A program made the translations under genes and the position numbers. Positions 1 to 64,000 of a DNA stretch of 64,000 nucleotides are shown here, one piece after another. The notes under the pieces are model-generated. The model saw nothing but the letters and a program-made list of their open reading frames with translations. It was not told where the DNA came from and did not search any database. Numbering within the stretch: position 1 is the stretch's first letter; every line of letters begins with the position of its first letter. The stretch is from IMG/VR virus record IMGVR_UViG_3300037296_000220, positions 1 through 64,000 of that record, one strand, 5' to 3'. This DNA is from a virus.

Positions 1-139
1 AGGAGCCGCCAACGCCAGCCCACTCTTCCAACTCAGCGTTGGGCAGGTTCTTTTTGGGGGCGTTGACCAGCCACCACTCCAGGTCGACAACCTGCAGCGA
101 GGCATTGAACGGTTTGAAGTCGATCCATTTGGCCTTCAT
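1..139 (-). CDS. Unknown protein, 5' part only (runs off the left edge)
   Basis: Only the first 46 codons are in the window. The start ATG (137-139) overlaps the stop of the ParB-like gene by four bases (ATGA), so it is translationally coupled to that gene. The visible N-terminus is aromatic and soluble (MKAKWIDFKPF..., then EWWLVNAPKKNLPN). I do not recognise the family. Phage ParB-like genes often lie near packaging genes, so a packaging role is possible, but nothing here proves it. Confidence 0.7.
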   Translation of the reverse strand, partial: MKAKWIDFKPFNASLQVVDLEWWLVNAPKKNLPNAELEEWAGVGGS

Positions 140-879
140 GACGTCACCTGACCTGGGGCAAAGTTGTCGTAGCGCTTGGCCATTTCCAGGAAGTCATTCT
201 TCAGGAAGGTAACCAGGGCTTCACGACCCTCCAGACCGGTGTATCCCTCAGCCATGGTGATCAGGGAGCGGAAAGCGCGCTCGTCGGCCGCAGAGACATC
301 GGCAAAGCCAAAGATGCGAGTCAACTTGACCCGGGTGGCTGACTCATTGCTGATACGCTGCTCAGTCTCGGCGCCCATGCGGTCCACTTCAGAGCCGATG
401 TCATCCACCAGAGCGTCCATGTCCATGTCATCGAGGTCGCCCATGGCCATATTCAGCTCCTTCTCGGAGAAGAACATGGTCATTTCCAGGTCAAAGCCTT
501 CGGTGGTCATCAGGCCGGCCAGCTCTTCAGCGATGGCGTCGGTGTCGTAGCTGGAATCCGCGGTCTTGTTGTCGATCAGGCGGTAGGCCTTGACCTGCTC
601 CAGAGTCAGATCGTTGCGCACCACGACGGGCACTTTCTTCAAACCAACGTCTAGGGCAGCCAGGCGCCGGCCGTGGCCATTGATGATGGTCCCGGTGTGT
701 GGACAGACTTCGATCGCCTCCCCTTTGCGCCAGCCAAACTCACGGATGGCGTTGGCTAGAATCCGAACCTGTTCAGGTGGATGGCGTTTGGCGTTCTTGT
801 CGTAAGGCACCAGGTCGGCCACGTTCCACAATTCAACCTTCAGGTCATCACGGGCTGTGTTTTCAGTCGTCATCGTCAT
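136..879 (-). CDS. ParB/sulfiredoxin-fold protein, phage nuclease-like
   Basis: 247 residues. An N-terminal ParB-like domain (about 15-110) shows the family signature: INGHGRRLAAL around 66-76, then KVPVVV, then DLTLEQVKAYRLIDNKTA. This version is typical of phage ParB-like nucleases and of the N-terminal domain of some phage DNA methylases; it is not the segregation ParB, since no HTH follows. The C-terminal half contains an acidic stretch (DLDDMDMDALVDDIGSE) and an unassigned domain. The start codon lies just inside the end of the small acidic gene upstream. DNA binding or nicking is inferred from the family; its cellular role is unknown. Confidence 0.8.
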   Translation of the reverse strand: MTMTTENTARDDLKVELWNVADLVPYDKNAKRHPPEQVRILANAIREFGWRKGEAIEVCPHTGTIINGHGRRLAALDVGLKKVPVVVRNDLTLEQVKAYRLIDNKTADSSYDTDAIAEELAGLMTTEGFDLEMTMFFSEKELNMAMGDLDDMDMDALVDDIGSEVDRMGAETEQRISNESATRVKLTRIFGFADVSAADERAFRSLITMAEGYTGLEGREALVTFLKNDFLEMAKRYDNFAPGQVTS

Positions 880-1009
880 GCCGTCCTTCTTGTGGAAACA
901 TCAGGTCGCGCTCGGGGTCAAGCTCATGAATTTCGGCCTGATCCAGCTCAAATTCATCCAGGGCATCGTTGAATAGCGTGCGGGCGAGGTCGTCAGCAGC
1001 CTTATTCAT
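863..1009 (-). CDS. Small acidic protein, 48 aa
   Basis: A short gene between the two ParB-like genes. Its ATG (1007-1009) overlaps the stop of the upstream gene as ATGA, and its own end overlaps the next start, so all three are coupled. The product is acidic with several Asp/Glu clusters (FELDQAEIHELDPERD) and ends in GRHDDDD. No family recognised; a small partner of the flanking ParB-fold proteins is a guess. Confidence 0.65.
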   Translation of the reverse strand: MNKAADDLARTLFNDALDEFELDQAEIHELDPERDLMFPQEGRHDDDD

Positions 1010-1685
1010 CTGCGACAGCCTTGTAGTGACGCAGCAGGTGTACCAGGGCATCACCGGCGTTGGTCAGGTCGTCAGACTGGGTGTAGCCCTGCTCTGCCTG
1101 AGTTTTCTTAACCAGGTCAGTTAGCCACTCAGCGTCGATGACGTTGACTTTGAAGCGCAGGACTTGGGAGGTTTTGGCAATGGGGGCCGGGCTCAGGTTC
1201 AGCGGGGTATCGTCGCCGTCGTCTTCGTCCATGTTGTCTAGTGCGGCCAGATCGGCATCGAGCGTGTCGTGACTGAAGTAATTTTCCACTTCGGATTCAT
1301 CGAACGGCATGATCGACATGATTTCGTCCATCGTGCCCATGCCACCGTTTTCAAACAGGGCCACCATCTTGTCGAAGTTGTTCTCACCGTACTGGCCGTT
1401 GTCCAGCAGGGTCATGCGTTTGGCTTTGGCGTCATCTACCTGGCCTAAATTCAAAACCGGGACAGTTTCTTCACCCAGTTCAATCGCGGCATCCCGGCGG
1501 TGCTCGCCACCCAGAATCTCCAAAGTCCCGTCGGCCAGTTCACGCACCAGGATCGGCTTGAAAAATCCTTCCTTGCGCAGGCTGTTGACGATCTTCTCCT
1601 GGTTGATCGGGTCGACCTCGTTTGGGTTCCAAGGGTTTGCTTGCAGCGACTCGGGCGTCAGGTAGGTAATTGAGAGCTTATTCAT
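1002..1685 (-). CDS. Second ParB-fold (ParB N-terminal domain) protein
   Basis: 227 residues. The ParB domain occupies roughly residues 1-120, with the signature LGGEHRRDAAIELG near 60-72 and KRMTLLDNGQYGENN after it. An acidic linker (DNMDEDDGDDTP) leads to a C-terminal domain of about 80 residues that I cannot assign. It is the first gene of a four-gene minus-strand operon and is preceded by a -10 (TATTGT, 1719-1724) with the CA-rich leader. The pair with the gene at 136-879 looks like old duplication with strong divergence. As with the neighbour, the fold fits a phage ParB-like nuclease or DNA-binding protein rather than plasmid partition. Confidence 0.8.
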   Translation of the reverse strand: MNKLSITYLTPESLQANPWNPNEVDPINQEKIVNSLRKEGFFKPILVRELADGTLEILGGEHRRDAAIELGEETVPVLNLGQVDDAKAKRMTLLDNGQYGENNFDKMVALFENGGMGTMDEIMSIMPFDESEVENYFSHDTLDADLAALDNMDEDDGDDTPLNLSPAPIAKTSQVLRFKVNVIDAEWLTDLVKKTQAEQGYTQSDDLTNAGDALVHLLRHYKAVADE

Positions 1686-1697
1686 TGGTAATCTATC

Positions 1698-1724
1698 TCA
1701 CTTAGTTGTTTGTTTGTTACAATA
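1698..1724 (-). promoter_or_regulatory. Promoter -10 and CA-rich leader of the ParB-like operon
   Basis: Read on the minus strand, TATTGT (1719-1724) is followed by CAAACAAACAACTAAGTGAG-like leader sequence (1698-1716) and then the ATG at 1685. Unlike the twelve modules described elsewhere, no CCCA box lies 26 bp upstream; this interval is shared with the divergent helicase gene. Confidence 0.5.
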
Positions 1725-1783
1725 GTGAGAGTATTTAACATAGTGCTTGGCTATTGTCCACAACATTCTATTAGGGAGGGCCT

Positions 1784-3484
1784 ATGAAGCGCCCAATTTT
1801 GACGATCATTCACAACCCGGTCGTCGCACAACTGATTAACCCTGACCGAGACGCTCGACTCATGGTCAGTGAGATTTTGTCCTACAAGGTGGGCGACTTT
1901 GCCACCAGCAGCGGTTTCGACGGCGTGACCAGCATGTACTCGATGCGAAAGAATCAGTTTCCAGCCGGGTTCGTTCGCATGGTCAAGCTGCGCATGGAAA
2001 AGGCGGGCTACAAGGTCATGTTGCGCAGCAAGCCCCGGCCAGAAGCTCTGGGGCCTGAACGCCCGGTGGTCGACAGTTTTGCGATTGATGAGAAGTACGA
2101 GTATCAGTACGAGACCGTCAAGCGACTGGTGACAATGGGCGGGATGATTGCCCAGGTGGCGACCGGTGGTGGGAAAAGCAGAATTTTCAAAATCGCTGCC
2201 GAACGCATCAACCGCCCCACCCTGTTCGTGACGACCCGCAAAACGTTGATGTACCAGATGGCCGCCTCATACGCTGAGACCATCAATAAGCCTTATGGCT
2301 TCATCGGTGACGGCAAATGGGCGCCGTACAACAAGGGTGTCACCTTTGCGATCGTCGACACCCTGGTCTCAGCGCTGCAGGTGGTCAGTCTCGATCAGGA
2401 AATGGAAAACGCGATTCTGCGCCACAACAAGCAGGTCGACACCAAAGTGAAGGCAGCTCTGAAAGCGGCCAAGTTGCCGGCGGACTATTCCAACCTGGAT
2501 TTCGTCGAGGGTGACGCCGCGAAAGTGACCAAGGCCAAGTGCATCAAGCTGGCTGCCCGGGTGCGCGATGCAAATCAGTTTGACGCTGAGTCAGCGGCGG
2601 CGAAGCTGAAAAAGAAAGTGGTCAAACAGGAGAAGCGTCGCAACGAGGCAATGGAATATCTGTCCAGCGTTGAGTTTGTGACCTTTGAAGAGGCGCACGA
2701 AGTCTCGGGCGAGGGCTTCTTTGACCTGGCAATGGCACTGAAGAACGCGCACTTCCGCCTGGCCCTGACCGCTACCCCGTTCATGAAGGATGACGAACAG
2801 GCCAATATGCGGTTGATGGCAGCGACCGGGCCGATCGGTATTCGCATCACTGAGAAGGATCTGATCGACAAAGGCATTTTGGCCAAGCCATATTTCATGT
2901 TCATCCCATCTTCCACAACCAGGGGTGTCCACCGGGCTACGTCCTTCTCTGTGGCGTATGAGCGCAACATCGTCAATCACACCGAGCGCAATCGCAAAGC
3001 TGTCAAAATGTGCACCGTCGGCAAGCAGTACGGTTTGACGACAGTATTACTTGTGCAGCGAACAGAGCACGGTCGCAAGCTAGAAGCGATGTGTAAGCTC
3101 GCTGGGCTGCGCGCACGGTTTATCTCAGGGGAAGATGAGCAGAGCTTTAGAAAAGCTGCGACAGACGCTCTGGGCTCGGGTGAAGCTGATGTAGTGATCG
3201 GGACCAGCATTCTCGATGTCGGGGTCGACATGCCTGCAGTGGGTCAGGTGGGCCTGGTTGGCGGGGGCAAAGCTGAGGTGGCCATACGCCAGCGCATTGG
3301 TCGGGGCCTGCGAGCCAAGAAGAAAGGGCCTAACGTCTGTTTCGTGTTCACCTTTGAGGACCAGGGCAACAACAACCTGGTGAAGCATTCGCGTGAAGTT
3401 CGTCGGATAATCAGAGAGACCCCCGGGTTCGTCGAGGGTATCGTTACCCAGTTTGACTATTCGATGTTCAAGAGGGTCGCGTAG
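1784..3484 (+). CDS. Superfamily 2 DEAD/DEAH-like helicase (UvsW-type)
   Basis: 566 residues. Motif I ATGGGKS is at 126-132, motif II is EEAH at 302-305 (a DEAH variant), motif III-like LALTATP at 326-332, and a C-terminal motif VI QRIGRGLRAKK. A roughly 100-residue basic, probably coiled insertion lies between motifs Ia and II. About 100 residues precede the helicase core, as in T4 UvsW and other phage SF2 helicases that rescue forks and unwind branched DNA. Start chosen at 1784, preceded by GGAGGG. It is divergent from the ParB-like operon. Function as DNA (rather than RNA) helicase is inferred from family and context. Confidence 0.85.
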   Translation: MKRPILTIIHNPVVAQLINPDRDARLMVSEILSYKVGDFATSSGFDGVTSMYSMRKNQFPAGFVRMVKLRMEKAGYKVMLRSKPRPEALGPERPVVDSFAIDEKYEYQYETVKRLVTMGGMIAQVATGGGKSRIFKIAAERINRPTLFVTTRKTLMYQMAASYAETINKPYGFIGDGKWAPYNKGVTFAIVDTLVSALQVVSLDQEMENAILRHNKQVDTKVKAALKAAKLPADYSNLDFVEGDAAKVTKAKCIKLAARVRDANQFDAESAAAKLKKKVVKQEKRRNEAMEYLSSVEFVTFEEAHEVSGEGFFDLAMALKNAHFRLALTATPFMKDDEQANMRLMAATGPIGIRITEKDLIDKGILAKPYFMFIPSSTTRGVHRATSFSVAYERNIVNHTERNRKAVKMCTVGKQYGLTTVLLVQRTEHGRKLEAMCKLAGLRARFISGEDEQSFRKAATDALGSGEADVVIGTSILDVGVDMPAVGQVGLVGGGKAEVAIRQRIGRGLRAKKKGPNVCFVFTFEDQGNNNLVKHSREVRRIIRETPGFVEGIVTQFDYSMFKRVA

Positions 3485-3554
3485 ACCCTCGCTTGCAGCT
3501 CTATGTAACACAGATTAAACTGACTAAATCATACAAACACACAAGGAAAGAAAC

Positions 3555-3803
3555 ATGGCCACCAGCGAAGCGCAACTCGCCTCCATCGATCGATACACCG
3601 CAAAGTACAAAGCGGCGGGCGTTCGTCGCCTGTCAATCGGCATGACTCAGGAACTCAGAGACAAACTGGATCCGATTTGTGAAGCCAAAGGTATCGTGCA
3701 CGATCGGGGCGCTCAGGTCGGAGAGCCCAACTACGTCAAGGCTCTGATTTTACTGGCTGAAGTGGCAATGGAAGCGGGCCTTGAGGGGCGCATCAAGAAC
3801 TGA
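3555..3803 (+). CDS. Small basic protein, unknown (82 aa)
   Basis: 82 residues, preceded by AAGGAAAG and a CA-rich leader (ACAAACACACAAGG). The middle (RRLSIGMTQELRDKLDPICEAKG) reads like the strand-helix of a ribbon-helix-helix DNA-binding protein, but the match is weak. The end overlaps the convergent resolvase gene by about 11 bases. Confidence 0.6.
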   Translation: MATSEAQLASIDRYTAKYKAAGVRRLSIGMTQELRDKLDPICEAKGIVHDRGAQVGEPNYVKALILLAEVAMEAGLEGRIKN

Positions 3804-4389
3804 CTTTGGCTTCATACGCCACCTCGTCTTCTTTGCGCAGTGGCAGAACGTATCGGTAATAGCTTGACCGACTGATTTTGAACAAGCTCAGAACGTCCTC
3901 CACGGCTGTCTCAGGGTGTGCGTAGATGAAGTCCAGTATTGACCGGGCTTCATCCTTACTCATTGCCCTGGGGCGCCCTCCTACCCTTCCACGCGCCCTT
4001 GCCGCCTTCAGCCCTTCCTTTGTGCGCTCGCTGATCATGTCCGTCTCGAACTCAGAGAGGGCAGCTATCAGGTGAAAGAACAGTTTGCCCGCCGGCGACG
4101 AGGTATCAATGTCCTCTCGAATGCTGATTATATCAATTCCGCGAGTTTGATAGTTTTCGGCAATGGCAATCAGGTTGTGCATCGAGCGACCCAGGCGATC
4201 CAGCTTGAGCACAACCACCTGATCACCCCGGCGCAGATGATCGTTCATGGCCATAAACTGAGGGCGGTCGTTGTTGGTGCCAGTCAGTTTGTCGGTGAAG
4301 ACTTTCTCAGCACCGGCTTTGGCCAGGGCATCGAGCTGCATATCCAGGTTCTGTGACACGGTGGAGACCCGGGCATACCCAAATTTCAT
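3793..4389 (-). CDS. Serine recombinase, resolvase/invertase family
   Basis: 198 residues. The N-terminal catalytic domain begins MKFGYARVSTVSQN with the nucleophile at Ser9; the arginine-bearing LDRLGRSMHNL motif and the FHLIAALSEFETDMISERT helix-E region follow. The C-terminal DNA-binding part (GRVGGRPRAMSKDEAR..., HTH ending ISRSSYYRYV) is of the usual small resolvase type. On plasmids such enzymes resolve multimers at a res site; a candidate res lies 330 bp upstream, past the coupled gene at 4386-4703. Invertase activity cannot be excluded from sequence. Confidence 0.9.
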   Translation of the reverse strand: MKFGYARVSTVSQNLDMQLDALAKAGAEKVFTDKLTGTNNDRPQFMAMNDHLRRGDQVVVLKLDRLGRSMHNLIAIAENYQTRGIDIISIREDIDTSSPAGKLFFHLIAALSEFETDMISERTKEGLKAARARGRVGGRPRAMSKDEARSILDFIYAHPETAVEDVLSLFKISRSSYYRYVLPLRKEDEVAYEAKVSS

Positions 4390-4703
4390 TGATTAGCTCC
4401 GAACAAGGCTTTCAACAGGTCGTTCGAGAAGTCCCTCATTTGCTCCTGCAGGGCACCCTGGGCGCTGAACCACCCTTCATTATTGACCAGGGGCAAATCA
4501 ATAGCCTCCCCATCCCACCCTTCGTCAGCTATCTCATAGGGCTGACGGCCGCTCATACGCTGCTCAAACAGGTCGCGTACCCGATCCATATCGAGGAACA
4601 TCATGAAGAATCGCCGCTGCCCGTAGGTGACGATGGTAACGATGTGACCCGGCTTCTCTTGTAGGTCGGCCTCTATGTCCACCCAGCTCAATGTAGTTTG
4701 CAT
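4386..4703 (-). CDS. Unknown protein coupled to the resolvase (105 aa)
   Basis: 105 residues, with its stop overlapping the resolvase start (ATGA). The sequence is mixed alpha/beta (IVTIVTYGQRRFFMMFLDMDR) and acidic towards the middle. No family recognised. Its position between the candidate res site and the resolvase gene suggests co-regulation with recombination by resolvase binding. Confidence 0.65.
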   Translation of the reverse strand: MQTTLSWVDIEADLQEKPGHIVTIVTYGQRRFFMMFLDMDRVRDLFEQRMSGRQPYEIADEGWDGEAIDLPLVNNEGWFSAQGALQEQMRDFSNDLLKALFGANQ

Positions 4704-4720
4704 GCCTGTCTCCTGCTCGT

Positions 4721-4850
4721 CTCAAAAACGGTTTTTGATTATGAAACTGGATGGTAGCACTGAAACACGTTTTTGACACCGTAGCCATGCGGCCTGAGGC
4801 TCACCTTGAGAGACCGTCTTTTGACTGTCCCAGAAACGATCGTTTGTGAC
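4721..4850. other. Candidate res site of the serine resolvase
   Basis: Three inverted repeats with a shared half-site (TCAAAAACG or TCACAAACG) lie just upstream of the resolvase operon: TCAAAAACGGTTTTTGA at 4722-4738 (perfect), an imperfect copy at 4759-4780 (GAAACACGTTTTTGACA) and AAACGATCGTTT at 4833-4844 inside 4831-4850. Three dyads of this size in about 130 bp is the classic res layout. The site also contains the resolvase-operon promoter region. Confidence 0.6.
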
Positions 4851-4870
4851 ACGACTGCCTATAGCCGTAT

Positions 4871-4899
4871 TTGACAAAAGTCAGTCGATGTATTACATT
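4871..4899 (+). promoter_or_regulatory. Promoter of the toxin-antitoxin operon
   Basis: TTGACA (4871-4876), 17-bp spacer, TACATT (4894-4899), about 40 bp before the antitoxin start. Confidence 0.6.
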
Positions 4900-4942
4900 T
4901 GTATTACTTCATTCACAGCGAACGCCAAGAGGGCACTACATA

Positions 4943-5206
4943 ATGATGAAGTTGCAAACCAAGCTGCGAAAGTCAGGCAATGCTCAGGTGATTCCTGTGC
5001 CGGCTGCCGCATTAACCGAATTGGGCGTGGAATTGGGTACGGAGTTCACGATGGTTGTCAGCAATGGAAAAATTGAACTTGAGAAGGTCAAACGTCGTTT
5101 GACTGAAGAGGAATTTTTTAAACGGTTGGCAACGGCGGACTTGAGCATTCCAGAGGACACTCGCATCTTTGAGGAAGCGCCCCCTGTTGGAAGAGAGGTA
5201 ATTTAA
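4943..5206 (+). CDS. MazE/ChpS-like antitoxin (AbrB-type)
   Basis: 87 residues. The N-terminal swapped-hairpin AbrB-like domain is plain: KLRKSGNAQVIPVPAAALTELGVELGTEFTMVV. The C-terminal tail (EEEFFKRLATADLSIPED...) is the acidic, probably disordered toxin-neutralising part. Start taken at the ATG at 4943 (ATGATGAAG), after AGAGGG; a second ATG follows directly. The gene ends one base before the toxin start. MazE-type antitoxins bind their own promoter, so autoregulation is expected. Confidence 0.88.
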   Translation: MMKLQTKLRKSGNAQVIPVPAAALTELGVELGTEFTMVVSNGKIELEKVKRRLTEEEFFKRLATADLSIPEDTRIFEEAPPVGREVI

Positions 5207-5207
5207 T

Positions 5208-5546
5208 TTGAGTCAATCGTACACACCGAAAAGAGGAGACATTGTTTGGATCAACTTTGACCCGAGTACCGGGATCGAAATCAGGAAGCGGAGACCAGCC
5301 CTAGTGGTTTCCGTGACTGCACTGCACCAATATGGATACGCTTTCGTGATTCCAATAACGTCGACCAGTAAAGACCCGGCTTTGTACCCACCCCTGGTGG
5401 GGTTGCGGACGGAAGGACAATTGATTCCGTTCCAATTGGATTCAGTGGATTGGGAAGCCAGGCAGATTGAGTACATTGAGAGCGCACCGGAGAGCCTGGT
5501 CGATGACTGCATCCATATTCTCAAGATGCTGATGAAGATACCGTAA
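5208..5546 (+). CDS. MazF/PemK-family endoribonuclease toxin
   Basis: 112 residues, starting with TTG at 5208, one base after the antitoxin stop; no ATG is available upstream in frame. The family signature is complete: RGDIVWINFDPSTGIEIRKR then RPALVVSV, with PITS in the middle and the C-terminal helix. MazF-family toxins cleave mRNA at short sequences. With the antitoxin it should act as an addiction module for the replicon. Confidence 0.92.
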   Translation: MSQSYTPKRGDIVWINFDPSTGIEIRKRRPALVVSVTALHQYGYAFVIPITSTSKDPALYPPLVGLRTEGQLIPFQLDSVDWEARQIEYIESAPESLVDDCIHILKMLMKIP

Positions 5547-5552
5547 GTGACT

Positions 5553-5618
5553 GGTGTACTTTGAGAACGCTTTAGCCCGCTAACTGCGGGCTTTTTATTG
5601 GGTGTACTTTGAGAACGC
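5553..5618 (+). repeat. Two direct iterons, left cluster
   Basis: GGTGTACTTTGAGAACGC occurs identically at 5553-5570 and 5601-5618, 48 bp apart with the terminator between them. Confidence 0.9.
5574..5596. terminator. Terminator after the toxin gene
   Basis: AGCCCGC-TAACT-GCGGGCT followed by TTTT; it lies between the first two iterons. Confidence 0.75.
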
Positions 5619-5795
5619 TCTTTAAAAGGTTCGTTTTGTCGAAGTTTTGACCCTTTGCTGGTTGTTTTTTGATCAAAATGAATGGTTTACCTAGAAGAAG
5701 TTAGAACATAGGTTATATACCTATGTTAAAAGAGTTAGAAAGTTAAAGAGTTAAGGGCTGAAAACCCTATATAAAACAAAGACTTACAATTGAAA

Positions 5796-5922
5796 GCGTT
5801 CTCAAAGTACACCAGTTCCGTTCCCGAAGTACCCCAAAAGCGTTCCCGAAGTACACCAGTTCCGTTCTTCAGGTACACCACCGGCGTTCTTGAAGTACAC
5901 CTCAGCGTTCTCAAAGTACACC
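5796..5922 (-). repeat. Six iterons in tandem, right cluster
   Basis: Six 18-bp copies of the same sequence in the opposite orientation (consensus GCGTTCTCGAAGTACACC as written on the plus strand) start at 5796, 5818, 5840, 5862, 5884 and 5905, so the period is 22 bp (21 for the last), close to two helical turns. Variation is confined to the middle (CTCAAA, CCCGAA, CTTCAG, CTTGAA). They lie directly behind the end of repA. Confidence 0.95.
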
Positions 5923-5930
5923 TCGTTCAA

Positions 5931-6836
5931 TCACTCTACAGGCTCTATACCGGGGTTCTCCCCAGGGTTGTCCACAGATTCTGTGGATTGTTTGGGGTAA
6001 AACGTGACGATCTCACGGTCTGAGATGGCGAAATTGTAGTCCAAAATGCCGTTCCCCTGTATCTGACGCAGTTCGAACCGGAACTTGCGTAAGCTGGCGG
6101 AGCCCACCTTGTCGAACAGTTTGGCCATGCCGATCGACCACTCCTTCTGGCGCCCACAATACTTTCGGGCAATCTCATACAGGCGGCGCTCGGTGCCCCG
6201 GGACAGGCGGAAATACTCCCGGTTGTAGGTGAGCACGTTCAGCTCGTTGATTGACTCCATGAACATGGTGTTGATCTTGATGTCCACGTACTCGATGGTG
6301 CTGGCCTCGGTCTCTTCCAGGTCAAACTCAAAGGAGCCGGTATCAATGATCGAGAAGATGGACAGTTTGCCCTTGCCGCGCTGGCCAGGGAGTTTCTTCT
6401 TCTGCATTTCGATCTGGGTACCCTGCAGGCGCAGCAGCGCTTTGCGGAACAGCTCATACTGCTTGCCGCCCTTCTTGCGGTTAGTGGCCTTCAGGAAGTG
6501 GTAGGTGTACACCCGCACCTTCTCGGTGGCCACAATGGAGCGCTCGTTGTGGGGAAGGTCTTTCTCGCCGGCGGACTTCACGCGCTGGTTGTAGTCTTCA
6601 ACGATCTGACTGATGGCGTAAAGCACCAGGTCTTTGTCGAAGATGGTGGCCCGGCCATACTTGCTCGGCACGATCTTCACGGAGATGTGATCGTTCTCCC
6701 ACTCGATGGTTCGGCTATCACTCTGCTTTGACAGGGCAAACATGGGAAATTCCATGCTGTCGCGCTCACCCTTGGTAGCAATGTCCCGGGTGGGCGGCTC
6801 GATCAACGGTAGTGTGAGCTGATTATCAGTCGCCAT
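5931..6836 (-). CDS. repA: Plasmid replication initiator protein A (RPA/Rep_3-like)
   Basis: 301 residues. It resembles the RPA-type plasmid initiators: EFPMFALSKQSDSRTIEWENDHISVKIVPS, the central winged-helix region with RGTERRLYEIARKYCG, and the second winged helix SLRKFRFELRQIQGN followed by LDYNFAI. It should bind the iterons next to its 3' end and recruit the host replisome or the element's own polymerase. The start was chosen at the ATG 6834-6836 because AGAGGA stands seven bases before it; an in-frame start 19 codons upstream lacks this. The gene and glutaredoxin are divergent and share a CA-rich element. Copy control by initiator binding is likely but not directly visible. Confidence 0.88.
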   Translation of the reverse strand: MATDNQLTLPLIEPPTRDIATKGERDSMEFPMFALSKQSDSRTIEWENDHISVKIVPSKYGRATIFDKDLVLYAISQIVEDYNQRVKSAGEKDLPHNERSIVATEKVRVYTYHFLKATNRKKGGKQYELFRKALLRLQGTQIEMQKKKLPGQRGKGKLSIFSIIDTGSFEFDLEETEASTIEYVDIKINTMFMESINELNVLTYNREYFRLSRGTERRLYEIARKYCGRQKEWSIGMAKLFDKVGSASLRKFRFELRQIQGNGILDYNFAISDREIVTFYPKQSTESVDNPGENPGIEPVE

Positions 6837-6847
6837 GAAATTTCCTC

Positions 6848-6875
6848 TTGTTTCAAACAAACAACTATGTATGAT
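6848..6875 (+). promoter_or_regulatory. Glutaredoxin promoter with upstream CA-rich element
   Basis: TTGTTT (6848-6853), 16-bp spacer, TATGAT (6870-6875). The spacer holds CAAACAAACAACTATG (6854-6869), the same element that forms the leaders of many operons, here upstream of the -10. Confidence 0.55.
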
Positions 6876-6911
6876 AGTGTCTATCAAACGCACACAGACA
6901 GGTTACGCAAC

Positions 6912-7175
6912 ATGAGCCAAAAATACACCATTTACGGGATGCCAGGCTGCTCAGCCTGCACCGCAGCAAAGGCTGCTGTCGAACAGAAAAACGCCCCACA
7001 CGAATACATTGACGTAGTTGCCGCCAACTACACCGCTATCGCGCTCCAGGCTGAACTGGGCGGCATCAACACCCGCACTCTCCCTCAAATTGTTGTCACC
7101 GACGATGAAGGCGTTATGACTTATGTCGGCGGCCTCCCTGATCTGCGCGAGCATTTGAAAACTGTTTCCTTGTAA
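6912..7175 (+). CDS. Glutaredoxin (CSAC active site)
   Basis: 87 residues with the glutaredoxin fold: YTIYGMPGCSACTAAKAAVEQ gives the redox site CSAC at about 15-18, TLPQIVV carries the cis-proline, and YVGGLPDL the C-terminal GG motif. T4 and other large phages encode similar glutaredoxins to reduce their class I ribonucleotide reductase; NrdA and NrdB are at 34.5-37.5 kb, so that is the likely partner. Start at 6912 after GGTTACG; an upstream in-frame ATG overlaps the promoter and is rejected. Confidence 0.9.
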   Translation: MSQKYTIYGMPGCSACTAAKAAVEQKNAPHEYIDVVAANYTAIALQAELGGINTRTLPQIVVTDDEGVMTYVGGLPDLREHLKTVSL

Positions 7176-7207
7176 GTAACCCCTCTGGCCTGTCTGAAAA
7201 GACATTT

Positions 7208-7232
7208 GGGCGGCTTCGGCCGCCCTTTTTTT
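7208..7232 (+). terminator. Terminator after glutaredoxin
   Basis: GGGCGGC-TTCG-GCCGCCC followed by seven T; a strong UUCG tetraloop hairpin. Confidence 0.9.
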
Positions 7233-7244
7233 GGAGAATTGAAA

Positions 7245-7868
7245 ATGTGGCAAAGACTGTTGTTTGTCCTGCGCTTTTGGATGTTAAACCCGATGCAATC
7301 CCCGCTACCCATCCTGATTCTGATCGCTCTGCTGGTTATCTTGCCCCGCGGCTCCTGGGCTGATGAACGCTGTGAAGAGTTTGCTGCTCTGGAAGATGGC
7401 CAGTTCGCGGTCATGCAGCACGGCTACCAAGTCGGCCGCGAGCATAACCTGGGCTACACCATGGCGGCTCTGGCCCTGCAAGAGAGTGAGTCGGGCAAAT
7501 ACTTGGTCAACCTCAACGACCCCTCCTTCGGCCCCTGGCAAGTCACGGTGGGTAACATTGTGCACTTCCGCGGCGAAGGCCGTGAAGTCAGCGACTGGTC
7601 CCGGGATCGGATGATTGAACGCATGATGACCGACATTCGCTGGTCGGCTGAAACCGCGCTCCAGGTGCTCCTGTACTGGGACGACTATCACAACCGCACC
7701 GGCACCTATGAGTCACTGTCGGAATACTGGGTCAATCTGTGGGGCTCGTACAACGCAGGCATTTACTACTCAGGCACCACCGGCCGGGCCTACGCCGATG
7801 AAGTGCAGCGATTGGTTCGGAACTTGAGTTTGTGCAACGTGTTTGGCTACCTGGAGAGTGGAGTATGA
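7245..7868 (+). CDS. Exported lysozyme-like (lytic transglycosylase-type) protein
   Basis: 207 residues from the ATG at 7245, which follows TTTGGAG; the longer frame would run through the terminator and is rejected. An N-terminal hydrophobic segment (PLPILILIALLVILP) with a likely cleavage at SWA-DE indicates export. The mature part has ALALQESESGKY, which fits the catalytic-Glu helix of SLT/lysozyme-like enzymes, then SFGPWQVTVGN and LWGSYNAG, which resemble the later GPMQ and YN motifs. Likely peptidoglycan cleavage in the periplasm. The gene is coupled to DHFR by an ATGA overlap. Confidence 0.75.
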   Translation: MWQRLLFVLRFWMLNPMQSPLPILILIALLVILPRGSWADERCEEFAALEDGQFAVMQHGYQVGREHNLGYTMAALALQESESGKYLVNLNDPSFGPWQVTVGNIVHFRGEGREVSDWSRDRMIERMMTDIRWSAETALQVLLYWDDYHNRTGTYESLSEYWVNLWGSYNAGIYYSGTTGRAYADEVQRLVRNLSLCNVFGYLESGV

Positions 7869-8359
7869 GAATTTCAATGATTTGGGCACAGTCGTCCAAC
7901 GGTATCATCGGTGCCGGCGGCAAGTTGCCCTGGCACATTCCAGGCGATCTGGAGTTCTTCAAGGCGGCAACGCTGAACAAAGTCATCATCATGGGCCGCA
8001 AAACCCATCAAAGCATTGGCCGGGCTCTACCGGGCCGGTTCAACATCGTCGTAACGGGTGATGTGGCCTACGACGCCCCGGGTTGCCTCGTAGTTCACAC
8101 TGTCGATGACGCTCTGGCTGTTGCTCGGCGCCAGGCTACGTCGGAAGCGGTGTTCATCGGGGGCGAGAAGATATACGAAGCAGGTCTCAAACACGCTCAG
8201 AATCTCTACGTCACCCACATTCACCGCGAATACCAGGGCGACACATCGATTCCCGATCTGGATTGGGACGATTGGTGTGAAACCTGGTGCATCGAGGCCC
8301 CAGTAGGGCCAAATAGCATCCCGCACAGCTACCACTCTTACACAAGGAAGGTTCGATAA
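7865..8359 (+). CDS. folA: Dihydrofolate reductase
   Basis: 164 residues. Diagnostic DHFR sequence: MIWAQSSNGIIGAGGKLPWHIPGDLEFFK (substrate-site acidic residue in PGDLE), then IIMGRKTHQSIGRALPGRFNIVVT and the GGEKIYE motif (NADPH site). It regenerates tetrahydrofolate for thymidylate synthase, which is encoded at 32.5 kb. Start at 7865, overlapping the upstream stop (GTATGA). Phage DHFRs are common in T4-like viruses. Confidence 0.96.
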   Translation: MRISMIWAQSSNGIIGAGGKLPWHIPGDLEFFKAATLNKVIIMGRKTHQSIGRALPGRFNIVVTGDVAYDAPGCLVVHTVDDALAVARRQATSEAVFIGGEKIYEAGLKHAQNLYVTHIHREYQGDTSIPDLDWDDWCETWCIEAPVGPNSIPHSYHSYTRKVR

Positions 8360-8390
8360 TGCAGGTGACATTCCCCAATTCCCAGACTGG

Positions 8391-8663
8391 ATGATCACAA
8401 CCGATCAGTTCAACTTCATCCTGGAACGTCGGATGGTCTACGGCCCAAACAGCAAGAACGCCGGCGATACCTATTGGAAGGCTGAATCGTTTCACCCCTC
8501 CCTGTGTGCCGCCATGCAGAAAATTGTGACCATTGGGACGCTTGCCGCGAGTGATGTGATCAGCGTTGAACAAGTCATCGAGTTCATGCAGCGGCAAGAG
8601 TCTCGTATCGCTGCTGTAGAGCGAAACACAGACGATCAGTGTGAAGCAGTTACTTCAATCTAA
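8391..8663 (+). CDS. Unknown protein, 90 aa
   Basis: 90 residues, starting 31 bases after DHFR; a ten-codon frame (8359-8391) lies between and may only couple translation. The N-terminus contains QFNFILERRMVYGPNSKNAGDTYWKAESFHPSL and the rest is helical. No family recognised. Followed by a terminator. Confidence 0.6.
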   Translation: MITTDQFNFILERRMVYGPNSKNAGDTYWKAESFHPSLCAAMQKIVTIGTLAASDVISVEQVIEFMQRQESRIAAVERNTDDQCEAVTSI

Positions 8664-8672
8664 CGTCGCTTA

Positions 8673-8697
8673 GAGACGCGCTGTGCGCGTCTTTCCT
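8673..8697 (+). terminator. Terminator of the glutaredoxin-DHFR block
   Basis: AGACGCGC-TGT-GCGCGTCT followed by TTCCTCTT. Confidence 0.75.
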
Positions 8698-8757
8698 CTT
8701 GTGTCAATTCATACACCATTCGCAAATGCAAACGGCGTCAAAAATCAAGACGCTAAA

Positions 8758-8775
8758 GTGTGAACTGCGTCACAC
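8758..8775. promoter_or_regulatory. Dyad, possible operator of the regulator gene
   Basis: GTGTGA-actgcg-TCACAC, a perfect 6-6-6 inverted repeat about 65 bp before the regulator start. A second short dyad, GCGTC...GACGC, lies just upstream (8735-8753). Both could bind the product of the following gene. Confidence 0.4.
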
Positions 8776-8839
8776 ACTAAAAGTCTACCAGGCCTCAAAA
8801 TCGATTGTTTGCACCGGGCAAATTTATTCAGAGGTTAAA

Positions 8840-9739
8840 ATGGCCAGAAAGCGTGCCGTCATCGATTTGAGCCCCTACCCAGGTTTATACGTCTCCGAAC
8901 CTTACCGGCGCATATCCGTTCACACCAGCGAAGACCTGATTCGGGGCATCGCTCGCCGGGTTCGTGGCCTGGTAAGAGTCGCCGACCTTAACGTCGAACA
9001 GATCGCCAAAGAGGTGAATGTCTCGATCGAGAAGATACGGGGTGTGCTCAATGTTCGCGAACCGGAGCCTTTCTGCACATCCTTTATGGTAAAGCTGCAC
9101 GAAATGATTTCCAATCGGGACACCTACTCACTACTGGACACCTGGGTTGGCCATGCTCATTCGCTGGACCTGGTCAGCCTCATGTTGACCAATACGCGCA
9201 AAGAGGACCTGCACAGGCTGCTGAACTTCATTACGGTTATCGGAGACAGCAGCGAGCTGCTGCACCCAGAGGATTTGATTTTCACGCCCCAGGTCGACTG
9301 GCGGGATTATCTGGATTCGGGCCGTGATGTCGAGGTGGCCGGCCAGGTGGTGGCCGCCAGAATTAAGGCGGTTCGGCAGACTATGGGTGTATCGAGAGCC
9401 CGGCTGGCCGACATGATTCACGTCTCCAAATCGACCATCCAGAAAATTGAGGAATACGAGCGTCGATGCCCCTTCTATCTGCTGACGATCATCGCACATG
9501 CCCTGGGCATTCCGAGACAGGCCTTCTGGAGCGCGGAGCCGTTTAATTCGCACCTGGTTTATTGCCTGAAAATGTACCAGCAGACCGACGACGTTGGTCG
9601 CAGCTCGATACGGTTAGCCGTTCAAATGGTGACGGCCGCCGCCAGAGGGCGGGAATTTCGGGTTACGGTCGAGGTAAAGGATCGGCGTAGCGGGGATTAT
9701 GAGGTGATGCGAATAGAGGACTATCAGGGGGTTGTGTGA
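8840..9739 (+). CDS. Transcriptional regulator with two helix-turn-helix regions
   Basis: 299 residues from the ATG at 8840 (GAGGTTAAA before it). A first HTH-like segment is LNVEQIAKEVNVSIEKIRGVLN (about 50-72). A second, typical XRE/Cro-type HTH is at about 180-235: VAARIKAVRQTMGVSRARLADMIHVSKSTIQKIEEY. The middle region (about 90-160) is unassigned, and the C-terminus is beta-rich (FRVTVEVKDRRSGDY). It stands alone with an operator-like dyad in front, so it is a candidate master regulator of the element, possibly the repressor or activator behind the repeated promoter elements; that link is inference. Confidence 0.75.
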   Translation: MARKRAVIDLSPYPGLYVSEPYRRISVHTSEDLIRGIARRVRGLVRVADLNVEQIAKEVNVSIEKIRGVLNVREPEPFCTSFMVKLHEMISNRDTYSLLDTWVGHAHSLDLVSLMLTNTRKEDLHRLLNFITVIGDSSELLHPEDLIFTPQVDWRDYLDSGRDVEVAGQVVAARIKAVRQTMGVSRARLADMIHVSKSTIQKIEEYERRCPFYLLTIIAHALGIPRQAFWSAEPFNSHLVYCLKMYQQTDDVGRSSIRLAVQMVTAAARGREFRVTVEVKDRRSGDYEVMRIEDYQGVV

Positions 9740-9919
9740 TGTACACTGCTCGCGCTTAAACCTTCCTTCAGTTACCCGGTTCTCAGGTTTTGACCACTTG
9801 ATCACCCGCCGTGTTTGACAGGGCAGCAGGGTAGCGGCAGCGCGAGCATGTTTGCACCCGTCAGAGACGGTGTACCGGTGCGTTTGAGGAGAGAGAACCG
9901 CCCGTTTCAACAAGGTTCG

Positions 9920-9946
9920 ATTATACCAAACTTAGTTGTTGGTGTG
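9920..9946 (-). promoter_or_regulatory. Minus-strand TATAAT with upstream CA-rich element
   Basis: On the minus strand CACACCAACAACTAAG is followed by TTTGG and TATAAT (9920-9925). No gene follows on this strand before the end of the regulator gene; the promoter would transcribe 9740-9915 and run antisense to the regulator. The 9740-9965 interval has no supported gene. Confidence 0.45.
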
Positions 9947-9965
9947 TATTGATAAATTTAAGCTA

Positions 9966-10274
9966 TCACAATTCCTCTTTTGCCCAGAAAAAGCCGCATA
10001 GCAGAAAGTAAGCAGAGACCAGGAACAGAACAACCCCAGCCAGGCACTTCGCGACCGTGAGAGTAATTGTGCCCAGGCCGGTCGCCGTCACCCAAATAAA
10101 GCCCTCTGTGCCCACAAAGGTGAGAAACAGCACAACGGCCGCGAGCACCATTACAGCGAGCAGAGCAAGCCCCATGATGACCACAACCGCCAGAGGCATG
10201 AAGATCAGTCCGTAGTAGAGCCCGGTAATGACCTGTTTGATCACCGGGTGCCCGTCAGTCATACAGAATTTCAT
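9966..10274 (-). CDS. Small membrane protein, 102 aa
   Basis: Three hydrophobic segments are visible: LIFMPLAVVVIMGLALLAVMVLAAVVLFLTF (long, perhaps two spans) and GVVLFLVSAYFLLCGFF. Short basic/polar ends, WAKEEL at the C-terminus. Last gene of the 12.0-10.0 kb operon, overlapping the previous gene by four bases. Family unknown; phage small membrane proteins of this kind are common. Confidence 0.7.
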   Translation of the reverse strand: MKFCMTDGHPVIKQVITGLYYGLIFMPLAVVVIMGLALLAVMVLAAVVLFLTFVGTEGFIWVTATGLGTITLTVAKCLAGVVLFLVSAYFLLCGFFWAKEEL

Positions 10275-10426
10275 AAGTCTTCCATCATCTTGCTGTAGAA
10301 AATCGCCTCACCCAGCGTCGCGAAGTCCCGGGACTTGAACAGTCTGCCCCAGAACCCGCGATACACTAGAACCCAACACCCGGGGCTTTCCGGGTGATAC
10401 AGCCACTCAGCTCGCAGCCCGAACAT
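10271..10426 (-). CDS. Small protein, 51 aa
   Basis: Start placed at the ATG at 10424-10426 (MFGLRAEWLYHP...), inside the end of the upstream gene; a longer frame is available but its N-terminal part is only the shadow of that gene. The product (EWLYHPESPGCWVLVYRGFWG) resembles a compact beta domain. Its stop overlaps the next start. No family recognised. Confidence 0.6.
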   Translation of the reverse strand: MFGLRAEWLYHPESPGCWVLVYRGFWGRLFKSRDFATLGEAIFYSKMMEDL

Positions 10427-11075
10427 TTGGACCCGCCTTCTTCTTCGTGTAATACTGACCAATGGCCCAGACCAGGGCCCTGCGGCACCAGATATAGCGA
10501 TAGGTCCAGACCTGGCCACAGTTGTAGTTAAAGTCCTCGAACCGCAATACCTCTTCGCGAGTGGCCAAATAAATCGGGTCATCTTCATCCAGATTCAGTT
10601 CAGTCATGTCGAACTCGTACAGCGCCCGGCCCGCAGTGTGTTCGTTGTCCAGCTCATACTTCAGGTGGTCGAATACCATGCCCTTTAGACGATTCAGCTC
10701 ACCCTTTGGCACTTCCCAGTCATTCATCCAGTCGCTGATGCCTTCGCGCATGGAAGACTCGCTGTATTGCTCCACACCATTGCCGTGCACAGTGGCCGCC
10801 TGCAGTTTCTCTTGCCAGTAGCCAGGGTTGATGCCTTCAGTGCCGAAAAACTCGAACATGTCGGGCGTGCGACTGAACACAAAGCAGCCCATGTCGCCGC
10901 TGAAGCACAGATAGCCAGGCCAGGTGGTTATCCGAAAGTGCATGTTGCTGCTTCTGGGGCGCTTAAACAGCAAGTTGCGGAATACGCCATCTTCGCGCTC
11001 GATGGTCATTTCGTGCTCAGCCACATCCTTCTCAAACTGCGCCGGTGACACCGTGCCTTCATATAGATCGGTCAT
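10407..11075 (-). CDS. Conserved phage-type protein of unknown function, 222 aa
   Basis: Contains FRNLLFKRPRSSNMHFRITTWPGYLCFSGDMGCFVFSRTPDMFEFF, a block that I recall as common in hypothetical proteins of phages and plasmids. The C-terminus has FNYNCGQVWTYRYIWCRRALVWAI. No catalytic motif is evident. It overlaps its upstream neighbour by 17 bases and is in the operon started by the promoter module at 12.04 kb. Confidence 0.75.
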   Translation of the reverse strand: MTDLYEGTVSPAQFEKDVAEHEMTIEREDGVFRNLLFKRPRSSNMHFRITTWPGYLCFSGDMGCFVFSRTPDMFEFFGTEGINPGYWQEKLQAATVHGNGVEQYSESSMREGISDWMNDWEVPKGELNRLKGMVFDHLKYELDNEHTAGRALYEFDMTELNLDEDDPIYLATREEVLRFEDFNYNCGQVWTYRYIWCRRALVWAIGQYYTKKKAGPNVRAAS

Positions 11076-11445
11076 GCTGTTCTCCTTCCTTCAGTAGTTT
11101 TCTGAGCGTTTGCAGCTCAGGCTTGAAGTATTCCAGCGGGTCGCCTTCATAGCGGTGCACATAAAGCTGAAAGTCGGTGTCCACGCTGTCGTCCACCTCT
11201 TTATAGCGGATGTAGTAGAGCCGCCCTTCGACCAGGTCGTCCATCAGACAGATTTCTGCATCTTCACAGGCGTCCTGAAACTCCTGCTTGATGGCGTCAA
11301 AGTTGCCGTACTCGGTGGGCTTCAGGGTCAGGCCAAATACCACTTGGTCCGCTCTGTCTCTGCCCACCATTCCCGACTTCTCAACTCGGTACAGGACAGG
11401 AACTGAAGTTTCTTGTCGGGTCGCCAGCATTTGAAGGTTGCTCAT
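11059..11445 (-). CDS. Unknown protein, 128 aa
   Basis: 128 residues of mixed secondary structure: VPVLYRVEKSGMVGRDRADQVVFGLTLKP, then an acidic DACEDAEICLMDD stretch, then YYIRYKEVDDSVDTDFQLYVHRYEGD. No family recognised. Coupled to the coiled-coil gene by an ATGA overlap. Confidence 0.65.
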   Translation of the reverse strand: MSNLQMLATRQETSVPVLYRVEKSGMVGRDRADQVVFGLTLKPTEYGNFDAIKQEFQDACEDAEICLMDDLVEGRLYYIRYKEVDDSVDTDFQLYVHRYEGDPLEYFKPELQTLRKLLKEGEQHDRSI

Positions 11446-12002
11446 GACGCCACCTGCTGTGCTGGCTTGGGTTGCAGAGCCTGCAACTCTCTGCGCAACT
11501 TCTGGGCGGTTTTCAAGTTCGCTTTGGCCACCTTTCTGTGTTCGCAGGCAATATCGGTCATTTCGACTATTTCCTTGTCCTTAGCGTCGCAGTTCCTGGT
11601 CAGCATAATGATCTTCTCACCCCGGTCAGCCGCCGTCTCTTGCGCCGCACGAAGGTCGCCTTTAAGCGAATCAACTCGCAAGCGACTCAGCGACAGGTGA
11701 TACTCCAACGAGTTGATGGTCGCACTGTCTTCCTTCTGGCTTTCATTCATGACCCGCTCTCGAATGGCCAGCTCGTCATTCAGAACTTTCACCTCCGTCT
11801 CCAGCTCTCGCACCCTTGCCTCAGATTTCTCCCATTCTTCCAGTTTGCTGAGCACCTGTATGTTCATTTCCGGCAACTTCTCTTCACTTGCGCCGTAGCT
11901 GTACTCGTTAATCTCACGCGGTAGATTGGCCAGTTCCGCAAAGATCACCTGGTTCGTCTCGATCAGATGGTTAATGAGGGTTTCGCGGTACTCGTTTGGC
12001 AT
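11442..12002 (-). CDS. Coiled-coil protein, 186 aa
   Basis: First gene of the operon. Residues 50-175 are a nearly unbroken coiled coil (SKLEEWEKSEARVRELETEV, LRAAQETAADRGEKI, KANLKTAQKLRRELQAL). It resembles in style the Ead/Ea22-like helper proteins of temperate phages, but I see no specific signature. The tail PKPAQQVAS is probably disordered. Preceded by a full promoter module. Confidence 0.7.
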   Translation of the reverse strand: MPNEYRETLINHLIETNQVIFAELANLPREINEYSYGASEEKLPEMNIQVLSKLEEWEKSEARVRELETEVKVLNDELAIRERVMNESQKEDSATINSLEYHLSLSRLRVDSLKGDLRAAQETAADRGEKIIMLTRNCDAKDKEIVEMTDIACEHRKVAKANLKTAQKLRRELQALQPKPAQQVAS

Positions 12003-12021
12003 GGTCTCTCCTGTTGCTTAG

Positions 12022-12081
12022 TTAGTTGTTTGTGTGAGCGTTCATAGTAGTGTTTTGCATCTGGCGAGTCTACTGCGGGGT
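12022..12081 (-). promoter_or_regulatory. Promoter module with CCCA-type box (12.0 kb operon)
   Basis: Minus strand: ACCCCG (12076-12081) and CAGTA, 26 bp, TACTAT (12044-12049), 7 bp, then the leader CACACAAACAACTAA (12022-12036), then the ATG at 12002. Confidence 0.7.
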
Positions 12082-12479
12082 TCGAGTGCCCGTGTGCGTG
12101 CCGGGTGAGCGCGGAGCGCGACTCCCGTCTCGTTGGGTGGGCTGTTGCGGAGTTTCGGCCTTGCCAGCGTTTGCTCAGGCGTCCTTGCCCGTCATCCCCG
12201 TGTGTTTGCGTGGGGTGTCCCTTGCGTCGCTCCTGCGGCCTTACAGGGCGTCCTGGCGGCAGAGCCCGAATTGAAGCCCTGCTGCCCTGCCCTCAGTGCC
12301 CGAAATGTGGCACTTCCAGCGTTTGCACCTTCCATTTCCTACCTGTCCCGGGGTGTGGACGATGTGGTGCGGTTTGGTTGCACGTTGCTGCGGGTATTGG
12401 TTGTTGTGAATGTAGCGGTAATACGGGTATTGAGTGTTTCGGCTCCGGCAAGTTGGCACCGCCCGGGCCACGCAGCATT
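12082..12479. other. G+C-rich intergenic DNA without a supported gene
   Basis: About 400 bp between the promoter at 12.04 kb and the palindrome at 12.48 kb. Frames are open on both strands, but their translations are low in complexity and none has a ribosome-binding site. I see no tRNA, no iteron and no clear terminator. Confidence 0.5.
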
Positions 12480-12522
12480 AGCAGTTTCTAAGATGATAAC
12501 GATTATCATATTAGAAACTGCT
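12480..12522. repeat. 43-bp near-perfect palindrome
   Basis: AGCAGTTTCTAA at 12480-12491 is mirrored by TTAGAAACTGCT at 12511-12522, and the inner part ATGATAA-CG-TTATCAT continues the symmetry with one asymmetry. Much A+T richer than its surroundings. It marks the border of the low-GC island. Confidence 0.8.
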
Positions 12523-12538
12523 GTATTAGTGCGTTGCA

Positions 12539-12560
12539 GAGCGCGCACTAATGCGCGCTC
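12539..12560. terminator. Hairpin behind the low-GC gene
   Basis: GAGCGCGC-actaat-GCGCGCTC; strong stem about 10 bp past the stop of the 181-aa gene, without a T-run. Confidence 0.5.
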
Positions 12561-12570
12561 ATTGTTGCAC

Positions 12571-13116
12571 TTAGTCGAACAGTGCAATCATTCGCTTGTA
12601 CAATGCTGAATCAGTCTTAAAAGTCATTGTCTGCGTAGACTTCTCATAATCAGCGACATCTAAGAACAAGCAGAAGCGTTTGAAGTAGTTCGCTTGTGTA
12701 TTCGTCTCGTGACTCATAGCGCGCTGTAAAGCGTCGATGCTGATAGATTCAGCATTGTTTACGACGATGACTGTCAGAGCGTTCAGTAATGCTTTATCGA
12801 GCTTGTTCTTGTCAGTCGCAGCAATCGCGTTCAGCGCGCTCATAAGACGCTTTTTCAATTCACGCGACTGATTAACAATTGATTCAGCGTTCAGCTTGAA
12901 CGTGTAGCACACTGCTAGTGCGTCACTGCTCAGCTCTGACAGTTTGCTGTCGTATTTAGCGTGCGTCGCAGAGCGCTGTTGAGCGCGCTTCACGTCTGTG
13001 TCTTTAGTCTCTTCGTACTGACTAGCGAACTGCTCAGAGCGTGTCAGATTGTCACTAGCAGACTGTGACACAGTAGCAGAGAAAGAAGAGATAAAATCAG
13101 TCTTTTTAATAGTCAT
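12571..13116 (-). CDS. Ser/Asp-rich helical protein of a low-GC island, 181 aa
   Basis: 181 residues, mostly helical and polar: FSATVSQSASDNLTRSEQF, KLSELSSDALAVCYTFKLNAESI, ELKKRLMSALNAIAAT. The gene uses A/T-ending codons and alternates AGC/GCG-type patterns unlike its neighbours. It has a perfect sigma-70 promoter rather than the CA-leader module. I recognise no family. Composition and promoter type suggest a later arrival than the surrounding genes. Confidence 0.75.
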   Translation of the reverse strand: MTIKKTDFISSFSATVSQSASDNLTRSEQFASQYEETKDTDVKRAQQRSATHAKYDSKLSELSSDALAVCYTFKLNAESIVNQSRELKKRLMSALNAIAATDKNKLDKALLNALTVIVVNNAESISIDALQRAMSHETNTQANYFKRFCLFLDVADYEKSTQTMTFKTDSALYKRMIALFD

Positions 13117-13191
13117 GATAAGTCATCCTAAAACAGTGCAAGTGTGCGACTTGCTTCGCGTTGATTCGCTGCGTTGCGATTCAATAAGTTC

Positions 13192-13220
13192 ATAATAAAG
13201 TCTATGTCGCACACTGTCAA
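13192..13220 (-). promoter_or_regulatory. Consensus sigma-70 promoter of the 181-aa gene
   Basis: Minus strand: TTGACA (13215-13220), 17 bp, TATTAT (13192-13197). The spacer contains CGACATAG, one arm of the CTATGT dyad found nearby. Confidence 0.85.
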
Positions 13221-13283
13221 ACAAAGTTGTAAGTTTGTTTATATCGCTTTCGCATAGAACGCACGTTCTATATCGGTTTATGT

Positions 13284-13324
13284 TCTATGTAACATAGTGA
13301 CTTTATTAATAGAAAGCGTACTAT
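13284..13324 (+). promoter_or_regulatory. Promoter and dyad of the 97-aa gene
   Basis: GTGACT (13297-13302), 16 bp, TACTAT (13319-13324). The inverted repeat CTATGT-A-ACATAG (13285-13297) overlaps the -35. A CA-rich leader (ACACACACAAACGAAAGCGAG) precedes the ATG at 13359. Confidence 0.55.
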
Positions 13325-13358
13325 ATACGTACACACACAAACGAAAGCGAGTCACATA

Positions 13359-13652
13359 ATGAAAGCTCTTGAGATTGTACGCACTGAACGCGCAGACAAA
13401 GCAGCACGCTACACAGTGCGCGCTATCGTGCGCGACTCTAACAGCGCTCTGAAAGTCGCAACGTTCAATGCACGCATTGCGCAAGATTCCAACTATCACT
13501 TGACCAGCTTCGTTTACAGCGAGTCGCGAAAGCTCCGCGCTATCGCTAAAGCATTCGATCAAGACCGCTTGAACGATTTTTTGATGACTGTTGAACAGTT
13601 GCTTTTTAGAGCGTACCGCTCAGACACTGAACGACAATTGTCCGCATTCTGA
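13359..13652 (+). CDS. Small basic protein of the low-GC island, 97 aa
   Basis: 97 residues, divergent from the 181-aa gene and similar in base composition (many GCGC and ACGC words). Sequence: KALEIVRTERADKAARYTVRAIVRDSNSALKVATFNARIAQDSNYHLTSF, then a helical tail. Unknown family. The two genes share a promoter region with repeated CTATGT/ACATAG dyads, so they are probably controlled together. Confidence 0.7.
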   Translation: MKALEIVRTERADKAARYTVRAIVRDSNSALKVATFNARIAQDSNYHLTSFVYSESRKLRAIAKAFDQDRLNDFLMTVEQLLFRAYRSDTERQLSAF

Positions 13653-13673
13653 TAAACGAGAATGACCCGCGAA

Positions 13674-13710
13674 AGCGAAAAAAGTGCAATAAAAGCGCTT
13701 TTTTCGCTTG
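13674..13710 (+). terminator. Hairpin with T-run after the 97-aa gene
   Basis: AGCGAAAAAAGTGC pairs with GCGCTTTTTTCGCT across an A-rich loop; the second arm carries six T. Confidence 0.65.
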
Positions 13711-13915
13711 ACCTAAAAGTCTATGTGACATAGAATAGCTTTATTGAATCAGAGCGAGATTGAAATCAGCCAAAAACCGAATTTTGACAAGTCACCACGG
13801 CACGCACGCAACCGCGAGTGAAAACCGCTCCTGCGCCGCATTCCTGGCCATTCCCGTTTCCGCTCGCCGTTTCGAGGCCGCGGCACTACCACCCTTATTA
13901 CTTCGGTGCCTTATA

Positions 13916-14003
13916 CCTATAGCCGCTCCTATAGGAAAAACCCGCGGCTCCCCGCCCTATGGCGTACCTTGGGCCGTTTCCTATGGCGGCCCCTATAGGA
14001 AAA
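13916..14003 (+). repeat. Two copies of a 24-bp CCTAT...CCTATAGGAAAA repeat
   Basis: Copies at 13916-13939 and 13980-14003 differ at few positions (CCTATAGCCGCT versus CCTATGGCGGCC, each followed by CCTATAGGAAAA). A third copy follows the stop of the gene at 15900. Confidence 0.8.
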
Positions 14004-14128
14004 CCCCAGGCCGTTCCCTATGGCCGCTTACTGGCAAACCATGGTGTCCCGGGTGCACTGAACCCATGGGCTCACCACGGCTGCAGATCCCCTTGGCCCC
14101 ACCAGGGCTTTTCTTCAGGCAAAAAGAA

Positions 14129-14155
14129 ACCCGCACTGAGCGGGTCAAAGGTTTT
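14129..14155 (-). terminator. Terminator, minus strand
   Basis: ACCCGC-TCAGT-GCGGGT followed by TTCTTTTTG on the minus strand, about 500 bp past the stop of the 14.6-kb gene. On the plus strand a weaker T-run also follows. Confidence 0.7.
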
Positions 14156-14638
14156 TAGGATGTCTTTCTGATTACGCCCGCACAGACCTGGTACCGCGCC
14201 CGGAACAAAGGTCAGTTTGGTCAGTGCTCGATGCAGGGCCGATAAGCGAGAGAACCGGCCTTACTGAGCGTCCACACAACACTTGAACACCTGGCTGTCT
14301 GATAACCCTATCTGAGTCGAATCAATCCAGCGTGTCTGCTCTGTTAGTCTGTGCGAGCGATGAAATGAAGTATACAGCGCTTTGATAGTTAATCACTACT
14401 GGGCCTCAGTCCCTGTTAGGTAGTCACTATAGTCGTCACGGAGCTGCTATAGGTGTATGCGTGGGAGCCGGGGTGGGACGGACCGTCATTATACGCGTAT
14501 GCCGGTGAGAGAAAGACCGTCATTGACAGCGTCTGAGAGCGTGCTGAGTGAACGGGGTGCTGTGAGTGCTACGTGTGTACTAACTGAGTGTGGGAACGTG
14601 CTTGCAGACGTGCTCAGCGTGCTTCCCTGCACTGCCCT

Positions 14639-14839
14639 TTAGCGTGATTGACGTGCTGCGCGTATCAGTCGAGCAATCTCATCCTGGTACGCTTGTTGAG
14701 CGGGGCTCAAAGTGGGCTTGTAGCGATTGTACTGCTTGGGCTTGTTCTTAGGTGGCAGCACTGTGGTCAGTGGAAACTGCTCAGCCTGTTGTTGCAGGTC
14801 TTCGTGGATCTCATTGCGTGTGTTGGGACCGATGGACAT
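14639..14839 (-). CDS. Small protein, paralogue of the gene at 15405 (66 aa)
   Basis: 66 residues. It shares with the 60-aa protein at 15405 the start MSI..NTRN, then TVLPPK.KPK, then Y..TLSPAQQ.YQDE..RL. The conserved basic proline segment followed by a helix suggests a nucleic-acid or protein-binding peptide, but there is no known family I can name. It is transcribed alone from its own promoter. Confidence 0.75.
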   Translation of the reverse strand: MSIGPNTRNEIHEDLQQQAEQFPLTTVLPPKNKPKQYNRYKPTLSPAQQAYQDEIARLIRAARQSR

Positions 14840-14846
14840 AGGGTCT

Positions 14847-14907
14847 CACTTAGTTGTGTGTGTTGTGTGTGCAGGCGTGATTGTAACCACGGGTAAGGCG
14901 CTGTAAA
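14847..14907 (-). promoter_or_regulatory. Sigma-70-like promoter with CA-rich leader
   Basis: Minus strand: TTTACA (14902-14907), 16 bp, TACAAT (14880-14885), then a leader of CACACAACACACACAACTAAGTG type (14847-14869). No CCCA box at 26 bp, so it differs from the twelve modules. Confidence 0.65.
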
Positions 14908-14957
14908 GGTTCAAACAGACGCCGCGGCCCCCCCAAGGGTGTCTATCACTGTTTCAA

Positions 14958-14975
14958 ACGGGGCATAAGCCCCGT
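14958..14975 (-). terminator. Hairpin after the 81-aa gene
   Basis: ACGGGGC-TTAT-GCCCCGT on the minus strand, about 10 bp past the stop; followed by TTGAAACAG. Confidence 0.6.
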
Positions 14976-14983
14976 CAGAGCGA

Positions 14984-15229
14984 TTACAGCAGGGACGCTT
15001 GCTCTTCCCAGAACGCTTGCTCTTCGAGCGGTTCAAACTGCATGTTTTGCAGCATGTCCCAGGCCATCTCTTTCTCGGCCTCGATCTGACGCTGACGGTC
15101 TTCCCAGACTGTGTCTTCATCCCACTCTTTGGCCCAGTGCTCGATGTCGTCCTGGCGATCCTCTTCTTCAGCATCAAACTGAGCGGTCAGGTAGTCCAGG
15201 TCGCGGGTTTCGTTGTATTGAATGGTCAT
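14984..15229 (-). CDS. Acidic Trp/Gln-rich helical protein, 81 aa
   Basis: 81 residues from MTIQYNETRD (the longer frame starts inside the leader). Very acidic and helical: LTAQFDAEEEDRQDDIEHWAKEWDEDTVWEDRQRQIEAEKEMAWDML. Such DNA-mimic-like acidity occurs in anti-restriction and other phage host-takeover proteins, but no specific family is recognised. Monocistronic, with its own promoter module and terminator. Confidence 0.7.
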   Translation of the reverse strand: MTIQYNETRDLDYLTAQFDAEEEDRQDDIEHWAKEWDEDTVWEDRQRQIEAEKEMAWDMLQNMQFEPLEEQAFWEEQASLL

Positions 15230-15245
15230 GATGTGTCTCGCTGTG

Positions 15246-15298
15246 CTTGTGTGTAAGTACACTCTAAGCAGCTGACAGAGGCACTTCTACTGTGGCAA
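15246..15298 (-). promoter_or_regulatory. Promoter module with TGCCA box (81-aa gene)
   Basis: Minus strand: TTGCCA (15293-15298) with CAGTA, 26 bp, TAGAGT (15261-15266), then a short CA leader ending ACACACAAGC. Confidence 0.7.
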
Positions 15299-15328
15299 CA
15301 GGTTCACCAGTGCGACACCAGGCTGAAG

Positions 15329-15356
15329 CCACGGGACTACCGCGGGACTACCGCGG
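15329..15356. repeat. Phased CCNNGG palindromes
   Basis: CCACGG at 15329, CCGCGG at 15340 and CCGCGG at 15351: spacing 11 and 11 bp, 31 bp upstream of the promoter box. Confidence 0.7.
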
Positions 15357-15374
15357 CTGTGACTGCACTGAACA

Positions 15375-15394
15375 GACCCGGTGAAAGCCGGGTC
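15375..15394 (-). terminator. Hairpin after the 60-aa gene
   Basis: GACCCGG-CTTTCA-CCGGGTC (minus strand), 10 bp past the stop. Confidence 0.6.
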
Positions 15395-15404
15395 ATTTGA
15401 GTGG

Positions 15405-15587
15405 TTACTTCAGACGCTTCAGTTCATCCTGGTACGACTGCTGAGCGGGGCTCAGTGTTGCGGTGTATGTGCTGCGCACTTTCGGCTTTTTCTTAGGTGG
15501 CAGCACAGTGATCTGACCGCCCCAGTTGCTGCTCTGCTGCTCTATAGCGTCGTGTTCTGCGTTGCGTGTGTTTTGCATGATGCTCAT
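15405..15587 (-). CDS. Small protein, paralogue of the gene at 14639 (60 aa)
   Basis: 60 residues: MSIMQNTRNAEHDAIEQQ, then ITVLPPKKKPKV, then TATLSPAQQSYQDELKRLK. About half of the aligned positions match the 66-aa protein encoded 0.8 kb away. Duplication of both gene and promoter region is evident, with the unrelated acidic gene between them. Function unknown. Confidence 0.75.
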   Translation of the reverse strand: MSIMQNTRNAEHDAIEQQSSNWGGQITVLPPKKKPKVRSTYTATLSPAQQSYQDELKRLK

Positions 15588-15619
15588 AGTGGTATCTCGC
15601 TGTGCGCGCTCTCAGAGCG

Positions 15620-15687
15620 CTTGTGTGTGATGTCTCAATCGACAGACACATGATGACAAGCGCTGAGAGGCGTCTCTACTGTGGCAA
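15620..15687 (-). promoter_or_regulatory. Promoter module with TGCCA box (60-aa gene)
   Basis: Minus strand: TTGCCA (15682-15687) with CAGTA, 26 bp, CATCAT (15650-15655), about 21 bp, then ATCACACACAAGC. The arrangement around the -10 (CATGTGTCT...GTCGAT) resembles that at 29.1 kb. Confidence 0.65.
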
Positions 15688-15706
15688 CTGGCGAGCCAGA
15701 CAGCAG

Positions 15707-15798
15707 CCGCGGGAGCGCCAAGGGACACCACGGGGAGGCACAGCCGCGGTATGACCATGGCTCCCCGTGGTTCACCAGACGCCGCGGCACTCCCACGG
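15707..15798. repeat. Array of eight phased CCNNGG palindromes (37-bp period)
   Basis: CCGCGG 15707, CCAAGG 15718, CCACGG 15728, CCGCGG 15744, CCATGG 15755, CCGTGG 15765, CCGCGG 15782, CCACGG 15793. Spacings are 11, 10, 16, 11, 10, 17, 11 bp. Non-coding; starts 20 bp upstream of a promoter box. Confidence 0.85.
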
Positions 15799-15816
15799 CG
15801 GCACCGCTGTTTAAAA

Positions 15817-15844
15817 ATGGCAGTGCACATCACGGCACTGCCAT
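15817..15844 (-). terminator. Terminator of the 17.2-15.9 kb operon
   Basis: ATGGCAGTGC and GCACTGCCAT form a 10-bp stem with an 8-base loop, followed on the minus strand by TTTTTAAAC. Confidence 0.85.
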
Positions 15845-15872
15845 TCTCACCTAATCTACCCAGCCCCTCATA

Positions 15873-15896
15873 CCTATGGCGGTCCCTATAGGAAAT
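15873..15896 (+). repeat. Third copy of the 24-bp CCTATAGGAAA repeat
   Basis: CCTATGGCGGTC followed by CCTATAGGAAAT, directly behind the stop of the gene at 15900 and 1.9 kb from the other two copies. Confidence 0.75.
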
Positions 15897-15899
15897 CCA

Positions 15900-16466
15900 T
15901 TACTCGTCACGCTGCCGTTGGTAGCCCTGCTCAGCTTCCTGGGTGCGCAACTTAGCAAAAGCATCCAGATCCGCCCGATCCCAGCCCTTGCGGGCCAGTA
16001 TCATCCCCATGCGACCCAGGGCTTCTGCGTGGCGTTTATCTTCGTCGACGCAGTAATCCCATTCACTCCCGAACATATAGGTCCACAGGTCACCAAATCG
16101 TTCATTCATCACCTGGTCTGAGAACTGCGGTGGGCCGTACAGCTCCGGGTTCAAGTCCCGGCTCAGTGCCCCATGACCCAGGACACACGCAGTGCTGCCA
16201 CAGGGAAACAAGCAGTGCTTCACCGTCAGCTTGGAGTTGGACTGACAAGAGTTTTCGACCATCAACTGATGAAAATCGGGCACCAGCTCTGATATATCCT
16301 GAGACAGGCGGTAGTAGCTGCTCATTCTCACCGTCTCAGGCTTCACGTTGTCACGCAGATGCTCATAGAGCCGCTGCAACAGATCCCAGTTGACCCCGTT
16401 CTCTGCGTGCTCCCCATACGCGTGTGTACCTGCCGGGGTGGGATGGACCGTCGTTTCTACTGGCAT
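15900..16466 (-). CDS. FPCGSTACV-motif protein, 188 aa (paralogue of 16457)
   Basis: 188 residues. Shared with the upstream neighbour: FPCGSTACVLGH, then NPELYGPPQFSDQVM, then WTYMFGSEWDY. The Cys/His motif CGSxACVxGH (about 102-111) resembles one I know from other phage and plasmid hypothetical proteins and may bind metal or be catalytic, but no function is established from sequence. Last gene of the operon, overlapping the previous one by ten bases. Confidence 0.75.
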   Translation of the reverse strand: MPVETTVHPTPAGTHAYGEHAENGVNWDLLQRLYEHLRDNVKPETVRMSSYYRLSQDISELVPDFHQLMVENSCQSNSKLTVKHCLFPCGSTACVLGHGALSRDLNPELYGPPQFSDQVMNERFGDLWTYMFGSEWDYCVDEDKRHAEALGRMGMILARKGWDRADLDAFAKLRTQEAEQGYQRQRDE

Positions 16467-16960
16467 GAGTCAATGTCCTCTATTGCTGCTGTGAGGCTGG
16501 ACCGCTGATGAAAGGCGTGCTCTGCCACCTCTTTCATACGGTTGTAATCCATTGTCGGCAACAGCTCGATGGCTTCATCCAGGCGGGCTATGGCGCTGAC
16601 CCACTGCTTCTGGGGTGGGATGTCGTTGCTGTTGCTGTCTACAGACCATTCACCTGAGAACAGAAAGTCCCAGATACAGCCACTCTCTTTCGCACCCAGC
16701 ACCTGCGCTACAAATTTACGCGGAGCTAGCTTCAGAGGGTTCAGCTCAGGATTCAGGCAGGCATGGCCAATCACACAAGCGGTGCTACCACAAGGGAACG
16801 CTTTACCGTTCCAGGAATTGATATAGTTCTGGTTGTGTCGTTGTCGCACACCACTAAAGAAGGTGCCGATGTGAAACTGCTCATGGTTCACTTGCTCAGC
16901 CAGGAACGTTCGCAACCACTTCAGGTTCTTGATGTTCACCTTATGTGCGCCCATGCTCAT
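16457..16960 (-). CDS. FPCGSTACV-motif protein, 167 aa (paralogue of 15900)
   Basis: 167 residues: LRTFLAEQVNHEQFHIG at the start, FPCGSTACVIGHACLNPELNP in the middle, then WDFLFSGEWSVDSNSNDIPP and IARLDEAIELL. Clear tandem duplicate of the following gene, with strong divergence outside the CGSTACV and SEW/GEW blocks. Function unknown. Confidence 0.75.
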   Translation of the reverse strand: MSMGAHKVNIKNLKWLRTFLAEQVNHEQFHIGTFFSGVRQRHNQNYINSWNGKAFPCGSTACVIGHACLNPELNPLKLAPRKFVAQVLGAKESGCIWDFLFSGEWSVDSNSNDIPPQKQWVSAIARLDEAIELLPTMDYNRMKEVAEHAFHQRSSLTAAIEDIDSCQ

Positions 16961-17178
16961 GAGGTCACCTCACTCGGGACAGTCGTCAAACCGTTGTGAC
17001 GCAGGTCATTGAGAAACAGAAAGTTCTCGACCTGGTCCTGATCCCAGTCGGTCACAATCTCCAGGGCCTTTGGCTCTTCGTGAATCACGGGAATGGCCCG
17101 CTTGCCACTCAGCCCACCCATGACCAACTCTTTGTCGACCTTGTGGGCGAACTCAATACGGTGTCGCTGCATCTTCAT
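16957..17178 (-). CDS. Unknown protein, 73 aa
   Basis: 73 residues, first gene of the operon, coupled to the next by ATGA. Sequence HRIEFAHKVDKELVMGGLSGKRAIPVIHEEPKALEIVTDWDQDQVENF; basic N-terminus, acidic end. No family recognised. Confidence 0.65.
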   Translation of the reverse strand: MKMQRHRIEFAHKVDKELVMGGLSGKRAIPVIHEEPKALEIVTDWDQDQVENFLFLNDLRHNGLTTVPSEVTS

Positions 17179-17186
17179 GTAAACCT

Positions 17187-17249
17187 CACTTACTTGTTTG
17201 TGTGTTTAGAGAGTATCGCAGCACACATGAGGCACTGCAACACTGGGTC
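17187..17249 (-). promoter_or_regulatory. Promoter module with CCCA box (17.2 kb operon)
   Basis: Minus strand: GACCCA (17244-17249), 26 bp, GATACT (17212-17217), 7 bp, leader CACACAAACAAGTAAGTGAG (17185-17204). The box is inside the 3' end region of the next gene's downstream DNA. Confidence 0.65.
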
Positions 17250-17255
17250 GCGCTT

Positions 17256-17618
17256 TTACTCTGGCACCCACTCACCCACCTTATGCACCAACTGATGCAG
17301 CTGACCCACTGTCATCGTGGCTGGGAGTGTGTCGCCGTTACTGTACTTGTACCCGGTCACAATCAATGTCCCGATCAATACGCTGGCCAATGTATCTGCG
17401 ATCCAGCTCACCTGAAACAGGGGCGAGCCTTCTTCAGCGGTGAACATCGCGTCATCGTCTGCCCAGACACAGTGATCATTCCCAATGTAGCCTGCCCCGG
17501 TCACAGTCTGGCAGCCGATCTCCTGGTACAGGGAGGTCAACACCTCGTCCGGGTTCAGCTCCACCTCTACCACCTGAGTGGGCTCACCCGGCTCTGCCAT
17601 GATCTTTAACGCTCGCAT
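17256..17618 (-). CDS. DUF3846-like protein, 120 aa
   Basis: 120 residues from MRALKIMAEP, after GGAGAG; the much longer open frame upstream runs through the promoter and palindromes and is rejected. The pattern VEVELNPDEVLTSLYQEIGCQTVTGAGY, then DDDAMFTAEEGSPLFQVSWIAD, then LIGTLIVTGYK matches the DUF3846 layout as I remember it (small proteins of phages and mobile elements, function unknown). Monocistronic. Confidence 0.75.
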   Translation of the reverse strand: MRALKIMAEPGEPTQVVEVELNPDEVLTSLYQEIGCQTVTGAGYIGNDHCVWADDDAMFTAEEGSPLFQVSWIADTLASVLIGTLIVTGYKYSNGDTLPATMTVGQLHQLVHKVGEWVPE

Positions 17619-17708
17619 TGTTCTCTCCAATCGTCGCGGGAACCATTCTCGAACCGCGTGGTTGTCAGGTTTGTCAAAATGCCCTTTCTCAATTTGAGCA
17701 CTGAAAAC

Positions 17709-17746
17709 AGTATAAATCAGTGAAACTGGGGTAGATACGTTGGGAA
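17709..17746 (-). promoter_or_regulatory. Promoter module with CCCA box (DUF3846-like gene)
   Basis: Minus strand: TTCCCA (17741-17746), 26 bp including TATCTACC, TATACT (17709-17714). The leader is longer (about 90 bp) and lacks the usual CA-rich start. Confidence 0.6.
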
Positions 17747-17769
17747 ATGGGGCACCGATCGAGTGACAG

Positions 17770-17840
17770 CCGCGGCAGTTCCATGGGGTCGAGCGGTCAG
17801 GAGGGGCCGTGGGGCTACCGTGGCGGCACCTGATCCCGGG
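17770..17840. repeat. Phased CCNNGG palindromes, second array
   Basis: CCGCGG 17770, CCATGG 17781, CCGTGG 17807, CCGTGG 17818, CCCGGG 17835. Spacings 11, 26 (=10+16), 11, 17, the same 37-bp period as at 15.7 kb with one member missing. Begins 24 bp upstream of a promoter box. Confidence 0.75.
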
Positions 17841-18332
17841 CTCCCTGTGGGCGGTGCTGGCTGGTTGCGAGTGGGATAATACGGGCATTACAGCGGGATA
17901 GCGGGGTGTTGCGGAGTACCGGTGTGCCAGGGTTGACTTTGACTGTGGCGCGGCGCGCGCCGATTTCACGCTACCCCCCGCAATACCATTCCTATCCTTA
18001 CTCTTCTGTTCATACTCTCTGGTGCTTTACCTCTATGAACTAACTGATTGTGCTCTCTATGGTTCTTTCTTCCCTGATTGATTGTTTCCCTTACGTTTAT
18101 TCTTATGGTTCTCTCTACAGCTCTGGCTCTCCCGGGTTCTCCTATTGGTTTGCTACCCTTTCCCGAATTTCCTTTTTCGTCTACAGGTTCATTCTCTAGG
18201 CAGTTGTACCGGGTGTATCGTTTTCTACCTTTCCACTACGTTTGTGGCCTGTTCCTCAGTTGCCACTGGTGAAGCTTATACCCTTTGTGGCCTGAGCCCT
18301 AGCGCAACAATCTGTATTAGGTGTCGGCTTGT
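17841..18332. other. Non-coding interval with a C/T-rich tract
   Basis: From about 17970 to 18300 the plus strand is very rich in C and T (TCTCTATGGTTCTTTCTTCCC style) and poor in A and G. Frames open on the plus strand read as hydrophobic low-complexity sequence without start signals. It lies downstream of the operon ending at 18333; no terminator hairpin is obvious. Confidence 0.5.
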
Positions 18333-18587
18333 TCATTTTAGTAAGTCCTTTAGCCGCTTAATCACTACGTCTGGGTGATCTATCCAGTACAGCGCCGAAT
18401 CTTCGCTGACATCATTAAACTGGTTGATCAGGTCTTCCACGAAAGCCTCCTTCTGTGTGTCAGGCAGATACCTGATGGCTGTCTCCAGCATGAGTGCATA
18501 GGCATCAGCCTCTGCTTCCAGGTCATCCGTGTGAGCCCTGGCTATATCCCGGGTCGCTGTGTTCAGGTCTTCTTGGTCAATGGTCAT
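18333..18587 (-). CDS. Unknown acidic helical protein, 84 aa
   Basis: 84 residues: DQEDLNTATRDIARAHTDDLEAEADAYALMLETAIRYLPDTQKEAFVEDLINQFND. Helical throughout. Last gene of a nine-gene operon of small genes; coupled by ATGA to the zinc protein. No family recognised. Confidence 0.65.
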   Translation of the reverse strand: MTIDQEDLNTATRDIARAHTDDLEAEADAYALMLETAIRYLPDTQKEAFVEDLINQFNDVSEDSALYWIDHPDVVIKRLKDLLK

Positions 18588-19066
18588 GCTCTTCCCTCTG
18601 GTATCGAGCCTTGCAGTCTCAGTTCACACAACCTCTCTGCTTCACCACATTGCGCCCCGGTGAACAGATTGAAGTCGCAGTCTTTTAAGGGGATGCCCAG
18701 GGCCTTAGACAGCCACTTGTAAGCGTGCTGGGGCTTGTCTCCCCAGACGATGTACATGCGCTTGAAGTTCTTCTCAGCCAACTCTCTGGACGTTCTGAGC
18801 CTTTCGTGTGCCAGGGTGCCGAGTGGTAGGTGCGTATGCGGGTGCAGCCAGGTATGAGCGTCGCAGGGCTTGCACCGATACACATAGGGCCAGTTTACAG
18901 TTGTCCGGTCGAACGCCTGGTATTCAGTGACTAGCTCTACCGGGCCTTTGCAATAGGGGCACTCGGTCGGTACAGCCAGTTTGACCTTGACCTTGTCCAC
19001 CTCTGCCCTGTCGATATAGGGCAGAGGGCCAAAGGGCTCGTATTTAGGCTTGCGTCCACGTTTCAC
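18584..19066 (-). CDS. DUF3268-like zinc-finger protein, 160 aa
   Basis: 160 residues. CPYC (about 36-39) and CKPC (about 67-70) form a zinc ribbon; the following DAHTWLHPHTHLPLGTLAHERLRTSRELAEKNF and VWGDKPQHAYKWLSKALGI agree with the DUF3268 zinc-finger domain found in phages and plasmids (consensus remembered: CPYCG...CDAYVG.HPGT..PLGTLA). A second pair of Cys (CDFNLFTGAQCGEAERLC) is near the C-terminus. DNA or RNA binding is a reasonable guess. Confidence 0.75.
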   Translation of the reverse strand: MKRGRKPKYEPFGPLPYIDRAEVDKVKVKLAVPTECPYCKGPVELVTEYQAFDRTTVNWPYVYRCKPCDAHTWLHPHTHLPLGTLAHERLRTSRELAEKNFKRMYIVWGDKPQHAYKWLSKALGIPLKDCDFNLFTGAQCGEAERLCELRLQGSIPEGRA

Positions 19067-19069
19067 AGG

Positions 19070-19690
19070 TTACCCCTTCTGATTCTTTGGGTAGTGAATA
19101 CCACCTTCATCAGGTTGATCAGCCAATGCCATTGCAGCCTCAATAGTGGTTATACCCATAGCCCAGTGGAGAACGCAGTTGTTTACAACCCACTCTTGCA
19201 GCTCTATCGAATCTTGGTCATTCAACCAGCTCTTCAAAAATTCATCAGGTGGCTTAACACCGCCGCACAACACACGAAGCGCTTCCGAAAAGCGGAACTC
19301 CCATGATGTCGAGCCTTCGCCATCTGGCGTCAGTTCAGCTATATCGCCTTTGTTGCCGGTCATATCACAGCCCCGGCATGCTATACCTTCCAAAGATGCT
19401 ATGCGGGCACTTTGATCCGGGTTCAGATGAACCAGGTACTCAGGGTCGAAGGTGACCCGTATCGCACGCCCGTTGAACTCTCGATCAGTTTCGACACAGG
19501 TGACATAGCGCTGCCCCTTATCCTGGAACCAATACAGAGGGATGACCGGGGTCAAGCGTGTCATGCCTTGCATGAAGTGCTGGACTTCTGTGGCTTTTTT
19601 ACCCTGTAGTGCCAGAGCACGCTTGATTTCGTCCATAGGCATGCTCCAGTCAACTCTTGGCTCTATGATAAACTCGTCGTTGTGGCTCAT
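19070..19690 (-). CDS. Unknown protein, 206 aa
   Basis: 206 residues. Visible features are a beta-rich centre (VIPLYWFQDKGQRYVTCVETD), CRGCDMTGNKGD (possible metal knuckle) and a helical C-terminal third with WVVNNCVLHWAMGI. Coupled to the 46-aa gene upstream. No family recognised. Confidence 0.65.
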   Translation of the reverse strand: MSHNDEFIIEPRVDWSMPMDEIKRALALQGKKATEVQHFMQGMTRLTPVIPLYWFQDKGQRYVTCVETDREFNGRAIRVTFDPEYLVHLNPDQSARIASLEGIACRGCDMTGNKGDIAELTPDGEGSTSWEFRFSEALRVLCGGVKPPDEFLKSWLNDQDSIELQEWVVNNCVLHWAMGITTIEAAMALADQPDEGGIHYPKNQKG

Positions 19691-19827
19691 GATACCGTCT
19701 CTCGCTGTGCTTCTACCCAGTCCCAGTAACCCTGACGGGTGCTGTCTTCGCTGACTTCATGCTGCCAGTCAGACACTGGATAGGTTTCGTCTTCACCCCA
19801 GGGGTCAAAGTCTGGATCAGGATTCAT
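19687..19827 (-). CDS. Miniature acidic protein, 46 aa
   Basis: A 47-codon frame whose stop overlaps the next start (ATGA) and whose start is five bases from the end of the upstream gene, so it fits the operon tightly. Product MNPDPDFDPWGEDETYPVSD... is acidic and Trp-rich (four Trp). No family recognised. Confidence 0.65.
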   Translation of the reverse strand: MNPDPDFDPWGEDETYPVSDWQHEVSEDSTRQGYWDWVEAQRETVS

Positions 19828-19832
19828 GGTGT

Positions 19833-20108
19833 TTACCCTCCCACTGCTTTCATTTGCAGGTACTCACGCAGCACGGCCCGGGCGGGCTCATGGTTGCAGG
19901 CTTCAATCCACTGTTCGATCTGCTGCACGGTCATGGGCGCTTCTGCCCCGGTCACTGCTGCTTCACCGCATTCTCGGCGTGCAACCTCTCGCACAACCTC
20001 TTTCATAGGCCCAGAGACCCTGTTCACAGCTTCCAGGCCATGATGCTCTACCATGCGCTCAGCCATGAAGTTTCTGGCCGCGCCACCACTCAGTCTAATC
20101 TTGGACAT
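19833..20108 (-). CDS. Unknown protein, 91 aa
   Basis: 91 residues, basic N-terminus (SKIRLSGGAARNFMAERMVEHH) and helical remainder (TVQQIEQWIEACNHEPARAVLREYLQ). Fifth-last gene of the operon. No family recognised. Confidence 0.65.
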   Translation of the reverse strand: MSKIRLSGGAARNFMAERMVEHHGLEAVNRVSGPMKEVVREVARRECGEAAVTGAEAPMTVQQIEQWIEACNHEPARAVLREYLQMKAVGG

Positions 20109-20119
20109 CAGTTTTTCTC

Positions 20120-20347
20120 CTAAACGTACTGGGCGTTCATGAATCGACCTTCAGGGTCATCTTCTCTACCGACGAACTCAGCGTATTCAAAGGTGAAGGT
20201 GATGCCTTCGATCGTGATTTCCTCTGGCCAACCATTCATTTTGGCGCCACCGGTAGACTTCAGTGTGCCATCTGGCAGTTCGTATGCAGCCAGGGCGAAC
20301 CCAGCCAAGAAGCCTGTATTAACGTGTGTCATTCCCGTCATAGCCAT
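20120..20347 (-). CDS. Unknown protein, 75 aa
   Basis: 75 residues; GFLAGFALAAYELPDGTLKS could be a weak amphipathic or membrane helix, then EEITIEGITFTFEYAEFVGREDD. Start overlaps the end of the next gene upstream by one base. No family recognised. Confidence 0.6.
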   Translation of the reverse strand: MAMTGMTHVNTGFLAGFALAAYELPDGTLKSTGGAKMNGWPEEITIEGITFTFEYAEFVGREDDPEGRFMNAQYV

Positions 20348-20574
20348 CAGTCTTTCTCCACTTCCATATCTTTAATCAAAAGGGTTAACTCAGCCAGTGC
20401 CTGGGCGTTCTCTATTAGATATGCCCTGACCTCATTCTCATTGTCCATGCCAGCCAACAACCCACTGTGCTTAGCCACCGTGTCTTCCAGAGCACGAATG
20501 GCGTGATGCTTGGCCTGCTGATAATTCGCATGAACGATGCCATCCCTCGTCTGAAAGTTTGTCACCTGTTTCAT
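20347..20574 (-). CDS. Unknown protein, 75 aa
   Basis: 75 residues: VTNFQTRDGIVHANYQQAKHHAIRALEDTVAKHSGLLAGM, then a helix ending LIKDMEVEKD. Coupled to both neighbours. The N-terminal part resembles small phage proteins that have a conserved F.T.DG..H.....A..H motif; I can name no family. Confidence 0.6.
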   Translation of the reverse strand: MKQVTNFQTRDGIVHANYQQAKHHAIRALEDTVAKHSGLLAGMDNENEVRAYLIENAQALAELTLLIKDMEVEKD

Positions 20575-20780
20575 AGTTTCCAGTCTCGTGTCACATAGGC
20601 AAACAGTATCTCTTCGCGGCTTTGCATCCAGGCGATCTGGCCATTCTTCATGACCCCCACCCCAATCGGATTGTAGCCATCGTCGTCCATCACTACTTCA
20701 GCCGAGCACTGACCGGTTATCTCACCATGAACTATGGTGAACATACGCAGCAGCTTCTGCTCTTCCGTCATCTGGGTCAT
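20571..20780 (-). CDS. Unknown protein, 69 aa
   Basis: 69 residues: EEQKLLRMFTIVHGEITGQCSAEVVMDDDGYNPIGVGVMKNGQIAWMQSREEILFAYV. Beta-rich centre. Coupled upstream and downstream by ATGA overlaps. Confidence 0.65.
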   Translation of the reverse strand: MTQMTEEQKLLRMFTIVHGEITGQCSAEVVMDDDGYNPIGVGVMKNGQIAWMQSREEILFAYVTRDWKL

Positions 20781-21012
20781 ACAGCCACCCTCACCCGCTC
20801 TCTGATGTTGTCCAGCGAAGCCTGGCCCAGCCGGCCATTGTCACCTTTCTCCATCAGATACTTGGTGTTGACCTGTATCACCTCCCCCTTGCAGTAGGGG
20901 AAGGTGCCTTTGTCCACCTGACACTGCGCTTTGCAGTAGCCATCTTCTTGCCACCAAAACTGCGGTATGACCCGGACCCGGACATTGCCAGGCGTACGAA
21001 ATAGATGCTCAT
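20777..21012 (-). CDS. Small Cys-containing protein whose start is out of frame
   Basis: The only ATG after the promoter leader (21010-21012) opens a frame MSIYFVR that soon reads as non-protein-like. One base back, a frame of about 77 codons reads FRTPGNVRVRVIPQF, WWQEDGYCKAQCQVDKG, TFPYCKGEVIQVNTKYLM and ends in VRVAV with a stop that overlaps the next start (ATGA). That frame has no ATG, GTG or TTG near its beginning, and a TGA stands 15 bases before it. A -1 shift within the first five codons, a non-standard start, or an indel would join them. As the first gene of a nine-gene operon its integrity matters. Confidence 0.55.
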
Positions 21013-21020
21013 GCGGAACT

Positions 21021-21083
21021 CACTTAGTTGTCTGTGTGTTAAGCAATCATACGACGCTCGCACTGGAGCGTCTACTGTGGGGT
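21021..21083 (-). promoter_or_regulatory. Promoter module with CCCA box (21.0 kb operon)
   Basis: Minus strand: ACCCCA (21078-21083) with CAGTA, 26 bp, TATGAT (21046-21051), 7 bp, leader CACACAGACAACTAAGTG (21021-21038), then the ATG at 21012. Confidence 0.75.
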
Positions 21084-21139
21084 CAGGGGATTAGAGTGTC
21101 GCCGAAAGTGTCTGAGCGCTCGTCAGAGCGCTTCCCAGT

Positions 21140-21367
21140 TCAAAGCTGTACGAACGCAACGACTACTCCTGGGCGCGCGTTCTGAGACGTTCTAGCGCGC
21201 TCTCTGATCAGAGCCAGTGTGTCTGCGTGACGCTGTTCAAGTGCACAGCGGCTATGCGTCATAAACAGGCCAATGTAGTCACCCGGGGTGCCACCGAACT
21301 TAGCCGCTCGCTCTTGAGCGCTGGGCACCAGAATGACCGGCTTGTTGCAGATGGTGCAGTTAGCCAT
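21140..21367 (-). CDS. Small zinc-knuckle-like protein, 75 aa
   Basis: 75 residues beginning MANCTICNKPVILVPSAQERAAKFGG, with HSRCALEQRH further on; CxxC plus H..C could bind one zinc. End of the operon that starts at 22.96 kb; a GAGCGCTC...GAGCGCTT hairpin lies just behind (about 21113-21135). Confidence 0.65.
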   Translation of the reverse strand: MANCTICNKPVILVPSAQERAAKFGGTPGDYIGLFMTHSRCALEQRHADTLALIRERARTSQNARPGVVVAFVQL

Positions 21368-21554
21368 TGCTCTTCTCCCGGGTGATAGCGTCGTCCATGA
21401 TGACCGTGTCTGCCGTCATGCCTCTAATCTGGCTCTTGCCACAGTTGCGACCAGACATAAACACTGTGATAGCACCGGTCGGCACACCTTTAGTGCCTGC
21501 CAGAATCAACAGATCGTGAATCCAGCTTTTGCCAGGCTCTCGAACGGGCTTCAT
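21360..21554 (-). CDS. Miniature P-loop-like protein, 64 aa
   Basis: 64 residues. SGRNCGKSQ (about 34-42) fits a G-x(4)-GKS-type P-loop loosely, preceded by a beta-strand ITVFM; later TADTVIMDDAI resembles a Walker B strand. The spacing is far too short for a normal NTPase, so this is either a remnant or a peptide family with a chance resemblance. Overlaps the next gene by eight bases. Confidence 0.6.
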   Translation of the reverse strand: MKPVREPGKSWIHDLLILAGTKGVPTGAITVFMSGRNCGKSQIRGMTADTVIMDDAITREKSNG

Positions 21555-21558
21555 GACT

Positions 21559-21870
21559 TCAGCTCTCCCGCTTCAAGGTGATGCAGGTCAAATACTGCTC
21601 ATTCTGGAAGTTCTCAATGGCTTCTGTGCGGTTGCGAGGCACTGACCAGCGCGGCTCTTCATAGGCTGAAATGATCAGCAGCTCAACGACCGGGTTGCCA
21701 TCGGCGATACGCATGAGTTCAGCCATCTGAAGCCCGTCCTGACGCTTCGTCATAACCGTTTGGCTCAGGTCAGACAGAGCACTGCAAAACGTCCGCTCTT
21801 CATCGGTCAGGTCTGCCAGAGCCGCGTTTGAAGCCAGGGTAATCAGTAGTGCCAACATTGCCTTTTTCAT
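21559..21870 (-). CDS. Exported small protein, 103 aa
   Basis: A clear Sec signal peptide (MKKAMLALLITLASNAALA, cleavage after ALA) leads to a mature helical domain with Cys at FCSAL and LTCITL that could form a disulphide. Periplasmic location expected. Function unknown. Confidence 0.75.
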   Translation of the reverse strand: MKKAMLALLITLASNAALADLTDEERTFCSALSDLSQTVMTKRQDGLQMAELMRIADGNPVVELLIISAYEEPRWSVPRNRTEAIENFQNEQYLTCITLKRES

Positions 21871-21917
21871 GGGTAGTCCCTCTGTGTGTGTCAGATCATT
21901 CTGCCACCGTTTGAAAT

Positions 21918-22562
21918 TTAGTCCAGAAACTGAGCGACCCAGAAGTCGTCTGCGTTACGGAAAGCGGCGATCATTTCCAGGTCACCAGGTGTGTGATCAG
22001 TCCAAATCTTGACAGCCTCTACTTTTGCCAATTGATCCAGGACAGCCATTTCTTCCGTTAGGTCATAGTGCCCACGACCCGGTTTGGCGTTTACCTGGAC
22101 ACAGATGGTCGGGCACTCAGTAGACATTTCTGACCGCAACACCACCACGATCGGTTCTGGCATCACTGGTGTGTACTCTTCTGGCTCAGCCTGTACCTCA
22201 CCCTCTTTGGTGACGCTCAGGAAGTTTGCGCCGCCGGGTCGCATACTTCGCATAACCTCGAACGCCTGCTGTGCGGCGTCTTCTCGACTGGTTGCGCTCG
22301 TCTCGTATTCCCAGACTATGGTGTATTCGTAAGCCTCCGGCTCCACCAGAGACAACTTCTTCTGTTCCTGAAGGATGTAGGCCCAGATACGGTTCATGCG
22401 ATCGGAATAGCTGAGTGTCCAGTAATCATCGTCGAAAAACTCAATAGCCAGTTCGCCGTCACGAGCACCAAGCAGCTCTTGAATGGAGTTGATGGTCTCG
22501 TTGAACAGCTCGCTTTCGACCGTCCGAATGGCGGCCTGCCCTACCAGTTGCTTCAGGTTCAT
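21918..22562 (-). CDS. Unknown protein, 214 aa
   Basis: 214 residues. N-terminal helical part (VGQAAIRTVESELFNETINSIQELLG), then EYTIVWEYETSATSREDAAQQAFEVMRS, a small alpha/beta domain, then TICVQVNAKPGRGHYDLTEEMAVLDQLAK. No family recognised. Coupled by ATGA to the first gene of the operon. Confidence 0.65.
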   Translation of the reverse strand: MNLKQLVGQAAIRTVESELFNETINSIQELLGARDGELAIEFFDDDYWTLSYSDRMNRIWAYILQEQKKLSLVEPEAYEYTIVWEYETSATSREDAAQQAFEVMRSMRPGGANFLSVTKEGEVQAEPEEYTPVMPEPIVVVLRSEMSTECPTICVQVNAKPGRGHYDLTEEMAVLDQLAKVEAVKIWTDHTPGDLEMIAAFRNADDFWVAQFLD

Positions 22563-22930
22563 GCTGCCTCTCCCTTTACTGTAAGGCCGTAACTGTGCGC
22601 AATTTGTTTCAGTTCATGCTGCCAGTATTTGACATGGCTGTAGTCGTGGACGTTCTGAACCTCTTTCATTAACTCCAGGTCCACCTCAGCCAGGCTGTAG
22701 TCTTCAAATTTCTCGCACAGAACGCCATGAAGGTCATTGATGCCAGTTTCATCATCGTCATCAGCAAACTTAGCCTGCTTTTCGGTCAAAAAGTGGCCAA
22801 TGAAACAGGATTGCCCCTTTTGGTTACGATAAACGCAGTTGCCCTCGATGGCGCAGTAAATACCTTGCTTTGCGTACTCGATCAGTTCGTCCATGAACGA
22901 CTGGTCAGTGTGTTTTGGTGCCGCTTTCAT
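22559..22930 (-). CDS. Unknown protein, 123 aa
   Basis: 123 residues: FMDELIEYAKQGIYCAIEGNCVYRNQKGQSCFIGHFLTEKQAKFADDDDET. The C.IG....CVYR...G..C.IGH block looks related in style to the CGSTACVxGH proteins at 16 kb and may be a distant cousin. First gene of the operon. Confidence 0.65.
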   Translation of the reverse strand: MKAAPKHTDQSFMDELIEYAKQGIYCAIEGNCVYRNQKGQSCFIGHFLTEKQAKFADDDDETGINDLHGVLCEKFEDYSLAEVDLELMKEVQNVHDYSHVKYWQHELKQIAHSYGLTVKGEAA

Positions 22931-22937
22931 ACTGCCT

Positions 22938-23000
22938 CACTTACTTGTTTGTGTGTAGTTGAATCATAGAGCTGCGCGCATGGGGAAGATACTGTGGCAA
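22938..23000 (-). promoter_or_regulatory. Promoter module with TGCCA box (22.9 kb operon)
   Basis: Minus strand: TTGCCA (22995-23000) with CAGTATCT, 26 bp, TATGAT (22963-22968), 7 bp, leader CACACAAACAAGTAAGTGAG (22936-22955). Confidence 0.75.
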
Positions 23001-23095
23001 CTGGTGAGCCGAATCTGTCTGTGAGCGCTTCAGAGCGTCGCCCAGTGTGAGACTGTCAGTTGCATCAGTGCTCAGCGGGAAACGCTGTGAAGCAC

Positions 23096-23404
23096 TCACA
23101 AGAGCTTTGCCAGCTCTGCTCTGTGCTTGTTAATGAGTGCATTTAATTCTCGCCCCTGCCGCTCGATCACACTTTGGCTTTTGGTTCTCAGGTTAGCGGG
23201 AGGGTTTGCTTGCAGATCAATGGTGAAGGTCATGCCCTCTAACTGCTGATCCCAGTTTTCAATGTTCTGTACATCCGGTGGTCGCGTATCAACCGGCGTC
23301 GTACTTTGGCCACAACCACACCCCGGGTATCGATGACAGCCCATATAACCAAACGGCCCTATGTCCGCTGTGCATTCGCCGTCATCTTCATCAAATCCAA
23401 ACAT
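23096..23404 (-). CDS. Cys-rich N-terminus protein, 102 aa
   Basis: 102 residues with an acidic start (FGFDEDDGECTADIG) and CHRYPGCGC, then a helical C-terminus (SVIERQGRELNALINKHRAEL). No family recognised. It stands alone between a hairpin (about 23021-23042) and an unassigned upstream region. Confidence 0.6.
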   Translation of the reverse strand: MFGFDEDDGECTADIGPFGYMGCHRYPGCGCGQSTTPVDTRPPDVQNIENWDQQLEGMTFTIDLQANPPANLRTKSQSVIERQGRELNALINKHRAELAKLL

Positions 23405-23505
23405 GCCATTCCCCCATTGGTTGACAGTCTAAATAAAAAAGTCGTCCACCTTGTATTAAACCAATATCAACCGGCCTATGTTACATACTTTTAGAGCCAT
23501 TTCTA

Positions 23506-23545
23506 AGGCCCTGATGGCACACAGCTTAGTGTGAAATCAGGGCCT
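23506..23545 (-). terminator. Large hairpin after the 25.7-23.7 kb operon
   Basis: AGGCCCTGAT and ATCAGGGCCT form a 10-bp stem around a 20-base loop that itself can pair (CACAC/GTGTG). The rest of 23405-23657 shows no gene. Confidence 0.55.
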
Positions 23546-23657
23546 ATCTTGAGTGCAAAACAGTGGTCTTTAAGATGGTGCTAAGTGATATATACCGTTA
23601 TCGACCGCGAAAGATTTGTGTGACAAAATACGGTATGGCGGTTTGAAAAAATCGCAA

Positions 23658-24206
23658 TCAGTTTGACGTTTGTTCCAGGGTTTCCTGACCCTGCGCCTTA
23701 TCGAGAATGGACTGAATGTAGCTGTAGAACTGCTGGCGCATCACTAAGTCAATGCCATCAGCCTGTTTTTGTGCCAGATCCTGCATCAACTCATTGAAGC
23801 GCTTCTCTGCCAGGCGATTCACCAAATCTTCAGCCCATTTGATGAACTTCTCGGAAGCCAGATGCTCTGCCACCGTCTCTTGCGCCTGGTTGTCAAGTAT
23901 TCTGATCATGCGCGGCTTCATTTCGTCCTGCACAAACTTCTGCATCGCCTCATGACTGTTGCGTTGATAGCTGCCAGAGACGCCAAAATGACGCTCAAGT
24001 GCCACTTGGCTAATACCCACCCACTCTTTGCTCAAGGCTGCTGCCTGGCGATCAGCCCGCTCTATCAGCTCTTTGGAGTCTGGGATGCGGAAGTTGCGGT
24101 TGGCGAACTCCTGAATCACCGCCTGTTGTAGGTTGACCCGGGCCTCAGTGCCGTCCGGAAACAGCGTCTCCATCGCCTTTGCGTCCAGCTTAATTGTCGT
24201 TGTCAT
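23658..24206 (-). CDS. Unknown helical protein, 182 aa
   Basis: 182 residues, mostly helical: LFPDGTEARVNLQQAVIQEFANRNFR, SQVALERHFGVSGSYQRNSHEAMQKFVQ, LVNRLAEKRFNELMQDLAQKQADG. Last gene of the RadC operon; overlaps its upstream neighbour by 17 bases. No family recognised. Confidence 0.65.
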   Translation of the reverse strand: MTTTIKLDAKAMETLFPDGTEARVNLQQAVIQEFANRNFRIPDSKELIERADRQAAALSKEWVGISQVALERHFGVSGSYQRNSHEAMQKFVQDEMKPRMIRILDNQAQETVAEHLASEKFIKWAEDLVNRLAEKRFNELMQDLAQKQADGIDLVMRQQFYSYIQSILDKAQGQETLEQTSN

Positions 24207-24579
24207 CGGTACTCTCCTGCATTGTCATGGCGTTTTGCCGGTAATTGAAGTTGCCCTTCTTTCTTGCCACCTCGACCAGGGCATCGGGGTCCAGGTGGGG
24301 GTTGTAGATCGAAGCGCCCTTGTACCGGAACCACTCATGTAGTTCGTGCATTTCAGCGGCTTTGATCAGATCAAAGATTACGCCAACTATCTCCTGGCGA
24401 CACATGAAGGGCGACAGATAGCGCTTGCCAGAGCGCCAATGAGTCAGCTCCCCGGTGACGCTGTCCAGCGTGTTCTCCACATAGAGCTGAATGTAGTTGC
24501 CCGCCGTTGAATGAATGATCGTCCAGTTGGGCTTGTAGCTGCACTGCTTAACAATGGCTGTCACTTCAGAGGGAGTCAT
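24190..24579 (-). CDS. Conserved mobile-element protein, 129 aa
   Basis: 129 residues from MTPSEVTAIV; the longer frame is the shadow of the gene upstream. Contains WTIIHSTAGNYIQLYVENTLDSVTGELTHWRSGKRYLSPFMCRQEIVGVIFDLIKAAEMHELHEWFRYKG in consecutive blocks; this pattern is familiar to me from hypothetical proteins of plasmids and phages, with no assigned role. Confidence 0.7.
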   Translation of the reverse strand: MTPSEVTAIVKQCSYKPNWTIIHSTAGNYIQLYVENTLDSVTGELTHWRSGKRYLSPFMCRQEIVGVIFDLIKAAEMHELHEWFRYKGASIYNPHLDPDALVEVARKKGNFNYRQNAMTMQESTDDNDN

Positions 24580-25225
24580 CAGTACCCCACTGATCTTGGT
24601 CGACTGGGTAAAAATGACAGCCACGCAGTTTCCACAGCAGTCGAAACCGCATGCCCTCTTCCAGACCCTCGCGCTTGATGACCTCATCCACTGTATCGGT
24701 CATGTGAAAGAACAGATCAGTGGCCCAGCCCTGGTCCTTGAAGCGACGCTCCGCCTTCATGTAGCCCCGGTTCAGTAATCGTTCGATATTGGCCATGAGC
24801 GTAGTGCCGTGCAGTTCATGGCTGGATTCAATTTCTTCCAGCACCCAGTCAATGATTGGGTCGCGTTCGAGCTGGGTGTCAGGCTCAAGCCGGGTGTGAA
24901 GTCTGTGCCAACGTTCGTCGTCTTCAGTCAGTGGATCGATCAGATCAACCACTTCCCTGCGAATCGACTCGTCTACAGCGACCCAACTCCCCTTTCGTGC
25001 CGTGCCGTAGGGGCCTCTGACGTAAGCCAGAGCGCCCATTGCCTCGATCTCATCGCGTATTGTGCCAATGCTTTTGAAGCCGTTTTGATGCTCCAGCAGA
25101 TCGTGCGCGAAGGCATTGCCGCCCGATGTCGGGATATATTGATCGTGCATTCTGATGCCTTCTGGCGTCAGGCCCACAATCCCAGTCTCATCATGCTCTT
25201 CGACGATGTAGGTGATAGCTTTCAT
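24566..25225 (-). CDS. Unknown protein, 219 aa
   Basis: Start placed at MKAITYIVEEHDETG, after GGAGCG; a longer frame would overlap the RadC gene. Features include GGNAFAHDLLEHQNGF, RGPYGTARKG and a helical C-terminal third. The pattern AHD-LLEH recalls hypothetical proteins of mobile elements. Third gene of the RadC operon in position 2. Confidence 0.65.
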   Translation of the reverse strand: MKAITYIVEEHDETGIVGLTPEGIRMHDQYIPTSGGNAFAHDLLEHQNGFKSIGTIRDEIEAMGALAYVRGPYGTARKGSWVAVDESIRREVVDLIDPLTEDDERWHRLHTRLEPDTQLERDPIIDWVLEEIESSHELHGTTLMANIERLLNRGYMKAERRFKDQGWATDLFFHMTDTVDEVIKREGLEEGMRFRLLWKLRGCHFYPVDQDQWGTDDSL

Positions 25226-25235
25226 GATGCGCTCC

Positions 25236-25742
25236 TTATATCCAGCCACGTTCAGCGAAAGACACGATGCCGGGGTTGCCCACGACCAGGTGATCCAGTA
25301 CACGAACGTCAATAGCCTGGAGTTTGTCGATCAACTGTTCGGTGATGCGGCGATCACTTTGACTGGGCTCAGCCACCCCACTCGGGTGATTGTGATAGAT
25401 GACGATCGCCGCTGAGCCCTTCTTCAGACACTCATGGATCACTTCACGCGGGTAGACAGCAGAGCCATCAATCGTGCCGCGAAACAGCACTTCATCGGCA
25501 AGAATCTGGTGCTGATTGTCCAGGTGCAAGATGCCAAAGACTTCGTGATCGAGTTCGTTCAGGTGCAGTCGCAGGTAGTCGCGAGTCAGCTGAGGGCTGG
25601 TCAGTGATGAGCCTCGACGATGACGCCGTGCCAGTATCTTCTTGGCTTCTTCCACGATCCTGCGCTGTTCAGGACTCAAAGGGTCTTGGTGCATGTTGGG
25701 ACTCGTTAAGCAGTAGGGAGTGGTTGCTTCGTTGATGTTCAT
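25236..25742 (-). CDS. radC: RadC-family JAB/MPN domain protein
   Basis: 168 residues. The JAMM metal-site motif is complete: HNHPSGVAEPSQSD (His-x-His then Asp ten residues on), with the family's VYPREVIHECLKKGSAAIVIYHNHPSG context and VLDHLVVG further on. Plasmid and phage RadC-like proteins are common near anti-restriction genes; metal-dependent nuclease or protease activity has been proposed for the family but no DNA-repair role is established. First gene of its operon, behind a promoter module. Confidence 0.9.
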   Translation of the reverse strand: MNINEATTPYCLTSPNMHQDPLSPEQRRIVEEAKKILARRHRRGSSLTSPQLTRDYLRLHLNELDHEVFGILHLDNQHQILADEVLFRGTIDGSAVYPREVIHECLKKGSAAIVIYHNHPSGVAEPSQSDRRITEQLIDKLQAIDVRVLDHLVVGNPGIVSFAERGWI

Positions 25743-25751
25743 CTAGTGCCT

Positions 25752-25814
25752 CACTTACTTGTTTGTGTGTAACTACACTATAACGAGCAGAGTGAGGCAC
25801 TTCAGCTGTGGCAC
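25752..25814 (-). promoter_or_regulatory. Promoter module with TGCCA box (RadC operon)
   Basis: Minus strand: GTGCCA (25809-25814), 26 bp, TATAGT (25777-25782), 7 bp, leader CACACAAACAAGTAAGTG (25752-25769). The box is one arm of a hairpin, GTGGC...GCCAC. Confidence 0.75.
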
Positions 25815-25838
25815 CCGGGGCGCCACTGTTGTACCAGG

Positions 25839-26567
25839 TCAGGCAGCTTCGGAGGTTTCTTCTTTGATAGGAATGCCCAGGGCTTCGTTCAGGCCCGGGT
25901 CGATGATGGCAGGCAGGTTGCTCTCGTCGGCCACATCGTCTTTTGGAATCAGGTCTTTCGCTTCTGGCCACTTCTCCAGCAACGTTTTCACGGTTGTGCT
26001 GCGATTGACCAGTTGTTTCACCAGAAGCATCCGGTCGTCGAGCTGTCCCACCATATCGTCGAGCTGTTTGGTGCAATGCTTGATCAGGCGGATTTCATTG
26101 CTGAACCGTTGCTTAAATTCTTTGTGATCCATTGTGAACTGAACGGCGTTTAAGTAACACCTGCGAACGTCAAAGACCCCATTGTCGTCCTGGTTCAACA
26201 CCTTCGATGATTCAATGTAGGAAGAGCCCCCGAGCGCTTCCAGCACGTTGAACACGCGCAACTCGGTGTGGTCCAGAAGCTCCATTCGGTGCGATGGCAG
26301 CTTGATATACACCAAGTTATGTTTTACGTCTCTGATGCAGATAGCCTCTACCTCCATCTGGCGCAGTCTGACGGCGCCAGAAGCCATAAAGCTCTCGACA
26401 AGCTCATCGTAATTGTCCGGCAGCAACTCCTTGATGATGCTCTGACCCGCTGCATACAGCATCTTGCTTACGATGGTGAAGTCCGGGCGAGCGCTATTCA
26501 TCAGTCGCTCTTCAGCCGTGCGCACGATGCCCTGCTTGATGCTTTTGTTCAGTCTGCGTGTAGCCAT
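25839..26567 (-). CDS. Unknown phage-type protein, 242 aa (perhaps Nmad5-like)
   Basis: 242 residues. The start MATRRLNKSIKQGIVRTAEERLMNSAR resembles the beginning of phage proteins in the Nmad5 (nucleotide-modification-associated domain 5) family as I remember it; the middle has SGAVRLRQMEVEAICIRDVKHNLVYIKLP. The match is by impression only. Monocistronic; a -10-like TACTAT lies at 26604-26609. Confidence 0.6.
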   Translation of the reverse strand: MATRRLNKSIKQGIVRTAEERLMNSARPDFTIVSKMLYAAGQSIIKELLPDNYDELVESFMASGAVRLRQMEVEAICIRDVKHNLVYIKLPSHRMELLDHTELRVFNVLEALGGSSYIESSKVLNQDDNGVFDVRRCYLNAVQFTMDHKEFKQRFSNEIRLIKHCTKQLDDMVGQLDDRMLLVKQLVNRSTTVKTLLEKWPEAKDLIPKDDVADESNLPAIIDPGLNEALGIPIKEETSEAA

Positions 26568-26634
26568 GTTGATCTCCAGTTGTTCGCGTCATTGCGTACA
26601 AACATAGTAGTCTGTGTGATGCGGTATTAAAAGA

Positions 26635-26664
26635 GAGGGCACGACGTTCCCGTCAGTGCCCCTC
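26635..26664 (-). terminator. Terminator, minus strand
   Basis: GAGGGGCAC...GTGCCCTC with TCTTTTAAT following on the minus strand; downstream of the 28.1-26.7 kb operon. Confidence 0.65.
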
Positions 26665-26723
26665 AACGCGTTTGTGTGTGTGTACGCTGTGTCCAGTTTC
26701 CCAGAACCTAGACAACCGGTAAA

Positions 26724-26748
26724 GGTTCGCATTTGTGATTAGCGAACC
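26724..26748 (-). terminator. Hairpin directly behind the gene at 26750
   Basis: GGTTCGC...GCGAACC, 7-bp stem with an 11-base loop, two bases past the stop, followed by TTTACC. Confidence 0.55.
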
Positions 26749-26749
26749 C

Positions 26750-27061
26750 TCAGCCGAGTTTCACCACCTTATCTTCAGTCATTTGCAGTTCACCATTGGC
26801 CAACTTAAAGCGTATACCCTTGAAGGATACTGGATCGCCTGCCAGCTCTTCTGGCCACTGCTCAATGACGGCTCGCTCCAGTTCAGGGCGGCTTTCGTCT
26901 ATGTCAGCCAGCGTCTTCTCCAACTCCTTTTCGAGCAGTTCTTTACGCCGTGTCACCTTGTCCCGGGCGCGTTGCTTACGCTCTTCGATGGTGGAAATGT
27001 CTTTGAGCGCTTTCTTAAATTCCCGCATTTCTGCTTGTTTTTTCACCAAATTCTCCGTCAT
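26750..27061 (-). CDS. Coiled-coil protein, 103 aa
   Basis: 103 residues; residues 1-60 are a charged coiled coil (EFKKALKDISTIEERKQRARDKVTRRKELLEKELEKTLADI), then a small beta segment (PVSFKGIRFKLANGELQM). Last gene of a four-gene operon, starting one base before the stop of the upstream gene. Confidence 0.65.
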   Translation of the reverse strand: MTENLVKKQAEMREFKKALKDISTIEERKQRARDKVTRRKELLEKELEKTLADIDESRPELERAVIEQWPEELAGDPVSFKGIRFKLANGELQMTEDKVVKLG

Positions 27062-27454
27062 TTACCATTCTCCCCAGCCTATTTTAGACTGCTTCGTTTC
27101 GATTTCAACAAGTGCCTCTATGTCATCCAGAGCCGCTTCCTCTTCAGCACGCTCACTGGCCAAGTAACGCAGTGCATTGGCCATTCGCGCATGTGCCTGA
27201 TCCCTAACCAGTTGTTCAAATGGCTTAGGTTGAACCGGTTTCTTGGGCGCCATCACCTTCTCTCGCGCTTCAAACTCCAATAGTGTTGGCAGGGCCCCGC
27301 AGGCACGCAAATCACTCTGGGTGTAGCCATCCCTGGTGAAGCACAAAATCTCGTCGTCGAGCCGGGTCGCAAACGCCAGGTAGCGCTGAACCCGTTTCTC
27401 TAGGTCCACGTCAACCCCGACGCGTCCACCCTCAAAATTGACAAACCTAGCCAT
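27062..27454 (-). CDS. Unknown protein ending in IGWGEW, 130 aa
   Basis: 130 residues from MARFVNFEGG; stop and start of the neighbours share bases (TAATG). Contains LAFATRLDDEILCFTRDGYTQSDLRACGALP and a helical C-terminal third. It ends GWGEW, a short aromatic tail seen at the C-termini of at least five other proteins here. Function unknown. Confidence 0.65.
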   Translation of the reverse strand: MARFVNFEGGRVGVDVDLEKRVQRYLAFATRLDDEILCFTRDGYTQSDLRACGALPTLLEFEAREKVMAPKKPVQPKPFEQLVRDQAHARMANALRYLASERAEEEAALDDIEALVEIETKQSKIGWGEW

Positions 27455-27759
27455 TACCACTGCCCCCATCCGAGTTGTTCCCGGGCCTGCTGGGCTTTCA
27501 GCGCCTTTTCACGCTTGCTCTCTTTAGCCTTGTTGTACCGGTCGGCACAGGACTCGCAGAACGTGTAAGTGCCCACCTCAAACAGTAGTGTGGCGTGGCT
27601 ACTTTTTGAGCACTTAGGCCCCTGACAGAACGTTGGCCGGTGGTTTGCATTCCGATCGGCAAAGATTTTCTTTAGCGCCTCTCGATTGATCTCCAGCTCT
27701 TGCATCACGCCGGGTTTCTTCAACTCTCTGATTGACTTTCGATTGCTACTAGCTGGCAC
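27454..27759 (-). CDS. Zinc-finger protein ending in LGWGQW, 101 aa
   Basis: Start placed at GTG (27757-27759) because GGAGGGG stands six bases before it; the ATG five codons upstream has no such site. CQGPKC and FCESC (about 44-75) form a likely Cys4 zinc ribbon; the C-terminal helix is basic (KAKESKREKALKAQQAREQ) and ends GWGQW. Nucleic-acid binding is plausible. Overlaps the upstream gene by 11 bases. Confidence 0.65.
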   Translation of the reverse strand: MPASSNRKSIRELKKPGVMQELEINREALKKIFADRNANHRPTFCQGPKCSKSSHATLLFEVGTYTFCESCADRYNKAKESKREKALKAQQAREQLGWGQW

Positions 27760-28069
27760 GACGCACCCCTCCATCTTTGATCAGGTTGGTGGTCAACGAT
27801 TTCACGATGTTGCGCAGCAGGTCTTCACTCAGTGGTGTCTCGCTGATTCTGAGCGCGGTGTAGAACGGATGAATGCGATTGCATGTTGCGATGTCAGCGA
27901 TCAGGTGCTGACGCTCGCTGAACCAGATGGACGTAGCCACACCGTTCTCATAACGCACCCGGACGTACTCGCCGTGCACCCTTAGATAGAGATACCAGTG
28001 AGAAGAATCATCCTGGGATTCGATGTAGGCGATGAACTCTGCCTGCTTTTCTGTTTTGACTATTGGCAT
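27749..28069 (-). CDS. Unknown protein, 106 aa
   Basis: 106 residues from MPIVKTEKQAEF; the longer frame runs into the leader. Contains SSHWYLYLRVHGEYVRVRYENGVATSIWFSERQ, a small beta sheet. First gene of the operon, behind the promoter module at 28.1 kb. Confidence 0.65.
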   Translation of the reverse strand: MPIVKTEKQAEFIAYIESQDDSSHWYLYLRVHGEYVRVRYENGVATSIWFSERQHLIADIATCNRIHPFYTALRISETPLSEDLLRNIVKSLTTNLIKDGGVRRAS

Positions 28070-28084
28070 TGTCAGACCCCTTTC

Positions 28085-28144
28085 GCTTGTTTGTGTGTAT
28101 GAACGCACTATATAGCAAACAAACAACTAAATGAACTATGGGAA
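28085..28144 (-). promoter_or_regulatory. Promoter module with CCCA box and double CA element
   Basis: Minus strand: TTCCCA (28139-28144), 26 bp, TATAGT (28107-28112), leader ACACACAAACAAG (28085-28097). The 26-bp spacer contains, on the opposite strand, a second copy of the CA element, CAAACAAACAACTAA (28116-28130), so CA elements flank the -10 in opposite orientation. Confidence 0.65.
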
Positions 28145-28251
28145 GCACTCTGTAGCGCTCTCACAGCGTTCGCCAGATCGCAGTCGAGTGAGTGCATCAC
28201 TTTTTAGAACTACGCTCACAGACGCACTCAGATACTTTTGGGAGAATGAAA

Positions 28252-28274
28252 AAAGCCCGCTCAAGGCGGGCTTT
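28252..28274. terminator. Terminator after the gene at 28293
   Basis: AAAGCCCGC-TCAAG-GCGGGCTTT; on the minus strand it is followed by TTTTTC. Confidence 0.85.
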
Positions 28275-28292
28275 GTCACACACAAAGTAGGC

Positions 28293-29051
28293 TTACGCAG
28301 CCTGAGCGGGCATCAATGCCTTCAGCAGGGGGTTGTCCTTCTCCACCAACTGCATGGTACTCCCTGTTTTAGTGACCAGGCCCAGTGCCGGCAGAAGCTG
28401 GCTGATTTGGTGGGCTTGGCTGTTAGCCGTTCCCTGGCTGTAGGGTCGAGCGATGTAGGCCTCTTTTAGCTGAGCCACTGTCAGCTCCCCATTCGCAGCG
28501 AGCAAATCCATTGCCATCTGCGTGTAGTTGGACAACTTCTTGCCGGCGGTTGCCGCGTCGAAGATGTTGATCACTTTCTCCTTGACCTTTTTGGCCAGGT
28601 TGTCGAAGGCTTCAGCCTGAGTCTTGGCGGCAACCTGGTCGTCGGCGCCGAGCAGTGAGTAGTTCTGGCCGATCTTGGCCAGTACCGCTTCAGAGCAGGT
28701 AGAGAATGACTGTCGTGGCGTCGCAGTGCGTTTCGCAGCGGCTGTCTTTGCAGCAGCGGGCTTGGCCACAGTATCCGGGTCTACGGCTTCGGTCTTCGCC
28801 GAGTCTTCGATCATCGTTGCGCGGTTTTCGGCACGCTCAACGCTGGCTTCAGCTTCGGCCAGAGTTTCGTCGTCCGTTTCCAGCTCTTCTTCAGGTGGGG
28901 CATCTTCGACAGCGACTTCTTCATCCGGCATTTGAGCTTCTTCACCCAGGTCGTCTTCCACTTCAGCCATCATGGCCAACAGTTCGTCGTCATCCAGTTC
29001 GTCGCCCACTTGTTCTACTGCTTCACTTTGATTCAATTTTGACTTAGACAT
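28293..29051 (-). CDS. Protein with long acidic N-terminus, 252 aa
   Basis: 252 residues. Residues 15-75 are strongly acidic (DELDDDELLAMMAEVEDDLGEEAQMPDEE...), followed by an Ala/Lys/Thr linker (AKPAAAKTAAAKRTATPR) and a C-terminal domain with a winged-helix look (LLAANGELTVAQLKEAYIARPYSQGTANSQAHQISQLLPALGLV). The design (disordered acidic arm, histone-like linker, wHTH) suits a DNA-associated or polymerase-interacting protein; function unknown. Monocistronic with module promoter and terminator. Confidence 0.7.
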   Translation of the reverse strand: MSKSKLNQSEAVEQVGDELDDDELLAMMAEVEDDLGEEAQMPDEEVAVEDAPPEEELETDDETLAEAEASVERAENRATMIEDSAKTEAVDPDTVAKPAAAKTAAAKRTATPRQSFSTCSEAVLAKIGQNYSLLGADDQVAAKTQAEAFDNLAKKVKEKVINIFDAATAGKKLSNYTQMAMDLLAANGELTVAQLKEAYIARPYSQGTANSQAHQISQLLPALGLVTKTGSTMQLVEKDNPLLKALMPAQAA

Positions 29052-29061
29052 GGTGTTACCT

Positions 29062-29138
29062 CACTTAGTTGTTTGTGTATGTCGTTGATCGACAAGACAC
29101 ATGATAGAGCAGCAGGAATGGGGAAGATACTGTGGGGG
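29062..29138 (-). promoter_or_regulatory. Promoter module with CCCA box (29.1 kb gene)
   Basis: Minus strand: CCCCCA (29133-29138) with CAGTATCT, 26 bp, TATCAT (29101-29106), 21 bp, then ACACAAACAACTAAGTGAG (29061-29079). Confidence 0.75.
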
Positions 29139-29192
29139 CTGGTGCGCCAGAGTGTCACCAAATCGAGCAATCGAGGAGGGTTTTCAGAATCG

Positions 29193-29218
29193 AAAAGGGG
29201 CCAACTAAGGCCCCTTTT
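29193..29218. terminator. Bidirectional terminator, AAAGGGGCC type
   Basis: AAAAGGGGCC-AACTAA-GGCCCCTTTT. The remaining DNA up to 29336 shows nothing I can name. Confidence 0.85.
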
Positions 29219-29336
29219 ACACACACAAACACGCTAAGTTGGCAACAGTAAGTGCCGCGCATAACGTCTGTACACTTTAACAGTAGTGGGTCGAATTACT
29301 CAATAGGTATTAACGCAAAAACAGTCATTTTGAACT

Positions 29337-29615
29337 CTAATTAACCTTGATGTATTTACCACGACAGGCGAAATAAATTGAAGAAACTGTATGCATAACC
29401 AGTATACCTATGTTCACTATGAAACTTAGAATGTTTTGCGCGTAAAGGAACACGGCATTCCACAAGGGGATAAGTGGCCAAAACACCTGAGCCATGAAAA
29501 GGTTGGCAATGCGTTCTGACAAGCCAAACAGACGAATGAGGGTGAGCTTCATGGCCACCTGGGGGTCAGCTCCCTCAACCCAGTTCGCTTTCGGTTTAGG
29601 CTGCATTTTCAACAT
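29337..29615 (-). CDS. Small membrane protein, 92 aa
   Basis: Start at MLKMQPKPKANW, after GGAGG with seven bases spacing, inside the end of the exonuclease gene. Two hydrophobic segments: LFMAQVFWPLIPLWNAVFLY and ILSFIVNIGILVMHTVSSIYF. Basic C-terminus. No family recognised. Confidence 0.65.
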   Translation of the reverse strand: MLKMQPKPKANWVEGADPQVAMKLTLIRLFGLSERIANLFMAQVFWPLIPLWNAVFLYAQNILSFIVNIGILVMHTVSSIYFACRGKYIKVN

Positions 29616-30210
29616 CGGAGACCTCCTGCTCTTCAACGGCTTGGAGGCCCGGGACAGCAATTTCAAAAACCCCCCATTTTAAACACTTCGCAAAGCTATT
29701 CATCATAACCTCCACATCGTACTCGGCGGCGTGAGCTTTGGAGGTGTCGTATTCTTCGTCACACATGGCGGCGAGTGCCTGCAAACTGGGTGCAGTACCC
29801 AGTGGCGTTGCGGTTTTACCCAGTTGCATCGTGTCCACAATGTCCAGGGCTGGTATGTCCATTCCGATTCTGACCAGCTCATAGCCAATAAAGGGGAAGT
29901 CGAAGTTGGCATTGTGTGCGACACCCACACCGCACCACTCCAGGAACTTGGACACCTTCGGCGCCACCTGTTCCCAGGTGGGCTTACCCATCAGGTCAGC
30001 CAGACTTATCTTGTGGACAGCGTATGCCTTCGGATCGATGTCACGTCCCGGGTTGATTCGCTGGGTCCAGAAATTGCCGACCTTAGTCAGCTCCCCGGTT
30101 TCAGTCTCGTACCGATAGGCGCCTATGCAAATTTCAATGATCTTGTGGCCATCTTCTACCTTCAGGCCAGTAGTCTCGATGTCGAGCCCTACCACTTTGA
30201 TGATGCTCAT
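29596..30210 (-). CDS. dnaQ: DnaQ-like 3'-5' exonuclease (DEDDh)
   Basis: 204 residues. Exo I: VVGLDIETTGL (Asp9, Glu11); AVHKIS; Exo II: AHNANFDFPFIGYE; Exo III: HAAEYDVEVM with the His of the DEDDh class. These are the catalytic residues of proofreading exonucleases such as the epsilon subunit. Probable proofreader of the element-encoded DnaE polymerase at 47-50 kb, which lacks its own exonuclease. Coupled by ATGA to the gene upstream. Confidence 0.93.
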   Translation of the reverse strand: MSIIKVVGLDIETTGLKVEDGHKIIEICIGAYRYETETGELTKVGNFWTQRINPGRDIDPKAYAVHKISLADLMGKPTWEQVAPKVSKFLEWCGVGVAHNANFDFPFIGYELVRIGMDIPALDIVDTMQLGKTATPLGTAPSLQALAAMCDEEYDTSKAHAAEYDVEVMMNSFAKCLKWGVFEIAVPGLQAVEEQEVSDVENAA

Positions 30211-30653
30211 GCCGTTATCCCATGTGTGTAGTTGGTGAATGAGTCGGTGAAGCGCTCCTGGTTAGCCATGACCCGCTTGCTGGTCTCAACGAAGCGCTCC
30301 ATCAACAGCTCAGGATTGGCGTGCTCTGAGGCCCGGGCGTGGGTTCGAGCGCCCATGTGAGGCCGCATGACGCGAAAGTCGCCAGACTGTGTCTCGCGCA
30401 GAATGTGAAACGCATCATGTTCGTTGTATGCCACCGTCAGCAGTACGTCGAATGGCAGACCTTTGAACTTTTTCAACGGTGTCTCGATGGCCTCAATCAC
30501 AGGTTTGGACAGCCAGTATCGAGTCGCCGTCAGCAGCGCGTTCAGGCCGTAATAGAGTGTGGCGTCAGTCACATCACCCACCTGGTGCTTATGCATCAGT
30601 TCGTAGGCTTGCTGCATCACCCCGTACTCCAGGTGTTCTTCAACAGTTTGCAT
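30207..30653 (-). CDS. Unknown protein, 148 aa
   Basis: 148 residues: VEEHLEYGVMQQAYELMHKHQVGDVTDATLYYGLNALLTATRYWL, helical, then FDVLLTVAYNEHDAFHILRE and a basic C-terminal half. No family recognised. First gene of the dnaQ operon. Confidence 0.65.
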   Translation of the reverse strand: MQTVEEHLEYGVMQQAYELMHKHQVGDVTDATLYYGLNALLTATRYWLSKPVIEAIETPLKKFKGLPFDVLLTVAYNEHDAFHILRETQSGDFRVMRPHMGARTHARASEHANPELLMERFVETSKRVMANQERFTDSFTNYTHGITA

Positions 30654-30693
30654 GGTTCACTCGCTCTTGTGTGTGTGACTGACAGTGTGCGCG

Positions 30694-31398
30694 TCAATGA
30701 GCGGCGCTTACAGCCTGGCGACTTGCGAACCGTGCCGCCGATTGATTGGTCATTGCAGCAGTAATAACGCCAGAAATGGCACCTACTCGCTCATCCAGGC
30801 TCACCATGTCATCCGGTATCACAAGCGGTCTCGCGTTATTGGTCACAATTGCAGTGGATGAAAAGAGCCCCTTCAGAATGGCATTAGACATCAGTTGCGC
30901 TGCATGGCTGCGTGAGAATGACTGCTTACCGGGTTCATCAGGGCTTGACACCTGCCCTACTTCGATACCCGGCTGTATCAGGACTGCCAAATCAACCTGT
31001 TCAATCTGAGCTATGACGCATGTCTCAACGTAGTCCTTGACCCATTGCTGCACTTCCGGGTCTTTGTTGATGTAGACGTAGGGGCAGGCCAGGGTGTAGA
31101 GAATTAGGTCAATGAAGCTGCGATCCAGCAATGCCCAACTGTTCTCCAAACCTGGCGCATGACAACGGTCACGAAGTCGAGCAATGCGGTGTTTGAATTG
31201 CAGCAGCAAGGCGTTTTGCAGTTCCATACGGTTCTGAACTGAGCCTATGTTGTTTATGTCCAGACCCAGGGCGTTAGCCACTTCAGACACGCTGGTCTTG
31301 TGATAGGTGACGCTTTCAGGGTGTTTCAATTCCAGGGCTTTGCAAAGGGTGGTTTTACCCACCCCTGAAGCGCCCGCGAAGGTCGCTATTTTCAGCAT
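30694..31398 (-). CDS. P-loop nucleotide kinase-like protein
   Basis: 234 residues. Walker A is GASGVGKTTLC (about 9-19) at the extreme N-terminus, and LLDRSFIDLILYTL (about 93-106) has the DRS motif of thymidylate and deoxynucleoside kinases, with DLAVLIQPG as a later strand. The arrangement fits AAA_28/deoxynucleoside-kinase-like enzymes. In this block of nucleotide metabolism a (deoxy)nucleoside mono- or nucleotide kinase is likely; the substrate cannot be told. Confidence 0.75.
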   Translation of the reverse strand: MLKIATFAGASGVGKTTLCKALELKHPESVTYHKTSVSEVANALGLDINNIGSVQNRMELQNALLLQFKHRIARLRDRCHAPGLENSWALLDRSFIDLILYTLACPYVYINKDPEVQQWVKDYVETCVIAQIEQVDLAVLIQPGIEVGQVSSPDEPGKQSFSRSHAAQLMSNAILKGLFSSTAIVTNNARPLVIPDDMVSLDERVGAISGVITAAMTNQSAARFASRQAVSAAH

Positions 31399-32112
31399 TT
31401 ACGCCACCTCTCCCTCTACTGTCTCAAACTCAGCGATTTCAGCTACGGCGCCTGCCTTAATGGTCTCAACCGTTTGCTGGACAATGTAGCGCAGGACTTC
31501 AGCAGACCAGTCTTCCATCAGCTCGTCGTCGACCAGCTCAGCCGGGTCTTTCATACCCAGGCACGTCAGGCCCGCGTCCTTTGTGCCGAACTTGCTGCCG
31601 TCAATCTGATCACCCAGGTGGACGATGTTCAACATGCCCAGATGGACCTGGTTGACGCCCTTATTGCCGATCAAGAAGTGGGTGAACTCAGGTCGAGCCG
31701 AGCCCAGTGAAACCGGTTGTCCGTCGTAGGTCAGCTCTTCAGCCAGCTCACGCGCTACCGTGCGCAGGTAGGTGGCGGGCTGATCCAGGGCGCCGTTGAA
31801 GTCATAAACGATGTCCGGGGCATCAATGTGGCCACCCAGGCCGATTGACTTCTTGCCGTGCAGCTTGCTCTCGCCGCCTTTACTGGTGCGCTGCATACAC
31901 AGCACCTGGCCATCCTTCATAAAGATGGTGTAGGGCAGGATCTGGCGGAACGCTGGGCTGTTCTCCAGCATTTCGCGCTGGCCAATCATCATCAACTGGT
32001 TCGGCAGCGGCTGGATAGCGTTGTCGACCCGGTGCATCATGATGCGATCACCGATGTTTTCAGGGGTTTTGATGGCACTAGCGTGGATGCAAAGGATAAA
32101 TTCAGGTTTCAT
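31399..32112 (-). CDS. Nudix-like hydrolase
   Basis: 237 residues. IGLGGHIDAPD (about 91-101) and later ATYLRTVARELAEELTYDG (about 113-131) give the Nudix box pattern (GG...REL.EE) with an insertion between the first glycines and REL. The surrounding beta strands (YTIFMKDGQVLCMQRTSKG) fit the Nudix fold. Nucleotide-pool cleaning or regulation is plausible. Ends one base before the kinase gene. Confidence 0.75.
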   Translation of the reverse strand: MKPEFILCIHASAIKTPENIGDRIMMHRVDNAIQPLPNQLMMIGQREMLENSPAFRQILPYTIFMKDGQVLCMQRTSKGGESKLHGKKSIGLGGHIDAPDIVYDFNGALDQPATYLRTVARELAEELTYDGQPVSLGSARPEFTHFLIGNKGVNQVHLGMLNIVHLGDQIDGSKFGTKDAGLTCLGMKDPAELVDDELMEDWSAEVLRYIVQQTVETIKAGAVAEIAEFETVEGEVA

Positions 32113-32219
32113 ATTGGTACTCCAGTCAAATAGATAATGCCCAGGCCGGCGGCAAGGGCGGTAAAAACGTCAATGGCCACACAGAGCACGTCGGTTGATT
32201 CAAAGGTTCTGAGTTTCAA
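32109..32219 (-). CDS. Micro-protein with one membrane segment, 36 aa
   Basis: A TTG-started frame (32217-32219) preceded by GGAG at seven bases. Product MKLRTFESTDVLCVAIDVFT then ALAAGLGIIYLTGVPI: one hydrophobic span. Its stop overlaps the Nudix start (ATGA), as do most genes here. Too short to assign. Confidence 0.5.
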   Translation of the reverse strand: MKLRTFESTDVLCVAIDVFTALAAGLGIIYLTGVPI

Positions 32220-32246
32220 ACTTATAACTCCGTGTGTTTTGCGGTG

Positions 32247-32513
32247 TTAGAAGCAGTCGATGCCAGACTGCCCCTTGCTACTGATCACGAATACACAGGT
32301 GACTGTCGCGTCAGAGGGTGACACCCACTCATAAGCGCGCAGATCAGTGCCCAGTGCATCGAGGCGGACGCCCTGAGTCTCAACTTTGGGCATACTGGAC
32401 AGTGCGCGCATGGACAGCGACAGATCGCCGTTCCAGAAGTTCGTAAACAGCAGGCCGAAGAGGCCAACTAACGCCATGACGGCACACACGATCATTGGTT
32501 TCTTCACAGTCAA
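32247..32513 (-). CDS. Small membrane-anchored protein, 88 aa
   Basis: N-terminal KKPMIVCAVMALVGLFGLLFTNFW is a signal anchor; the remainder (about 60 residues) ends in CVFVISSKGQSGIDCF with two Cys that could pair in the periplasm. No family recognised. Lies between thyA and the micro-protein in one operon. Confidence 0.65.
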   Translation of the reverse strand: MTVKKPMIVCAVMALVGLFGLLFTNFWNGDLSLSMRALSSMPKVETQGVRLDALGTDLRAYEWVSPSDATVTCVFVISSKGQSGIDCF

Positions 32514-32518
32514 TCTCC

Positions 32519-33493
32519 TTACACCGCAATCGGTGCTTTGATGGCTGGCAGCGGGCTGTAGTTGGTCACTTCAAAGTCGTCACTCTCGTATTCCCAGGGA
32601 TTCTTGGGTATCGAGTCGATCACTATTTGGGGCCTGTCTGAGGTCAGCTCACGTTCATCGTTTTCCCAGTTGAACAGCAACTCTTTGGCCTGCTCGAAGT
32701 GGTTGGTGTACAAGTGCGTATCGCCGAAGCTGTGAATGAACTCGTAAGGCACCATGTTCACTGATTTGGCGATGATGTGCGTCAGCAAGGCATAGCTGGC
32801 AATGTTGAACGGCGCACCCAGGAACCAGTCAGCGCTGCGCTGGTACAGATGGCAGGACAGGTAACGCTTGGGAACACCCAGCTTGTCAAACTGTTCGATC
32901 GGCACTCTGTACTCACGCAGATGCGGCATGTTGATTGCCACCCATTGAAAACGTTGGCGCTCATTCATCAGGTGCGTATAGAACTGAAACATCGTATGAC
33001 ACGGTGCCAGAGCCATCAGACCGGCGGAGGCGTTTGCTTGAGGACTGATGGTTTCATCCGGTAGCTCACCCGGGTTCCAGGCTGAAATGATGTGCCGGCG
33101 GCTATCAGGTTTGCTATTGAGGCCGTCCAGCAGCACCTGTAATTGATCAATACTGCCAATGTTGGGCGTTTCCCAGCTACGCCACTGCTTGCCGTAGACC
33201 GGGCCCAGGTCACCCTTTGGGTTGGCCCACTCGTTCCAGATTTTGACGTTGTTCGCTTGCAGATAACCGATGTTGGTCTCACCACGCAGGAACCAGATCA
33301 GTTCGTGAATGATGGGGCGTATTGCGGTGAACTTCGCTTCAAGCAAAGGGAAGGATTCAGTCAGGTCGAAGCGCATGTGATGGCCGAAGATGGAACTGGT
33401 GCCAGTACCAGTGCGGTCGTCTTTGATGATGCCGTTATTGAGCAAGCGCTCAAGATGATCGATATACTGGATGTCGACGGTGTTGTTCAGCAT
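32519..33493 (-). CDS. thyA: Thymidylate synthase
   Basis: 324 residues. Catalytic Cys165 in ALAPCHTMFQFY; DDRTGTGTSSIFGHHMRFDL and RPIIHELIWFLRGETNIGYL at the N-terminus; RSADWFLGAPFNIASYALL and HSFGDTHLYTNH later, all classic ThyA blocks. It is about 60 residues longer than the E. coli enzyme, with small insertions before the catalytic Cys and after residue 170. It makes dTMP with methylene-tetrahydrofolate and depends on DHFR (8 kb). Confidence 0.97.
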   Translation of the reverse strand: MLNNTVDIQYIDHLERLLNNGIIKDDRTGTGTSSIFGHHMRFDLTESFPLLEAKFTAIRPIIHELIWFLRGETNIGYLQANNVKIWNEWANPKGDLGPVYGKQWRSWETPNIGSIDQLQVLLDGLNSKPDSRRHIISAWNPGELPDETISPQANASAGLMALAPCHTMFQFYTHLMNERQRFQWVAINMPHLREYRVPIEQFDKLGVPKRYLSCHLYQRSADWFLGAPFNIASYALLTHIIAKSVNMVPYEFIHSFGDTHLYTNHFEQAKELLFNWENDERELTSDRPQIVIDSIPKNPWEYESDDFEVTNYSPLPAIKAPIAV

Positions 33494-33519
33494 AAGGGTT
33501 CTCGCTAAAGAAAGGTTGG

Positions 33520-33547
33520 CAAAGGGGTGAGGAATCCCACCCCTTTG
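33520..33547. terminator. Bidirectional terminator hairpin
   Basis: CAAAGGGGTG-AGGAATCC-CACCCCTTTG, between the TAXI gene and thyA. Confidence 0.8.
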
Positions 33548-33555
33548 TTTGTTAC

Positions 33556-34419
33556 TTACAAGCCAGCTTGAGTGATGGCGTAGGCTTCGAGCAGGGCTTC
33601 ATACGCCCCTTCGTGTTCGTAGAAGTAAGTCGTGTTGATCACCAGCACCGCGCTTTGCTTGATCGTCTCAACGCTAGACCAGCCACCCTTTTGCAGGTTC
33701 ACACCATAGGTGCGACTGGGGATGTCTGCGAAGGTATAGAGCTTGTTTCCTTTCGGATCTTCAGCGTTATTCAGCGACCAATTGTCCATCGTGACCAGCG
33801 TCATGTTGGCACCAAAGCGACTGTCGATGTTGTGGATGCTGGAACTACCCAGACCCGTAATCTCCAACATGCACTGTACGTCTGCACCTTGAGAGACCTT
33901 TGCCTGTGCAGCGATGCCGCCCAATGGAACGACCCGGGTTGCCTCGAAGCCTGAGTCTTCGGCCATCCAGTTCTGCCAGGTCACCCAGGGCCCAGAGCCT
34001 GTCTTACCAATCGCAATCGTCACCTGGTCAGATTCCAGATCACCAGCGTCATCAATGTCCGAGTCCTTGTTGCAGATCATGTGGGCAAACTCTTCGTGTA
34101 GATCGCCTACGTTATCGATGTTCACCGCTTTCGCTGCGTTCTGTCGCGCAAACAGTGTATAAGCGTCAGCCTGTACAATGGCGGCGTGGCATTCCAGGTC
34201 AGAGACCAGGCGCATGTTTTCCCAGGAACCGTTGGTCGAGACGTTGGTGATGTCCAGTCGCCGGCTGTCGGCTGAGTTGTCCATCATGTTACCCACTCGG
34301 AAGTAGGTGCCCTGCTCACCGCCGGTACACAGGTTGATCATTTCTTCGGCCCAGGCTCCGGTACTCATTGACACAGCGACCAGCGTTGCCGCCATCAGTC
34401 CACGATATTTTCCCATCAT
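33556..34419 (-). CDS. Periplasmic TAXI-family (TRAP-type) solute receptor-like protein
   Basis: 287 residues. Signal peptide MMGKYRGLMAATLVAVSMSTGAWA, then the TAXI pattern INLCTGGEQGTYFRVGN with NVSTNGSWENMRLV and the later IAIGKTGSGPWVTW and NTTYFYE blocks. TAXI proteins are the binding components of TRAP uptake systems, yet no membrane component is in the window. It sits between nrdB and thyA behind its own promoter. On a phage-like element it may feed a host transporter or bind a ligand for another purpose. Confidence 0.8.
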   Translation of the reverse strand: MMGKYRGLMAATLVAVSMSTGAWAEEMINLCTGGEQGTYFRVGNMMDNSADSRRLDITNVSTNGSWENMRLVSDLECHAAIVQADAYTLFARQNAAKAVNIDNVGDLHEEFAHMICNKDSDIDDAGDLESDQVTIAIGKTGSGPWVTWQNWMAEDSGFEATRVVPLGGIAAQAKVSQGADVQCMLEITGLGSSSIHNIDSRFGANMTLVTMDNWSLNNAEDPKGNKLYTFADIPSRTYGVNLQKGGWSSVETIKQSAVLVINTTYFYEHEGAYEALLEAYAITQAGL

Positions 34420-34435
34420 AAGTCTTTCTCCGTTC

Positions 34436-34498
34436 AGTTAGTGTTTGTGTGCTCTCAAAAGAGAATCACATTTAATCATAGTTGTTTGTTTGATACAA
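34436..34498 (-). promoter_or_regulatory. Promoter of the TAXI gene with two CA elements
   Basis: Minus strand: CAAACAAACAACTATGATTA contains the -10 TATGAT (34475-34480); TTTGTT stands about 16 bp upstream. The leader has a second CA-rich copy, CACACAAACACTAACTG (34436-34452). Confidence 0.55.
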
Positions 34499-34500
34499 CA

Positions 34501-34519
34501 AAGGGGCTTTACGCCCCTT
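34501..34519. terminator. Terminator after nrdB, AAGGGGC type
   Basis: AAGGGGC-TTTAC-GCCCCTT, ten bases past the nrdB stop. Confidence 0.75.
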
Positions 34520-34528
34520 CTCATTGCC

Positions 34529-35545
34529 TTACGCTGCGAGCAATCCGCCCCAGGGTCTCAGGTCTTGATAACCCCAGTCTTCACCAATCAGCCCTTCGGT
34601 CGAGTAGTCAACGTTGACCGTCTCGAAGAAGTTGGCCTTGCCCCCGTTGGAGATCAGCTTGTCGAACCAGGGCACCGGGTTCTCCAGCGCTTCTGGCCAG
34701 TTCGCCTTGAGCCCCATGCCCATCAACCGGCGGTTAGCCAGATAGCGGACGTACTGCTTAACGTCAGAGGAAGACAGGCCGTCGATTTCACCCATTTCAA
34801 AGGAAAGGTCGATCACCTTGTCTTCCAGTGTGACCGCTGTCCGAGCCATGTCATAGATCGCCGTTTTGAACTCGTCCGTGACCCGGTGGGGTTCTTCAAC
34901 CAGCAAGGTGCGAAACAGGTTGGTGATCATGGCGCAATGCATCGACTCGTCACGAATCGACCACAGAACAATCTCGCCCATACCCTTCATCTTCGCCGGG
35001 TTGTCGTTGCGATCACCGCGTGAGTAGTTCAACAGCATGGCAAATGCCGAGAACAGCGACACACCCTCGTTGATGATCGTCTGTGCCAGATCCAGCGCCA
35101 GGTCGTTGTTCTCCTTGCGCATGAACTCGACCTTGTCTGCCATTGCCTGATACTCCATGAACGCCGAGTATTCACTTTCCGGCAGGTTCAGGGTGTCGTT
35201 CAGCAAGGCGTAGGCCCGCATGTGCGTCGATTCCCGGTTTGCGATAGACAACAAAGCCATCCGGGCCTCGTTGTTCTTGAACAGGGGCAGGAACTTGGTG
35301 ACGTAGTTGCCACCGACGACCTGGTCCGACGTGGTGAACAGACGTAGAATCTGCGTGATGTGGTTCTTTTCGAACGGTACCACGATTCCGCTGTCCCACT
35401 GCTGCAGATCGTCCTGCAACTTCCCCTCCCATTCACCCCAAGCCATCTGTTCGTGAATTTTGGTCATTTCGACCAGCGCTGGGTAGCGGAAAGGTCGGTA
35501 AGTTGTTGATTCACTGAATAAAAGTGACTTGTTTGCCCCGCTCAT
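34529..35545 (-). CDS. nrdB: Ribonucleotide reductase class I, beta subunit
   Basis: 338 residues. Metal ligands are visible: Glu105 and His108 in NRESTHMRAY, Glu160 in IINEGVSLF, Glu200 and His203 in RDESMHC; the radical Tyr112 is conserved (ESTHMRAY). The protein is slightly shorter than E. coli NrdB. It supplies the radical to NrdA, whose gene overlaps its start by four bases. Reduction probably uses the glutaredoxin at 6.9 kb. Confidence 0.95.
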   Translation of the reverse strand: MSGANKSLLFSESTTYRPFRYPALVEMTKIHEQMAWGEWEGKLQDDLQQWDSGIVVPFEKNHITQILRLFTTSDQVVGGNYVTKFLPLFKNNEARMALLSIANRESTHMRAYALLNDTLNLPESEYSAFMEYQAMADKVEFMRKENNDLALDLAQTIINEGVSLFSAFAMLLNYSRGDRNDNPAKMKGMGEIVLWSIRDESMHCAMITNLFRTLLVEEPHRVTDEFKTAIYDMARTAVTLEDKVIDLSFEMGEIDGLSSSDVKQYVRYLANRRLMGMGLKANWPEALENPVPWFDKLISNGGKANFFETVNVDYSTEGLIGEDWGYQDLRPWGGLLAA

Positions 35546-37485
35546 GCCTCACAGCCTCCACAGATAAATTCGTTCTCAGCCTGCGCCGCTTGTGCGTCAG
35601 CCGCTTGTTCTTCGTAATTGCGCAGCGGTTTACGATCGACCTGTACCGAAACATTTTCCGCCTTCTGCTTCGACTCAGTGTTGATATAGTAAAGCGCTTT
35701 CAATGGGCGTTCAGTCTCGGTCTCTGGGGCAAACGCATACAGGTGAACACTGTTGAAGTACGCTTTGCTTGCGCCCGTTTTGAAAAACAGGTTTTGAGAC
35801 TGGCCCTGATCCAACCAGCGAGCCCGTACCCGGCCGTGACGCACGTTCCAATGTTGGTCGATGTGTTTGGCGCCCTTGAAAACCCGCTCTTCGTGAGGGG
35901 TTAGCCAGTTCAACACAGACACATCACCATCGTTCCCTTCCACCTTTGCGTACTGCGCTTCACGCCATTCATCGAGCGTCGCCTGATCTTTGCCGCGCAG
36001 ATGAACCAGTGCCGGGCGACCATCAGTGGGAGCCTCTTCAAGCAACTGAGCAAAGAACTTGCTGCGCACCAGGAATGTGCCCGCCCGGGTCCGCTGGGGA
36101 AACGAGACCGACTCTTCCGGCTCAGTGCAGGGGGTTGTGCCGATGATGATGCTGTTGTTCGACGTAGGGGCAATGGCGCATAGGTGAGCGTTGCGCATAC
36201 CGGTACCAACCAGGTCTGGCGCCTCACCACGTTCTTTGGCCAACTTCTGACTGCCCCGCACTGCTGCTTGGTAGATCGCCTTACTCAGTGCCGCGCTTTC
36301 ATACACGCCCTCTTCCGACTCGAAGGGGGTCATGTTCTTTTGCAACCAGCCATGCAGACCCATCTGTCCCAGACCAATAGAGCGTTCGCGATAGGCGCTG
36401 AAGATGGCTCGCTTCATGTGCACCGGGTGGGCGTTCTCGATGAAGAACTGGAGCACGTTGTCGAGCAGGCGCACCAGGTCAGGAATGAAGGTGTCTGCGA
36501 AGTTCAGCCATTCGTCAGCCTTCTCCAGGTTCACGCTGGACAGGCAGCAGACGGCAGTACGCTCTTCATTGGTGGCCAGTTCAATCTCTGAACACAGGTT
36601 GGCGCTGTTGATTTTCAGGCCCAGGGCTTTCTGTGCCGGGTTCAGACGACGATTAGCTTCGTCGATGTAGTGCATATAGGGCTCGCCGGTCTTGTAGCGC
36701 GTGTCCAGCATTTCTTCCCACAGCTCGCGAGCGCGCATTTCACCACGCACTTCACCCGTGTGCGGACACTTCAGCTGCCACATTTCGTCTTTGTCCCGAG
36801 CTTTGAAGAAGGCATCGGTCAGGTTCACCCCGTTGTTGACGTTCATCGCCTTGCGATTGATGTCGCCACCGTGCGGCTTACGAATGTTGACGAACTCACG
36901 AATGGCGGGGTGACTGTCGTCCATGTACAGCGCAATGGAGCCCCGGCGGGTTCCAGCCTGGTGATAGTAGAGAATCGAGCCTTCCAGGGCTTTAGCATAC
37001 GGGATTGGACCTGGAGCCTTCTCACTCACTGCCCGCATGTTCAAGTCAGAGCCCACACCACCGCCGGCCGTAGACAACCAGGCAAGTTCTTGTTGGGCGC
37101 GAACCTGACTTTCGAGCGTGTCATCCACGTTTTGCAGGAAGCAACTGATGGGCATACCCTTTGGCTTGGCGCCCACCCACTCATATTCTTTGTTCCATTC
37201 TTTGATCGACCGGGTCAGCGACTTGACCCACTCCCCTTTCGGGCTGTTGCTGAACACAGGGCTGGCGAAGAAAAACCAGCCTCGATGCGCGTAATCAAAG
37301 ATCCGCTGGGCAAAGTCATAGTCGCCGTAACAGTAAGCAATGGCGGCACGTTCCAGTGCTTCATTGATGGATTCACCCGGCTGAGTGTAAAACCCTTTGA
37401 CCAGCTTGCGGCTGAAGTCGTTCAGATAAGCTGGTTCCTGGGCGGGTAGCCGCAGTCGTCTACGTTCTTGCATTTGTTGCTCCAC
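35542..37485 (-). CDS. nrdA: Ribonucleotide reductase class I, alpha subunit
   Basis: 647 residues. Active-site residues: Cys115 in PISCFLQ, Asn296-Cys298-Glu300 in NLCSEIEL, Cys314 in VCCLSSVNL, the tyrosine pair in LKALYYINT and the redox CGGC tail at the C-terminus (ICGGCEA). It is about 110 residues shorter than E. coli NrdA and lacks the N-terminal ATP-cone, so overall activity regulation by dATP should be lost, as in other phage enzymes. First gene of the nrdAB operon. Confidence 0.96.
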   Translation of the reverse strand: MEQQMQERRRLRLPAQEPAYLNDFSRKLVKGFYTQPGESINEALERAAIAYCYGDYDFAQRIFDYAHRGWFFFASPVFSNSPKGEWVKSLTRSIKEWNKEYEWVGAKPKGMPISCFLQNVDDTLESQVRAQQELAWLSTAGGGVGSDLNMRAVSEKAPGPIPYAKALEGSILYYHQAGTRRGSIALYMDDSHPAIREFVNIRKPHGGDINRKAMNVNNGVNLTDAFFKARDKDEMWQLKCPHTGEVRGEMRARELWEEMLDTRYKTGEPYMHYIDEANRRLNPAQKALGLKINSANLCSEIELATNEERTAVCCLSSVNLEKADEWLNFADTFIPDLVRLLDNVLQFFIENAHPVHMKRAIFSAYRERSIGLGQMGLHGWLQKNMTPFESEEGVYESAALSKAIYQAAVRGSQKLAKERGEAPDLVGTGMRNAHLCAIAPTSNNSIIIGTTPCTEPEESVSFPQRTRAGTFLVRSKFFAQLLEEAPTDGRPALVHLRGKDQATLDEWREAQYAKVEGNDGDVSVLNWLTPHEERVFKGAKHIDQHWNVRHGRVRARWLDQGQSQNLFFKTGASKAYFNSVHLYAFAPETETERPLKALYYINTESKQKAENVSVQVDRKPLRNYEEQAADAQAAQAENEFICGGCEA

Positions 37486-37510
37486 TAGATAAGGGGCGAA
37501 AAGGGCCCCG

Positions 37511-37537
37511 ACTATACCACAGTTAGTTGTTTGTGTG
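37511..37537 (-). promoter_or_regulatory. nrdAB promoter with upstream CA element
   Basis: Minus strand: CACACAAACAACTAACTGTGG directly precedes TATAGT (37511-37516). No CCCA box at 26 bp; the CA element takes the -35 region. The leader includes a GGGGCCC...GCCCC stem. Confidence 0.55.
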
Positions 37538-37554
37538 TTTTGGTTTTTAAAAGA

Positions 37555-38118
37555 TCACGCCGCTTGCTGCAATTCCAGGAACGCCACAATGTCCTCAAAC
37601 TGCTGACACTTAACACCGGCGTGAAGCGCCCCACAGGCGTCTGCTGAGTGCTCATTGCCGTCGGTGATACGTTTGCCCTGGCGTATCCAGTTGATGTCTG
37701 GATAGAGCGCTGTCGCCCACTCGATCATTTCCCGCTTGGTCGCCGTCTTCGTGCCCACCGCCGCCAGCTTTACCTCTTCAGCGCGAAGCTGCACGATCGG
37801 CAGTCGAATCTGAGCCAGGACACCCAGGCAAATGCCGTAACTCTTCATCGAGGCCGCAGACTGAGAGCCGTGTGGCATTTCAATGAAGACGATCTTGGGC
37901 TTAAACTCTTTGATCATCCGATCCAGCGCGATAGATAGAATGCGAGCCCGGGAGAAGTCGTCACTGTTGACCCTCACACCCTTCAGCTTGGTCTTGTCCG
38001 TCTTGACCAACTCCACTTGGGTGACATCGGTGATTACCCCTACCCCGCCCTCTATCTCCAGCTCGCCCATTGCAAAGGCTGTGTTGCGCAATGATGGGTC
38101 GATTCCCATTACTTTCAT
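37555..38118 (-). CDS. RuvC-like Holliday junction resolvase
   Basis: 187 residues. RNase H-fold pattern: MGIDPSLRNTAFAM (first Asp), KIVFIEMPHGSQSA (Glu of strand 4), EHSADACGALHAG (C-terminal Asp/His). This is the RuvC arrangement, in a form used by several phages in place of T4 endonuclease VII. Likely resolves branched DNA before packaging or after recombination. End of the large replication block. Confidence 0.85.
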   Translation of the reverse strand: MKVMGIDPSLRNTAFAMGELEIEGGVGVITDVTQVELVKTDKTKLKGVRVNSDDFSRARILSIALDRMIKEFKPKIVFIEMPHGSQSAASMKSYGICLGVLAQIRLPIVQLRAEEVKLAAVGTKTATKREMIEWATALYPDINWIRQGKRITDGNEHSADACGALHAGVKCQQFEDIVAFLELQQAA

Positions 38119-38133
38119 GCTCTATCCTCTCGT

Positions 38134-38847
38134 TTAGGCCCATTGACCGAAGTCGGGCAGTTTGGCTGCTTGTATCACTTTGGACTCTTCCTCTTCCGGG
38201 GCGCCAACCAGAGTGTCCCAGGTCATTTGCTCCACCTTTGCATCCCAGTCTTCCGACCATTGCTGTGACAGCTTGTCTACCGCATTTAACACCTCTGGCA
38301 GCGTAGCTTTGGCCGTGTGCGCTGAGCCGGCGGCGAGATCCAGTTCACGCTTTACTGTTTCAGGTTGATGATCCATCGCTATCGACCCTATGGAGGCATG
38401 TTTAAGCTGATCAACTTTGTCGAGACCGGACATAATCAAACTGTGTGAAACCGTGCCCATCGCATCAGCGCTCGACATTCTGAAAATCTTATGCAGGGCG
38501 CCAGAGCTGTCCGACTTTCGAGTAATCCCCAACAGTTTGAACTCCGCTCTACTGATGTCGTTGATGAATAAGAAGGTTCGAGAAGCTGTGTTCGTTGCTT
38601 CATCCAGCTTAAATACCTGTTGCCGTCGGAGCTGGCCGAAATGAAACCCTTTACCGCGCAAAAACTGACCTAGATTGGTATCAAGACCTGCCAGCATGTT
38701 TTCCGCGTCGTAGCTGAGCTTATCCAAACAGGCAAAGTTAATACTCTCTACGTCTCTGGCCTTCAGCAGCATTTTGGTAAAGTAGCCCTCATCAGCACGG
38801 CCAAACTGGTTAACCCCAAATCCCGTATTCAGGATAGCCATTGCCAT
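38134..38847 (-). CDS. Unknown protein ending in FGQWA, 237 aa
   Basis: Start at MAMAILNTGFG, after GGAGGAA. The sequence is helical and soluble: FTKMLLKARDVESINFACLDKLSYDAENMLAGLDTN, FLFINDISRAEFKLLGITRK. The position between RuvC-like and SbcC suggests a recombination accessory role, but no domain is recognised. It overlaps its upstream neighbour by 38 bases. Ends in an aromatic tail like several others here. Confidence 0.65.
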   Translation of the reverse strand: MAMAILNTGFGVNQFGRADEGYFTKMLLKARDVESINFACLDKLSYDAENMLAGLDTNLGQFLRGKGFHFGQLRRQQVFKLDEATNTASRTFLFINDISRAEFKLLGITRKSDSSGALHKIFRMSSADAMGTVSHSLIMSGLDKVDQLKHASIGSIAMDHQPETVKRELDLAAGSAHTAKATLPEVLNAVDKLSQQWSEDWDAKVEQMTWDTLVGAPEEEESKVIQAAKLPDFGQWA

Positions 38848-39217
38848 CAGATTGTTCCTCCAAGTGGGATACGCAGTAGTCCAGCATCCGGTCAATTTCA
38901 TCATCACCAAACAGATCGAGTGCTGTTTTGAGCCGGAGGGTCGATTCGTACTTGTCGCACACTAGGTGCACCAGCATTTCATCAACCCCGTCTATGTTGC
39001 CTACCGTCAGTTTGTCTACATCAACCACCGTGTCAGCGTCGAACGTGATCATGGTGGTTGGGACTTCGTCGTCTACAGCATGGTGGCCGGCGGCGCCCGC
39101 TTGAGTGAACGCCAGCCGGGTCTTTGTGTGAACCTTGAGCGGGTAGATTCCTCCAGCTCTGGCAAGGCCACGACCCGCTTTAGACCAGGCACCCTTATCC
39201 CTATAGGTTTCCTTCAT
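38810..39217 (-). CDS. Unknown protein ending in YGIWG, 135 aa
   Basis: 135 residues: basic N-terminus (KETYRDKGAWSKAGRGLARAGG), acidic centre (DEVPTTMITFDADTVVDVDKLTVGNIDGVDEM) and a helical end. No family recognised. Follows SbcC by 12 bases and overlaps the next gene. Confidence 0.65.
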   Translation of the reverse strand: MKETYRDKGAWSKAGRGLARAGGIYPLKVHTKTRLAFTQAGAAGHHAVDDEVPTTMITFDADTVVDVDKLTVGNIDGVDEMLVHLVCDKYESTLRLKTALDLFGDDEIDRMLDYCVSHLEEQSDGNGYPEYGIWG

Positions 39218-39229
39218 GGTAAATTCCTC

Positions 39230-41167
39230 TCAAAGTGCTGAACCTTCGAGGGTAGAATAGCCGTTCTCTTTCTTCATTGTCACGCTATCCCTGATCCAGT
39301 CAGATAGGTCATTGTGAGATACAACCAGGACTGTTCCGCGCTCCTTCGCCCGGTCATTCAGAACCGACATCAGACGCTCAAGGCCGGATGTGTCAAGCGA
39401 GTCGTCAATCTCGTCGGCGATAAATAGAGCGATCGGCTTACTGCTTCGGGTCGCAACCAGGTCTTGTAGCGCCATGAAGCAGGACAGGCGCACTTTGCGC
39501 TTCTCGCCACCGGACAGTAACTTGTAGGTCCGCCGGCCGGTGGTGCTGCTTGCAGTGATGGCAAACTTCTCACGCTGCTCACCTTTGGCATTGATCGACA
39601 GCGTGTCCCAGACCGCTTCAATGGCCCCGTCGGACAACTGACTGAGGTAGTAAGCCGTGCGCTCATTCAGATAGGGAGTGACCGTATCGAGAACATAGGC
39701 TCGCACCCCTTTCGGACTGAACGTATCGACCACGCACTTAGCGACACGCTCCTTCACGCGTGCCTCATCCAGATGGACCGTCACTTTTTCGACCTGTTCC
39801 TGCAGTGGCTCGATCTTCGCCTCTTCCTCACCGATCAGGTCGGTGTGCGGGTTCTCTTCCGCTTTCAGACGCTTCAGCTCTTTGATGGCCTGAGTGAACT
39901 TGTGCGACACTGTCTCGATGTTCTGGACCGCTAACTGTGACGCTCTGAGCGCTTGCTGCAGCTGCTGGGACTGTTTAGCTATGTCAGCACTCGACACTTG
40001 CTTACCCTTCGCGTCAGCGAGCGCTGAGACAGCTTTGGCTTTGTCGACTTCAATACCCGCAGTTGACTTTTTGAGCGTCTGGGCTTCGGCGGCGATCTCT
40101 CGAATCCGAGTTTTCAGCGCCTGACGTGCGTCAGCAAGGTCAGCCGACTCATAGGTCTTGCCACACTCACTGCAATCGGTGCCAACTTTGTTCTCGACGT
40201 TGTCCAACTCATGCTTGCGGCGATGGACTTCCTGCATGACCCGGGCTAGGTCTGACTGATTGATGGACAGTGCGCGCTCGACTTCAGCCAGAGCCTTTTG
40301 TTCGGTACTGATGTCGTTGGTTTCATCCAGCTTTTGCAGCTGATTGTTGACGGCCTTGAGCTGGGTAGAGATACGCTCCATTTCATCGACTTCAGCCTGC
40401 TTGTCGCAGCCGTCGTATTCAGATTTCAGCTTGCGTACCGTCACAGCTTGGCTCTGTAGGTTGACGCCGTGCTGGGTGGCCCAGTTGTCAGCGCGCTCCT
40501 TCAAGTTGGCCACACGCTCAACGATGCCCTGTTTCTGGTTGACGATCCGTTGAAGCTCAACCTCTACCAGGCTGACGTTGGCCGTTGCTGACTTGTGTCG
40601 GTCCCGGGCGACTGCATAGGCTGATTCCAGCTCAGTAATGCCAGCGGCTTCTTCGACTACCTGTTTGAGCAGACGGTCAGTCATCGATGGCAGGTCTGGC
40701 ATCTTTTCCTGACCCGCATAGATGGCAGCGTTGAACACATCGATGGAGCAACCAGTCAACTGGTCGATGACCTTCTGAGTCTCCTTGTCAGTACCTTTGG
40801 TCATATCGACCGGCCCCTGACTGGTTGTTTTGGTGACGCGCACCCGGTTTTTGAGACCCTTATGCTTGCGACCCCGCTCAATGAGGTATTCGTCAGCGTC
40901 ATCGAGCAGAGTGATGGCGACCCGGGTGCCTGTCTTGTGTAGCTCATGGATCACATCGTCACCCGACTCACCCCGCGCTGTCTCGCCGTACAGGCACCAG
41001 CTGATCGAGTCTGCGAAGGTGCTTTTGCCCGAGCCATTGCTGTTCTGTGAGCTGTCATCGCGGTTCTCGCCCTGGATCAGGACCAAACCCTTGTCATCGA
41101 GCTTTGCGGTCATCTGACCAATGGGCATGAAGTTGGTCACTTCCAGCTGTTTGATTTTGACGGTCAT
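39230..41167 (-). CDS. sbcC: SbcC/Rad50-type ATPase (T4 gp46-like)
   Basis: 645 residues. Walker A NGSGKST (44-50) within GENRDDSSQNSNGSGKST, long coiled coils from about 180 to 530 interrupted by the zinc-hook CSEC (332-335), the ABC signature LLSGGEKRKVRLS and Walker B FIADEID (582-588). With the Mre11-like nuclease at 41.5 kb it forms the complex that resects DNA ends for recombination-dependent replication (T4 gp46/47, SbcCD). Confidence 0.93.
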   Translation of the reverse strand: MTVKIKQLEVTNFMPIGQMTAKLDDKGLVLIQGENRDDSSQNSNGSGKSTFADSISWCLYGETARGESGDDVIHELHKTGTRVAITLLDDADEYLIERGRKHKGLKNRVRVTKTTSQGPVDMTKGTDKETQKVIDQLTGCSIDVFNAAIYAGQEKMPDLPSMTDRLLKQVVEEAAGITELESAYAVARDRHKSATANVSLVEVELQRIVNQKQGIVERVANLKERADNWATQHGVNLQSQAVTVRKLKSEYDGCDKQAEVDEMERISTQLKAVNNQLQKLDETNDISTEQKALAEVERALSINQSDLARVMQEVHRRKHELDNVENKVGTDCSECGKTYESADLADARQALKTRIREIAAEAQTLKKSTAGIEVDKAKAVSALADAKGKQVSSADIAKQSQQLQQALRASQLAVQNIETVSHKFTQAIKELKRLKAEENPHTDLIGEEEAKIEPLQEQVEKVTVHLDEARVKERVAKCVVDTFSPKGVRAYVLDTVTPYLNERTAYYLSQLSDGAIEAVWDTLSINAKGEQREKFAITASSTTGRRTYKLLSGGEKRKVRLSCFMALQDLVATRSSKPIALFIADEIDDSLDTSGLERLMSVLNDRAKERGTVLVVSHNDLSDWIRDSVTMKKENGYSTLEGSAL

Positions 41168-41532
41168 GCGATAATCCCCAGGCGCTTAGCTGAACTGTAT
41201 TTGATGAAAATGTAGGCATAGGCTGTTGTCAGGTAGGCAATGGCCAGCTTCGGTTGACCCAGCACATACATCATAACCGCTTCCATCGTGGAAGATCCGA
41301 CCAGATAATGAACGTACTTGGAGTTCTGAAACTTGGCCATCTGCCGTTGCAATTTTGGCCTGTGGTTAATCAGATCGTCTTTCCAGGCGGCAGCAATGAA
41401 GGCGAACATAAAAACGAAGAACCACCAGAGAACATAGATGAACTCGAAGAACTCGAAGCCAGCCAGAATGAGAACCGCTGGCGCCCAGTAGACGATTAGG
41501 TCGCCTACAATTATTGTTTTTAATGCGCTCAT
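41164..41532 (-). CDS. Membrane protein placed between sbcD and sbcC, 122 aa
   Basis: 122 residues with three or four membrane spans (DLIVYWAPAVLILAGFEFFEFIYVL, WWFFVFMFAFIAAAW, STMEAVMMYVLG, LAIAYLTTAYAYIFI). It overlaps both neighbours by four bases (ATGA), so it is made together with the nuclease complex. Family unknown. A membrane protein in the middle of the SbcD-SbcC pair suggests membrane-associated recombination or simply an inserted phage gene. Confidence 0.75.
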   Translation of the reverse strand: MSALKTIIVGDLIVYWAPAVLILAGFEFFEFIYVLWWFFVFMFAFIAAAWKDDLINHRPKLQRQMAKFQNSKYVHYLVGSSTMEAVMMYVLGQPKLAIAYLTTAYAYIFIKYSSAKRLGIIA

Positions 41533-42599
41533 GCCTCACCCCCGATCGTGGACAGAATGTCTTCCGATTCAGCCATCACCGCTGCCTTCAATGAGTCAGG
41601 CGTGTTGCCCTCGATCCAGGAGCCGGTCTGCTGTTTCAGACTTAGTTGTTGGTTTGTTGTGTTGGCGTTACTTTGCCGTGACACAGTCTTTGCAGGCGTG
41701 TGGTTCACAATCACACCGACGGCACCCAACTCCATCAGGTAGTCACGACACTCGATGACTTCCTTCTTTTCAGCCTGAGCCAGGCGCAACCGGGCATAGT
41801 TGCCTTCGACATGCTTTTGAAGGTCGTCAGCATCCATTGTGGCGATGGCACTTACGTCGATGAACTTCGGCGCAGAGGTCTCGCGCTGTTCGACTTCATT
41901 GGTCTCTGTGTTGTAGATGACGTAACCAGCCTGAGAGCCGATGTCGCCCCAGGTTTGATGCGTCAGCGCACCGATCGACCAGACTTTGTTGCCCACTTCC
42001 TTAAAGTTGTGATAGTGGCCACTGAACAGCGCCTTAAAGCCGAAGGCTTCTAGCTCTGTTGATGACAGGCCGTGATCGGGGATACCTTCGATGACCCCAT
42101 TGAGCGGTGCGTGAATGAACACAACCAACTCACTGACATCTTCGGACAGATCGGCAATGGTCTGCAGCTCACCACGCAAAGCATCGAGCGATGACTTCCA
42201 GGGCACCATGACGATGTCACCTATCTGCTTCGTGTCGGTGTAGACGTTCACACCCACCGTCGTCAGCACCTGGCTGGCGTTGGTCAGCTCGCAACTGTTG
42301 TCCGATTCCAGGTCGTGATTACCCGGGATAGCATGAACGGTCATGCCCCGCTTGGTGATCTTGCCGAAGCAATCCACTACCCGATTCAGCACTGACGGAG
42401 GCAAGCTGCCCCGGGTGTGAAACAGATCACCAGCGAGGTACATTTCGTCAATACCCTCTTCGAGTGCGGTATCGACCGCCTCAAGCAGCGAGTCTAGGAT
42501 GATGGACAGGCGCGTGTTCCGACCTTCATCATCGGCAGATGCAAACTGAGTCCAGTTGTGCATATGCAGGTCGCTTGCGATTAGTACCCGTTTACTCAC
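41529..42599 (-). CDS. sbcD: SbcD/Mre11-type nuclease (T4 gp47-like)
   Basis: 356 residues. The calcineurin-like phosphoesterase motifs are complete: ASDLHMH (about 8-14), AGDLFHTRG, PGNHDLES, FIHAPL and SGHYHNF. The C-terminal domain is short and includes NANTTNQQLSLKQQT, whose codons happen to recreate the CA element. Partner of the SbcC-like ATPase. Confidence 0.94.
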   Translation of the reverse strand: MSKRVLIASDLHMHNWTQFASADDEGRNTRLSIILDSLLEAVDTALEEGIDEMYLAGDLFHTRGSLPPSVLNRVVDCFGKITKRGMTVHAIPGNHDLESDNSCELTNASQVLTTVGVNVYTDTKQIGDIVMVPWKSSLDALRGELQTIADLSEDVSELVVFIHAPLNGVIEGIPDHGLSSTELEAFGFKALFSGHYHNFKEVGNKVWSIGALTHQTWGDIGSQAGYVIYNTETNEVEQRETSAPKFIDVSAIATMDADDLQKHVEGNYARLRLAQAEKKEVIECRDYLMELGAVGVIVNHTPAKTVSRQSNANTTNQQLSLKQQTGSWIEGNTPDSLKAAVMAESEDILSTIGGEA

Positions 42600-43141
42600 T
42601 TGCTTCTCCTTAATTGAACGACTGTGATGTGTGTATTGTTGCGTACAATCAGACCCCCGTACAGATTGGGGAGTAGCTTCGCCATGCGTCTTGCTGCGTC
42701 GTCTTTGCTCAGTTTCTGATCGATGTAGGTGTGGTTGTCACGAGAGTATTCCGCGATAGCGTCGTCTTTGGGCAGCGTGATGATGTCCAACACAGCCGCC
42801 TCTCCAAACTTGTAGCCCTCCTTGTCCACCAAAGCTACGATGTCACCTGTAGCCGTGCGCTCAGCAGAGGCTTTGCCCAGGCGGAAGGTGTTGAAGATAC
42901 CCCCAGTGCCCACCGGGTCCACGAACTTGAATGGCTGCTGATAATCGGAGCAGTGCAGAATCATGGTGTGGATTTTGTTCTTATCGAACAGCGCCCGGGC
43001 TACTCGATAGTGATGACAACTGTTTGAAATACCGCAGCTTTCGCACAGATCAAACGACCGGGTCTCGTTGTCCAGTACCGGCTTAGGCATCATCGTATGG
43101 CCCTTGTCGGAACGCTTCAGGCTTCTCAAATTGGTGTTCAT
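42596..43141 (-). CDS. ASCH-like domain protein with Cys cluster, 181 aa
   Basis: 181 residues. N-terminal CESCGISNSCHHYRVARALF may bind metal. The middle FNTFRLGKASAERTATGDIVALVDKEGYKFGEAAVLDIITL has the layout of an ASCH-like beta-barrel (basic residue, GD, alanine-rich strand). ASCH domains are linked to RNA or nucleotide binding; the assignment is tentative. Coupled to sbcD. Confidence 0.65.
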   Translation of the reverse strand: MNTNLRSLKRSDKGHTMMPKPVLDNETRSFDLCESCGISNSCHHYRVARALFDKNKIHTMILHCSDYQQPFKFVDPVGTGGIFNTFRLGKASAERTATGDIVALVDKEGYKFGEAAVLDIITLPKDDAIAEYSRDNHTYIDQKLSKDDAARRMAKLLPNLYGGLIVRNNTHITVVQLRRSK

Positions 43142-43153
43142 TCTGACCCCTGT

Positions 43154-43170
43154 GGGGCCTTGAAGGCCCC
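43154..43170. terminator. Hairpin after recA, GGGGCC type
   Basis: GGGGCCTTGAAGGCCCC between the recombinase stop and the next gene. Confidence 0.65.
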
Positions 43171-43183
43171 TATTATTGTCGGC

Positions 43184-44302
43184 TTACTTGCTCTTGATCG
43201 AGCTTTCGGCAGCAGCTTCACGCTGAGCACCGATGTCAGTCTCGGTCACGTCCTTGTCCAGGTCGCCCTGGGTGTTTGGCAGCAGCTTCATCATTTCCTG
43301 GTACATGGATCGGTCGTTCTTCATCTGCTCGACCAGTTGCACCTGATACAACTTCTTACCGTCGAACTCGACCCGGTTGCCAGCTTTCTCGATGTAGCCC
43401 TTGCGCACCATGTAATCGACGTTGGTTGCAACGTCATCGATGTAGACGCCCTGATCACCGCCATTGAAGCGCACTTGCCAGGTTGCTTCCTGCAGCGGGC
43501 GGCTGACCTTGTTCTTCACTGACTTGGCCTTCACTTCAAAGCCGATGACCTCTTTATCCTTGCCAGTACCGGAGACCAGGTTCTTTTTACCCAGCGACAG
43601 TCGAATGCTGGCGTAGAACTCAGCAGCGGCACCACCCGGGGTCGTCGTCGGATCACCGTACATCACGCCGGGCTTCATGCGCGTCTGGTTCAGCAGCAGT
43701 ACCAGCATGTTGTTGTCTTCGGCAAACTGAGACAGCATGGGGTAGTTCTGCGAGCACGACGAGGCCAGAGCCAGCTTGTCACGCATGTTGTGCGAGCCGA
43801 CTTCACGACGATTGCCCTTGTCGTCGTAGAGCTTTTCATGAGGGATAGCCGCTGCCACTGAGTCGAGCACATAGACCAGGGGCTTGCTTTCTGCGATCAG
43901 GCCGCGAGCACGCACCAGCTCACAGAACTTCATGGCTGTCTCAACACCCTCTTCAAAGGTTTTGGGTCGCAGATAGCGAAAGTGGTTCGCATTGTCCGTG
44001 TTGAGGCCCAATGATTTGGCCAGCTTCGGCTCAAACGAACGCTCATGATCACCAAACAGACTGATACCGCCCATGTTCTGCGCTGCGATCATGGCCATTG
44101 TGGAAATGAAGGTCTTGCCCGATGATGCCGGGCCGAAGATTTCGACCATGCGACCCATTGGCAGACCACCGTCGTGTCGGCCGCTCAGCAGCTTGTTCAG
44201 CTCTGCCAGGCCGGTATCGAGATAGCTGGATACACCCAGGTGGGTATCGTTCGCGCCCAGAATGTCGTCCAGAGCATTGGCCAAGTCATTCGATTTTGAC
44301 AT
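43184..44302 (-). CDS. recA: RecA/UvsX-family recombinase
   Basis: 372 residues. Walker A GPASSGKT (57-64) after GLPMGRMVEIFG; FGDHERSFEP at the position of the RecA EHA-like segment; Walker B PLVYVLDSVAAA; loop 2 region NQTRMKPGVMYGDPTTTPGG and EFYASIRLSL. It is a divergent, phage-type RecA. Function: strand exchange with the SSB and SbcCD products nearby. Confidence 0.93.
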   Translation of the reverse strand: MSKSNDLANALDDILGANDTHLGVSSYLDTGLAELNKLLSGRHDGGLPMGRMVEIFGPASSGKTFISTMAMIAAQNMGGISLFGDHERSFEPKLAKSLGLNTDNANHFRYLRPKTFEEGVETAMKFCELVRARGLIAESKPLVYVLDSVAAAIPHEKLYDDKGNRREVGSHNMRDKLALASSCSQNYPMLSQFAEDNNMLVLLLNQTRMKPGVMYGDPTTTPGGAAAEFYASIRLSLGKKNLVSGTGKDKEVIGFEVKAKSVKNKVSRPLQEATWQVRFNGGDQGVYIDDVATNVDYMVRKGYIEKAGNRVEFDGKKLYQVQLVEQMKNDRSMYQEMMKLLPNTQGDLDKDVTETDIGAQREAAAESSIKSK

Positions 44303-44311
44303 ACAGTTCTC

Positions 44312-45262
44312 CTATTGCGCGCCGAAGGTTTTGTCCCAGGCGGTGCGCTTTGTTGCAATGCTCATAAAGCCCTGCTCTGCAGCCAGCTCCATGAATCCGT
44401 CGATGTCGTACACGCCTTTGTCCATCTGCATCACTTTGCGCATAGCACCGTCTTTGGCGGGTGACATCAGGTTCATCAGTTTGAGGTTCCGGGTGAACAC
44501 ACCCATCTGCTCGTTCAGAAAGCGGTTGATCGGCACCCTGGCACGACTCAGTGATTTGGGCAGTTCACCCTTCTCGAAGTCGGTCTCGTTGTTGTCGACC
44601 CAGACTTTCTTCAGCCCTGCGACACCCCCAAACTCTTCCATAATGGCTTTAGCGGCCTTCTCACCGATGCCCGTGACACCTTGAATGTTGTCTGATGTGT
44701 CACCTTCCAGGGCTTTCACCTGCAGAAACTGGCTGGCGGTTCTGCAACCGGTAAAGTCTGTGAAATTGAGGGCTGTGACGTACTTGTTTGCGCCCTTACG
44801 CGGGTCGATCCAGCTCACTTTGCTGCCGACAAGCTGCATCCAGTCTTCGTCGCCTGAGCCCAGCAGCACCCGGTGCCCGTTCGGCGTCAGTAAGCGGACA
44901 AAGAACCCGGCATAGTCATCAGCCTCGAATCCTTCACCCATCACTTGAGTAGTGCCCAGACGACGCATCAGCTCACGAATGACCGGGGTCTGACGTTTGA
45001 CCTGAGCCTTGTCAGCGACTTTCTGTGGGTCGTCTGAGCGTTTACCTTTGTATTCTGGGTACAGATCGAAGCGCCATTCAGCGCGCATATCCCACAACAC
45101 AATGATCTTCGTGTACCGCACATTGCGATCCATGAGGTTCTTGAGCATGTTCAGCGTGTGAAAGGTGCACTGCGTTTGTTCGCCGTCAGCATTCGTCAGG
45201 GCTCTTGCGTGCTGGGCAGCATGAGCTAACGAGTTACCGTCAACTACGAGGTAAGCAGTCAT
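44312..45262 (-). CDS. 5'-3' exonuclease / flap endonuclease
   Basis: 316 residues of the PIN/FEN type (as in polymerase I N-terminus, T5 D15, T4 RNase H): VVDGNSLAHAAQHA, VLWDMRAEWRFDLYPEYKGKR, GEGFEADDYAG, GSGDEDWMQLV, then the H3TH region LEGDTSDNIQGVTGIGEKAAKAIMEEFGG. Removes primers or flaps during lagging-strand synthesis, with the ligase at 60 kb. Confidence 0.93.
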   Translation of the reverse strand: MTAYLVVDGNSLAHAAQHARALTNADGEQTQCTFHTLNMLKNLMDRNVRYTKIIVLWDMRAEWRFDLYPEYKGKRSDDPQKVADKAQVKRQTPVIRELMRRLGTTQVMGEGFEADDYAGFFVRLLTPNGHRVLLGSGDEDWMQLVGSKVSWIDPRKGANKYVTALNFTDFTGCRTASQFLQVKALEGDTSDNIQGVTGIGEKAAKAIMEEFGGVAGLKKVWVDNNETDFEKGELPKSLSRARVPINRFLNEQMGVFTRNLKLMNLMSPAKDGAMRKVMQMDKGVYDIDGFMELAAEQGFMSIATKRTAWDKTFGAQ

Positions 45263-45280
45263 TGATGTTCTCCGAAAATA

Positions 45281-45300
45281 AAGGGGCCGACTGGCCCCTT
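45281..45300. terminator. Terminator after SSB, AAGGGGCC type
   Basis: AAGGGGCC-GACT-GGCCCCTT, 13 bases past the SSB stop. Confidence 0.8.
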
Positions 45301-45313
45301 GCAGGATGGCTGC

Positions 45314-46240
45314 TTAGCTGCCGGTTTCGTCCAGGTCTGCCAGCATGGCGTCGATGTCGTCTTCGTCGAGTTCCGCATCTGCCGTTGACTCAATCGCGGC
45401 TGTATCCACTTCCTTTTCAGGGGCGGAGTTAGACTCAGCGACAGCTTCTTCCTGAACCAGCTCTTCAAACTCGGCATCGTCGGCTTCATCAGCCAACTGG
45501 TGAGTCAGAGAAGCGGTTGCAGAAGGCTTCGGTGGCATGATGCCAACAACTTGACCAATACCTTCGAGAGCCTGCTTTTTCTTGGTCTCGTTGGCCTGGT
45601 TCACGACGTTGTCCAGGTTCGTCAGCTTGGTCAGCATCGCTTCATCTACGACGGTAGACTTCGGTGCTGGGGTCACGACGTACTTGGTATCAAAACCTGA
45701 GCCTGAGCGAGTGATGGTGAAGTCAGTGCCTTCGGTCAAGCTCAGTGCGTCCACATCATCACCGGCATAGTCAATGATGCATTCGGACAGGGCGTTGAAG
45801 ATCGTTGCACCGATTTCCATAACAACCGGGTCCGTCAGATTCTTGTCAGACTGTACCAGCACGTTCATCAGGAACTTCTGCTGGGAGTTGGACTCTTTCA
45901 GAATCTCGACCAGGTCGTCGTCGTCACACTGCTTGATGGAAGTGCCGATCGCCTGGCAAATATCGCAAGGCTCGCCGTAGGTCTTGTCCATGCAAACGTG
46001 TACCGCATGCACTTTGCCGTTCTTCTCGGTCTTGACGAAGTGTTGGCCATAGTCATGCCAGAACTGCTCGGGGATACCGGTCTCAGCCTCTTTCTCACGC
46101 GACGGGTCGCGCCAGGAAGGCAGGATGCGGATCTTGGACTTACCCATAGGGGGCTTCCAGGTCTTCATGCCAGAGGCTTTCTTGGCATCAATTTCCTGAT
46201 TCTTCTTCTTCATCATTTCAGCGAGGGCGTTCATACTCAT
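45314..46240 (-). CDS. Single-stranded DNA-binding protein, T4 gp32-like
   Basis: 308 residues. WHDYGQHFVKTEKNGKVHAVHVCMDKTYGEPCDICQ holds the zinc site (Cys83, Cys92, Cys95 and a His), as in gp32; SWRDPSREKEAETG precedes it. The C-terminal 70 residues are strongly acidic and end DDIDAMLADLDETGS, the usual SSB interaction tail. Coats ssDNA for replication and recombination. Has its own promoter and terminator, consistent with high-level expression. Confidence 0.88.
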   Translation of the reverse strand: MSMNALAEMMKKKNQEIDAKKASGMKTWKPPMGKSKIRILPSWRDPSREKEAETGIPEQFWHDYGQHFVKTEKNGKVHAVHVCMDKTYGEPCDICQAIGTSIKQCDDDDLVEILKESNSQQKFLMNVLVQSDKNLTDPVVMEIGATIFNALSECIIDYAGDDVDALSLTEGTDFTITRSGSGFDTKYVVTPAPKSTVVDEAMLTKLTNLDNVVNQANETKKKQALEGIGQVVGIMPPKPSATASLTHQLADEADDAEFEELVQEEAVAESNSAPEKEVDTAAIESTADAELDEDDIDAMLADLDETGS

Positions 46241-46303
46241 TGTTGAGTTCCTTACGTTATTTTAGAGGTTTCAATTACTGTTACGGGTTGGTTAAAACAC
46301 ACC

Positions 46304-46322
46304 AACATAGTTGTTTGTGTGA
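46304..46322 (-). promoter_or_regulatory. SSB promoter with CA element at the -10
   Basis: Minus strand: CACACAAACAACTATGTT contains the -10 TATGTT (46304-46309). The same upstream flank (GCTTAA..TATCAAT) occurs at the 9.9 kb promoter. Confidence 0.5.
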
Positions 46323-46331
46323 ATTGATAGA

Positions 46332-46979
46332 TTAAGCTGTTTTAGCCCGGGCATCAAGCAGATTCTCTTTTCTACCTGCAGGTGATTCGTTCATGCGCAA
46401 AGAGGTCTGCTTCTCTGCCCGAACGTCAGCACCGGCCTGGATCAGCATGTCACGACGATGGCGGAAGGATTCGACAATCTCCGACAGCAGTTCGTAAATG
46501 TGATCCGCCTCCAGGTACTGCTCTTTCGCTTCCTGAAAGCCGATTGATGCCTGAATGCGCTTGGTAATGGCGCCTTCGGTAATCTTCTCGCTGTCCTGGG
46601 CAGCCAGGCGGCGGATCGCCGTGTCCATCTTGGCTTCAGTCAGCTCCATGCGCTGTTTGAACCGCTTGGCCTGCATGTGCGCTTTGGCTTTGGCGTGCGC
46701 GTAATGCACATAAAGAGCCGCCTGGTCGACGAAGGCCGACTGCATGTCCTGGATGTTGAACGTCACATCCTCCTTGAACTTGTCCATGTTGACGAAGGTT
46801 TCAGGGCGATCAGGCAGATGACCCGGTTTAGTCGTCGGTGCGGCGTTGCCCATTGCTGGGGGTGGCGTCGCTTTCTTTGGTGTTGGTGGCGCTTCAGCCT
46901 TAGTTGCCGGCTCTTCTACGCTACCGTTCTCAATGTCGTCAAGCAGTGCGTCCAGATCCATGTCCAAATCATCTGACAT
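46332..46979 (-). CDS. Unknown replication-block protein, 215 aa
   Basis: Start at MSDDLDMDLDALLDDIEN, after GAGAGG; the longer frame runs into the leader. N-terminal acidic arm, Pro/Ala/Thr-rich linker (EAPPTPKKATPPPAMG), then a long helical domain (YVHYAHAKAKAHMQAKRFKQRMELTEAKM). It stands between polymerase and SSB, so a replisome accessory or recombination mediator role (compare T4 UvsY or gp59 by position only) is a guess. Confidence 0.7.
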   Translation of the reverse strand: MSDDLDMDLDALLDDIENGSVEEPATKAEAPPTPKKATPPPAMGNAAPTTKPGHLPDRPETFVNMDKFKEDVTFNIQDMQSAFVDQAALYVHYAHAKAKAHMQAKRFKQRMELTEAKMDTAIRRLAAQDSEKITEGAITKRIQASIGFQEAKEQYLEADHIYELLSEIVESFRHRRDMLIQAGADVRAEKQTSLRMNESPAGRKENLLDARAKTA

Positions 46980-47001
46980 TGTGTTGCCTCTCAGTTTGTG
47001 T

Positions 47002-47024
47002 GTTAGTTGTCTGTTTGTATTATC
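47002..47024 (-). promoter_or_regulatory. CA-rich leader and -10 before the 215-aa gene
   Basis: Minus strand: GATAAT (47019-47024), then ACAAACAGACAACTAACAC. No CCCA box at 26 bp. Confidence 0.45.
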
Positions 47025-47044
47025 GCAAGCAAGCGACACCCCTG

Positions 47045-50000
47045 CTAGTCAAGAATGTCGACTACCTGCGCGACTGCTTCGTCGATCAGCTCACGGCGCG
47101 AGTCATCGAAGAAGCACATATTGGGGTTTATCCCAATGACGTAACTGGTGTCCTGGCCATGATCGTACTCGACCTGCCCAGCCAGTTGTTCAAACCCACC
47201 CTGCACCTCTGGCAGTAGGTAGTTGCGAGCCTTAGTGCCCATGATCAGCACGACAGCCGGGTTTAGCAGCTCAATCTCCCGCTTCAGACTTGGGCCATAG
47301 ACACGGATCATTTCAGAGACATAGTCTTCCGGCATGTCCTTTGTCTTGTTGGCCTTGATCAGCGCGGTTTGATAGAGGTCAGAGCGCTTGTAACCCGCCG
47401 CCTTGAAGCCCGGTAGGATGAAGTCGGCATAGTCGCCCTCCCCTATTTTACCCATCTTCTCATCTTTGAAGTTGCCGTTGTCGTAGATCACCATGACTCT
47501 CGGATTTTTACCCAAACGGGGCGCGAGCGAAATCTCGATAGCCAACTCATTCTCGGCCTTCATGCTGTACTTCTCGACCTCCTTCGACAATTCATCAATC
47601 ACATGCGGCTGCAGGTCCAGCTTCCGATCGGCCTTTACGGCAGCAAGCATGATGCCGGGCATTGCCGCCTTCTGAGACTTGAGTCGGGTCGGGTGCAGCG
47701 GGTCATCCTGGTTCTCGATACCGGCGAACACCCCAATGTCATCGAGCATCGACTGAATCCGCTTGTTGACGTAGCGCTTATTGGTGATGTTCTCCAAAAA
47801 GTGCGCGAAGCTGGTGAAGCTGCCACCCGCCTTCTCCCGACACTCCATGATGTGCTCACTGGCGTTCTGCGTCAGGCCCTTCACCATCTGGAACGGGGCA
47901 TAGATCACCCGGCGTTTGCGGTTGCTGTCGTAGCCAATCTCGAACCGACTGGTGCTGATGTTCACGTCCGGTGGCATGACGTACACACCCCGCCGCTCAG
48001 CATCTTTCACCAAGCCCATGCGTTTGTCTTCGCCCAGAATCGTCAGTGCGGCCGCAAAGAATGCCTCCGGCTTGTACACCTTCAACCACATTGCCCAGAA
48101 GGCAATGATCGCGTACTCCACCGAGTGCGACTTGTTGAAGCCGTAGCCGGCGAACTTCTCGATGATGTCGAACAGGCCCGCTGCCTCCGTCTCTTCCATC
48201 TGTGAGTGAGACTTGCACCCAGCGACCCAGCTATCGCGCACTTTGGCCATCTGCTCAGCGTCTTTCTTGCCCATCGCTTTACGAAGGTGGTCGGCCTGAG
48301 CCATCGAGAAGCCCGCTAGATCACGCGCGACCTGCATGACCTGCTCCTGGTACACGATGACCGAATACGTCGATTCCAGGGCCGGGATCATCGAGTCATG
48401 TGGATATGTGGGGCTCATGTAACCCCGCTTAATCGCCTTGAAGTTGTCGGTTAGACCTGAGTCCAGTGGGCCTGGCCGGAACAGGGCGTTACAGGCTGAC
48501 AAGTCTTCAAAGGTCAGCGGGTCATTCTCAGCCAGCTCACGCAATAGACCCCGCATACCGCCCGACTCGAACTGAAACACCCCCAACGTCTCACCCAGGC
48601 CGAAGGCTTTAAGCACTTCCGGGTCTTCGAGTGGGATTGTGGTGTAGTCCAGGTCTTCCTTGTCCTGCTCCTTGATGTAGTCTTTGGCCAGGCGCAGCAG
48701 ATCCAATGTGCTCAGGCCCAGTACGTCGAGCTTGACCAAGCCAAACTCTTCACAGCTTCGTTTATCCCAGTTGATCACCTGGTTCTCGCCCCGCTTCTCA
48801 ACGATGGCTCGATTAGACAGCTCAGTGTCAGCCACGATCACCCCGGCGGCGTGCACCCCGTAGTTGCGAAACACCTTCTGCAACTTGATGGCGTTGCCAA
48901 ACAATACTGGATCTCGTTTGGCAAAATCCTTCAGCTCGGGCACTTGCTCAATGGCTTCCTCCAGGGATACCGGCTGGCCGTGATTGCTGGGGATGCGTTT
49001 GGCCACCTTCATTTCAGCTTCGGTGTAGCCCAGGGATTTGGCCACGCTACGCAGTGCCGACGAGCTGCCCAATACCCCATAGTTCGAGATTTTGGCCACG
49101 CGCTCTTTGCCGTACCGATCGGACAGGTAGTTATACACTTCGCCCAGTCGGGAACTCATGAAGTCAAGGTCGATGTCGGGTAAGTCCAGTCGCTCCGGGT
49201 TGATGAACCGTTCGAAGAACAGGTTGAAGCGGATCGGATCAACGTCAGTGATGCCCATCAGGAAGGCTACGATTGAGCCGCCGACTGAGCCTCGACCAGG
49301 GCCGACGATAATACCCTGCTGCTTTGACCAGCTCACCAGGTCATGCACCAGGAGGAAGTAGTCTTCAAAGCCCATGTCTTTCAAGATGGTCAGCTCACGC
49401 TTGAGCCGGTCCTTGTACTGAGGAATCAGCGACACGTCCGGCTTGTAGCCCAGAAACGGCTTGTCGATGCGCTCCTTCCAGCCCTGAACGCAGAGCTTGG
49501 TCATGGCGGCGCTGGGGTTGGCCGCAAGCGAGGGCAGCGACACATCCATCTTCTCCCACTTGTACGAGAACTGATCTGCCCAGGGCCCGTTGGAATGGAC
49601 ATAGGCTTTGTTCAGCAGTTCAGCACCCGGCACATCGATGAAGCCGTCGCCCTTCATCATGTGAACCCACTTCTTGAACTTCATGATGCCGTCTTTGCGA
49701 CCCAAAATACCCATGTCGGAGCCACCGGCTGCAGCAAAGGGGCTGTCCAGTCGGGTGTTGAAGTTCAGGATGTTGGCCATGATGTTGCGCGAGTCTGCCA
49801 TACCCTCTGCGTACAGCGTCGGACGGCTGACAAGCACTTTTCGGGAACGCATCTGTGCGCTGTTCAGAGCGCGCTTAGACACTTGACGATAGTAGAGACT
49901 GTCAGCATACGGGCACTCAATATAGAAGCGCTCAGTGTCGTTCCCGATAGCGTTTTCAATGCGATCAATGATCGCTTCGCGCTGATCATGGGCGAAGATT

Positions 50001-50425
50001 GAGCCGATACCACCGGTTGTTATCACCACGTTGCCCAGGCTGTAGGTGTGTAGCACGTCCTCCCAGCATAACCGGGGCTGACCACTGCGAATGTGGGTAT
50101 CTTCGTAGGCTCTGGACAGTAGGCGAGTGACATCCTTGAACCCTTCATCGTTCATGATGTACAGGATAGGTGAAGTAAAGGTGTCTCGATTGGACTTGTC
50201 GTCGGTCTTCTCCCAATCCAGGTCGTCGACCACGTTTAAGCGAACGCCCATGATGACTTTCACATCACCGGCGTTCTGCGTGAGAATGGGTAAGGCGTTC
50301 AAGGTCATGTAATCGGCGACAGCCAGCGCTCTATACCCCTGCTCTTTGGCTACTGTAGCCAATTGCTTTGGGGATAAGATGCTGGCTTTGGTCGAGAAGT
50401 GCGTTTCAGCGCCAATGATGTTCAT
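47045..50425 (-). CDS. dnaE: DNA polymerase III alpha subunit (DnaE type) with UDG-like C-terminal domain
   Basis: 1126 residues. PHP domain at the N-terminus, degenerate (AETHFSTKASI instead of HSDYS). Polymerase palm: VGPGRGSVGGS (374-384), PDIDLDF (416-422, two catalytic Asp) and KLDVLGL (565-571, third Asp). Fingers and beta-binding region follow. From about 974 the sequence changes character and resembles a family 4-type uracil-DNA glycosylase: NPRVMVIYDNGN, DLYQTALIKANKTKDMPEDY, SLKREIELLNPAVVLIMGTKARNYLLP, GINPNMCFF. The glycosylase motifs are altered (no GEAPG, Asn for the C-terminal His), so it is probably inactive. Proofreading should come from the DnaQ-like protein. Confidence 0.93.
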   Translation of the reverse strand: MNIIGAETHFSTKASILSPKQLATVAKEQGYRALAVADYMTLNALPILTQNAGDVKVIMGVRLNVVDDLDWEKTDDKSNRDTFTSPILYIMNDEGFKDVTRLLSRAYEDTHIRSGQPRLCWEDVLHTYSLGNVVITTGGIGSIFAHDQREAIIDRIENAIGNDTERFYIECPYADSLYYRQVSKRALNSAQMRSRKVLVSRPTLYAEGMADSRNIMANILNFNTRLDSPFAAAGGSDMGILGRKDGIMKFKKWVHMMKGDGFIDVPGAELLNKAYVHSNGPWADQFSYKWEKMDVSLPSLAANPSAAMTKLCVQGWKERIDKPFLGYKPDVSLIPQYKDRLKRELTILKDMGFEDYFLLVHDLVSWSKQQGIIVGPGRGSVGGSIVAFLMGITDVDPIRFNLFFERFINPERLDLPDIDLDFMSSRLGEVYNYLSDRYGKERVAKISNYGVLGSSSALRSVAKSLGYTEAEMKVAKRIPSNHGQPVSLEEAIEQVPELKDFAKRDPVLFGNAIKLQKVFRNYGVHAAGVIVADTELSNRAIVEKRGENQVINWDKRSCEEFGLVKLDVLGLSTLDLLRLAKDYIKEQDKEDLDYTTIPLEDPEVLKAFGLGETLGVFQFESGGMRGLLRELAENDPLTFEDLSACNALFRPGPLDSGLTDNFKAIKRGYMSPTYPHDSMIPALESTYSVIVYQEQVMQVARDLAGFSMAQADHLRKAMGKKDAEQMAKVRDSWVAGCKSHSQMEETEAAGLFDIIEKFAGYGFNKSHSVEYAIIAFWAMWLKVYKPEAFFAAALTILGEDKRMGLVKDAERRGVYVMPPDVNISTSRFEIGYDSNRKRRVIYAPFQMVKGLTQNASEHIMECREKAGGSFTSFAHFLENITNKRYVNKRIQSMLDDIGVFAGIENQDDPLHPTRLKSQKAAMPGIMLAAVKADRKLDLQPHVIDELSKEVEKYSMKAENELAIEISLAPRLGKNPRVMVIYDNGNFKDEKMGKIGEGDYADFILPGFKAAGYKRSDLYQTALIKANKTKDMPEDYVSEMIRVYGPSLKREIELLNPAVVLIMGTKARNYLLPEVQGGFEQLAGQVEYDHGQDTSYVIGINPNMCFFDDSRRELIDEAVAQVVDILD

Positions 50426-50930
50426 AATACACCCTGTTTTTGTCTCGTTTGATGATGCCTGACGCCTCTAAAATGTTGAGTGCCCGGCCTATTCTGTTCT
50501 CTGCCGTTCGGATCGACAGCGTGTACTGGTCTGCAAAGCTCCCGGTCAGCTTATTCACGGTAGTCCCCGCCTCATTCAGATGGAGAATTGCAAAGTCGAG
50601 ACCCGTGTCGACCCCCGTAGTGCGACGCTCAGCAATGACAGCCGGAATACTGACACCCTTCTGATTCAACCGTCTTGCGAGAGGCTGCGCTTTGCGCGAA
50701 ACCTTCGTTAAATCAATAAGTTGGCTCAAGTATGCGCTGGACATTTTGGGCAACTTGTTGACGCTGGACGACACAGAGACGGTCGTACTGATGATCGTGG
50801 CTGATTGAGAACAGGTATCAGCGCATCGAGTCTGGACTTTGCAGGCCTGACACGCTTCACTATCCCGACTGCAACAGATCAATGACCCGAAGCAGCCGGG
50901 TTCATCAGTTCCCCAGTTGGATTTGGACAT
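50406..50930 (-). CDS. Cys-cluster plus winged-helix protein, 174 aa
   Basis: N-terminus CFGSLICCSRDSEACQACKVQTRCADTC contains seven or eight Cys in 28 residues, a likely zinc or Fe-S site of the kind seen in phage regulatory proteins (GCFGS....C..C.....C). The C-terminal 75 residues form a winged helix (NKLTGSFADQYTLSIRTAENRIGRALNILEASGIIKRDKNRVYY). A DNA-binding regulator or replication-initiation helper; overlaps both neighbours. Confidence 0.75.
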   Translation of the reverse strand: MSKSNWGTDEPGCFGSLICCSRDSEACQACKVQTRCADTCSQSATIISTTVSVSSSVNKLPKMSSAYLSQLIDLTKVSRKAQPLARRLNQKGVSIPAVIAERRTTGVDTGLDFAILHLNEAGTTVNKLTGSFADQYTLSIRTAENRIGRALNILEASGIIKRDKNRVYYEHHWR

Positions 50931-52068
50931 ACTTCATCACCGCATCGCGTTCATCACTGGGTAAACGGTTGGCGTAGGCCAACTCGAAGCCTTTGACGAA
51001 TGAGCCCTTCATGACGCCGATCTGCGCAATGCGGATCAGCACTCGGTTACCAATGGTTAGCGAGTATTCATCAGGGTTTTCGCGCACCTTTTTGGCAATC
51101 GCAATCAACGACTTGGCGTCTTTCTCTTCGAGGCCCACAGCCAGGTTCAACATGGTTATTTCCTGGCTCTCTGCCAGATAACCCTTCTTCATGACGACGC
51201 CGAAGCGCTCGATCGTGGCGGCATCTTGCTGAAAGGTGGATTGAAAGCGCTCTCCCCCATCACCTGAGCCGTTCGTGTTGCCAGTGGCGACGAAGCGGAA
51301 CATCGGGTGCGGGTCAATGCGCTGATATTGAGGCGGCGCATCGGGGATGATCAGCGGTTGACCTTCAAGCACAGCCTGATAGACAGACAGCACTGATGGG
51401 TGGCAGCGATCGTATTCGTCAGCCAGAAACACTTCGCCGTTGATCATCGCCAGTGGCAATGGCCCCAGCTCGAAGTCGGTCACAGAGATGGCATTACCTC
51501 CTTCATCGCGCTCAGCCCGGGCGATCTGACGGCCTACAATCTGCGACTCTTCCAGGTTGGCTGTGTGTTGAAGACGGCGCAGGCGACGGTTGGTTGCGGC
51601 ACAGAATTGGCGATATTCAGTCGTTTTACCGACGCCGGCTTCGCCGTAGATATAGATTGGAATGTTGCGCTCCATACCCATCGCGACGGTCTTCACTTCT
51701 TCCAGGTCGGAAATGATCAACTCGTCGAAGTCGGGCACATTGGCATCAGTTTCACGTTCATCGCGGGTCAACATGATGGGTTGGCCATTGCCGTACTGCG
51801 TCTTTTTGCTGTTGCGCAGGCGATAGGCTTTATGCAGCTCTATCTTGTTGTCGGGCGTTGCGACCTCTTCAGGCTCAGCAAGGGCAGTTTTAGCAGCCAT
51901 TCGCTTCTGAACTTCCTGGCGTGCAAAATCAGAAATGGTCGGCGCGTCCGGGTATTGCTCGCTGTATTCTTCGAGGGTCAAGCTGTGAGCTTCGTCACTC
52001 ATTTTCGCCAGGTGAGTCTTGATAACGTGCACCTTCTCACCGCAAATCTGACAAGTAATCTTTTCCAT
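50905..52068 (-). CDS. MoxR/CobS-like AAA ATPase
   Basis: 387 residues. N-terminal zinc finger MEKITCQICGEKVHVIKTHL; Walker A GEAGVGKTT (142-150); Walker B VFLADEYD (213-220); sensor GNTNGSGDGGERFQ. The arrangement follows CobS (cobaltochelatase small subunit) and related MoxR ATPases. It precedes a VWA protein in a compact locus, but no chelatase large subunit is present, so a chaperone or remodelling role with the VWA partner is more likely than cobalamin synthesis. Confidence 0.87.
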   Translation of the reverse strand: MEKITCQICGEKVHVIKTHLAKMSDEAHSLTLEEYSEQYPDAPTISDFARQEVQKRMAAKTALAEPEEVATPDNKIELHKAYRLRNSKKTQYGNGQPIMLTRDERETDANVPDFDELIISDLEEVKTVAMGMERNIPIYIYGEAGVGKTTEYRQFCAATNRRLRRLQHTANLEESQIVGRQIARAERDEGGNAISVTDFELGPLPLAMINGEVFLADEYDRCHPSVLSVYQAVLEGQPLIIPDAPPQYQRIDPHPMFRFVATGNTNGSGDGGERFQSTFQQDAATIERFGVVMKKGYLAESQEITMLNLAVGLEEKDAKSLIAIAKKVRENPDEYSLTIGNRVLIRIAQIGVMKGSFVKGFELAYANRLPSDERDAVMKYVQIQLGN

Positions 52069-52089
52069 TCTGTCGAACTCCTGAAAACC

Positions 52090-52152
52090 TAGTTAGTTGT
52101 TTGTGTGTTTTAAAATAGTATCGCATTAGTTCAATGCGATACACAATGGGGT
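52090..52152 (-). promoter_or_regulatory. Promoter module with CCCA box (AAA ATPase operon)
   Basis: Minus strand: ACCCCA (52147-52152), 26 bp, TACTAT (52115-52120), 7 bp, leader CACACAAACAACTAACT (52091-52107). The box lies three bases beyond the stop of the VWA gene. TATCGCATTGAACTAATGCGATA in the spacer is an inverted repeat. Confidence 0.75.
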
Positions 52153-52154
52153 GA

Positions 52155-54554
52155 CTATTTAAGCATGTCGCCAACGTGACGAATTAGGCTGCCGCCCAAC
52201 TGTTCAATGTTGTGCAGTACCTCATAGTTCTTGTAGTACCGCGACACTGAGTTGTCCTTAATGCCAATGCTGGACACGGAAATGTCTTCCTTTTCCAGTT
52301 GTTTCAGGGCGTATTGCATGGCTGTGGGGTAAGACATGCCTCCACCGTTGCCGTAGGCGGGGTTACCATCTGACAGCACGATCAATCCCTTCTTGGAGGT
52401 TTCCTGGGTCATTAGCATGTCGCGAGCGGCCAGCAGAGCGTCCGGGTCTGCATTGCCTCCGTTGATAGGTATTTCAATGTGCCAGTCAGCGATGCGACGC
52501 TTGGCTGTTAAGCCCCAGCGTTCGTCAAACCCCTTGAAGATGGGGTGAAATACCTCCCCATAGCGGCTGAACTGGCCGGCGCCAGAGCTGTAAACCTTAT
52601 GCATTTTCTGTCGAGCTACTTCGATAGCCTGCTGAGAAGGCATCTGACGATGGTCCTCCAAAACGTCCGAGCTTGGTAGTGCCGTCGCAAATCCCATGAT
52701 TGCAAAGTTCACCTTGACGGCACTCAAGGACTCGGCCATTGCATAAGCCGCCTGAAAAGCCAGCTTGTACTTGCTCGACAATTCCATAGACCCACTGTTA
52801 TCGATCAGTAATAGAATGGACGCGCCCTGACGCTCAACGATTCGACGTTTGCGGAATACCCGCTCTTCGCCCAATGACAGCCGGGCTATTGCGGTCGGAT
52901 TCAGTCGGCCTGAGCGTTGCCCGGCTTCCCAAGACTTCTTTTCCATAGAGCGCAGATAGCGGATTAAAGAGCGAGACACCTGACCTGTCATGCCGCCAGT
53001 GGACTTCTCAATCTCAGCCATTGACTTGGCGAGTCTGTCCTGAGAATGAACTGGTTTCACCTTCGCCTGAAGATCGCCGGCTGTTGAATACGGCGTGTAG
53101 ACTGAGCCAGAATCACCCTCTCTGAACTGGTCCGCGATCATTTCTTCCAGCATGTCATCGAAGTCTTCCACATTGGCTTCGTTTTCATCCATCCCCAGAG
53201 CTACGCCAAACCCTTCATTGTTGTTTTCTTCGTCATCGCCAGCTTCTTCGTCTGGGAACTCACCATCTGACGCTTCGTCATTGGTGCCAGAGGCCGAATT
53301 GGAACCGTCATCTTCTTCCTCTTCATCGTCACCCAGTTCGTCACTGGAGCCGGCGGCTTCGGCATCGTCATCATCTTCTCCAGGGTCAGATTCGCCACCA
53401 GGCTCGCCGCTGGCGTCATCATCGGCCCCTTCGGCTTCAGATTCACCGGCGCCCTCTCCATCTCCAGCGTCATCATCCCCAGGTTCATCATCGTCATCAT
53501 CGTCCGATTCTGATACATCCTCCCCAGCGTCGTCGCTGTCCGGGTCATCGTCTGATTCAGCTCCCTCATCTTCTCCGCCGTCATCAGACTCGCTATCGCC
53601 ATCCTCCTCATGTGACCCGTCGCCATCATCGTCGCCATCATCGGAGGTATCATCTGATTCAGGCTCTTTTGCTGCGCCATCGCCAGACTCAGACCCTTCT
53701 GATTCACCGCTGTCATCTGGTTCATCTGGTTGCTCCTGCCCGTTTGACCCCTGTTCAGATAGGTCTTCTTGAAATGTCTCGGCGTCGTCATTGTCACCAG
53801 CTTGATCGCTGTCTTCCGATTCACCTGCGTCACCGTCTGATTCAGGTCTTGGGTCGCGATTGGGCTTGGTGAAGAACTTGGAGTAAGCCAACTGGGTCAG
53901 TCGTAGAACGTCCCAACTGTTTTTGCATTCACTGATCCGACGACTAAAGTCCAAGTCGTCGAGCGCTGTCATAAGCCACTCAGTTTCCGCTTTGTAGTGC
54001 TCTTCTATATAGTCAGCGACTGTTTTTTGGCCCGCCTTAGCGCGACAGCAAGCAGTGATGAGGCGGTTGAATGCTTGCGACTTCTTGGTGAGGTCAGTCT
54101 GGTCTTTCTCGATACCGGCCGTGATAATGTCAGTCAACCAAATCTCCCGGGTCCGATCCAGCTCCTTGAAGCCGCCAGCAAAGTCTTCCTCGCCCCGTAT
54201 CTCGATGTAGCAGTCTTCAATGGCATTGTTTAACCCGCCGAAAACCTCAGATTTGGACTGAGCCTCAAGTGTGGCAGCGGGGTCTGTGTACAGGATGTGA
54301 CAGCACTCATGCAGCAGAAAGCCGATGATGGCGTAGCAGAACTTAGCAGAGCATTGGTCTGGCACAACAGGCAAGTTGACGAACTTAGCCTCATGCGTGA
54401 GCCCATCCCATTGAACATAAGCCTGGGCGCCAACGTGATACACAGGGATCTTTGAGTCGGTGATTAACCGTGCGACCTTTTGAGACATGCCCCGAGTGGA
54501 TTGGATTAGGCGCTTACTCGCTTGTGGAGCTGACATAAAGAGTTCCTTACTCAC
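52155..54554 (-). CDS. CobT-like VWA protein with a very acidic central region
   Basis: 799 residues. HECCH (82-86) in IGFLLHECCHILYTDPA fits a zincin-like HExxH helix as in VWA-domain metallopeptidase-like proteins. Residues about 235-465 are almost entirely Asp, Glu, Ser, Gly (with short repeats such as DDDGDG and ESDD). The C-terminal VWA domain has the MIDAS motif DNSGSM (585-590) and later SDGNPAYG. This is the CobT/MoxR-partner layout. With the AAA protein it may remodel a host or virus target. The acidic stretch creates long but meaningless open frames on the other strand. Confidence 0.85.
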   Translation of the reverse strand: MSKELFMSAPQASKRLIQSTRGMSQKVARLITDSKIPVYHVGAQAYVQWDGLTHEAKFVNLPVVPDQCSAKFCYAIIGFLLHECCHILYTDPAATLEAQSKSEVFGGLNNAIEDCYIEIRGEEDFAGGFKELDRTREIWLTDIITAGIEKDQTDLTKKSQAFNRLITACCRAKAGQKTVADYIEEHYKAETEWLMTALDDLDFSRRISECKNSWDVLRLTQLAYSKFFTKPNRDPRPESDGDAGESEDSDQAGDNDDAETFQEDLSEQGSNGQEQPDEPDDSGESEGSESGDGAAKEPESDDTSDDGDDDGDGSHEEDGDSESDDGGEDEGAESDDDPDSDDAGEDVSESDDDDDDEPGDDDAGDGEGAGESEAEGADDDASGEPGGESDPGEDDDDAEAAGSSDELGDDEEEEDDGSNSASGTNDEASDGEFPDEEAGDDEENNNEGFGVALGMDENEANVEDFDDMLEEMIADQFREGDSGSVYTPYSTAGDLQAKVKPVHSQDRLAKSMAEIEKSTGGMTGQVSRSLIRYLRSMEKKSWEAGQRSGRLNPTAIARLSLGEERVFRKRRIVERQGASILLLIDNSGSMELSSKYKLAFQAAYAMAESLSAVKVNFAIMGFATALPSSDVLEDHRQMPSQQAIEVARQKMHKVYSSGAGQFSRYGEVFHPIFKGFDERWGLTAKRRIADWHIEIPINGGNADPDALLAARDMLMTQETSKKGLIVLSDGNPAYGNGGGMSYPTAMQYALKQLEKEDISVSSIGIKDNSVSRYYKNYEVLHNIEQLGGSLIRHVGDMLK

Positions 54555-54606
54555 TTAGTAGTTTGTGTATTATAAGCGCATAAGAAAGGGCGCGACAGCG
54601 TGGGAG
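54551..54606 (-). promoter_or_regulatory. Promoter module with CCCA box (VWA gene)
   Basis: Minus strand: CTCCCA (54601-54606), 26 bp, consensus TATAAT (54569-54574), immediately followed by ACACAAACTACTAAGTGAG (54550-54568). Confidence 0.75.
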
Positions 54607-54624
54607 CTGGGCGCCCTATTCAGA

Positions 54625-54825
54625 TTACTGGAGTAGGATGGGGTCGCCGATGATCGGCATGATCAGAGTGCGGGTTCCGTCGGAGTAGATTGATATGGAG
54701 CCATCTGTGCCTATGTAATCCATCTGGTCAACCAGGTCGTTGCATCGATCCAGGGTAATGCTTGCCATTTTGTTTGTGTGGGTGGGCAGAGGGTGTTGTT
54801 GCGCGGTCAATTTATAGTCCTTCAT
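54625..54825 (-). CDS. Small protein, 66 aa (or 47 aa)
   Basis: Two starts are possible: MKDYKLTAQQ at 54825 or MASITLDRCNDL at 54768; the second follows directly on CACACAAACAAA, another copy of the CA motif. Neither has a good ribosome site. Product body: NDLVDQMDYIGTDGSISIYSDGTRTLIMPIIGDP, a small beta domain. No family recognised. Confidence 0.55.
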   Translation of the reverse strand: MKDYKLTAQQHPLPTHTNKMASITLDRCNDLVDQMDYIGTDGSISIYSDGTRTLIMPIIGDPILLQ

Positions 54826-54878
54826 GCAGTTTTACTAAAGTACCCGGTTTCCCTAGTACGCGTGTTTGTGTGATGGAG

Positions 54879-54908
54879 ATCATAGAACGACGGCGTTTTG
54901 TGTGTCAA
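54879..54908 (-). promoter_or_regulatory. Consensus sigma-70 promoter of the small gene
   Basis: Minus strand: TTGACA (54903-54908), 18 bp, TATGAT (54879-54884), then CACACAAACACG. Confidence 0.8.
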
Positions 54909-54950
54909 TCACTTGACTGAAAATAAGATTTTACTACCTAATCTACCTTT

Positions 54951-54979
54951 TTGACTTGACAACCCAAACAGATTACTAT
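54951..54979 (+). promoter_or_regulatory. Promoter of the plus-strand regulator gene
   Basis: TTGACT (54951-54956), 17 bp, TACTAT (54974-54979). The spacer contains CCCAAACAGATTACTATG, a loose match to the CA element. Confidence 0.65.
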
Positions 54980-55058
54980 GTTTGCAAGGTAGGGCGAAGA
55001 GGGATTGTCCAACCCGAAAACATAAAATCCAAAAAGGAATTGTAAGGGGAAAATTATA

Positions 55059-55553
55059 ATGGCCAATGTTAAAAAACACTTTCAAGAGACGGGCGTACCC
55101 GCTGCCGATTTGTTGAATGAATACCTACAAAACTGTGACAAAACGCAGACTGAAATCACCAAAGAATTGGGTGCTTTAACTGGCGCTCGTTCTTTCGGTA
55201 GCTTGATGACTCAATGGAAAACGGGTCGTTCACCGATCCCATTGCGCATGGTTCTCCCACTGTGTCGCATCATCGATGCTGAGCCGGGTCCGATGTTTCA
55301 AGCAATTCTTGAACATCAGATGCCCGATGCCCTCGTTGCTCTTGAGCATTTGTCCGGGCAGTCTTTCAGCCCCGGCGAGCGAGTCATGCACGACCTGGTT
55401 ATCGAAACAGTAAATGAAGCCAAGAACGCTTTCAAAAAAGAAAGTCGCTCTCCGAAGGCTGAAGTGGTAGCGACGTTCGATCTGTCCCCAGAGAGAAAAG
55501 CGGCTATCAAAGCGGCTATCAAAAAAGCAACCGTGGTTAAGTATTCCAGCTAA
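55059..55553 (+). CDS. Probable DNA-binding regulator, 164 aa
   Basis: 164 residues after a strong AAGGGGAAAA site. N-terminal segment AADLLNEYLQNCDKTQTEITKELGALTGARSFGSLMTQWKTGRSPIPLRMVLPLCRII reads as an XRE-like helical DNA-binding domain with a long recognition loop. The C-terminal tail is basic (KAAIKAAIKKATVVKYSS). Located just before parAB and divergent from the phage-like operons, it may control partition or lysogeny-type genes. No exact family match. Confidence 0.65.
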   Translation: MANVKKHFQETGVPAADLLNEYLQNCDKTQTEITKELGALTGARSFGSLMTQWKTGRSPIPLRMVLPLCRIIDAEPGPMFQAILEHQMPDALVALEHLSGQSFSPGERVMHDLVIETVNEAKNAFKKESRSPKAEVVATFDLSPERKAAIKAAIKKATVVKYSS

Positions 55554-55573
55554 TTTAAATTAGCCGACCTTCC

Positions 55574-55596
55574 AAAGGGCCATCTGGCCCTTTTTT
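55574..55596 (+). terminator. Terminator after the regulator
   Basis: AAAGGGCC-ATCT-GGCCCTTT followed by TTT; same stem type as several others here. Confidence 0.88.
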
Positions 55597-55658
55597 GTTG
55601 CCTGCAATAAATCCCTGCCTTATCCTTTTGGAACAATTTATAAAAGGCAGGGAAAATT

Positions 55659-56768
55659 ATGAAAAGAGTTGCCACCGCGGACGACTTCATGGCCATGATG
55701 AAGTCAGGTGAACAGGACTTGGCCAACCTCAGAACAGAAACCAACAACCCTCAACCCACCAAGGTCGCACGCACCTGGTCATTGGAGGAAGCGGTAGGCA
55801 TGGTGAAGAAGCCCGCCAAGTGGGTGCTTAGTGAAGCAGGCAAAGCGGGCTATACTGACCAGGAACGCTTCTCATTGGAGGTCATCAACCACCTGAGAGA
55901 CGCTGCCGGCACTCGATTCTCCAAACCTGTTGGCGCGCCAACACCCACCCTGCTGATCTCCAACTTCAAAGGCGGGGTAGGTAAATCCACGACGACGATA
56001 CACCTGGCACAATACTGTGCCATCCAGGGGCTGAAAGTCCTGGTGGTAGAGCTGGACCCCCAGGCCACCACAACCGAGAACCTGCTGAACTGCTCACCAG
56101 CGACCGAGCTGACCCGAGAGCAAACCCTGGTCCCTGCCCTGCTCGATGACACGGACGACTTTCTGCCCTGCATCCAGTGGACCTACTTTCCCGGCGTAGC
56201 CATTGCCCCCGGCAACCTGTTCTTGCAGCAAGTGGACAGCAACATCGTGGATACAGTCGACGAGATGGGCGACCCAGCGACCCGGTTGTCTCGCTGCCTG
56301 GAGGAAGCAAAGGAGCACTTCGACCTGATTGTGATCGACTGCCCACCTAACATGGGGTGGCTCACAACGAACGCTCTGTATGCAGCCGATGGGTTGCTGA
56401 CCCCAGTACCCCCTGCCCTGTTTGACCGGGCCTCATTCACTCAGTTGGCTGGTACGATCGGAACCTTTGCGCGCAACTACAACAAGGAGTTCAAACTGTT
56501 CCGCATCCTGATCACCAAGCACGGCAAGTCCACTGAGGCCCGGCGCAACGAGAAGAAGATGCGCGAGACCTACGGCGACTGGGTGATGAAAAACTGCTTC
56601 TATGTGACCACCGAGATAGAGAAGGCCAGCGCTGTCTATTCCTCTGTGTACGACCTGATGAAGCCGATGAACAAACGTGAAACCTATCAGCGAGCCCTGG
56701 ACATTGTGAACCGGGTTAACGCCGAAATACTGCAAGACGTACAGCAATTGTGGGAGACCAAACTATGA
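55659..56768 (+). CDS. parA: Partition ATPase ParA (type Ia)
   Basis: 369 residues. Deviant Walker A KGGVGKST (104-111) after TLLISNF; VLVVELDPQATTT (A'); DLIVIDCPPNMG (Walker B). The N-terminal 90 residues hold an HTH-like part (SLEEAVGMVKKPAKWVLSEAG), typical of P1/F-type ParA that also represses its own operon. Together with ParB it segregates the replicon. The gene contains one copy of the candidate parS palindrome. Confidence 0.95.
   Translation: MKRVATADDFMAMMKSGEQDLANLRTETNNPQPTKVARTWSLEEAVGMVKKPAKWVLSEAGKAGYTDQERFSLEVINHLRDAAGTRFSKPVGAPTPTLLISNFKGGVGKSTTTIHLAQYCAIQGLKVLVVELDPQATTTENLLNCSPATELTREQTLVPALLDDTDDFLPCIQWTYFPGVAIAPGNLFLQQVDSNIVDTVDEMGDPATRLSRCLEEAKEHFDLIVIDCPPNMGWLTTNALYAADGLLTPVPPALFDRASFTQLAGTIGTFARNYNKEFKLFRILITKHGKSTEARRNEKKMRETYGDWVMKNCFYVTTEIEKASAVYSSVYDLMKPMNKRETYQRALDIVNRVNAEILQDVQQLWETKL
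55928..55943. other. Candidate parS palindrome inside parA
   Basis: TGTTGGCGCGCCAACA, a perfect 16-bp palindrome in codons about 90-95 of parA; an identical copy follows parB. Confidence 0.6.
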
Positions 56769-57739
56769 GCGATGCATTTTCATCCGGCCCTCTGGGCACT
56801 CAGGCTTTTGCCAAGAAAGAGAAGAAAGAGGCTCCGAAGCCTGAAGGGACCAAGCCAGTGCAAAAGGTTCAAAAGCCGTCCGATCGAACCCCCAACAACC
56901 CTACTAAGGCCCCAGTATCTACTCAAAAAGGGTCCGTTAATGGAACGCTGCTGAAGGTCGACCCCGACAAGTTGAGCGTCTGGCGCTACGCTGATCGCCC
57001 TATCGAGGAAATGGGTGACCTGGCAGAGCTTGCCTCCAACATTCGCACCGTCGGTCAGATAGCTCCGGTCGTCGCTCGCCCATTAGGCTCAGGGAAATAC
57101 GAACTCGTTGCCGGGCGCCGCAGATACGAAGCCTGCAAACTTGCAGGTATTGAAGTCCTTGTTCTATCACGCGAACTTTCCGATGTGGAAGCCCTGGCTA
57201 TTCAGGATTCGGAGAATGATTCACGGGACTCTATCAGCCCTGCTGCAAAAGGTATTCACTATCGTCGACTTCTTGATGATGGGGTTTTTAACTCAGTCAA
57301 CCAGATGGCTATTCGTTTTGAGAAAAACAGAACCTCTTTGATAGAGCTGCTGAGGTTCGCAGATATCCCAAAAGACCTACGTGACGCTATTGGTGACCTC
57401 TCTCAAATGTCCCAACGCATGGCTAGGTTTCTGGTTCCGTTCTGTGAATCCCATAAAAACCACCTAGAATTACTAACGCCATTCGTAGACGACCTGAGAG
57501 CAGGCAAAGCTACACCAAGAATGATTGAAGATTCAATTAACCTCCCTGGTGTCTCACTTGATGAAGGAAACACTCAGATAAAAGGCAAAAACGGTGAGGC
57601 GTACTTCACGCTGAATAGAACAAAGCAGGGAGGCCTTTCGATCAATGTGCTGAAGTCTGGTAGGAGAATCTTTAATCAGGAGGTGCTTGTGAAGGCTCTG
57701 GAAGGTTTTATCGAAGACCAGATCAAAGACAGAACCTGA
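56765..57739 (+). CDS. parB: Partition protein ParB
   Basis: 324 residues from MSDAFSSGPLG; the ATG overlaps the parA stop (ATGA). A basic Pro/Lys linker (about 15-65) precedes the ParB/Spo0J N-terminal domain (ELASNIRTVGQIAPVVARPLGSGKYELVAGRRRYEACKLAG), followed by an HTH region (GVFNSVNQMAIRFEKNRTSLIELLRFADIP). The C-terminus looks like a small dimerisation domain. Binds parS near its own gene. The second half has lower GC than parA. Confidence 0.94.
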   Translation: MSDAFSSGPLGTQAFAKKEKKEAPKPEGTKPVQKVQKPSDRTPNNPTKAPVSTQKGSVNGTLLKVDPDKLSVWRYADRPIEEMGDLAELASNIRTVGQIAPVVARPLGSGKYELVAGRRRYEACKLAGIEVLVLSRELSDVEALAIQDSENDSRDSISPAAKGIHYRRLLDDGVFNSVNQMAIRFEKNRTSLIELLRFADIPKDLRDAIGDLSQMSQRMARFLVPFCESHKNHLELLTPFVDDLRAGKATPRMIEDSINLPGVSLDEGNTQIKGKNGEAYFTLNRTKQGGLSINVLKSGRRIFNQEVLVKALEGFIEDQIKDRT

Positions 57740-57745
57740 TTGACC

Positions 57746-57801
57746 TGTTGGCGCGCCAACACTGGGTTTATATACAGTGTTGGCGGCTTTGGGTGCCAAC
57801 A
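57746..57801. other. Candidate parS region behind parB
   Basis: A second exact TGTTGGCGCGCCAACA (57746-57761) is followed by an imperfect inverted repeat with the same arms, TGTTGGCG (57778-57785) and TGCCAACA (57794-57801), separated by A/T-rich DNA (GGTTTATATACAG). Confidence 0.7.
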
Positions 57802-57958
57802 GGGTTAAATTTTCGGAGCGGCGCAAGACGAAGTGGGATAACGGTATAACTACCTAGGCTAAGTCGATGTTGGGCAGAATGTCGATTCGGATAAGCTGCT
57901 GAGTGCGTCTGAGTGATCGCAGAACGAACGGGGAGGGGTAGAGTAGGGCGAGTGTACT

Positions 57959-57987
57959 GCCCTTGAAGCTGCGTCGCTCACAAGGGC
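57959..57987 (-). terminator. Hairpin behind the gene at 58001
   Basis: GCCCTTG...CAAGGGC with a 15-base loop. Between parS and this hairpin (57802-57958) I see nothing else. Confidence 0.5.
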
Positions 57988-58000
57988 TTACAGAGAGTCT

Positions 58001-58483
58001 TTAGTGAGTGGCTTCAAACGCCAAATCGACTGCTGATTGGTGGACATAAATCATGTCCCGAACGTCGAAGTAAGGCATCTGAATGCCGCGACGGTATTTT
58101 TTGTAGTACCCATAGACTCGCTTACCCAAACCGGGCGCCAACGCTGAGTCGCAGATATTGTAGATCGTCCCATCGGCATGCGCCAGGATCACTATGCAAT
58201 CCAAACCCACGTTCAAAAGTTCTTCTTCCAGCTCAGGCGTTTCCGCGAAATCTTCAATACGATAGTCGAACCGGGTAGTGCGACCTGACAGTTCTTCCCT
58301 TAGATTTAGAAAGCCGCCGTCGGTGTCGAGTGTTGCCTGGATGGTCAATTCCCCAGCTTCCCGACGCTGACCTGACAGGTGGTCCTGCACAATGATGATC
58401 GGATGGCCTGAGTTGAACAGGAACAGAAAGCCGTTCGGATCGAAGGGTAGCTTCTGGCCAATGTCGAATGTGGTTTCTTTCAT
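58001..58483 (-). CDS. Unknown protein, 160 aa
   Basis: Start at MKETTFDIGQKL (an ATG four codons upstream is possible). Beta-rich N-terminus (GFLFLFNSGHPIIIVQDHLSGQRREAG, FDYRIEDFAETPELEEELL), then DCIVILAHADGTIYNICDSALAPGLGKRVYGYYKKYRRG. No family recognised. Monocistronic. Confidence 0.65.
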   Translation of the reverse strand: MKETTFDIGQKLPFDPNGFLFLFNSGHPIIIVQDHLSGQRREAGELTIQATLDTDGGFLNLREELSGRTTRFDYRIEDFAETPELEEELLNVGLDCIVILAHADGTIYNICDSALAPGLGKRVYGYYKKYRRGIQMPYFDVRDMIYVHQSAVDLAFEATH

Positions 58484-58562
58484 GATGATTCTCATATTTG
58501 TCTGTTGTGGGTAGTGTCTCAGATTGCTGCATTAAAACAATACGGCAAACGGGACTACCTAC

Positions 58563-59177
58563 TCATAGCCAGGACTCAAGCAAAGTATGCTGGTCTTCAG
58601 TCAGTTCATCGAGCAGTTGGCCCACCTGGTCGACATAAGGCTGAAAGTCCTGGTGCGTTAACGTCTCAACCTTTTTATCCACCTGGGGCAGTGCGGCCGG
58701 CTGTTCATCCTTCAGGCGCCAGAATAGAAGAGGGCACTTGAAGTGGGGGACCGACTTCTTGATCAGCACGAAGCCCAGTTTGGTCTTGTAAGTCATGGTC
58801 GCTTCGCTGCGGGACAAAGTCAGCACCTGGTTCATTGGGATGCGTTCGATGGCACAGTAGAGTAGGGCGCGTGCCTCAATTACATCGAGCTGTTTCAGCA
58901 GTTCAACCAATTGAAAGGTGGTGACGCGATGACGATTGAGCCGGGGCTTCAGGATGGTAGCTTGCTGCATCTTGCCAAACAGAAAGGCGCGATCCAGTTC
59001 TTCCATTAGAGAATGAAAGGCGGTCTCAGTATCTGGGCGTCCGATGTGGTTTTCGAGCGTCTGAGTGCCCATCAACAGTATGATGGGCGTCAGTTGCTCC
59101 AGGTCTTTGTTCCAAATGGGCGTTTGTTGGTAAGCTGCAGCGGGGTAATCCGCTGCGATTAGATCCGATAGTTTCAT
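58563..59177 (-). CDS. Unknown protein, 204 aa (degenerate recombinase-like?)
   Basis: 204 residues. EARALLYCAIERIPMNQVLTLSRSEATMTYKTKLGFVLIKKSVPHFK recalls the catalytic-domain start of tyrosine recombinases (hydrophobic helix, R/E, L..L, K), but the His-x-x-Arg box and Tyr are absent. It may be only a chance similarity. Follows the guanylate kinase gene by a short gap. Confidence 0.6.
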   Translation of the reverse strand: MKLSDLIAADYPAAAYQQTPIWNKDLEQLTPIILLMGTQTLENHIGRPDTETAFHSLMEELDRAFLFGKMQQATILKPRLNRHRVTTFQLVELLKQLDVIEARALLYCAIERIPMNQVLTLSRSEATMTYKTKLGFVLIKKSVPHFKCPLLFWRLKDEQPAALPQVDKKVETLTHQDFQPYVDQVGQLLDELTEDQHTLLESWL

Positions 59178-59219
59178 AAACCCTCCTTTTTGAGCAGGAG
59201 CTTATGCTATCTAGGAGGT

Positions 59220-59903
59220 TCAGTCCAATGGAACAATGCCTACGTCGAGCAAATGGTCGTAACCCAGGGCGGCGCCTTCCTTCCTGTAAATGTGTTCGCT
59301 ACCTGGTGGGACTTCAGAACTGAAGTGGTAGATCCGATTGTCGGCCCCCGTGTGTGACACGATGGGGCGGTCATCACTCGCTGTGCCCAAATGCCAACTG
59401 TACGCGAACTCCCCCTCTTGCTTAATGGCCTCCAGCAGCCGCACCGTGTCTGCTTTGGGCAGTTCGAGGGTTCGTTCACCAATCTCAATGAGTCGATCAG
59501 CCAGACGCTGCACGATCGTGTCCGGTGTCGTTCTCATGTAGATTGCGCGCCACTCAAACTTGCCCCGTCGCGCTTGCTCGATCCAGTTGTTGACCCCGGC
59601 CAGATTCAAGGCCATCACCGGCAGCTTGTTCTGCTTCCAGATTTCATGAATCTGGTCCCAGGTGACGCCATAGCTGTAGCCGTTGTGATCGTCTTCCTCC
59701 GCAAGCTGACCGGTGCGACGCATCAGATCGAAGGTGGCCTGGTCAACGAACAGGTGTTCATCGTCACTCTCGCTCCGTTTGGGTCGAGTGGTGAGCGACT
59801 GCACCTTCGCCATGTCGTTAGGCCAGGCTTCGACCAGAATGTTGATCAGCGTAGACTTGCCGGACCCCGAAGGGCCGGCAACCATGAGAATGGCTTTGAT
59901 CAT
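59220..59903 (-). CDS. gmk: Guanylate kinase-like enzyme
   Basis: 227 residues. P-loop GPSGSGKSTL (about 10-19); LTTRPKRSESDDEHLFVD with the Gmk substrate-site block (TTR.PR..E..); GYSYGVTWDQI; YMRTTPDTIVQRLADRLIE as the lid. It should phosphorylate (d)GMP to (d)GDP for the reductase and polymerase. An added C-terminal part of about 40 residues has no counterpart I know. ATGA overlap with the ligase gene. Confidence 0.88.
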   Translation of the reverse strand: MIKAILMVAGPSGSGKSTLINILVEAWPNDMAKVQSLTTRPKRSESDDEHLFVDQATFDLMRRTGQLAEEDDHNGYSYGVTWDQIHEIWKQNKLPVMALNLAGVNNWIEQARRGKFEWRAIYMRTTPDTIVQRLADRLIEIGERTLELPKADTVRLLEAIKQEGEFAYSWHLGTASDDRPIVSHTGADNRIYHFSSEVPPGSEHIYRKEGAALGYDHLLDVGIVPLD

Positions 59904-61255
59904 ACGCCCACTCCATCTTCAGGACGTTTCTCGTCTACGGCATAGGGGCCTGAGCGAAAGCGGCTGAAACGGGGGTGACGCAAACTGCCATCAGGGGTCT
60001 CTTCATGAAATTCGACCTCAATCAGCCAACCTTTGCATCCATCCGGGTCACCTAGATTGAAATAGCCGCGTATCTGATCGGTTAAGCCAGAGACTTTGAC
60101 AGCAACCCCTTTGTAATCGACAACGACTGCGCCGACCAGGCCCACGTTTTTACCGGTGCCCTCCTCAAGGCCAATGATGGGCACGTCCACCGTCTGGCGG
60201 TCTTTAATCTTCAACCAGTCAGTTGTGCGTTTATTGTGCCACTTGCCAGCCAAAGGCTTGATGATCACCCCTTCACCACCGCGATTGCGAACAGACTGGT
60301 AGATGCCTTCAATCTCAGCCGGGTTGCTGCACAGGTAGCGCTGAGCTACTGAGATATTGGCACAGGCGGTGGGCGCTTTCGGATCGAACAGGCCTTGCAG
60401 GCGTTTGCGACGCTGAACGTAATCTCCTTTGGTGGCGCCAGCTTTCATTTCAGCTTCGGTGATGATGTCGAACGCCTGGAAGAACACCTTGTCGGTGGAG
60501 TCCTTGCGATGCACAGCGCCCACTACCGTATTGAAGTTGTCGGAGGTCAGTTCGCCATCGAGGTAGAAGGATGAATTGAAGGTGTGACCCTTCAACTGCT
60601 CGATCACTTCAGTACCGGCGTTCAACGGCTTGCCGGTACGACTGTAGAAAATGGCATCAACGTCAGGCTGAATGTGAATCAGACAGCGCACACCGTCGAA
60701 CTTCTCTTCAACTGCTACGGGGTATCCCTTGATCTTGTGGCCGTGTTTCTCATACGACTGAGCAAGCTGCACCGTGAAGTCGTCAAACAGCCCTGGGAAC
60801 GCTTTGAGCGTCGATGAACGGTTGACCCCGATGCGCAGGTCGCGAGACAGAACCCGGCGCACTACGTCCCAGATCGGCTTTGACTCCTGATACTGAGTGA
60901 GTGACACAGCCAGTGTCTTGACGGCCATTGTAGCGGCGCCACCGGTCAGGCGACGTTCTTCAAGGTGACCAAGCAGCTCCAGAATTTCGTCCGCTTCCAG
61001 ATCCGGGTCCGGGTCCACGTCAACCAGGTCGGCTTCAGACCATTCAAGCTGACGGATGTAGTAGTTGCGAAAGGGGTTGTACGTCAGGTCAAAGACGATC
61101 CGCAACAGATCGTCTTCCTGATGCTGGCTCAGCAGCGCGACCTTCTGTTTGCCTGTGGCTTCAGCCACCTGGTCGAGTATCGCGTGAACACGCTTCCAGT
61201 CGGAAAAGCCAAAGGTGAGAGCCAGGCTTATAGGTGCAGTTTCTTGTACGGTCAT
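59900..61255 (-). CDS. ATP-dependent DNA ligase (T4-like)
   Basis: 451 residues. Motif I EEKFDGVR with the adenylated Lys185; FYSRTGKPLNAG (motif III-like region); LDGELT; GGEGVIIKPLAGKWHNKR (motif IV) and DWLKIKDRQTVDVPIIG (motif V). The N-terminal helical domain resembles T4 ligase. Seals Okazaki fragments and repair nicks. Confidence 0.95.
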   Translation of the reverse strand: MTVQETAPISLALTFGFSDWKRVHAILDQVAEATGKQKVALLSQHQEDDLLRIVFDLTYNPFRNYYIRQLEWSEADLVDVDPDPDLEADEILELLGHLEERRLTGGAATMAVKTLAVSLTQYQESKPIWDVVRRVLSRDLRIGVNRSSTLKAFPGLFDDFTVQLAQSYEKHGHKIKGYPVAVEEKFDGVRCLIHIQPDVDAIFYSRTGKPLNAGTEVIEQLKGHTFNSSFYLDGELTSDNFNTVVGAVHRKDSTDKVFFQAFDIITEAEMKAGATKGDYVQRRKRLQGLFDPKAPTACANISVAQRYLCSNPAEIEGIYQSVRNRGGEGVIIKPLAGKWHNKRTTDWLKIKDRQTVDVPIIGLEEGTGKNVGLVGAVVVDYKGVAVKVSGLTDQIRGYFNLGDPDGCKGWLIEVEFHEETPDGSLRHPRFSRFRSGPYAVDEKRPEDGVGV

Positions 61256-61264
61256 GAGTGATTC

Positions 61265-61750
61265 CTACAGTTGGGTAGCTTCAATGATTTGAGCCGGGTT
61301 GAATTGAGTCAGTTCTGACTTCTTGTCAGTCTTGGTTGTTTGTTTGTTTTGAGTGGGTTTAGTCGGCTTAGAGCCGCTGATGAACGGCTTGGCATTCCAG
61401 CCACGCTGATACCCTTCGGACTGGGTGTCGACGTTGCGACGGTCCTCTTCCAAACGTTTGTCTTCCAGGGTAGGTCGGGCCTGAGCTTCGACATGCACAT
61501 AGGGCACATAGTAGAGAGCCTTGCCCGCTTTTTTCTCTTCCCGAAGCATGCCTATGGCAGGGCATGACCGGTCTTTGATGCAGCCCTGGCAATCCTTAAA
61601 GCGATCCGGGCCCAGCAAAGTCTCTCCGTTGACGGTTTTGCGCAGGCTGAGGCTGATTACATTCAGGCAGACTGCATAGGCGGCGCCCGGTCGTTTGGTT
61701 GGTTCGCAGTTGATGCGGTGTGTGTTGTCCGCGCTTTTACTTAGGTGCAT
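61265..61750 (-). CDS. Cys-cluster protein, 161 aa
   Basis: 161 residues. FKDCQGCIKDRSCPAIGML (about 52-70) with an extra Cys near 15 and 29 could hold a metal. The C-terminal tail is Lys/Thr-rich and disordered (SKPTKPTQNKQTTKTDKKSE), whose codons again recreate a CA-like element. No family recognised. Coupled to its neighbours by single-base or ATGA overlaps. Confidence 0.65.
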   Translation of the reverse strand: MHLSKSADNTHRINCEPTKRPGAAYAVCLNVISLSLRKTVNGETLLGPDRFKDCQGCIKDRSCPAIGMLREEKKAGKALYYVPYVHVEAQARPTLEDKRLEEDRRNVDTQSEGYQRGWNAKPFISGSKPTKPTQNKQTTKTDKKSELTQFNPAQIIEATQL

Positions 61751-62283
61751 CAGAAAATCCCCCAGTTGTTATAGGTTGGTTGTGGTGTGACTTCCCCTGG
61801 CAACTTTCGCTTGGGTGCGGTCGGTTGGATGTAGCATTCGCTAATTACTTTTATAAAATTCACCTTGTAGCGGGATGGCAACTCGTAAGAATGCTTAGTG
61901 GCAAAAGCCTTACCAAACATAGAGAGTTCACTCAGGCCATCGCCGCGCCATTTATTGGAAGTATCTTTCTCATGAGGTATAGCCAGATGAAGAACCCTCC
62001 AGGCCCAGTCTATAAATGACGACTCTTCTACCTTACGAGTTGCCACCGGTGATTCATTAAAGCCGTAACGAGTAGCCAAATTGCGACGCAGCGTAAACAG
62101 GTCATGGGGCATGTCTCTGCGACCCACGCCAATCAGCTCAGTTATGCCGTCCTCGCGTCTAAGTAGTTCCATGTAAAAGGACTCCTTGACACCTGGCTCT
62201 GCGTTCAGTTTCTCACCTGCGGCCTGAACATAGCGAAATCCCCCTTTTTGAAACACGCAGTAGTTGCCCGAGTACAGAGCCAT
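61750..62283 (-). CDS. Unknown protein ending in NNWGIF, 177 aa
   Basis: 177 residues: VKESFYMELLRREDGITELIGVGRRDMPHDLFTLRRNLATRYGF, then SSFIDWAWRVLHLAIPH. No family recognised. The last five residues NWGIF match the tail of the next protein (DWGMF). Confidence 0.65.
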   Translation of the reverse strand: MALYSGNYCVFQKGGFRYVQAAGEKLNAEPGVKESFYMELLRREDGITELIGVGRRDMPHDLFTLRRNLATRYGFNESPVATRKVEESSFIDWAWRVLHLAIPHEKDTSNKWRGDGLSELSMFGKAFATKHSYELPSRYKVNFIKVISECYIQPTAPKRKLPGEVTPQPTYNNWGIF

Positions 62284-62774
62284 CAGAACATACCCCAGTC
62301 GCTGTATTTTTCCGAAGGCCGTTTGGGTATCGGGTCGTTGTTGACGATGAATCCTTCAGGTGGTTCAACGCTATCGTCTTGGTGGAAGGCGCCATTCCCT
62401 AAAATGACACCATTGCGAAACTGTTGTTCAACCTTTCTAAGGATGTCGTCGCTCGCGGCAAATCTTGTGGTATTGAACAGAAGCGCGTTCACCACTGGCC
62501 TAATGTCAGTATCGAAAACGTTGTCAGTATCGACAATGTGATAGCCCTTTTTCCGCTTTTTCTCGATGATTCTTTCAGCTTCAGCCAGGTTGTCCAAATT
62601 CCAGGCGGCAACTATTCGCTGAGTTACGGGCGACTTGCCATTGCGACCAGAGAAACAAACGCTCAACGACTTGTCTTTGCCCTCCATCGTGATGTTGGTC
62701 ACGACGTAATACTTGTCAGAGCTACCTTCGGTGCAATTTAGCAAAGTGCTATGTGCCTGAATCTTCTTGGTCAT
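62283..62774 (-). CDS. WGR-domain-like protein ending in SDWGMF, 163 aa
   Basis: Residues 18-80 resemble a WGR domain: SDKYYVVTNITMEGKDKSLSVCFSGRNGKSPVTQRIVAAWNLDNLAEAERIIEKKRKKGYHIVD (shown in parts; WGR core here is SGRNGK, with the KKGY end). WGR domains bind DNA or RNA ends in PARPs and some bacterial proteins. The C-terminal half is unassigned. First gene of the ligase operon, after a CTATGTTACATA-containing leader. Confidence 0.65.
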   Translation of the reverse strand: MTKKIQAHSTLLNCTEGSSDKYYVVTNITMEGKDKSLSVCFSGRNGKSPVTQRIVAAWNLDNLAEAERIIEKKRKKGYHIVDTDNVFDTDIRPVVNALLFNTTRFAASDDILRKVEQQFRNGVILGNGAFHQDDSVEPPEGFIVNNDPIPKRPSEKYSDWGMF

Positions 62775-62844
62775 GATGTTCTCGCTTTCTTAAGTCTATG
62801 TTACATATTTTACGCTAAACGTTCTGAATGTCACTGAAGGGACG

Positions 62845-63939
62845 CTATCTACCGCGCCCTGACCGCATCAGTTTGTCGCGCAGATTTGAGGCTTTGGTGG
62901 CACTGCGCGCCCCATCGTAAGCGGCCTGTATCTGAGCAGCGGTGGCATCACCCGGGTCGGTCCCTGGTGGTAAAGTCGCACTCTGCACTTCAATGCCTAC
63001 TCGGGAGCGGATCAGTAGCGCCATTTCATTCATCTGGATCTGGGTCTTCTCGTCGCTGTCCCACATCATCACCAGTTTGCGGAGACCCAGGGCCTTGAGT
63101 TGAATCAATACCCCAAGCTGATCGTTGTCTTCCCGGGTCTCGTTGCCTGATAAGTGCTTGCCGAAAGAGGCCACTGCCTTAATCTCAGTGCGGCTCGCAA
63201 CACCCAGCCAGTCGGTCGCGCCCTCAACTAGGGCAATCTCGGGCTCTCCCACAATCCGATCGGCGTTGTAGAGGTAGCGGCCTGAACCCGAGAGTCCCGG
63301 CGGGAAGCGGTAACGTTCACCCTCTGCAACCTCGCCGCTGATGTCCCGGCCCTGGAAGGTCATCAACTTGCCCTCCAGGTTCCGCACCGGTATCACGATG
63401 CGCTGGCTGTAGTCCTGGTACATGTCCCGCTTGTGAAACTGATAGTCGTAACCCCCGTTCTCGCAGTAATACCAGCCCGCATCGTGGGCAACGCGCAAGT
63501 CATAGCCGCGACTGACCAGGTACTGAGCCGCCCCGTAGTGCGTCAGTATCGAGACACCTTCGGGCAGTGCGACTTCGTCATCCTGGTAGCCCAGCTCTTT
63601 CTTCTTGGCGAGTTGGTCGCCGTAAATCAGAGCCAGGTCTTTAAGCTCATGGAAGAAACTGCTGGTCCGCTTGCCGTCTTTACCCAAGTGGTTGAACGCA
63701 AAGGAGAATTTGTTGAAACCAGGCTCGCCCTGGCAAGAGCCGTGAAAGCAGTTGCCCAGACCGGTTTCGGCGTTTAGATACACCTTGCCCCAACCCTCGC
63801 CGCCGCAACGTGGGCATCGAAATACCTGGAGCTGAACCCCTTTGGAGCCCAGCGATTCGCGGTAGTCGACACCCAGCTCTGCCAAGATCGTCTCGGGCGG
63901 CAAGGTGTCGAGCAGGCGAGTGAGTTGGCCGTCGCGCAT
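62845..63939 (-). CDS. DNA primase (zinc ribbon plus Toprim, DnaG/T7 gp4-like)
   Basis: 364 residues. Zinc ribbon Cys42-x2-Cys45 ... Cys64-x4-Cys69 (CPRCGGEGWG, NCFHGSC). RNA-polymerase-like core: QRIVIPVRNLEGKLMTFQGRDI. Toprim: EIALVEGATDWLGV (235-248, catalytic Glu239) and KLVMMWDSDEKTQ (288-300, DxD). Synthesises primers for the lagging strand. It shares TGATG with the stop of the gene upstream, so a replicative helicase there would be natural. Confidence 0.9.
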   Translation of the reverse strand: MRDGQLTRLLDTLPPETILAELGVDYRESLGSKGVQLQVFRCPRCGGEGWGKVYLNAETGLGNCFHGSCQGEPGFNKFSFAFNHLGKDGKRTSSFFHELKDLALIYGDQLAKKKELGYQDDEVALPEGVSILTHYGAAQYLVSRGYDLRVAHDAGWYYCENGGYDYQFHKRDMYQDYSQRIVIPVRNLEGKLMTFQGRDISGEVAEGERYRFPPGLSGSGRYLYNADRIVGEPEIALVEGATDWLGVASRTEIKAVASFGKHLSGNETREDNDQLGVLIQLKALGLRKLVMMWDSDEKTQIQMNEMALLIRSRVGIEVQSATLPPGTDPGDATAAQIQAAYDGARSATKASNLRDKLMRSGRGR

Positions 63940-64000
63940 CAGTTGATGGCCAGAATTTGTTCGATGAAGTTCATGGACTCGATGTTCTGCTTGATCGTGA
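63939..64000 (-). CDS. C-terminal end of an unknown protein (runs off the right edge)
   Basis: The last 19 codons, TIKQNIESMNFIEQILAIN, followed by a stop that shares bases with the primase start (TGATG). A replicative helicase would fit the context, but the visible piece is too short to say. Confidence 0.6.
   Translation of the reverse strand, partial: TIKQNIESMNFIEQILAIN

Follow-up and report, generated by a model that had tools for sequence, protein, structure and literature searches.

The record is a virus of 102,534 bp. The window referred to throughout is the whole stretch of 64,000 nucleotides at its start (the first 64 kb). The gene content includes CobS/CobT-like genes, ParA, ParB and a plasmid RPA replication protein (Rep). 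The DnaE-type polymerase is 43% identical to the DnaE of Pseudomonas phage nickie, and 37-43% identical to those of nickie, SSU5 and others. The record shares its DnaE-type polymerase, CobS/CobT-like, capsid and tail genes with the SSU5 supergroup and with Nickievirus. These shared core genes, together with genes for plasmid replication and partition, identify it as a phage-plasmid of the SSU5 supergroup. Scans of viral_contigs with the single DnaE and RPA sequences returned zero relatives. No transcription programme for SSU5-supergroup phages or phage-plasmids was found in the literature searched.

Some other genes in the window are worth listing. There is a dihydrofolate reductase gene at 7877-8359 on the plus strand (Pfam DHFR_1, E 1e-49), with a glutaredoxin gene close by at 6912-7175. 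A serine resolvase gene at 3793-4389 on the minus strand (Pfam Resolvase) would suit a plasmid-like element that resolves its multimers. A gene for a Cys-cluster protein (50406-50930, minus strand) is flanked by CobS and the polymerase; the N-terminal CFG...C..C....C motif of this protein recurs at the corresponding locus of hairong and of Acinetobacter.

The first-pass annotation had proposed twelve promoter regions on the minus strand, and all twelve are where it placed them. They are listed below with the elements in reading order, followed by the position of the first base of the -10.

54569-54617, minus: box promoter of the CobT-like gene 52155-54554; GCCCA, TCCCA, GCCCT, then TATAAT; 54574
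52115-52163, minus: weak box promoter of the CobS-like gene 50905-52068; CCCCA-N26-TACTAT, without a proximal CC; 52120
29101-29149, minus: strongest box promoter, gene 28293-29051; CACCAG, CCCCACAGTA, CCCCA, then TATCAT; 29106
28107-28155, minus: box promoter of 27749-28069; TCCCATAGT-N26-TATAGT, without a proximal CC; 28112
25777-25825, minus: box promoter of 25236-25742; TGCCACAG, TGCCT, then TATAGT; 25782
22963-23011, minus: box promoter of 22559-22930; CACCAG, TGCCACAGTA, CCCCA, then TATGAT; 22968
21046-21094, minus: box promoter of the 20777-20917 operon; CCCCACAGTA, CTCCA, then TATGAT; 21051
17709-17757, minus: box promoter of 17256-17618; CCCCA, TCCCAACGTA, CCCCA, then TATACT; 17714
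17212-17260, minus: box promoter of 16957-17178; ACCCA, TGCCT, then GATACT (a poor -10); 17217
15650-15698, minus: box promoter of 15405-15587; CGCCAG, TGCCACAGTA, CGCCT, then CATCAT (a poor -10); 15655
15261-15309, minus: box promoter of 14984-15229; TGCCACAGTA, TGCCT, then TAGAGT; 15266
12044-12092, minus: box promoter of 11442-12002; CCCCGCAGTA, CGCCA, then TACTAT; 12049

The element consists of two direct TSCCW half-sites, often three, which flank the -35 position. Counted from the first base of the -10, the distal half-site covers -31 to -27 and the proximal one -17 to -13, and about two thirds of the sites have a third near -37. Relative to the predicted start this corresponds to roughly -42 to -39, -28 to -25 and near -49. 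The half-sites are 14 bp apart in all nine of the record's own promoters that have a proximal CC. Sites 52.1 and 28.1 have no proximal half-site, and the spacer of the 28107-28155 promoter contains a reversed copy of ACAAACAACTAA.

This is somewhat different from the single box and invariant 26 bp that had been described. The distance is real, but 26 bp is only the value of this lineage (it is 22 in virulent relatives), and the box is really two or three half-sites. Where a CCA had been given for 12.0, the site reads CCCCG. An extension of CCA into CAGTA had been claimed for seven promoters; CCACAGTA is exact in five of these, while 12.0 has CCGCAGTA and 25.8 has CCACAGCT. A TATNAT-like -10 was said to be present throughout, but is poor at 15.65 and 17.2.

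The reported lack of TTGACA at the -35 position is borne out. The best matches, at spacers of 16-18, agree at 2-4 of 6 bases in the 12 own sites, and at no more than 4 of 6 if the 69 promoters from the clade are added. As in activator-dependent sigma70 promoters of the class II type, the box is followed at a constant distance by a recognisable -10, and the -35 hexamer is poor or absent.

The fixed gap stands out against other gaps, shuffled DNA and coding sequence. The pattern YSCCA-N26-TANNNT occurs 8 times upstream of genes, against 0-2 times for each other gap from 16 to 37. The shorter SCCA, followed by 26 bp and a -10, is present in 11 of 69 upstream regions, or 10 after dropping one terminator coincidence; any other gap yields at most 5, as do 500 dinucleotide shuffles at any gap. 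Coding sequence does not carry the pattern equally often either. At -10-like words, SCCA at gap 26 is found in 11 of 177 intergenic cases versus 4 of 352 coding ones. The match at 45280, a terminator hairpin with TTTATTTT after it, was discarded as a promoter. One additional SCCA-26 site, at 65350, lies beyond the window.

Leave-one-out scoring of the 49-bp element places 11 of the 12 sites in the top 26 of some 205,000 positions, the exception being the weak 52.1 site at rank 596. The signal sits in the box and the -10; the 11 bp preceding the -10 are signal-free. The specific form CCACAGTA-N6-CC-N13-TATNNT occurs 3 times in the window and 0 times in 100 shuffles. Within IMG/VR, the exact box-26 pattern was found in 30 contigs with a single match apiece, which looks like chance in a collection of such size. 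The leader ACACACAAACAASTAAGTGAG had 0 matches in viral_contigs.

Relatives have the half-sites too. When four-letter words were counted without bias at each gap ahead of a -10, the same half-sites emerged in nickie, hairong and ZY21. There SCCA is at gap 22, with the proximal half-site unchanged at gap 12-13. In other words, the gap in Nickievirus is 22 because the half-sites are 10 bp apart. Given a proximal CC, this 10-bp spacing is seen in 11/14 cases in nickie, 8/14 in hairong and 10/14 in ZY21. Five further viral contigs (G001-G005) were fetched with the family of a candidate protein encoded at 12571-13116, described below. Here the 10-bp pattern is clear in three and weak in two: 12/16 in G002, 10/12 in G003, 5/12 in G001, 3/9 in G005 and 1/2 in G004, a 48-kb fragment. 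Both G004 and G005 have the candidate gene and few sites.

Supergroup members from SSU5, Shinella, Acinetobacter, Aeromonas, Cupriavidus and Stenotrophomonas differ from the record in lacking half-site promoters; the pattern was found 0 times in ANB28, SSU5, Cupriavidus, Aeromonas, Acinetobacter and Shinella, none of which has the candidate protein. The record's position weight matrix found no strong matches in nine relatives, because their spacing differs. One orthologous promoter (65350 in the record, and its counterparts in nickie, ZY21, G002 and G003) has its distal half-site at gap 26 in both lineages, so both spacings can coexist.

In nickie the sites are confined to the non-structural half of the genome. 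The same goes for the record, with 65350 as the one weak exception. The earlier suggestion of an activator-type architecture near -41, without a -35, is supported, and the architecture keeps to non-structural operons. The box-carrying relatives are virulent, by prediction or observation, and the sites are therefore not simply an immunity operator.

In the Nickie clade, an inverted repeat with 6-12 bp arms often encloses the -10 in its loop. This holds for 20 of 65 box promoters, where about 1.4 would be expected. Examples are nickie 47618, 71592 and 87489, ZY21 84154 and G002 12494, among others. The arms vary between promoters yet remain complementary.

Every gene of the record was compared with 14 relatives. 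Since five of these had been fetched with the 12571 protein, the unbiased comparison is that of nickie, hairong and ZY21 against six genomes. Only three genes are present in box genomes and absent from the other six: the glutaredoxin at 6912, a probable NUDIX hydrolase at 31399 (assigned by a motif in its sequence) and 12571-13116. The Cys-cluster gene at 50406 follows this pattern weakly. The gene of most interest and its promoter are:

12571-13116, minus: candidate activator, 181 aa, helical hairpin at the N-terminus and winged helix at the C-terminus
13192-13220, minus: canonical sigma70 promoter of the candidate activator gene, TTGACA-17-TATTAT

The 181-aa protein has no match above cut-off in Pfam, PHROGs or NCBIfam, and no member of its family was found in bacterial genomes, plasmids or PDB sequences. 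An AlphaFold2 model, made with seven homologues, has a pLDDT of 92.8 and predicts a long helical hairpin plus a C-terminal H-E-H-H-E-E-H winged helix. Foldseek returns weak matches to the winged helices of MarR, ArsR, IclR and SarA; the best PDB E-value is 0.1, and none is below 0.001. The putative recognition helix TQAxYFK is invariant across all seven homologues, which is what an unchanged half-site with altered spacing alone would predict. A profile search gave no match between 12571 and 28293, and they were rejected as paralogues.

The promoter at 13220-13192 is the record's best canonical sigma70 match. Those of the Nickievirus homologues are near-canonical, with TTGCAC-16-TAGAAT or TATACT. 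Inside the 13.2-kb promoter there is an ACATAG half-site, and 65 bp upstream of it a CTATGTAACATAG palindrome. These motifs suggest that in the phage-plasmid the activator gene may itself be under a separate repressor.

The first-pass annotation had put forward other regulators, and these fare less well. Neither 8840 nor 55059 has a homologue in Nickieviruses, which carry the same half-sites. For 50406 there are only weak Nickievirus matches, and positional counterparts exist in lineages without boxes. The 12571-13116 protein is a better fit than any of the three.

The record contains other motifs as well. A second promoter class has ACAAACAACTAAGTKTGG adjoining a TATAWT -10, and is found at structural genes and ribonucleotide reductase (minus strand 9926-9943 and 37517-37534 in the window; 70234, 75536, 87274 and 97655, minus, in the record). 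This 14-mer is also the 5' leader of the box promoters, fused to the Shine-Dalgarno. Palindromes occupy the same place beside the -10 in the SSU5 group, in the forms ATAAGTAAG..CTTACTTAT, AGTCAGTACTGACT, TTCAGTAAATGCTTACT and CTAACT-N4-AGTTAG. They come from SSU5 (L039-L044), the Shinella (L069-L074), Acinetobacter (L057-L062) and Aeromonas (L051-L056) plasmids, and G005 (L102-L107), and may be an operator, or a late activator site, common to the supergroup. A further palindrome, CTATGTWACATAG, is located at 13285-13297, 13721-13733, 3501-3513, 23476-23488 and 62796-62808. One copy is exact and four have one mismatch, with 0 in 100 shuffles. Some stand at canonical promoters, and a repressor operator is a possible role.

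Promoters of a similar design are known. At the lambda CII promoters PRE, PI and PaQ (and with P22 C1), a phage activator reads TTGC-N6-TTGC, a direct repeat with a 10-bp period. These half-sites flank the -35 position; a -10 is present and the -35 is poor. The Nickievirus half-sites share both the period and the placement, while in the record the distance is 14 bp instead of 10. The half-site itself is TSCCW and not TTGC, and about a dozen operons are involved here, compared to three. The candidate has no CII family match in Pfam, PHROGs or NCBIfam, and with its predicted winged helix and helical hairpin it is not a CII homologue. Virulent relatives use the design too, so it is not a lysogeny switch.

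T4 MotA/AsiA had been offered as the comparison. It does resemble the present case in that many operons, probably a middle regulon, have a -10 and a phage box for the -35 function. In T4 one MotA box lies at about -30, against two or three half-sites between -50 and -24 in the record, the main ones at about -42 and -28. CII is the closer analogy: the half-sites stand on both sides of the -35 position, where T4 has one box in its place at -30.

Taken as a whole, the boxes quite probably define an activator-type regulon. If they do, there is a reasonable likelihood, somewhat lower, that the 12571-13116 protein is the binder. It is unlikely, though the least so among the alternatives, that the activator is another phage product, either the Cys-cluster protein 50406-50930 or a member of the 28293-29051 family. 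The former ends in a possible winged helix (a weak Pfam E2F_TDP match) and is weakly matched across the whole Nickie clade, and 28293 is itself downstream of the strongest box promoter. However, 28293 has homologues in 4 of 6 genomes without boxes, box-less Acinetobacter has a 50406-like Cys-cluster gene at the same locus, and neither gene has a canonical promoter among those listed. Less likely again is a host reader, be it an activator or an alternative sigma factor. All named phages that carry the candidate infect Pseudomonas syringae, and the sites at 15.3, 15.65, 23.0 and 25.8 resemble the sigma54 pattern GG-N10-GC. On inspection this -24/-12 pattern is present in just 4 of the 12 aligned sites, and a sigma54 promoter was rejected; the sigma54 model also gives no reason for a -10 at a constant distance. 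A reader encoded by the phage would moreover make it easier for a whole lineage to change its spacing between 10 and 14 bp.

Operators for a lysogeny repressor are scattered over many operons in plasmid-like and temperate phages, the asymmetric motifs of P1 C1 and the stoperators of mycobacteriophage L5 being known cases. The record, a phage-plasmid with an RPA-type Rep, ParAB and a two-HTH regulator at 8840-9739, also has a scattered asymmetric motif over its early promoters. That this motif is such an operator is nevertheless improbable, slightly more so than a host reader. The virulent relatives have the sites and lack homologues of 8840 and 55059, and CTATGTWACATAG and ACAAACAACTAAGT, other repeated motifs, look more operator-like. 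In addition, with the box exactly positioned against the -10 and no -35 present, the polymerase must be getting help from something. Finally, the fixed gap might merely reflect recent duplication of promoter cassettes, as CACAGTATCTTCCCCAT is common to 29.1 and 23.0. This is very improbable: the box and -10 are conserved, but positions -11 to -1 rank from 10,860 to 164,259 in leave-one-out scoring, with no conserved signal, and in relatives the half-sites persist, differently spaced, in orthologous and other promoters.

The preferred reading, to which we assign a probability of about 0.55, is one of sigma70 promoters without a -35, served by a phage activator on pairs of TSCCW, most likely the 12571-13116 protein. 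Its own canonical promoter would supply this winged-helix protein as soon as the phage enters or is derepressed. As an immediate-early activator the protein would bind the two direct half-sites either side of the -35 position, with its C-terminal winged helix reading TSCCA and the polymerase kept at the -10. Like lambda CII, it would recruit or position sigma70 polymerase at promoters lacking a -35. Because the virulent Nickieviruses have no lysogeny to switch, its role would be in middle-gene expression, and the regulon, mostly small unknown genes plus the cobS/cobT-like pair, would be of the middle type. We infer both activation, as opposed to repression, and the identity of the protein. The co-occurrence of protein and boxes within the clade is confounded by ancestry, and shared descent explains part of it. 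It also counts against this reading that one protein could serve both 10-bp and 14-bp repeats only with a dimer that is flexible or has re-evolved, 14 bp not being a whole number of helical turns.

A wider version can be put forward tentatively, at somewhat less than even odds: a new family of activators (hairpin plus winged helix, on TSCCW repeats) would run the middle regulon in Nickieviruses and in this phage-plasmid, its spacing having shifted regulon-wide between 10 and 14 bp. Nearly the whole regulon would then have moved together in one lineage, tied to a change in one protein. If the finding holds, an activator, its site and its regulon are named together, and many unknown early genes gain an expression class. 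It would also be a natural case of a whole-regulon change in activator spacing.
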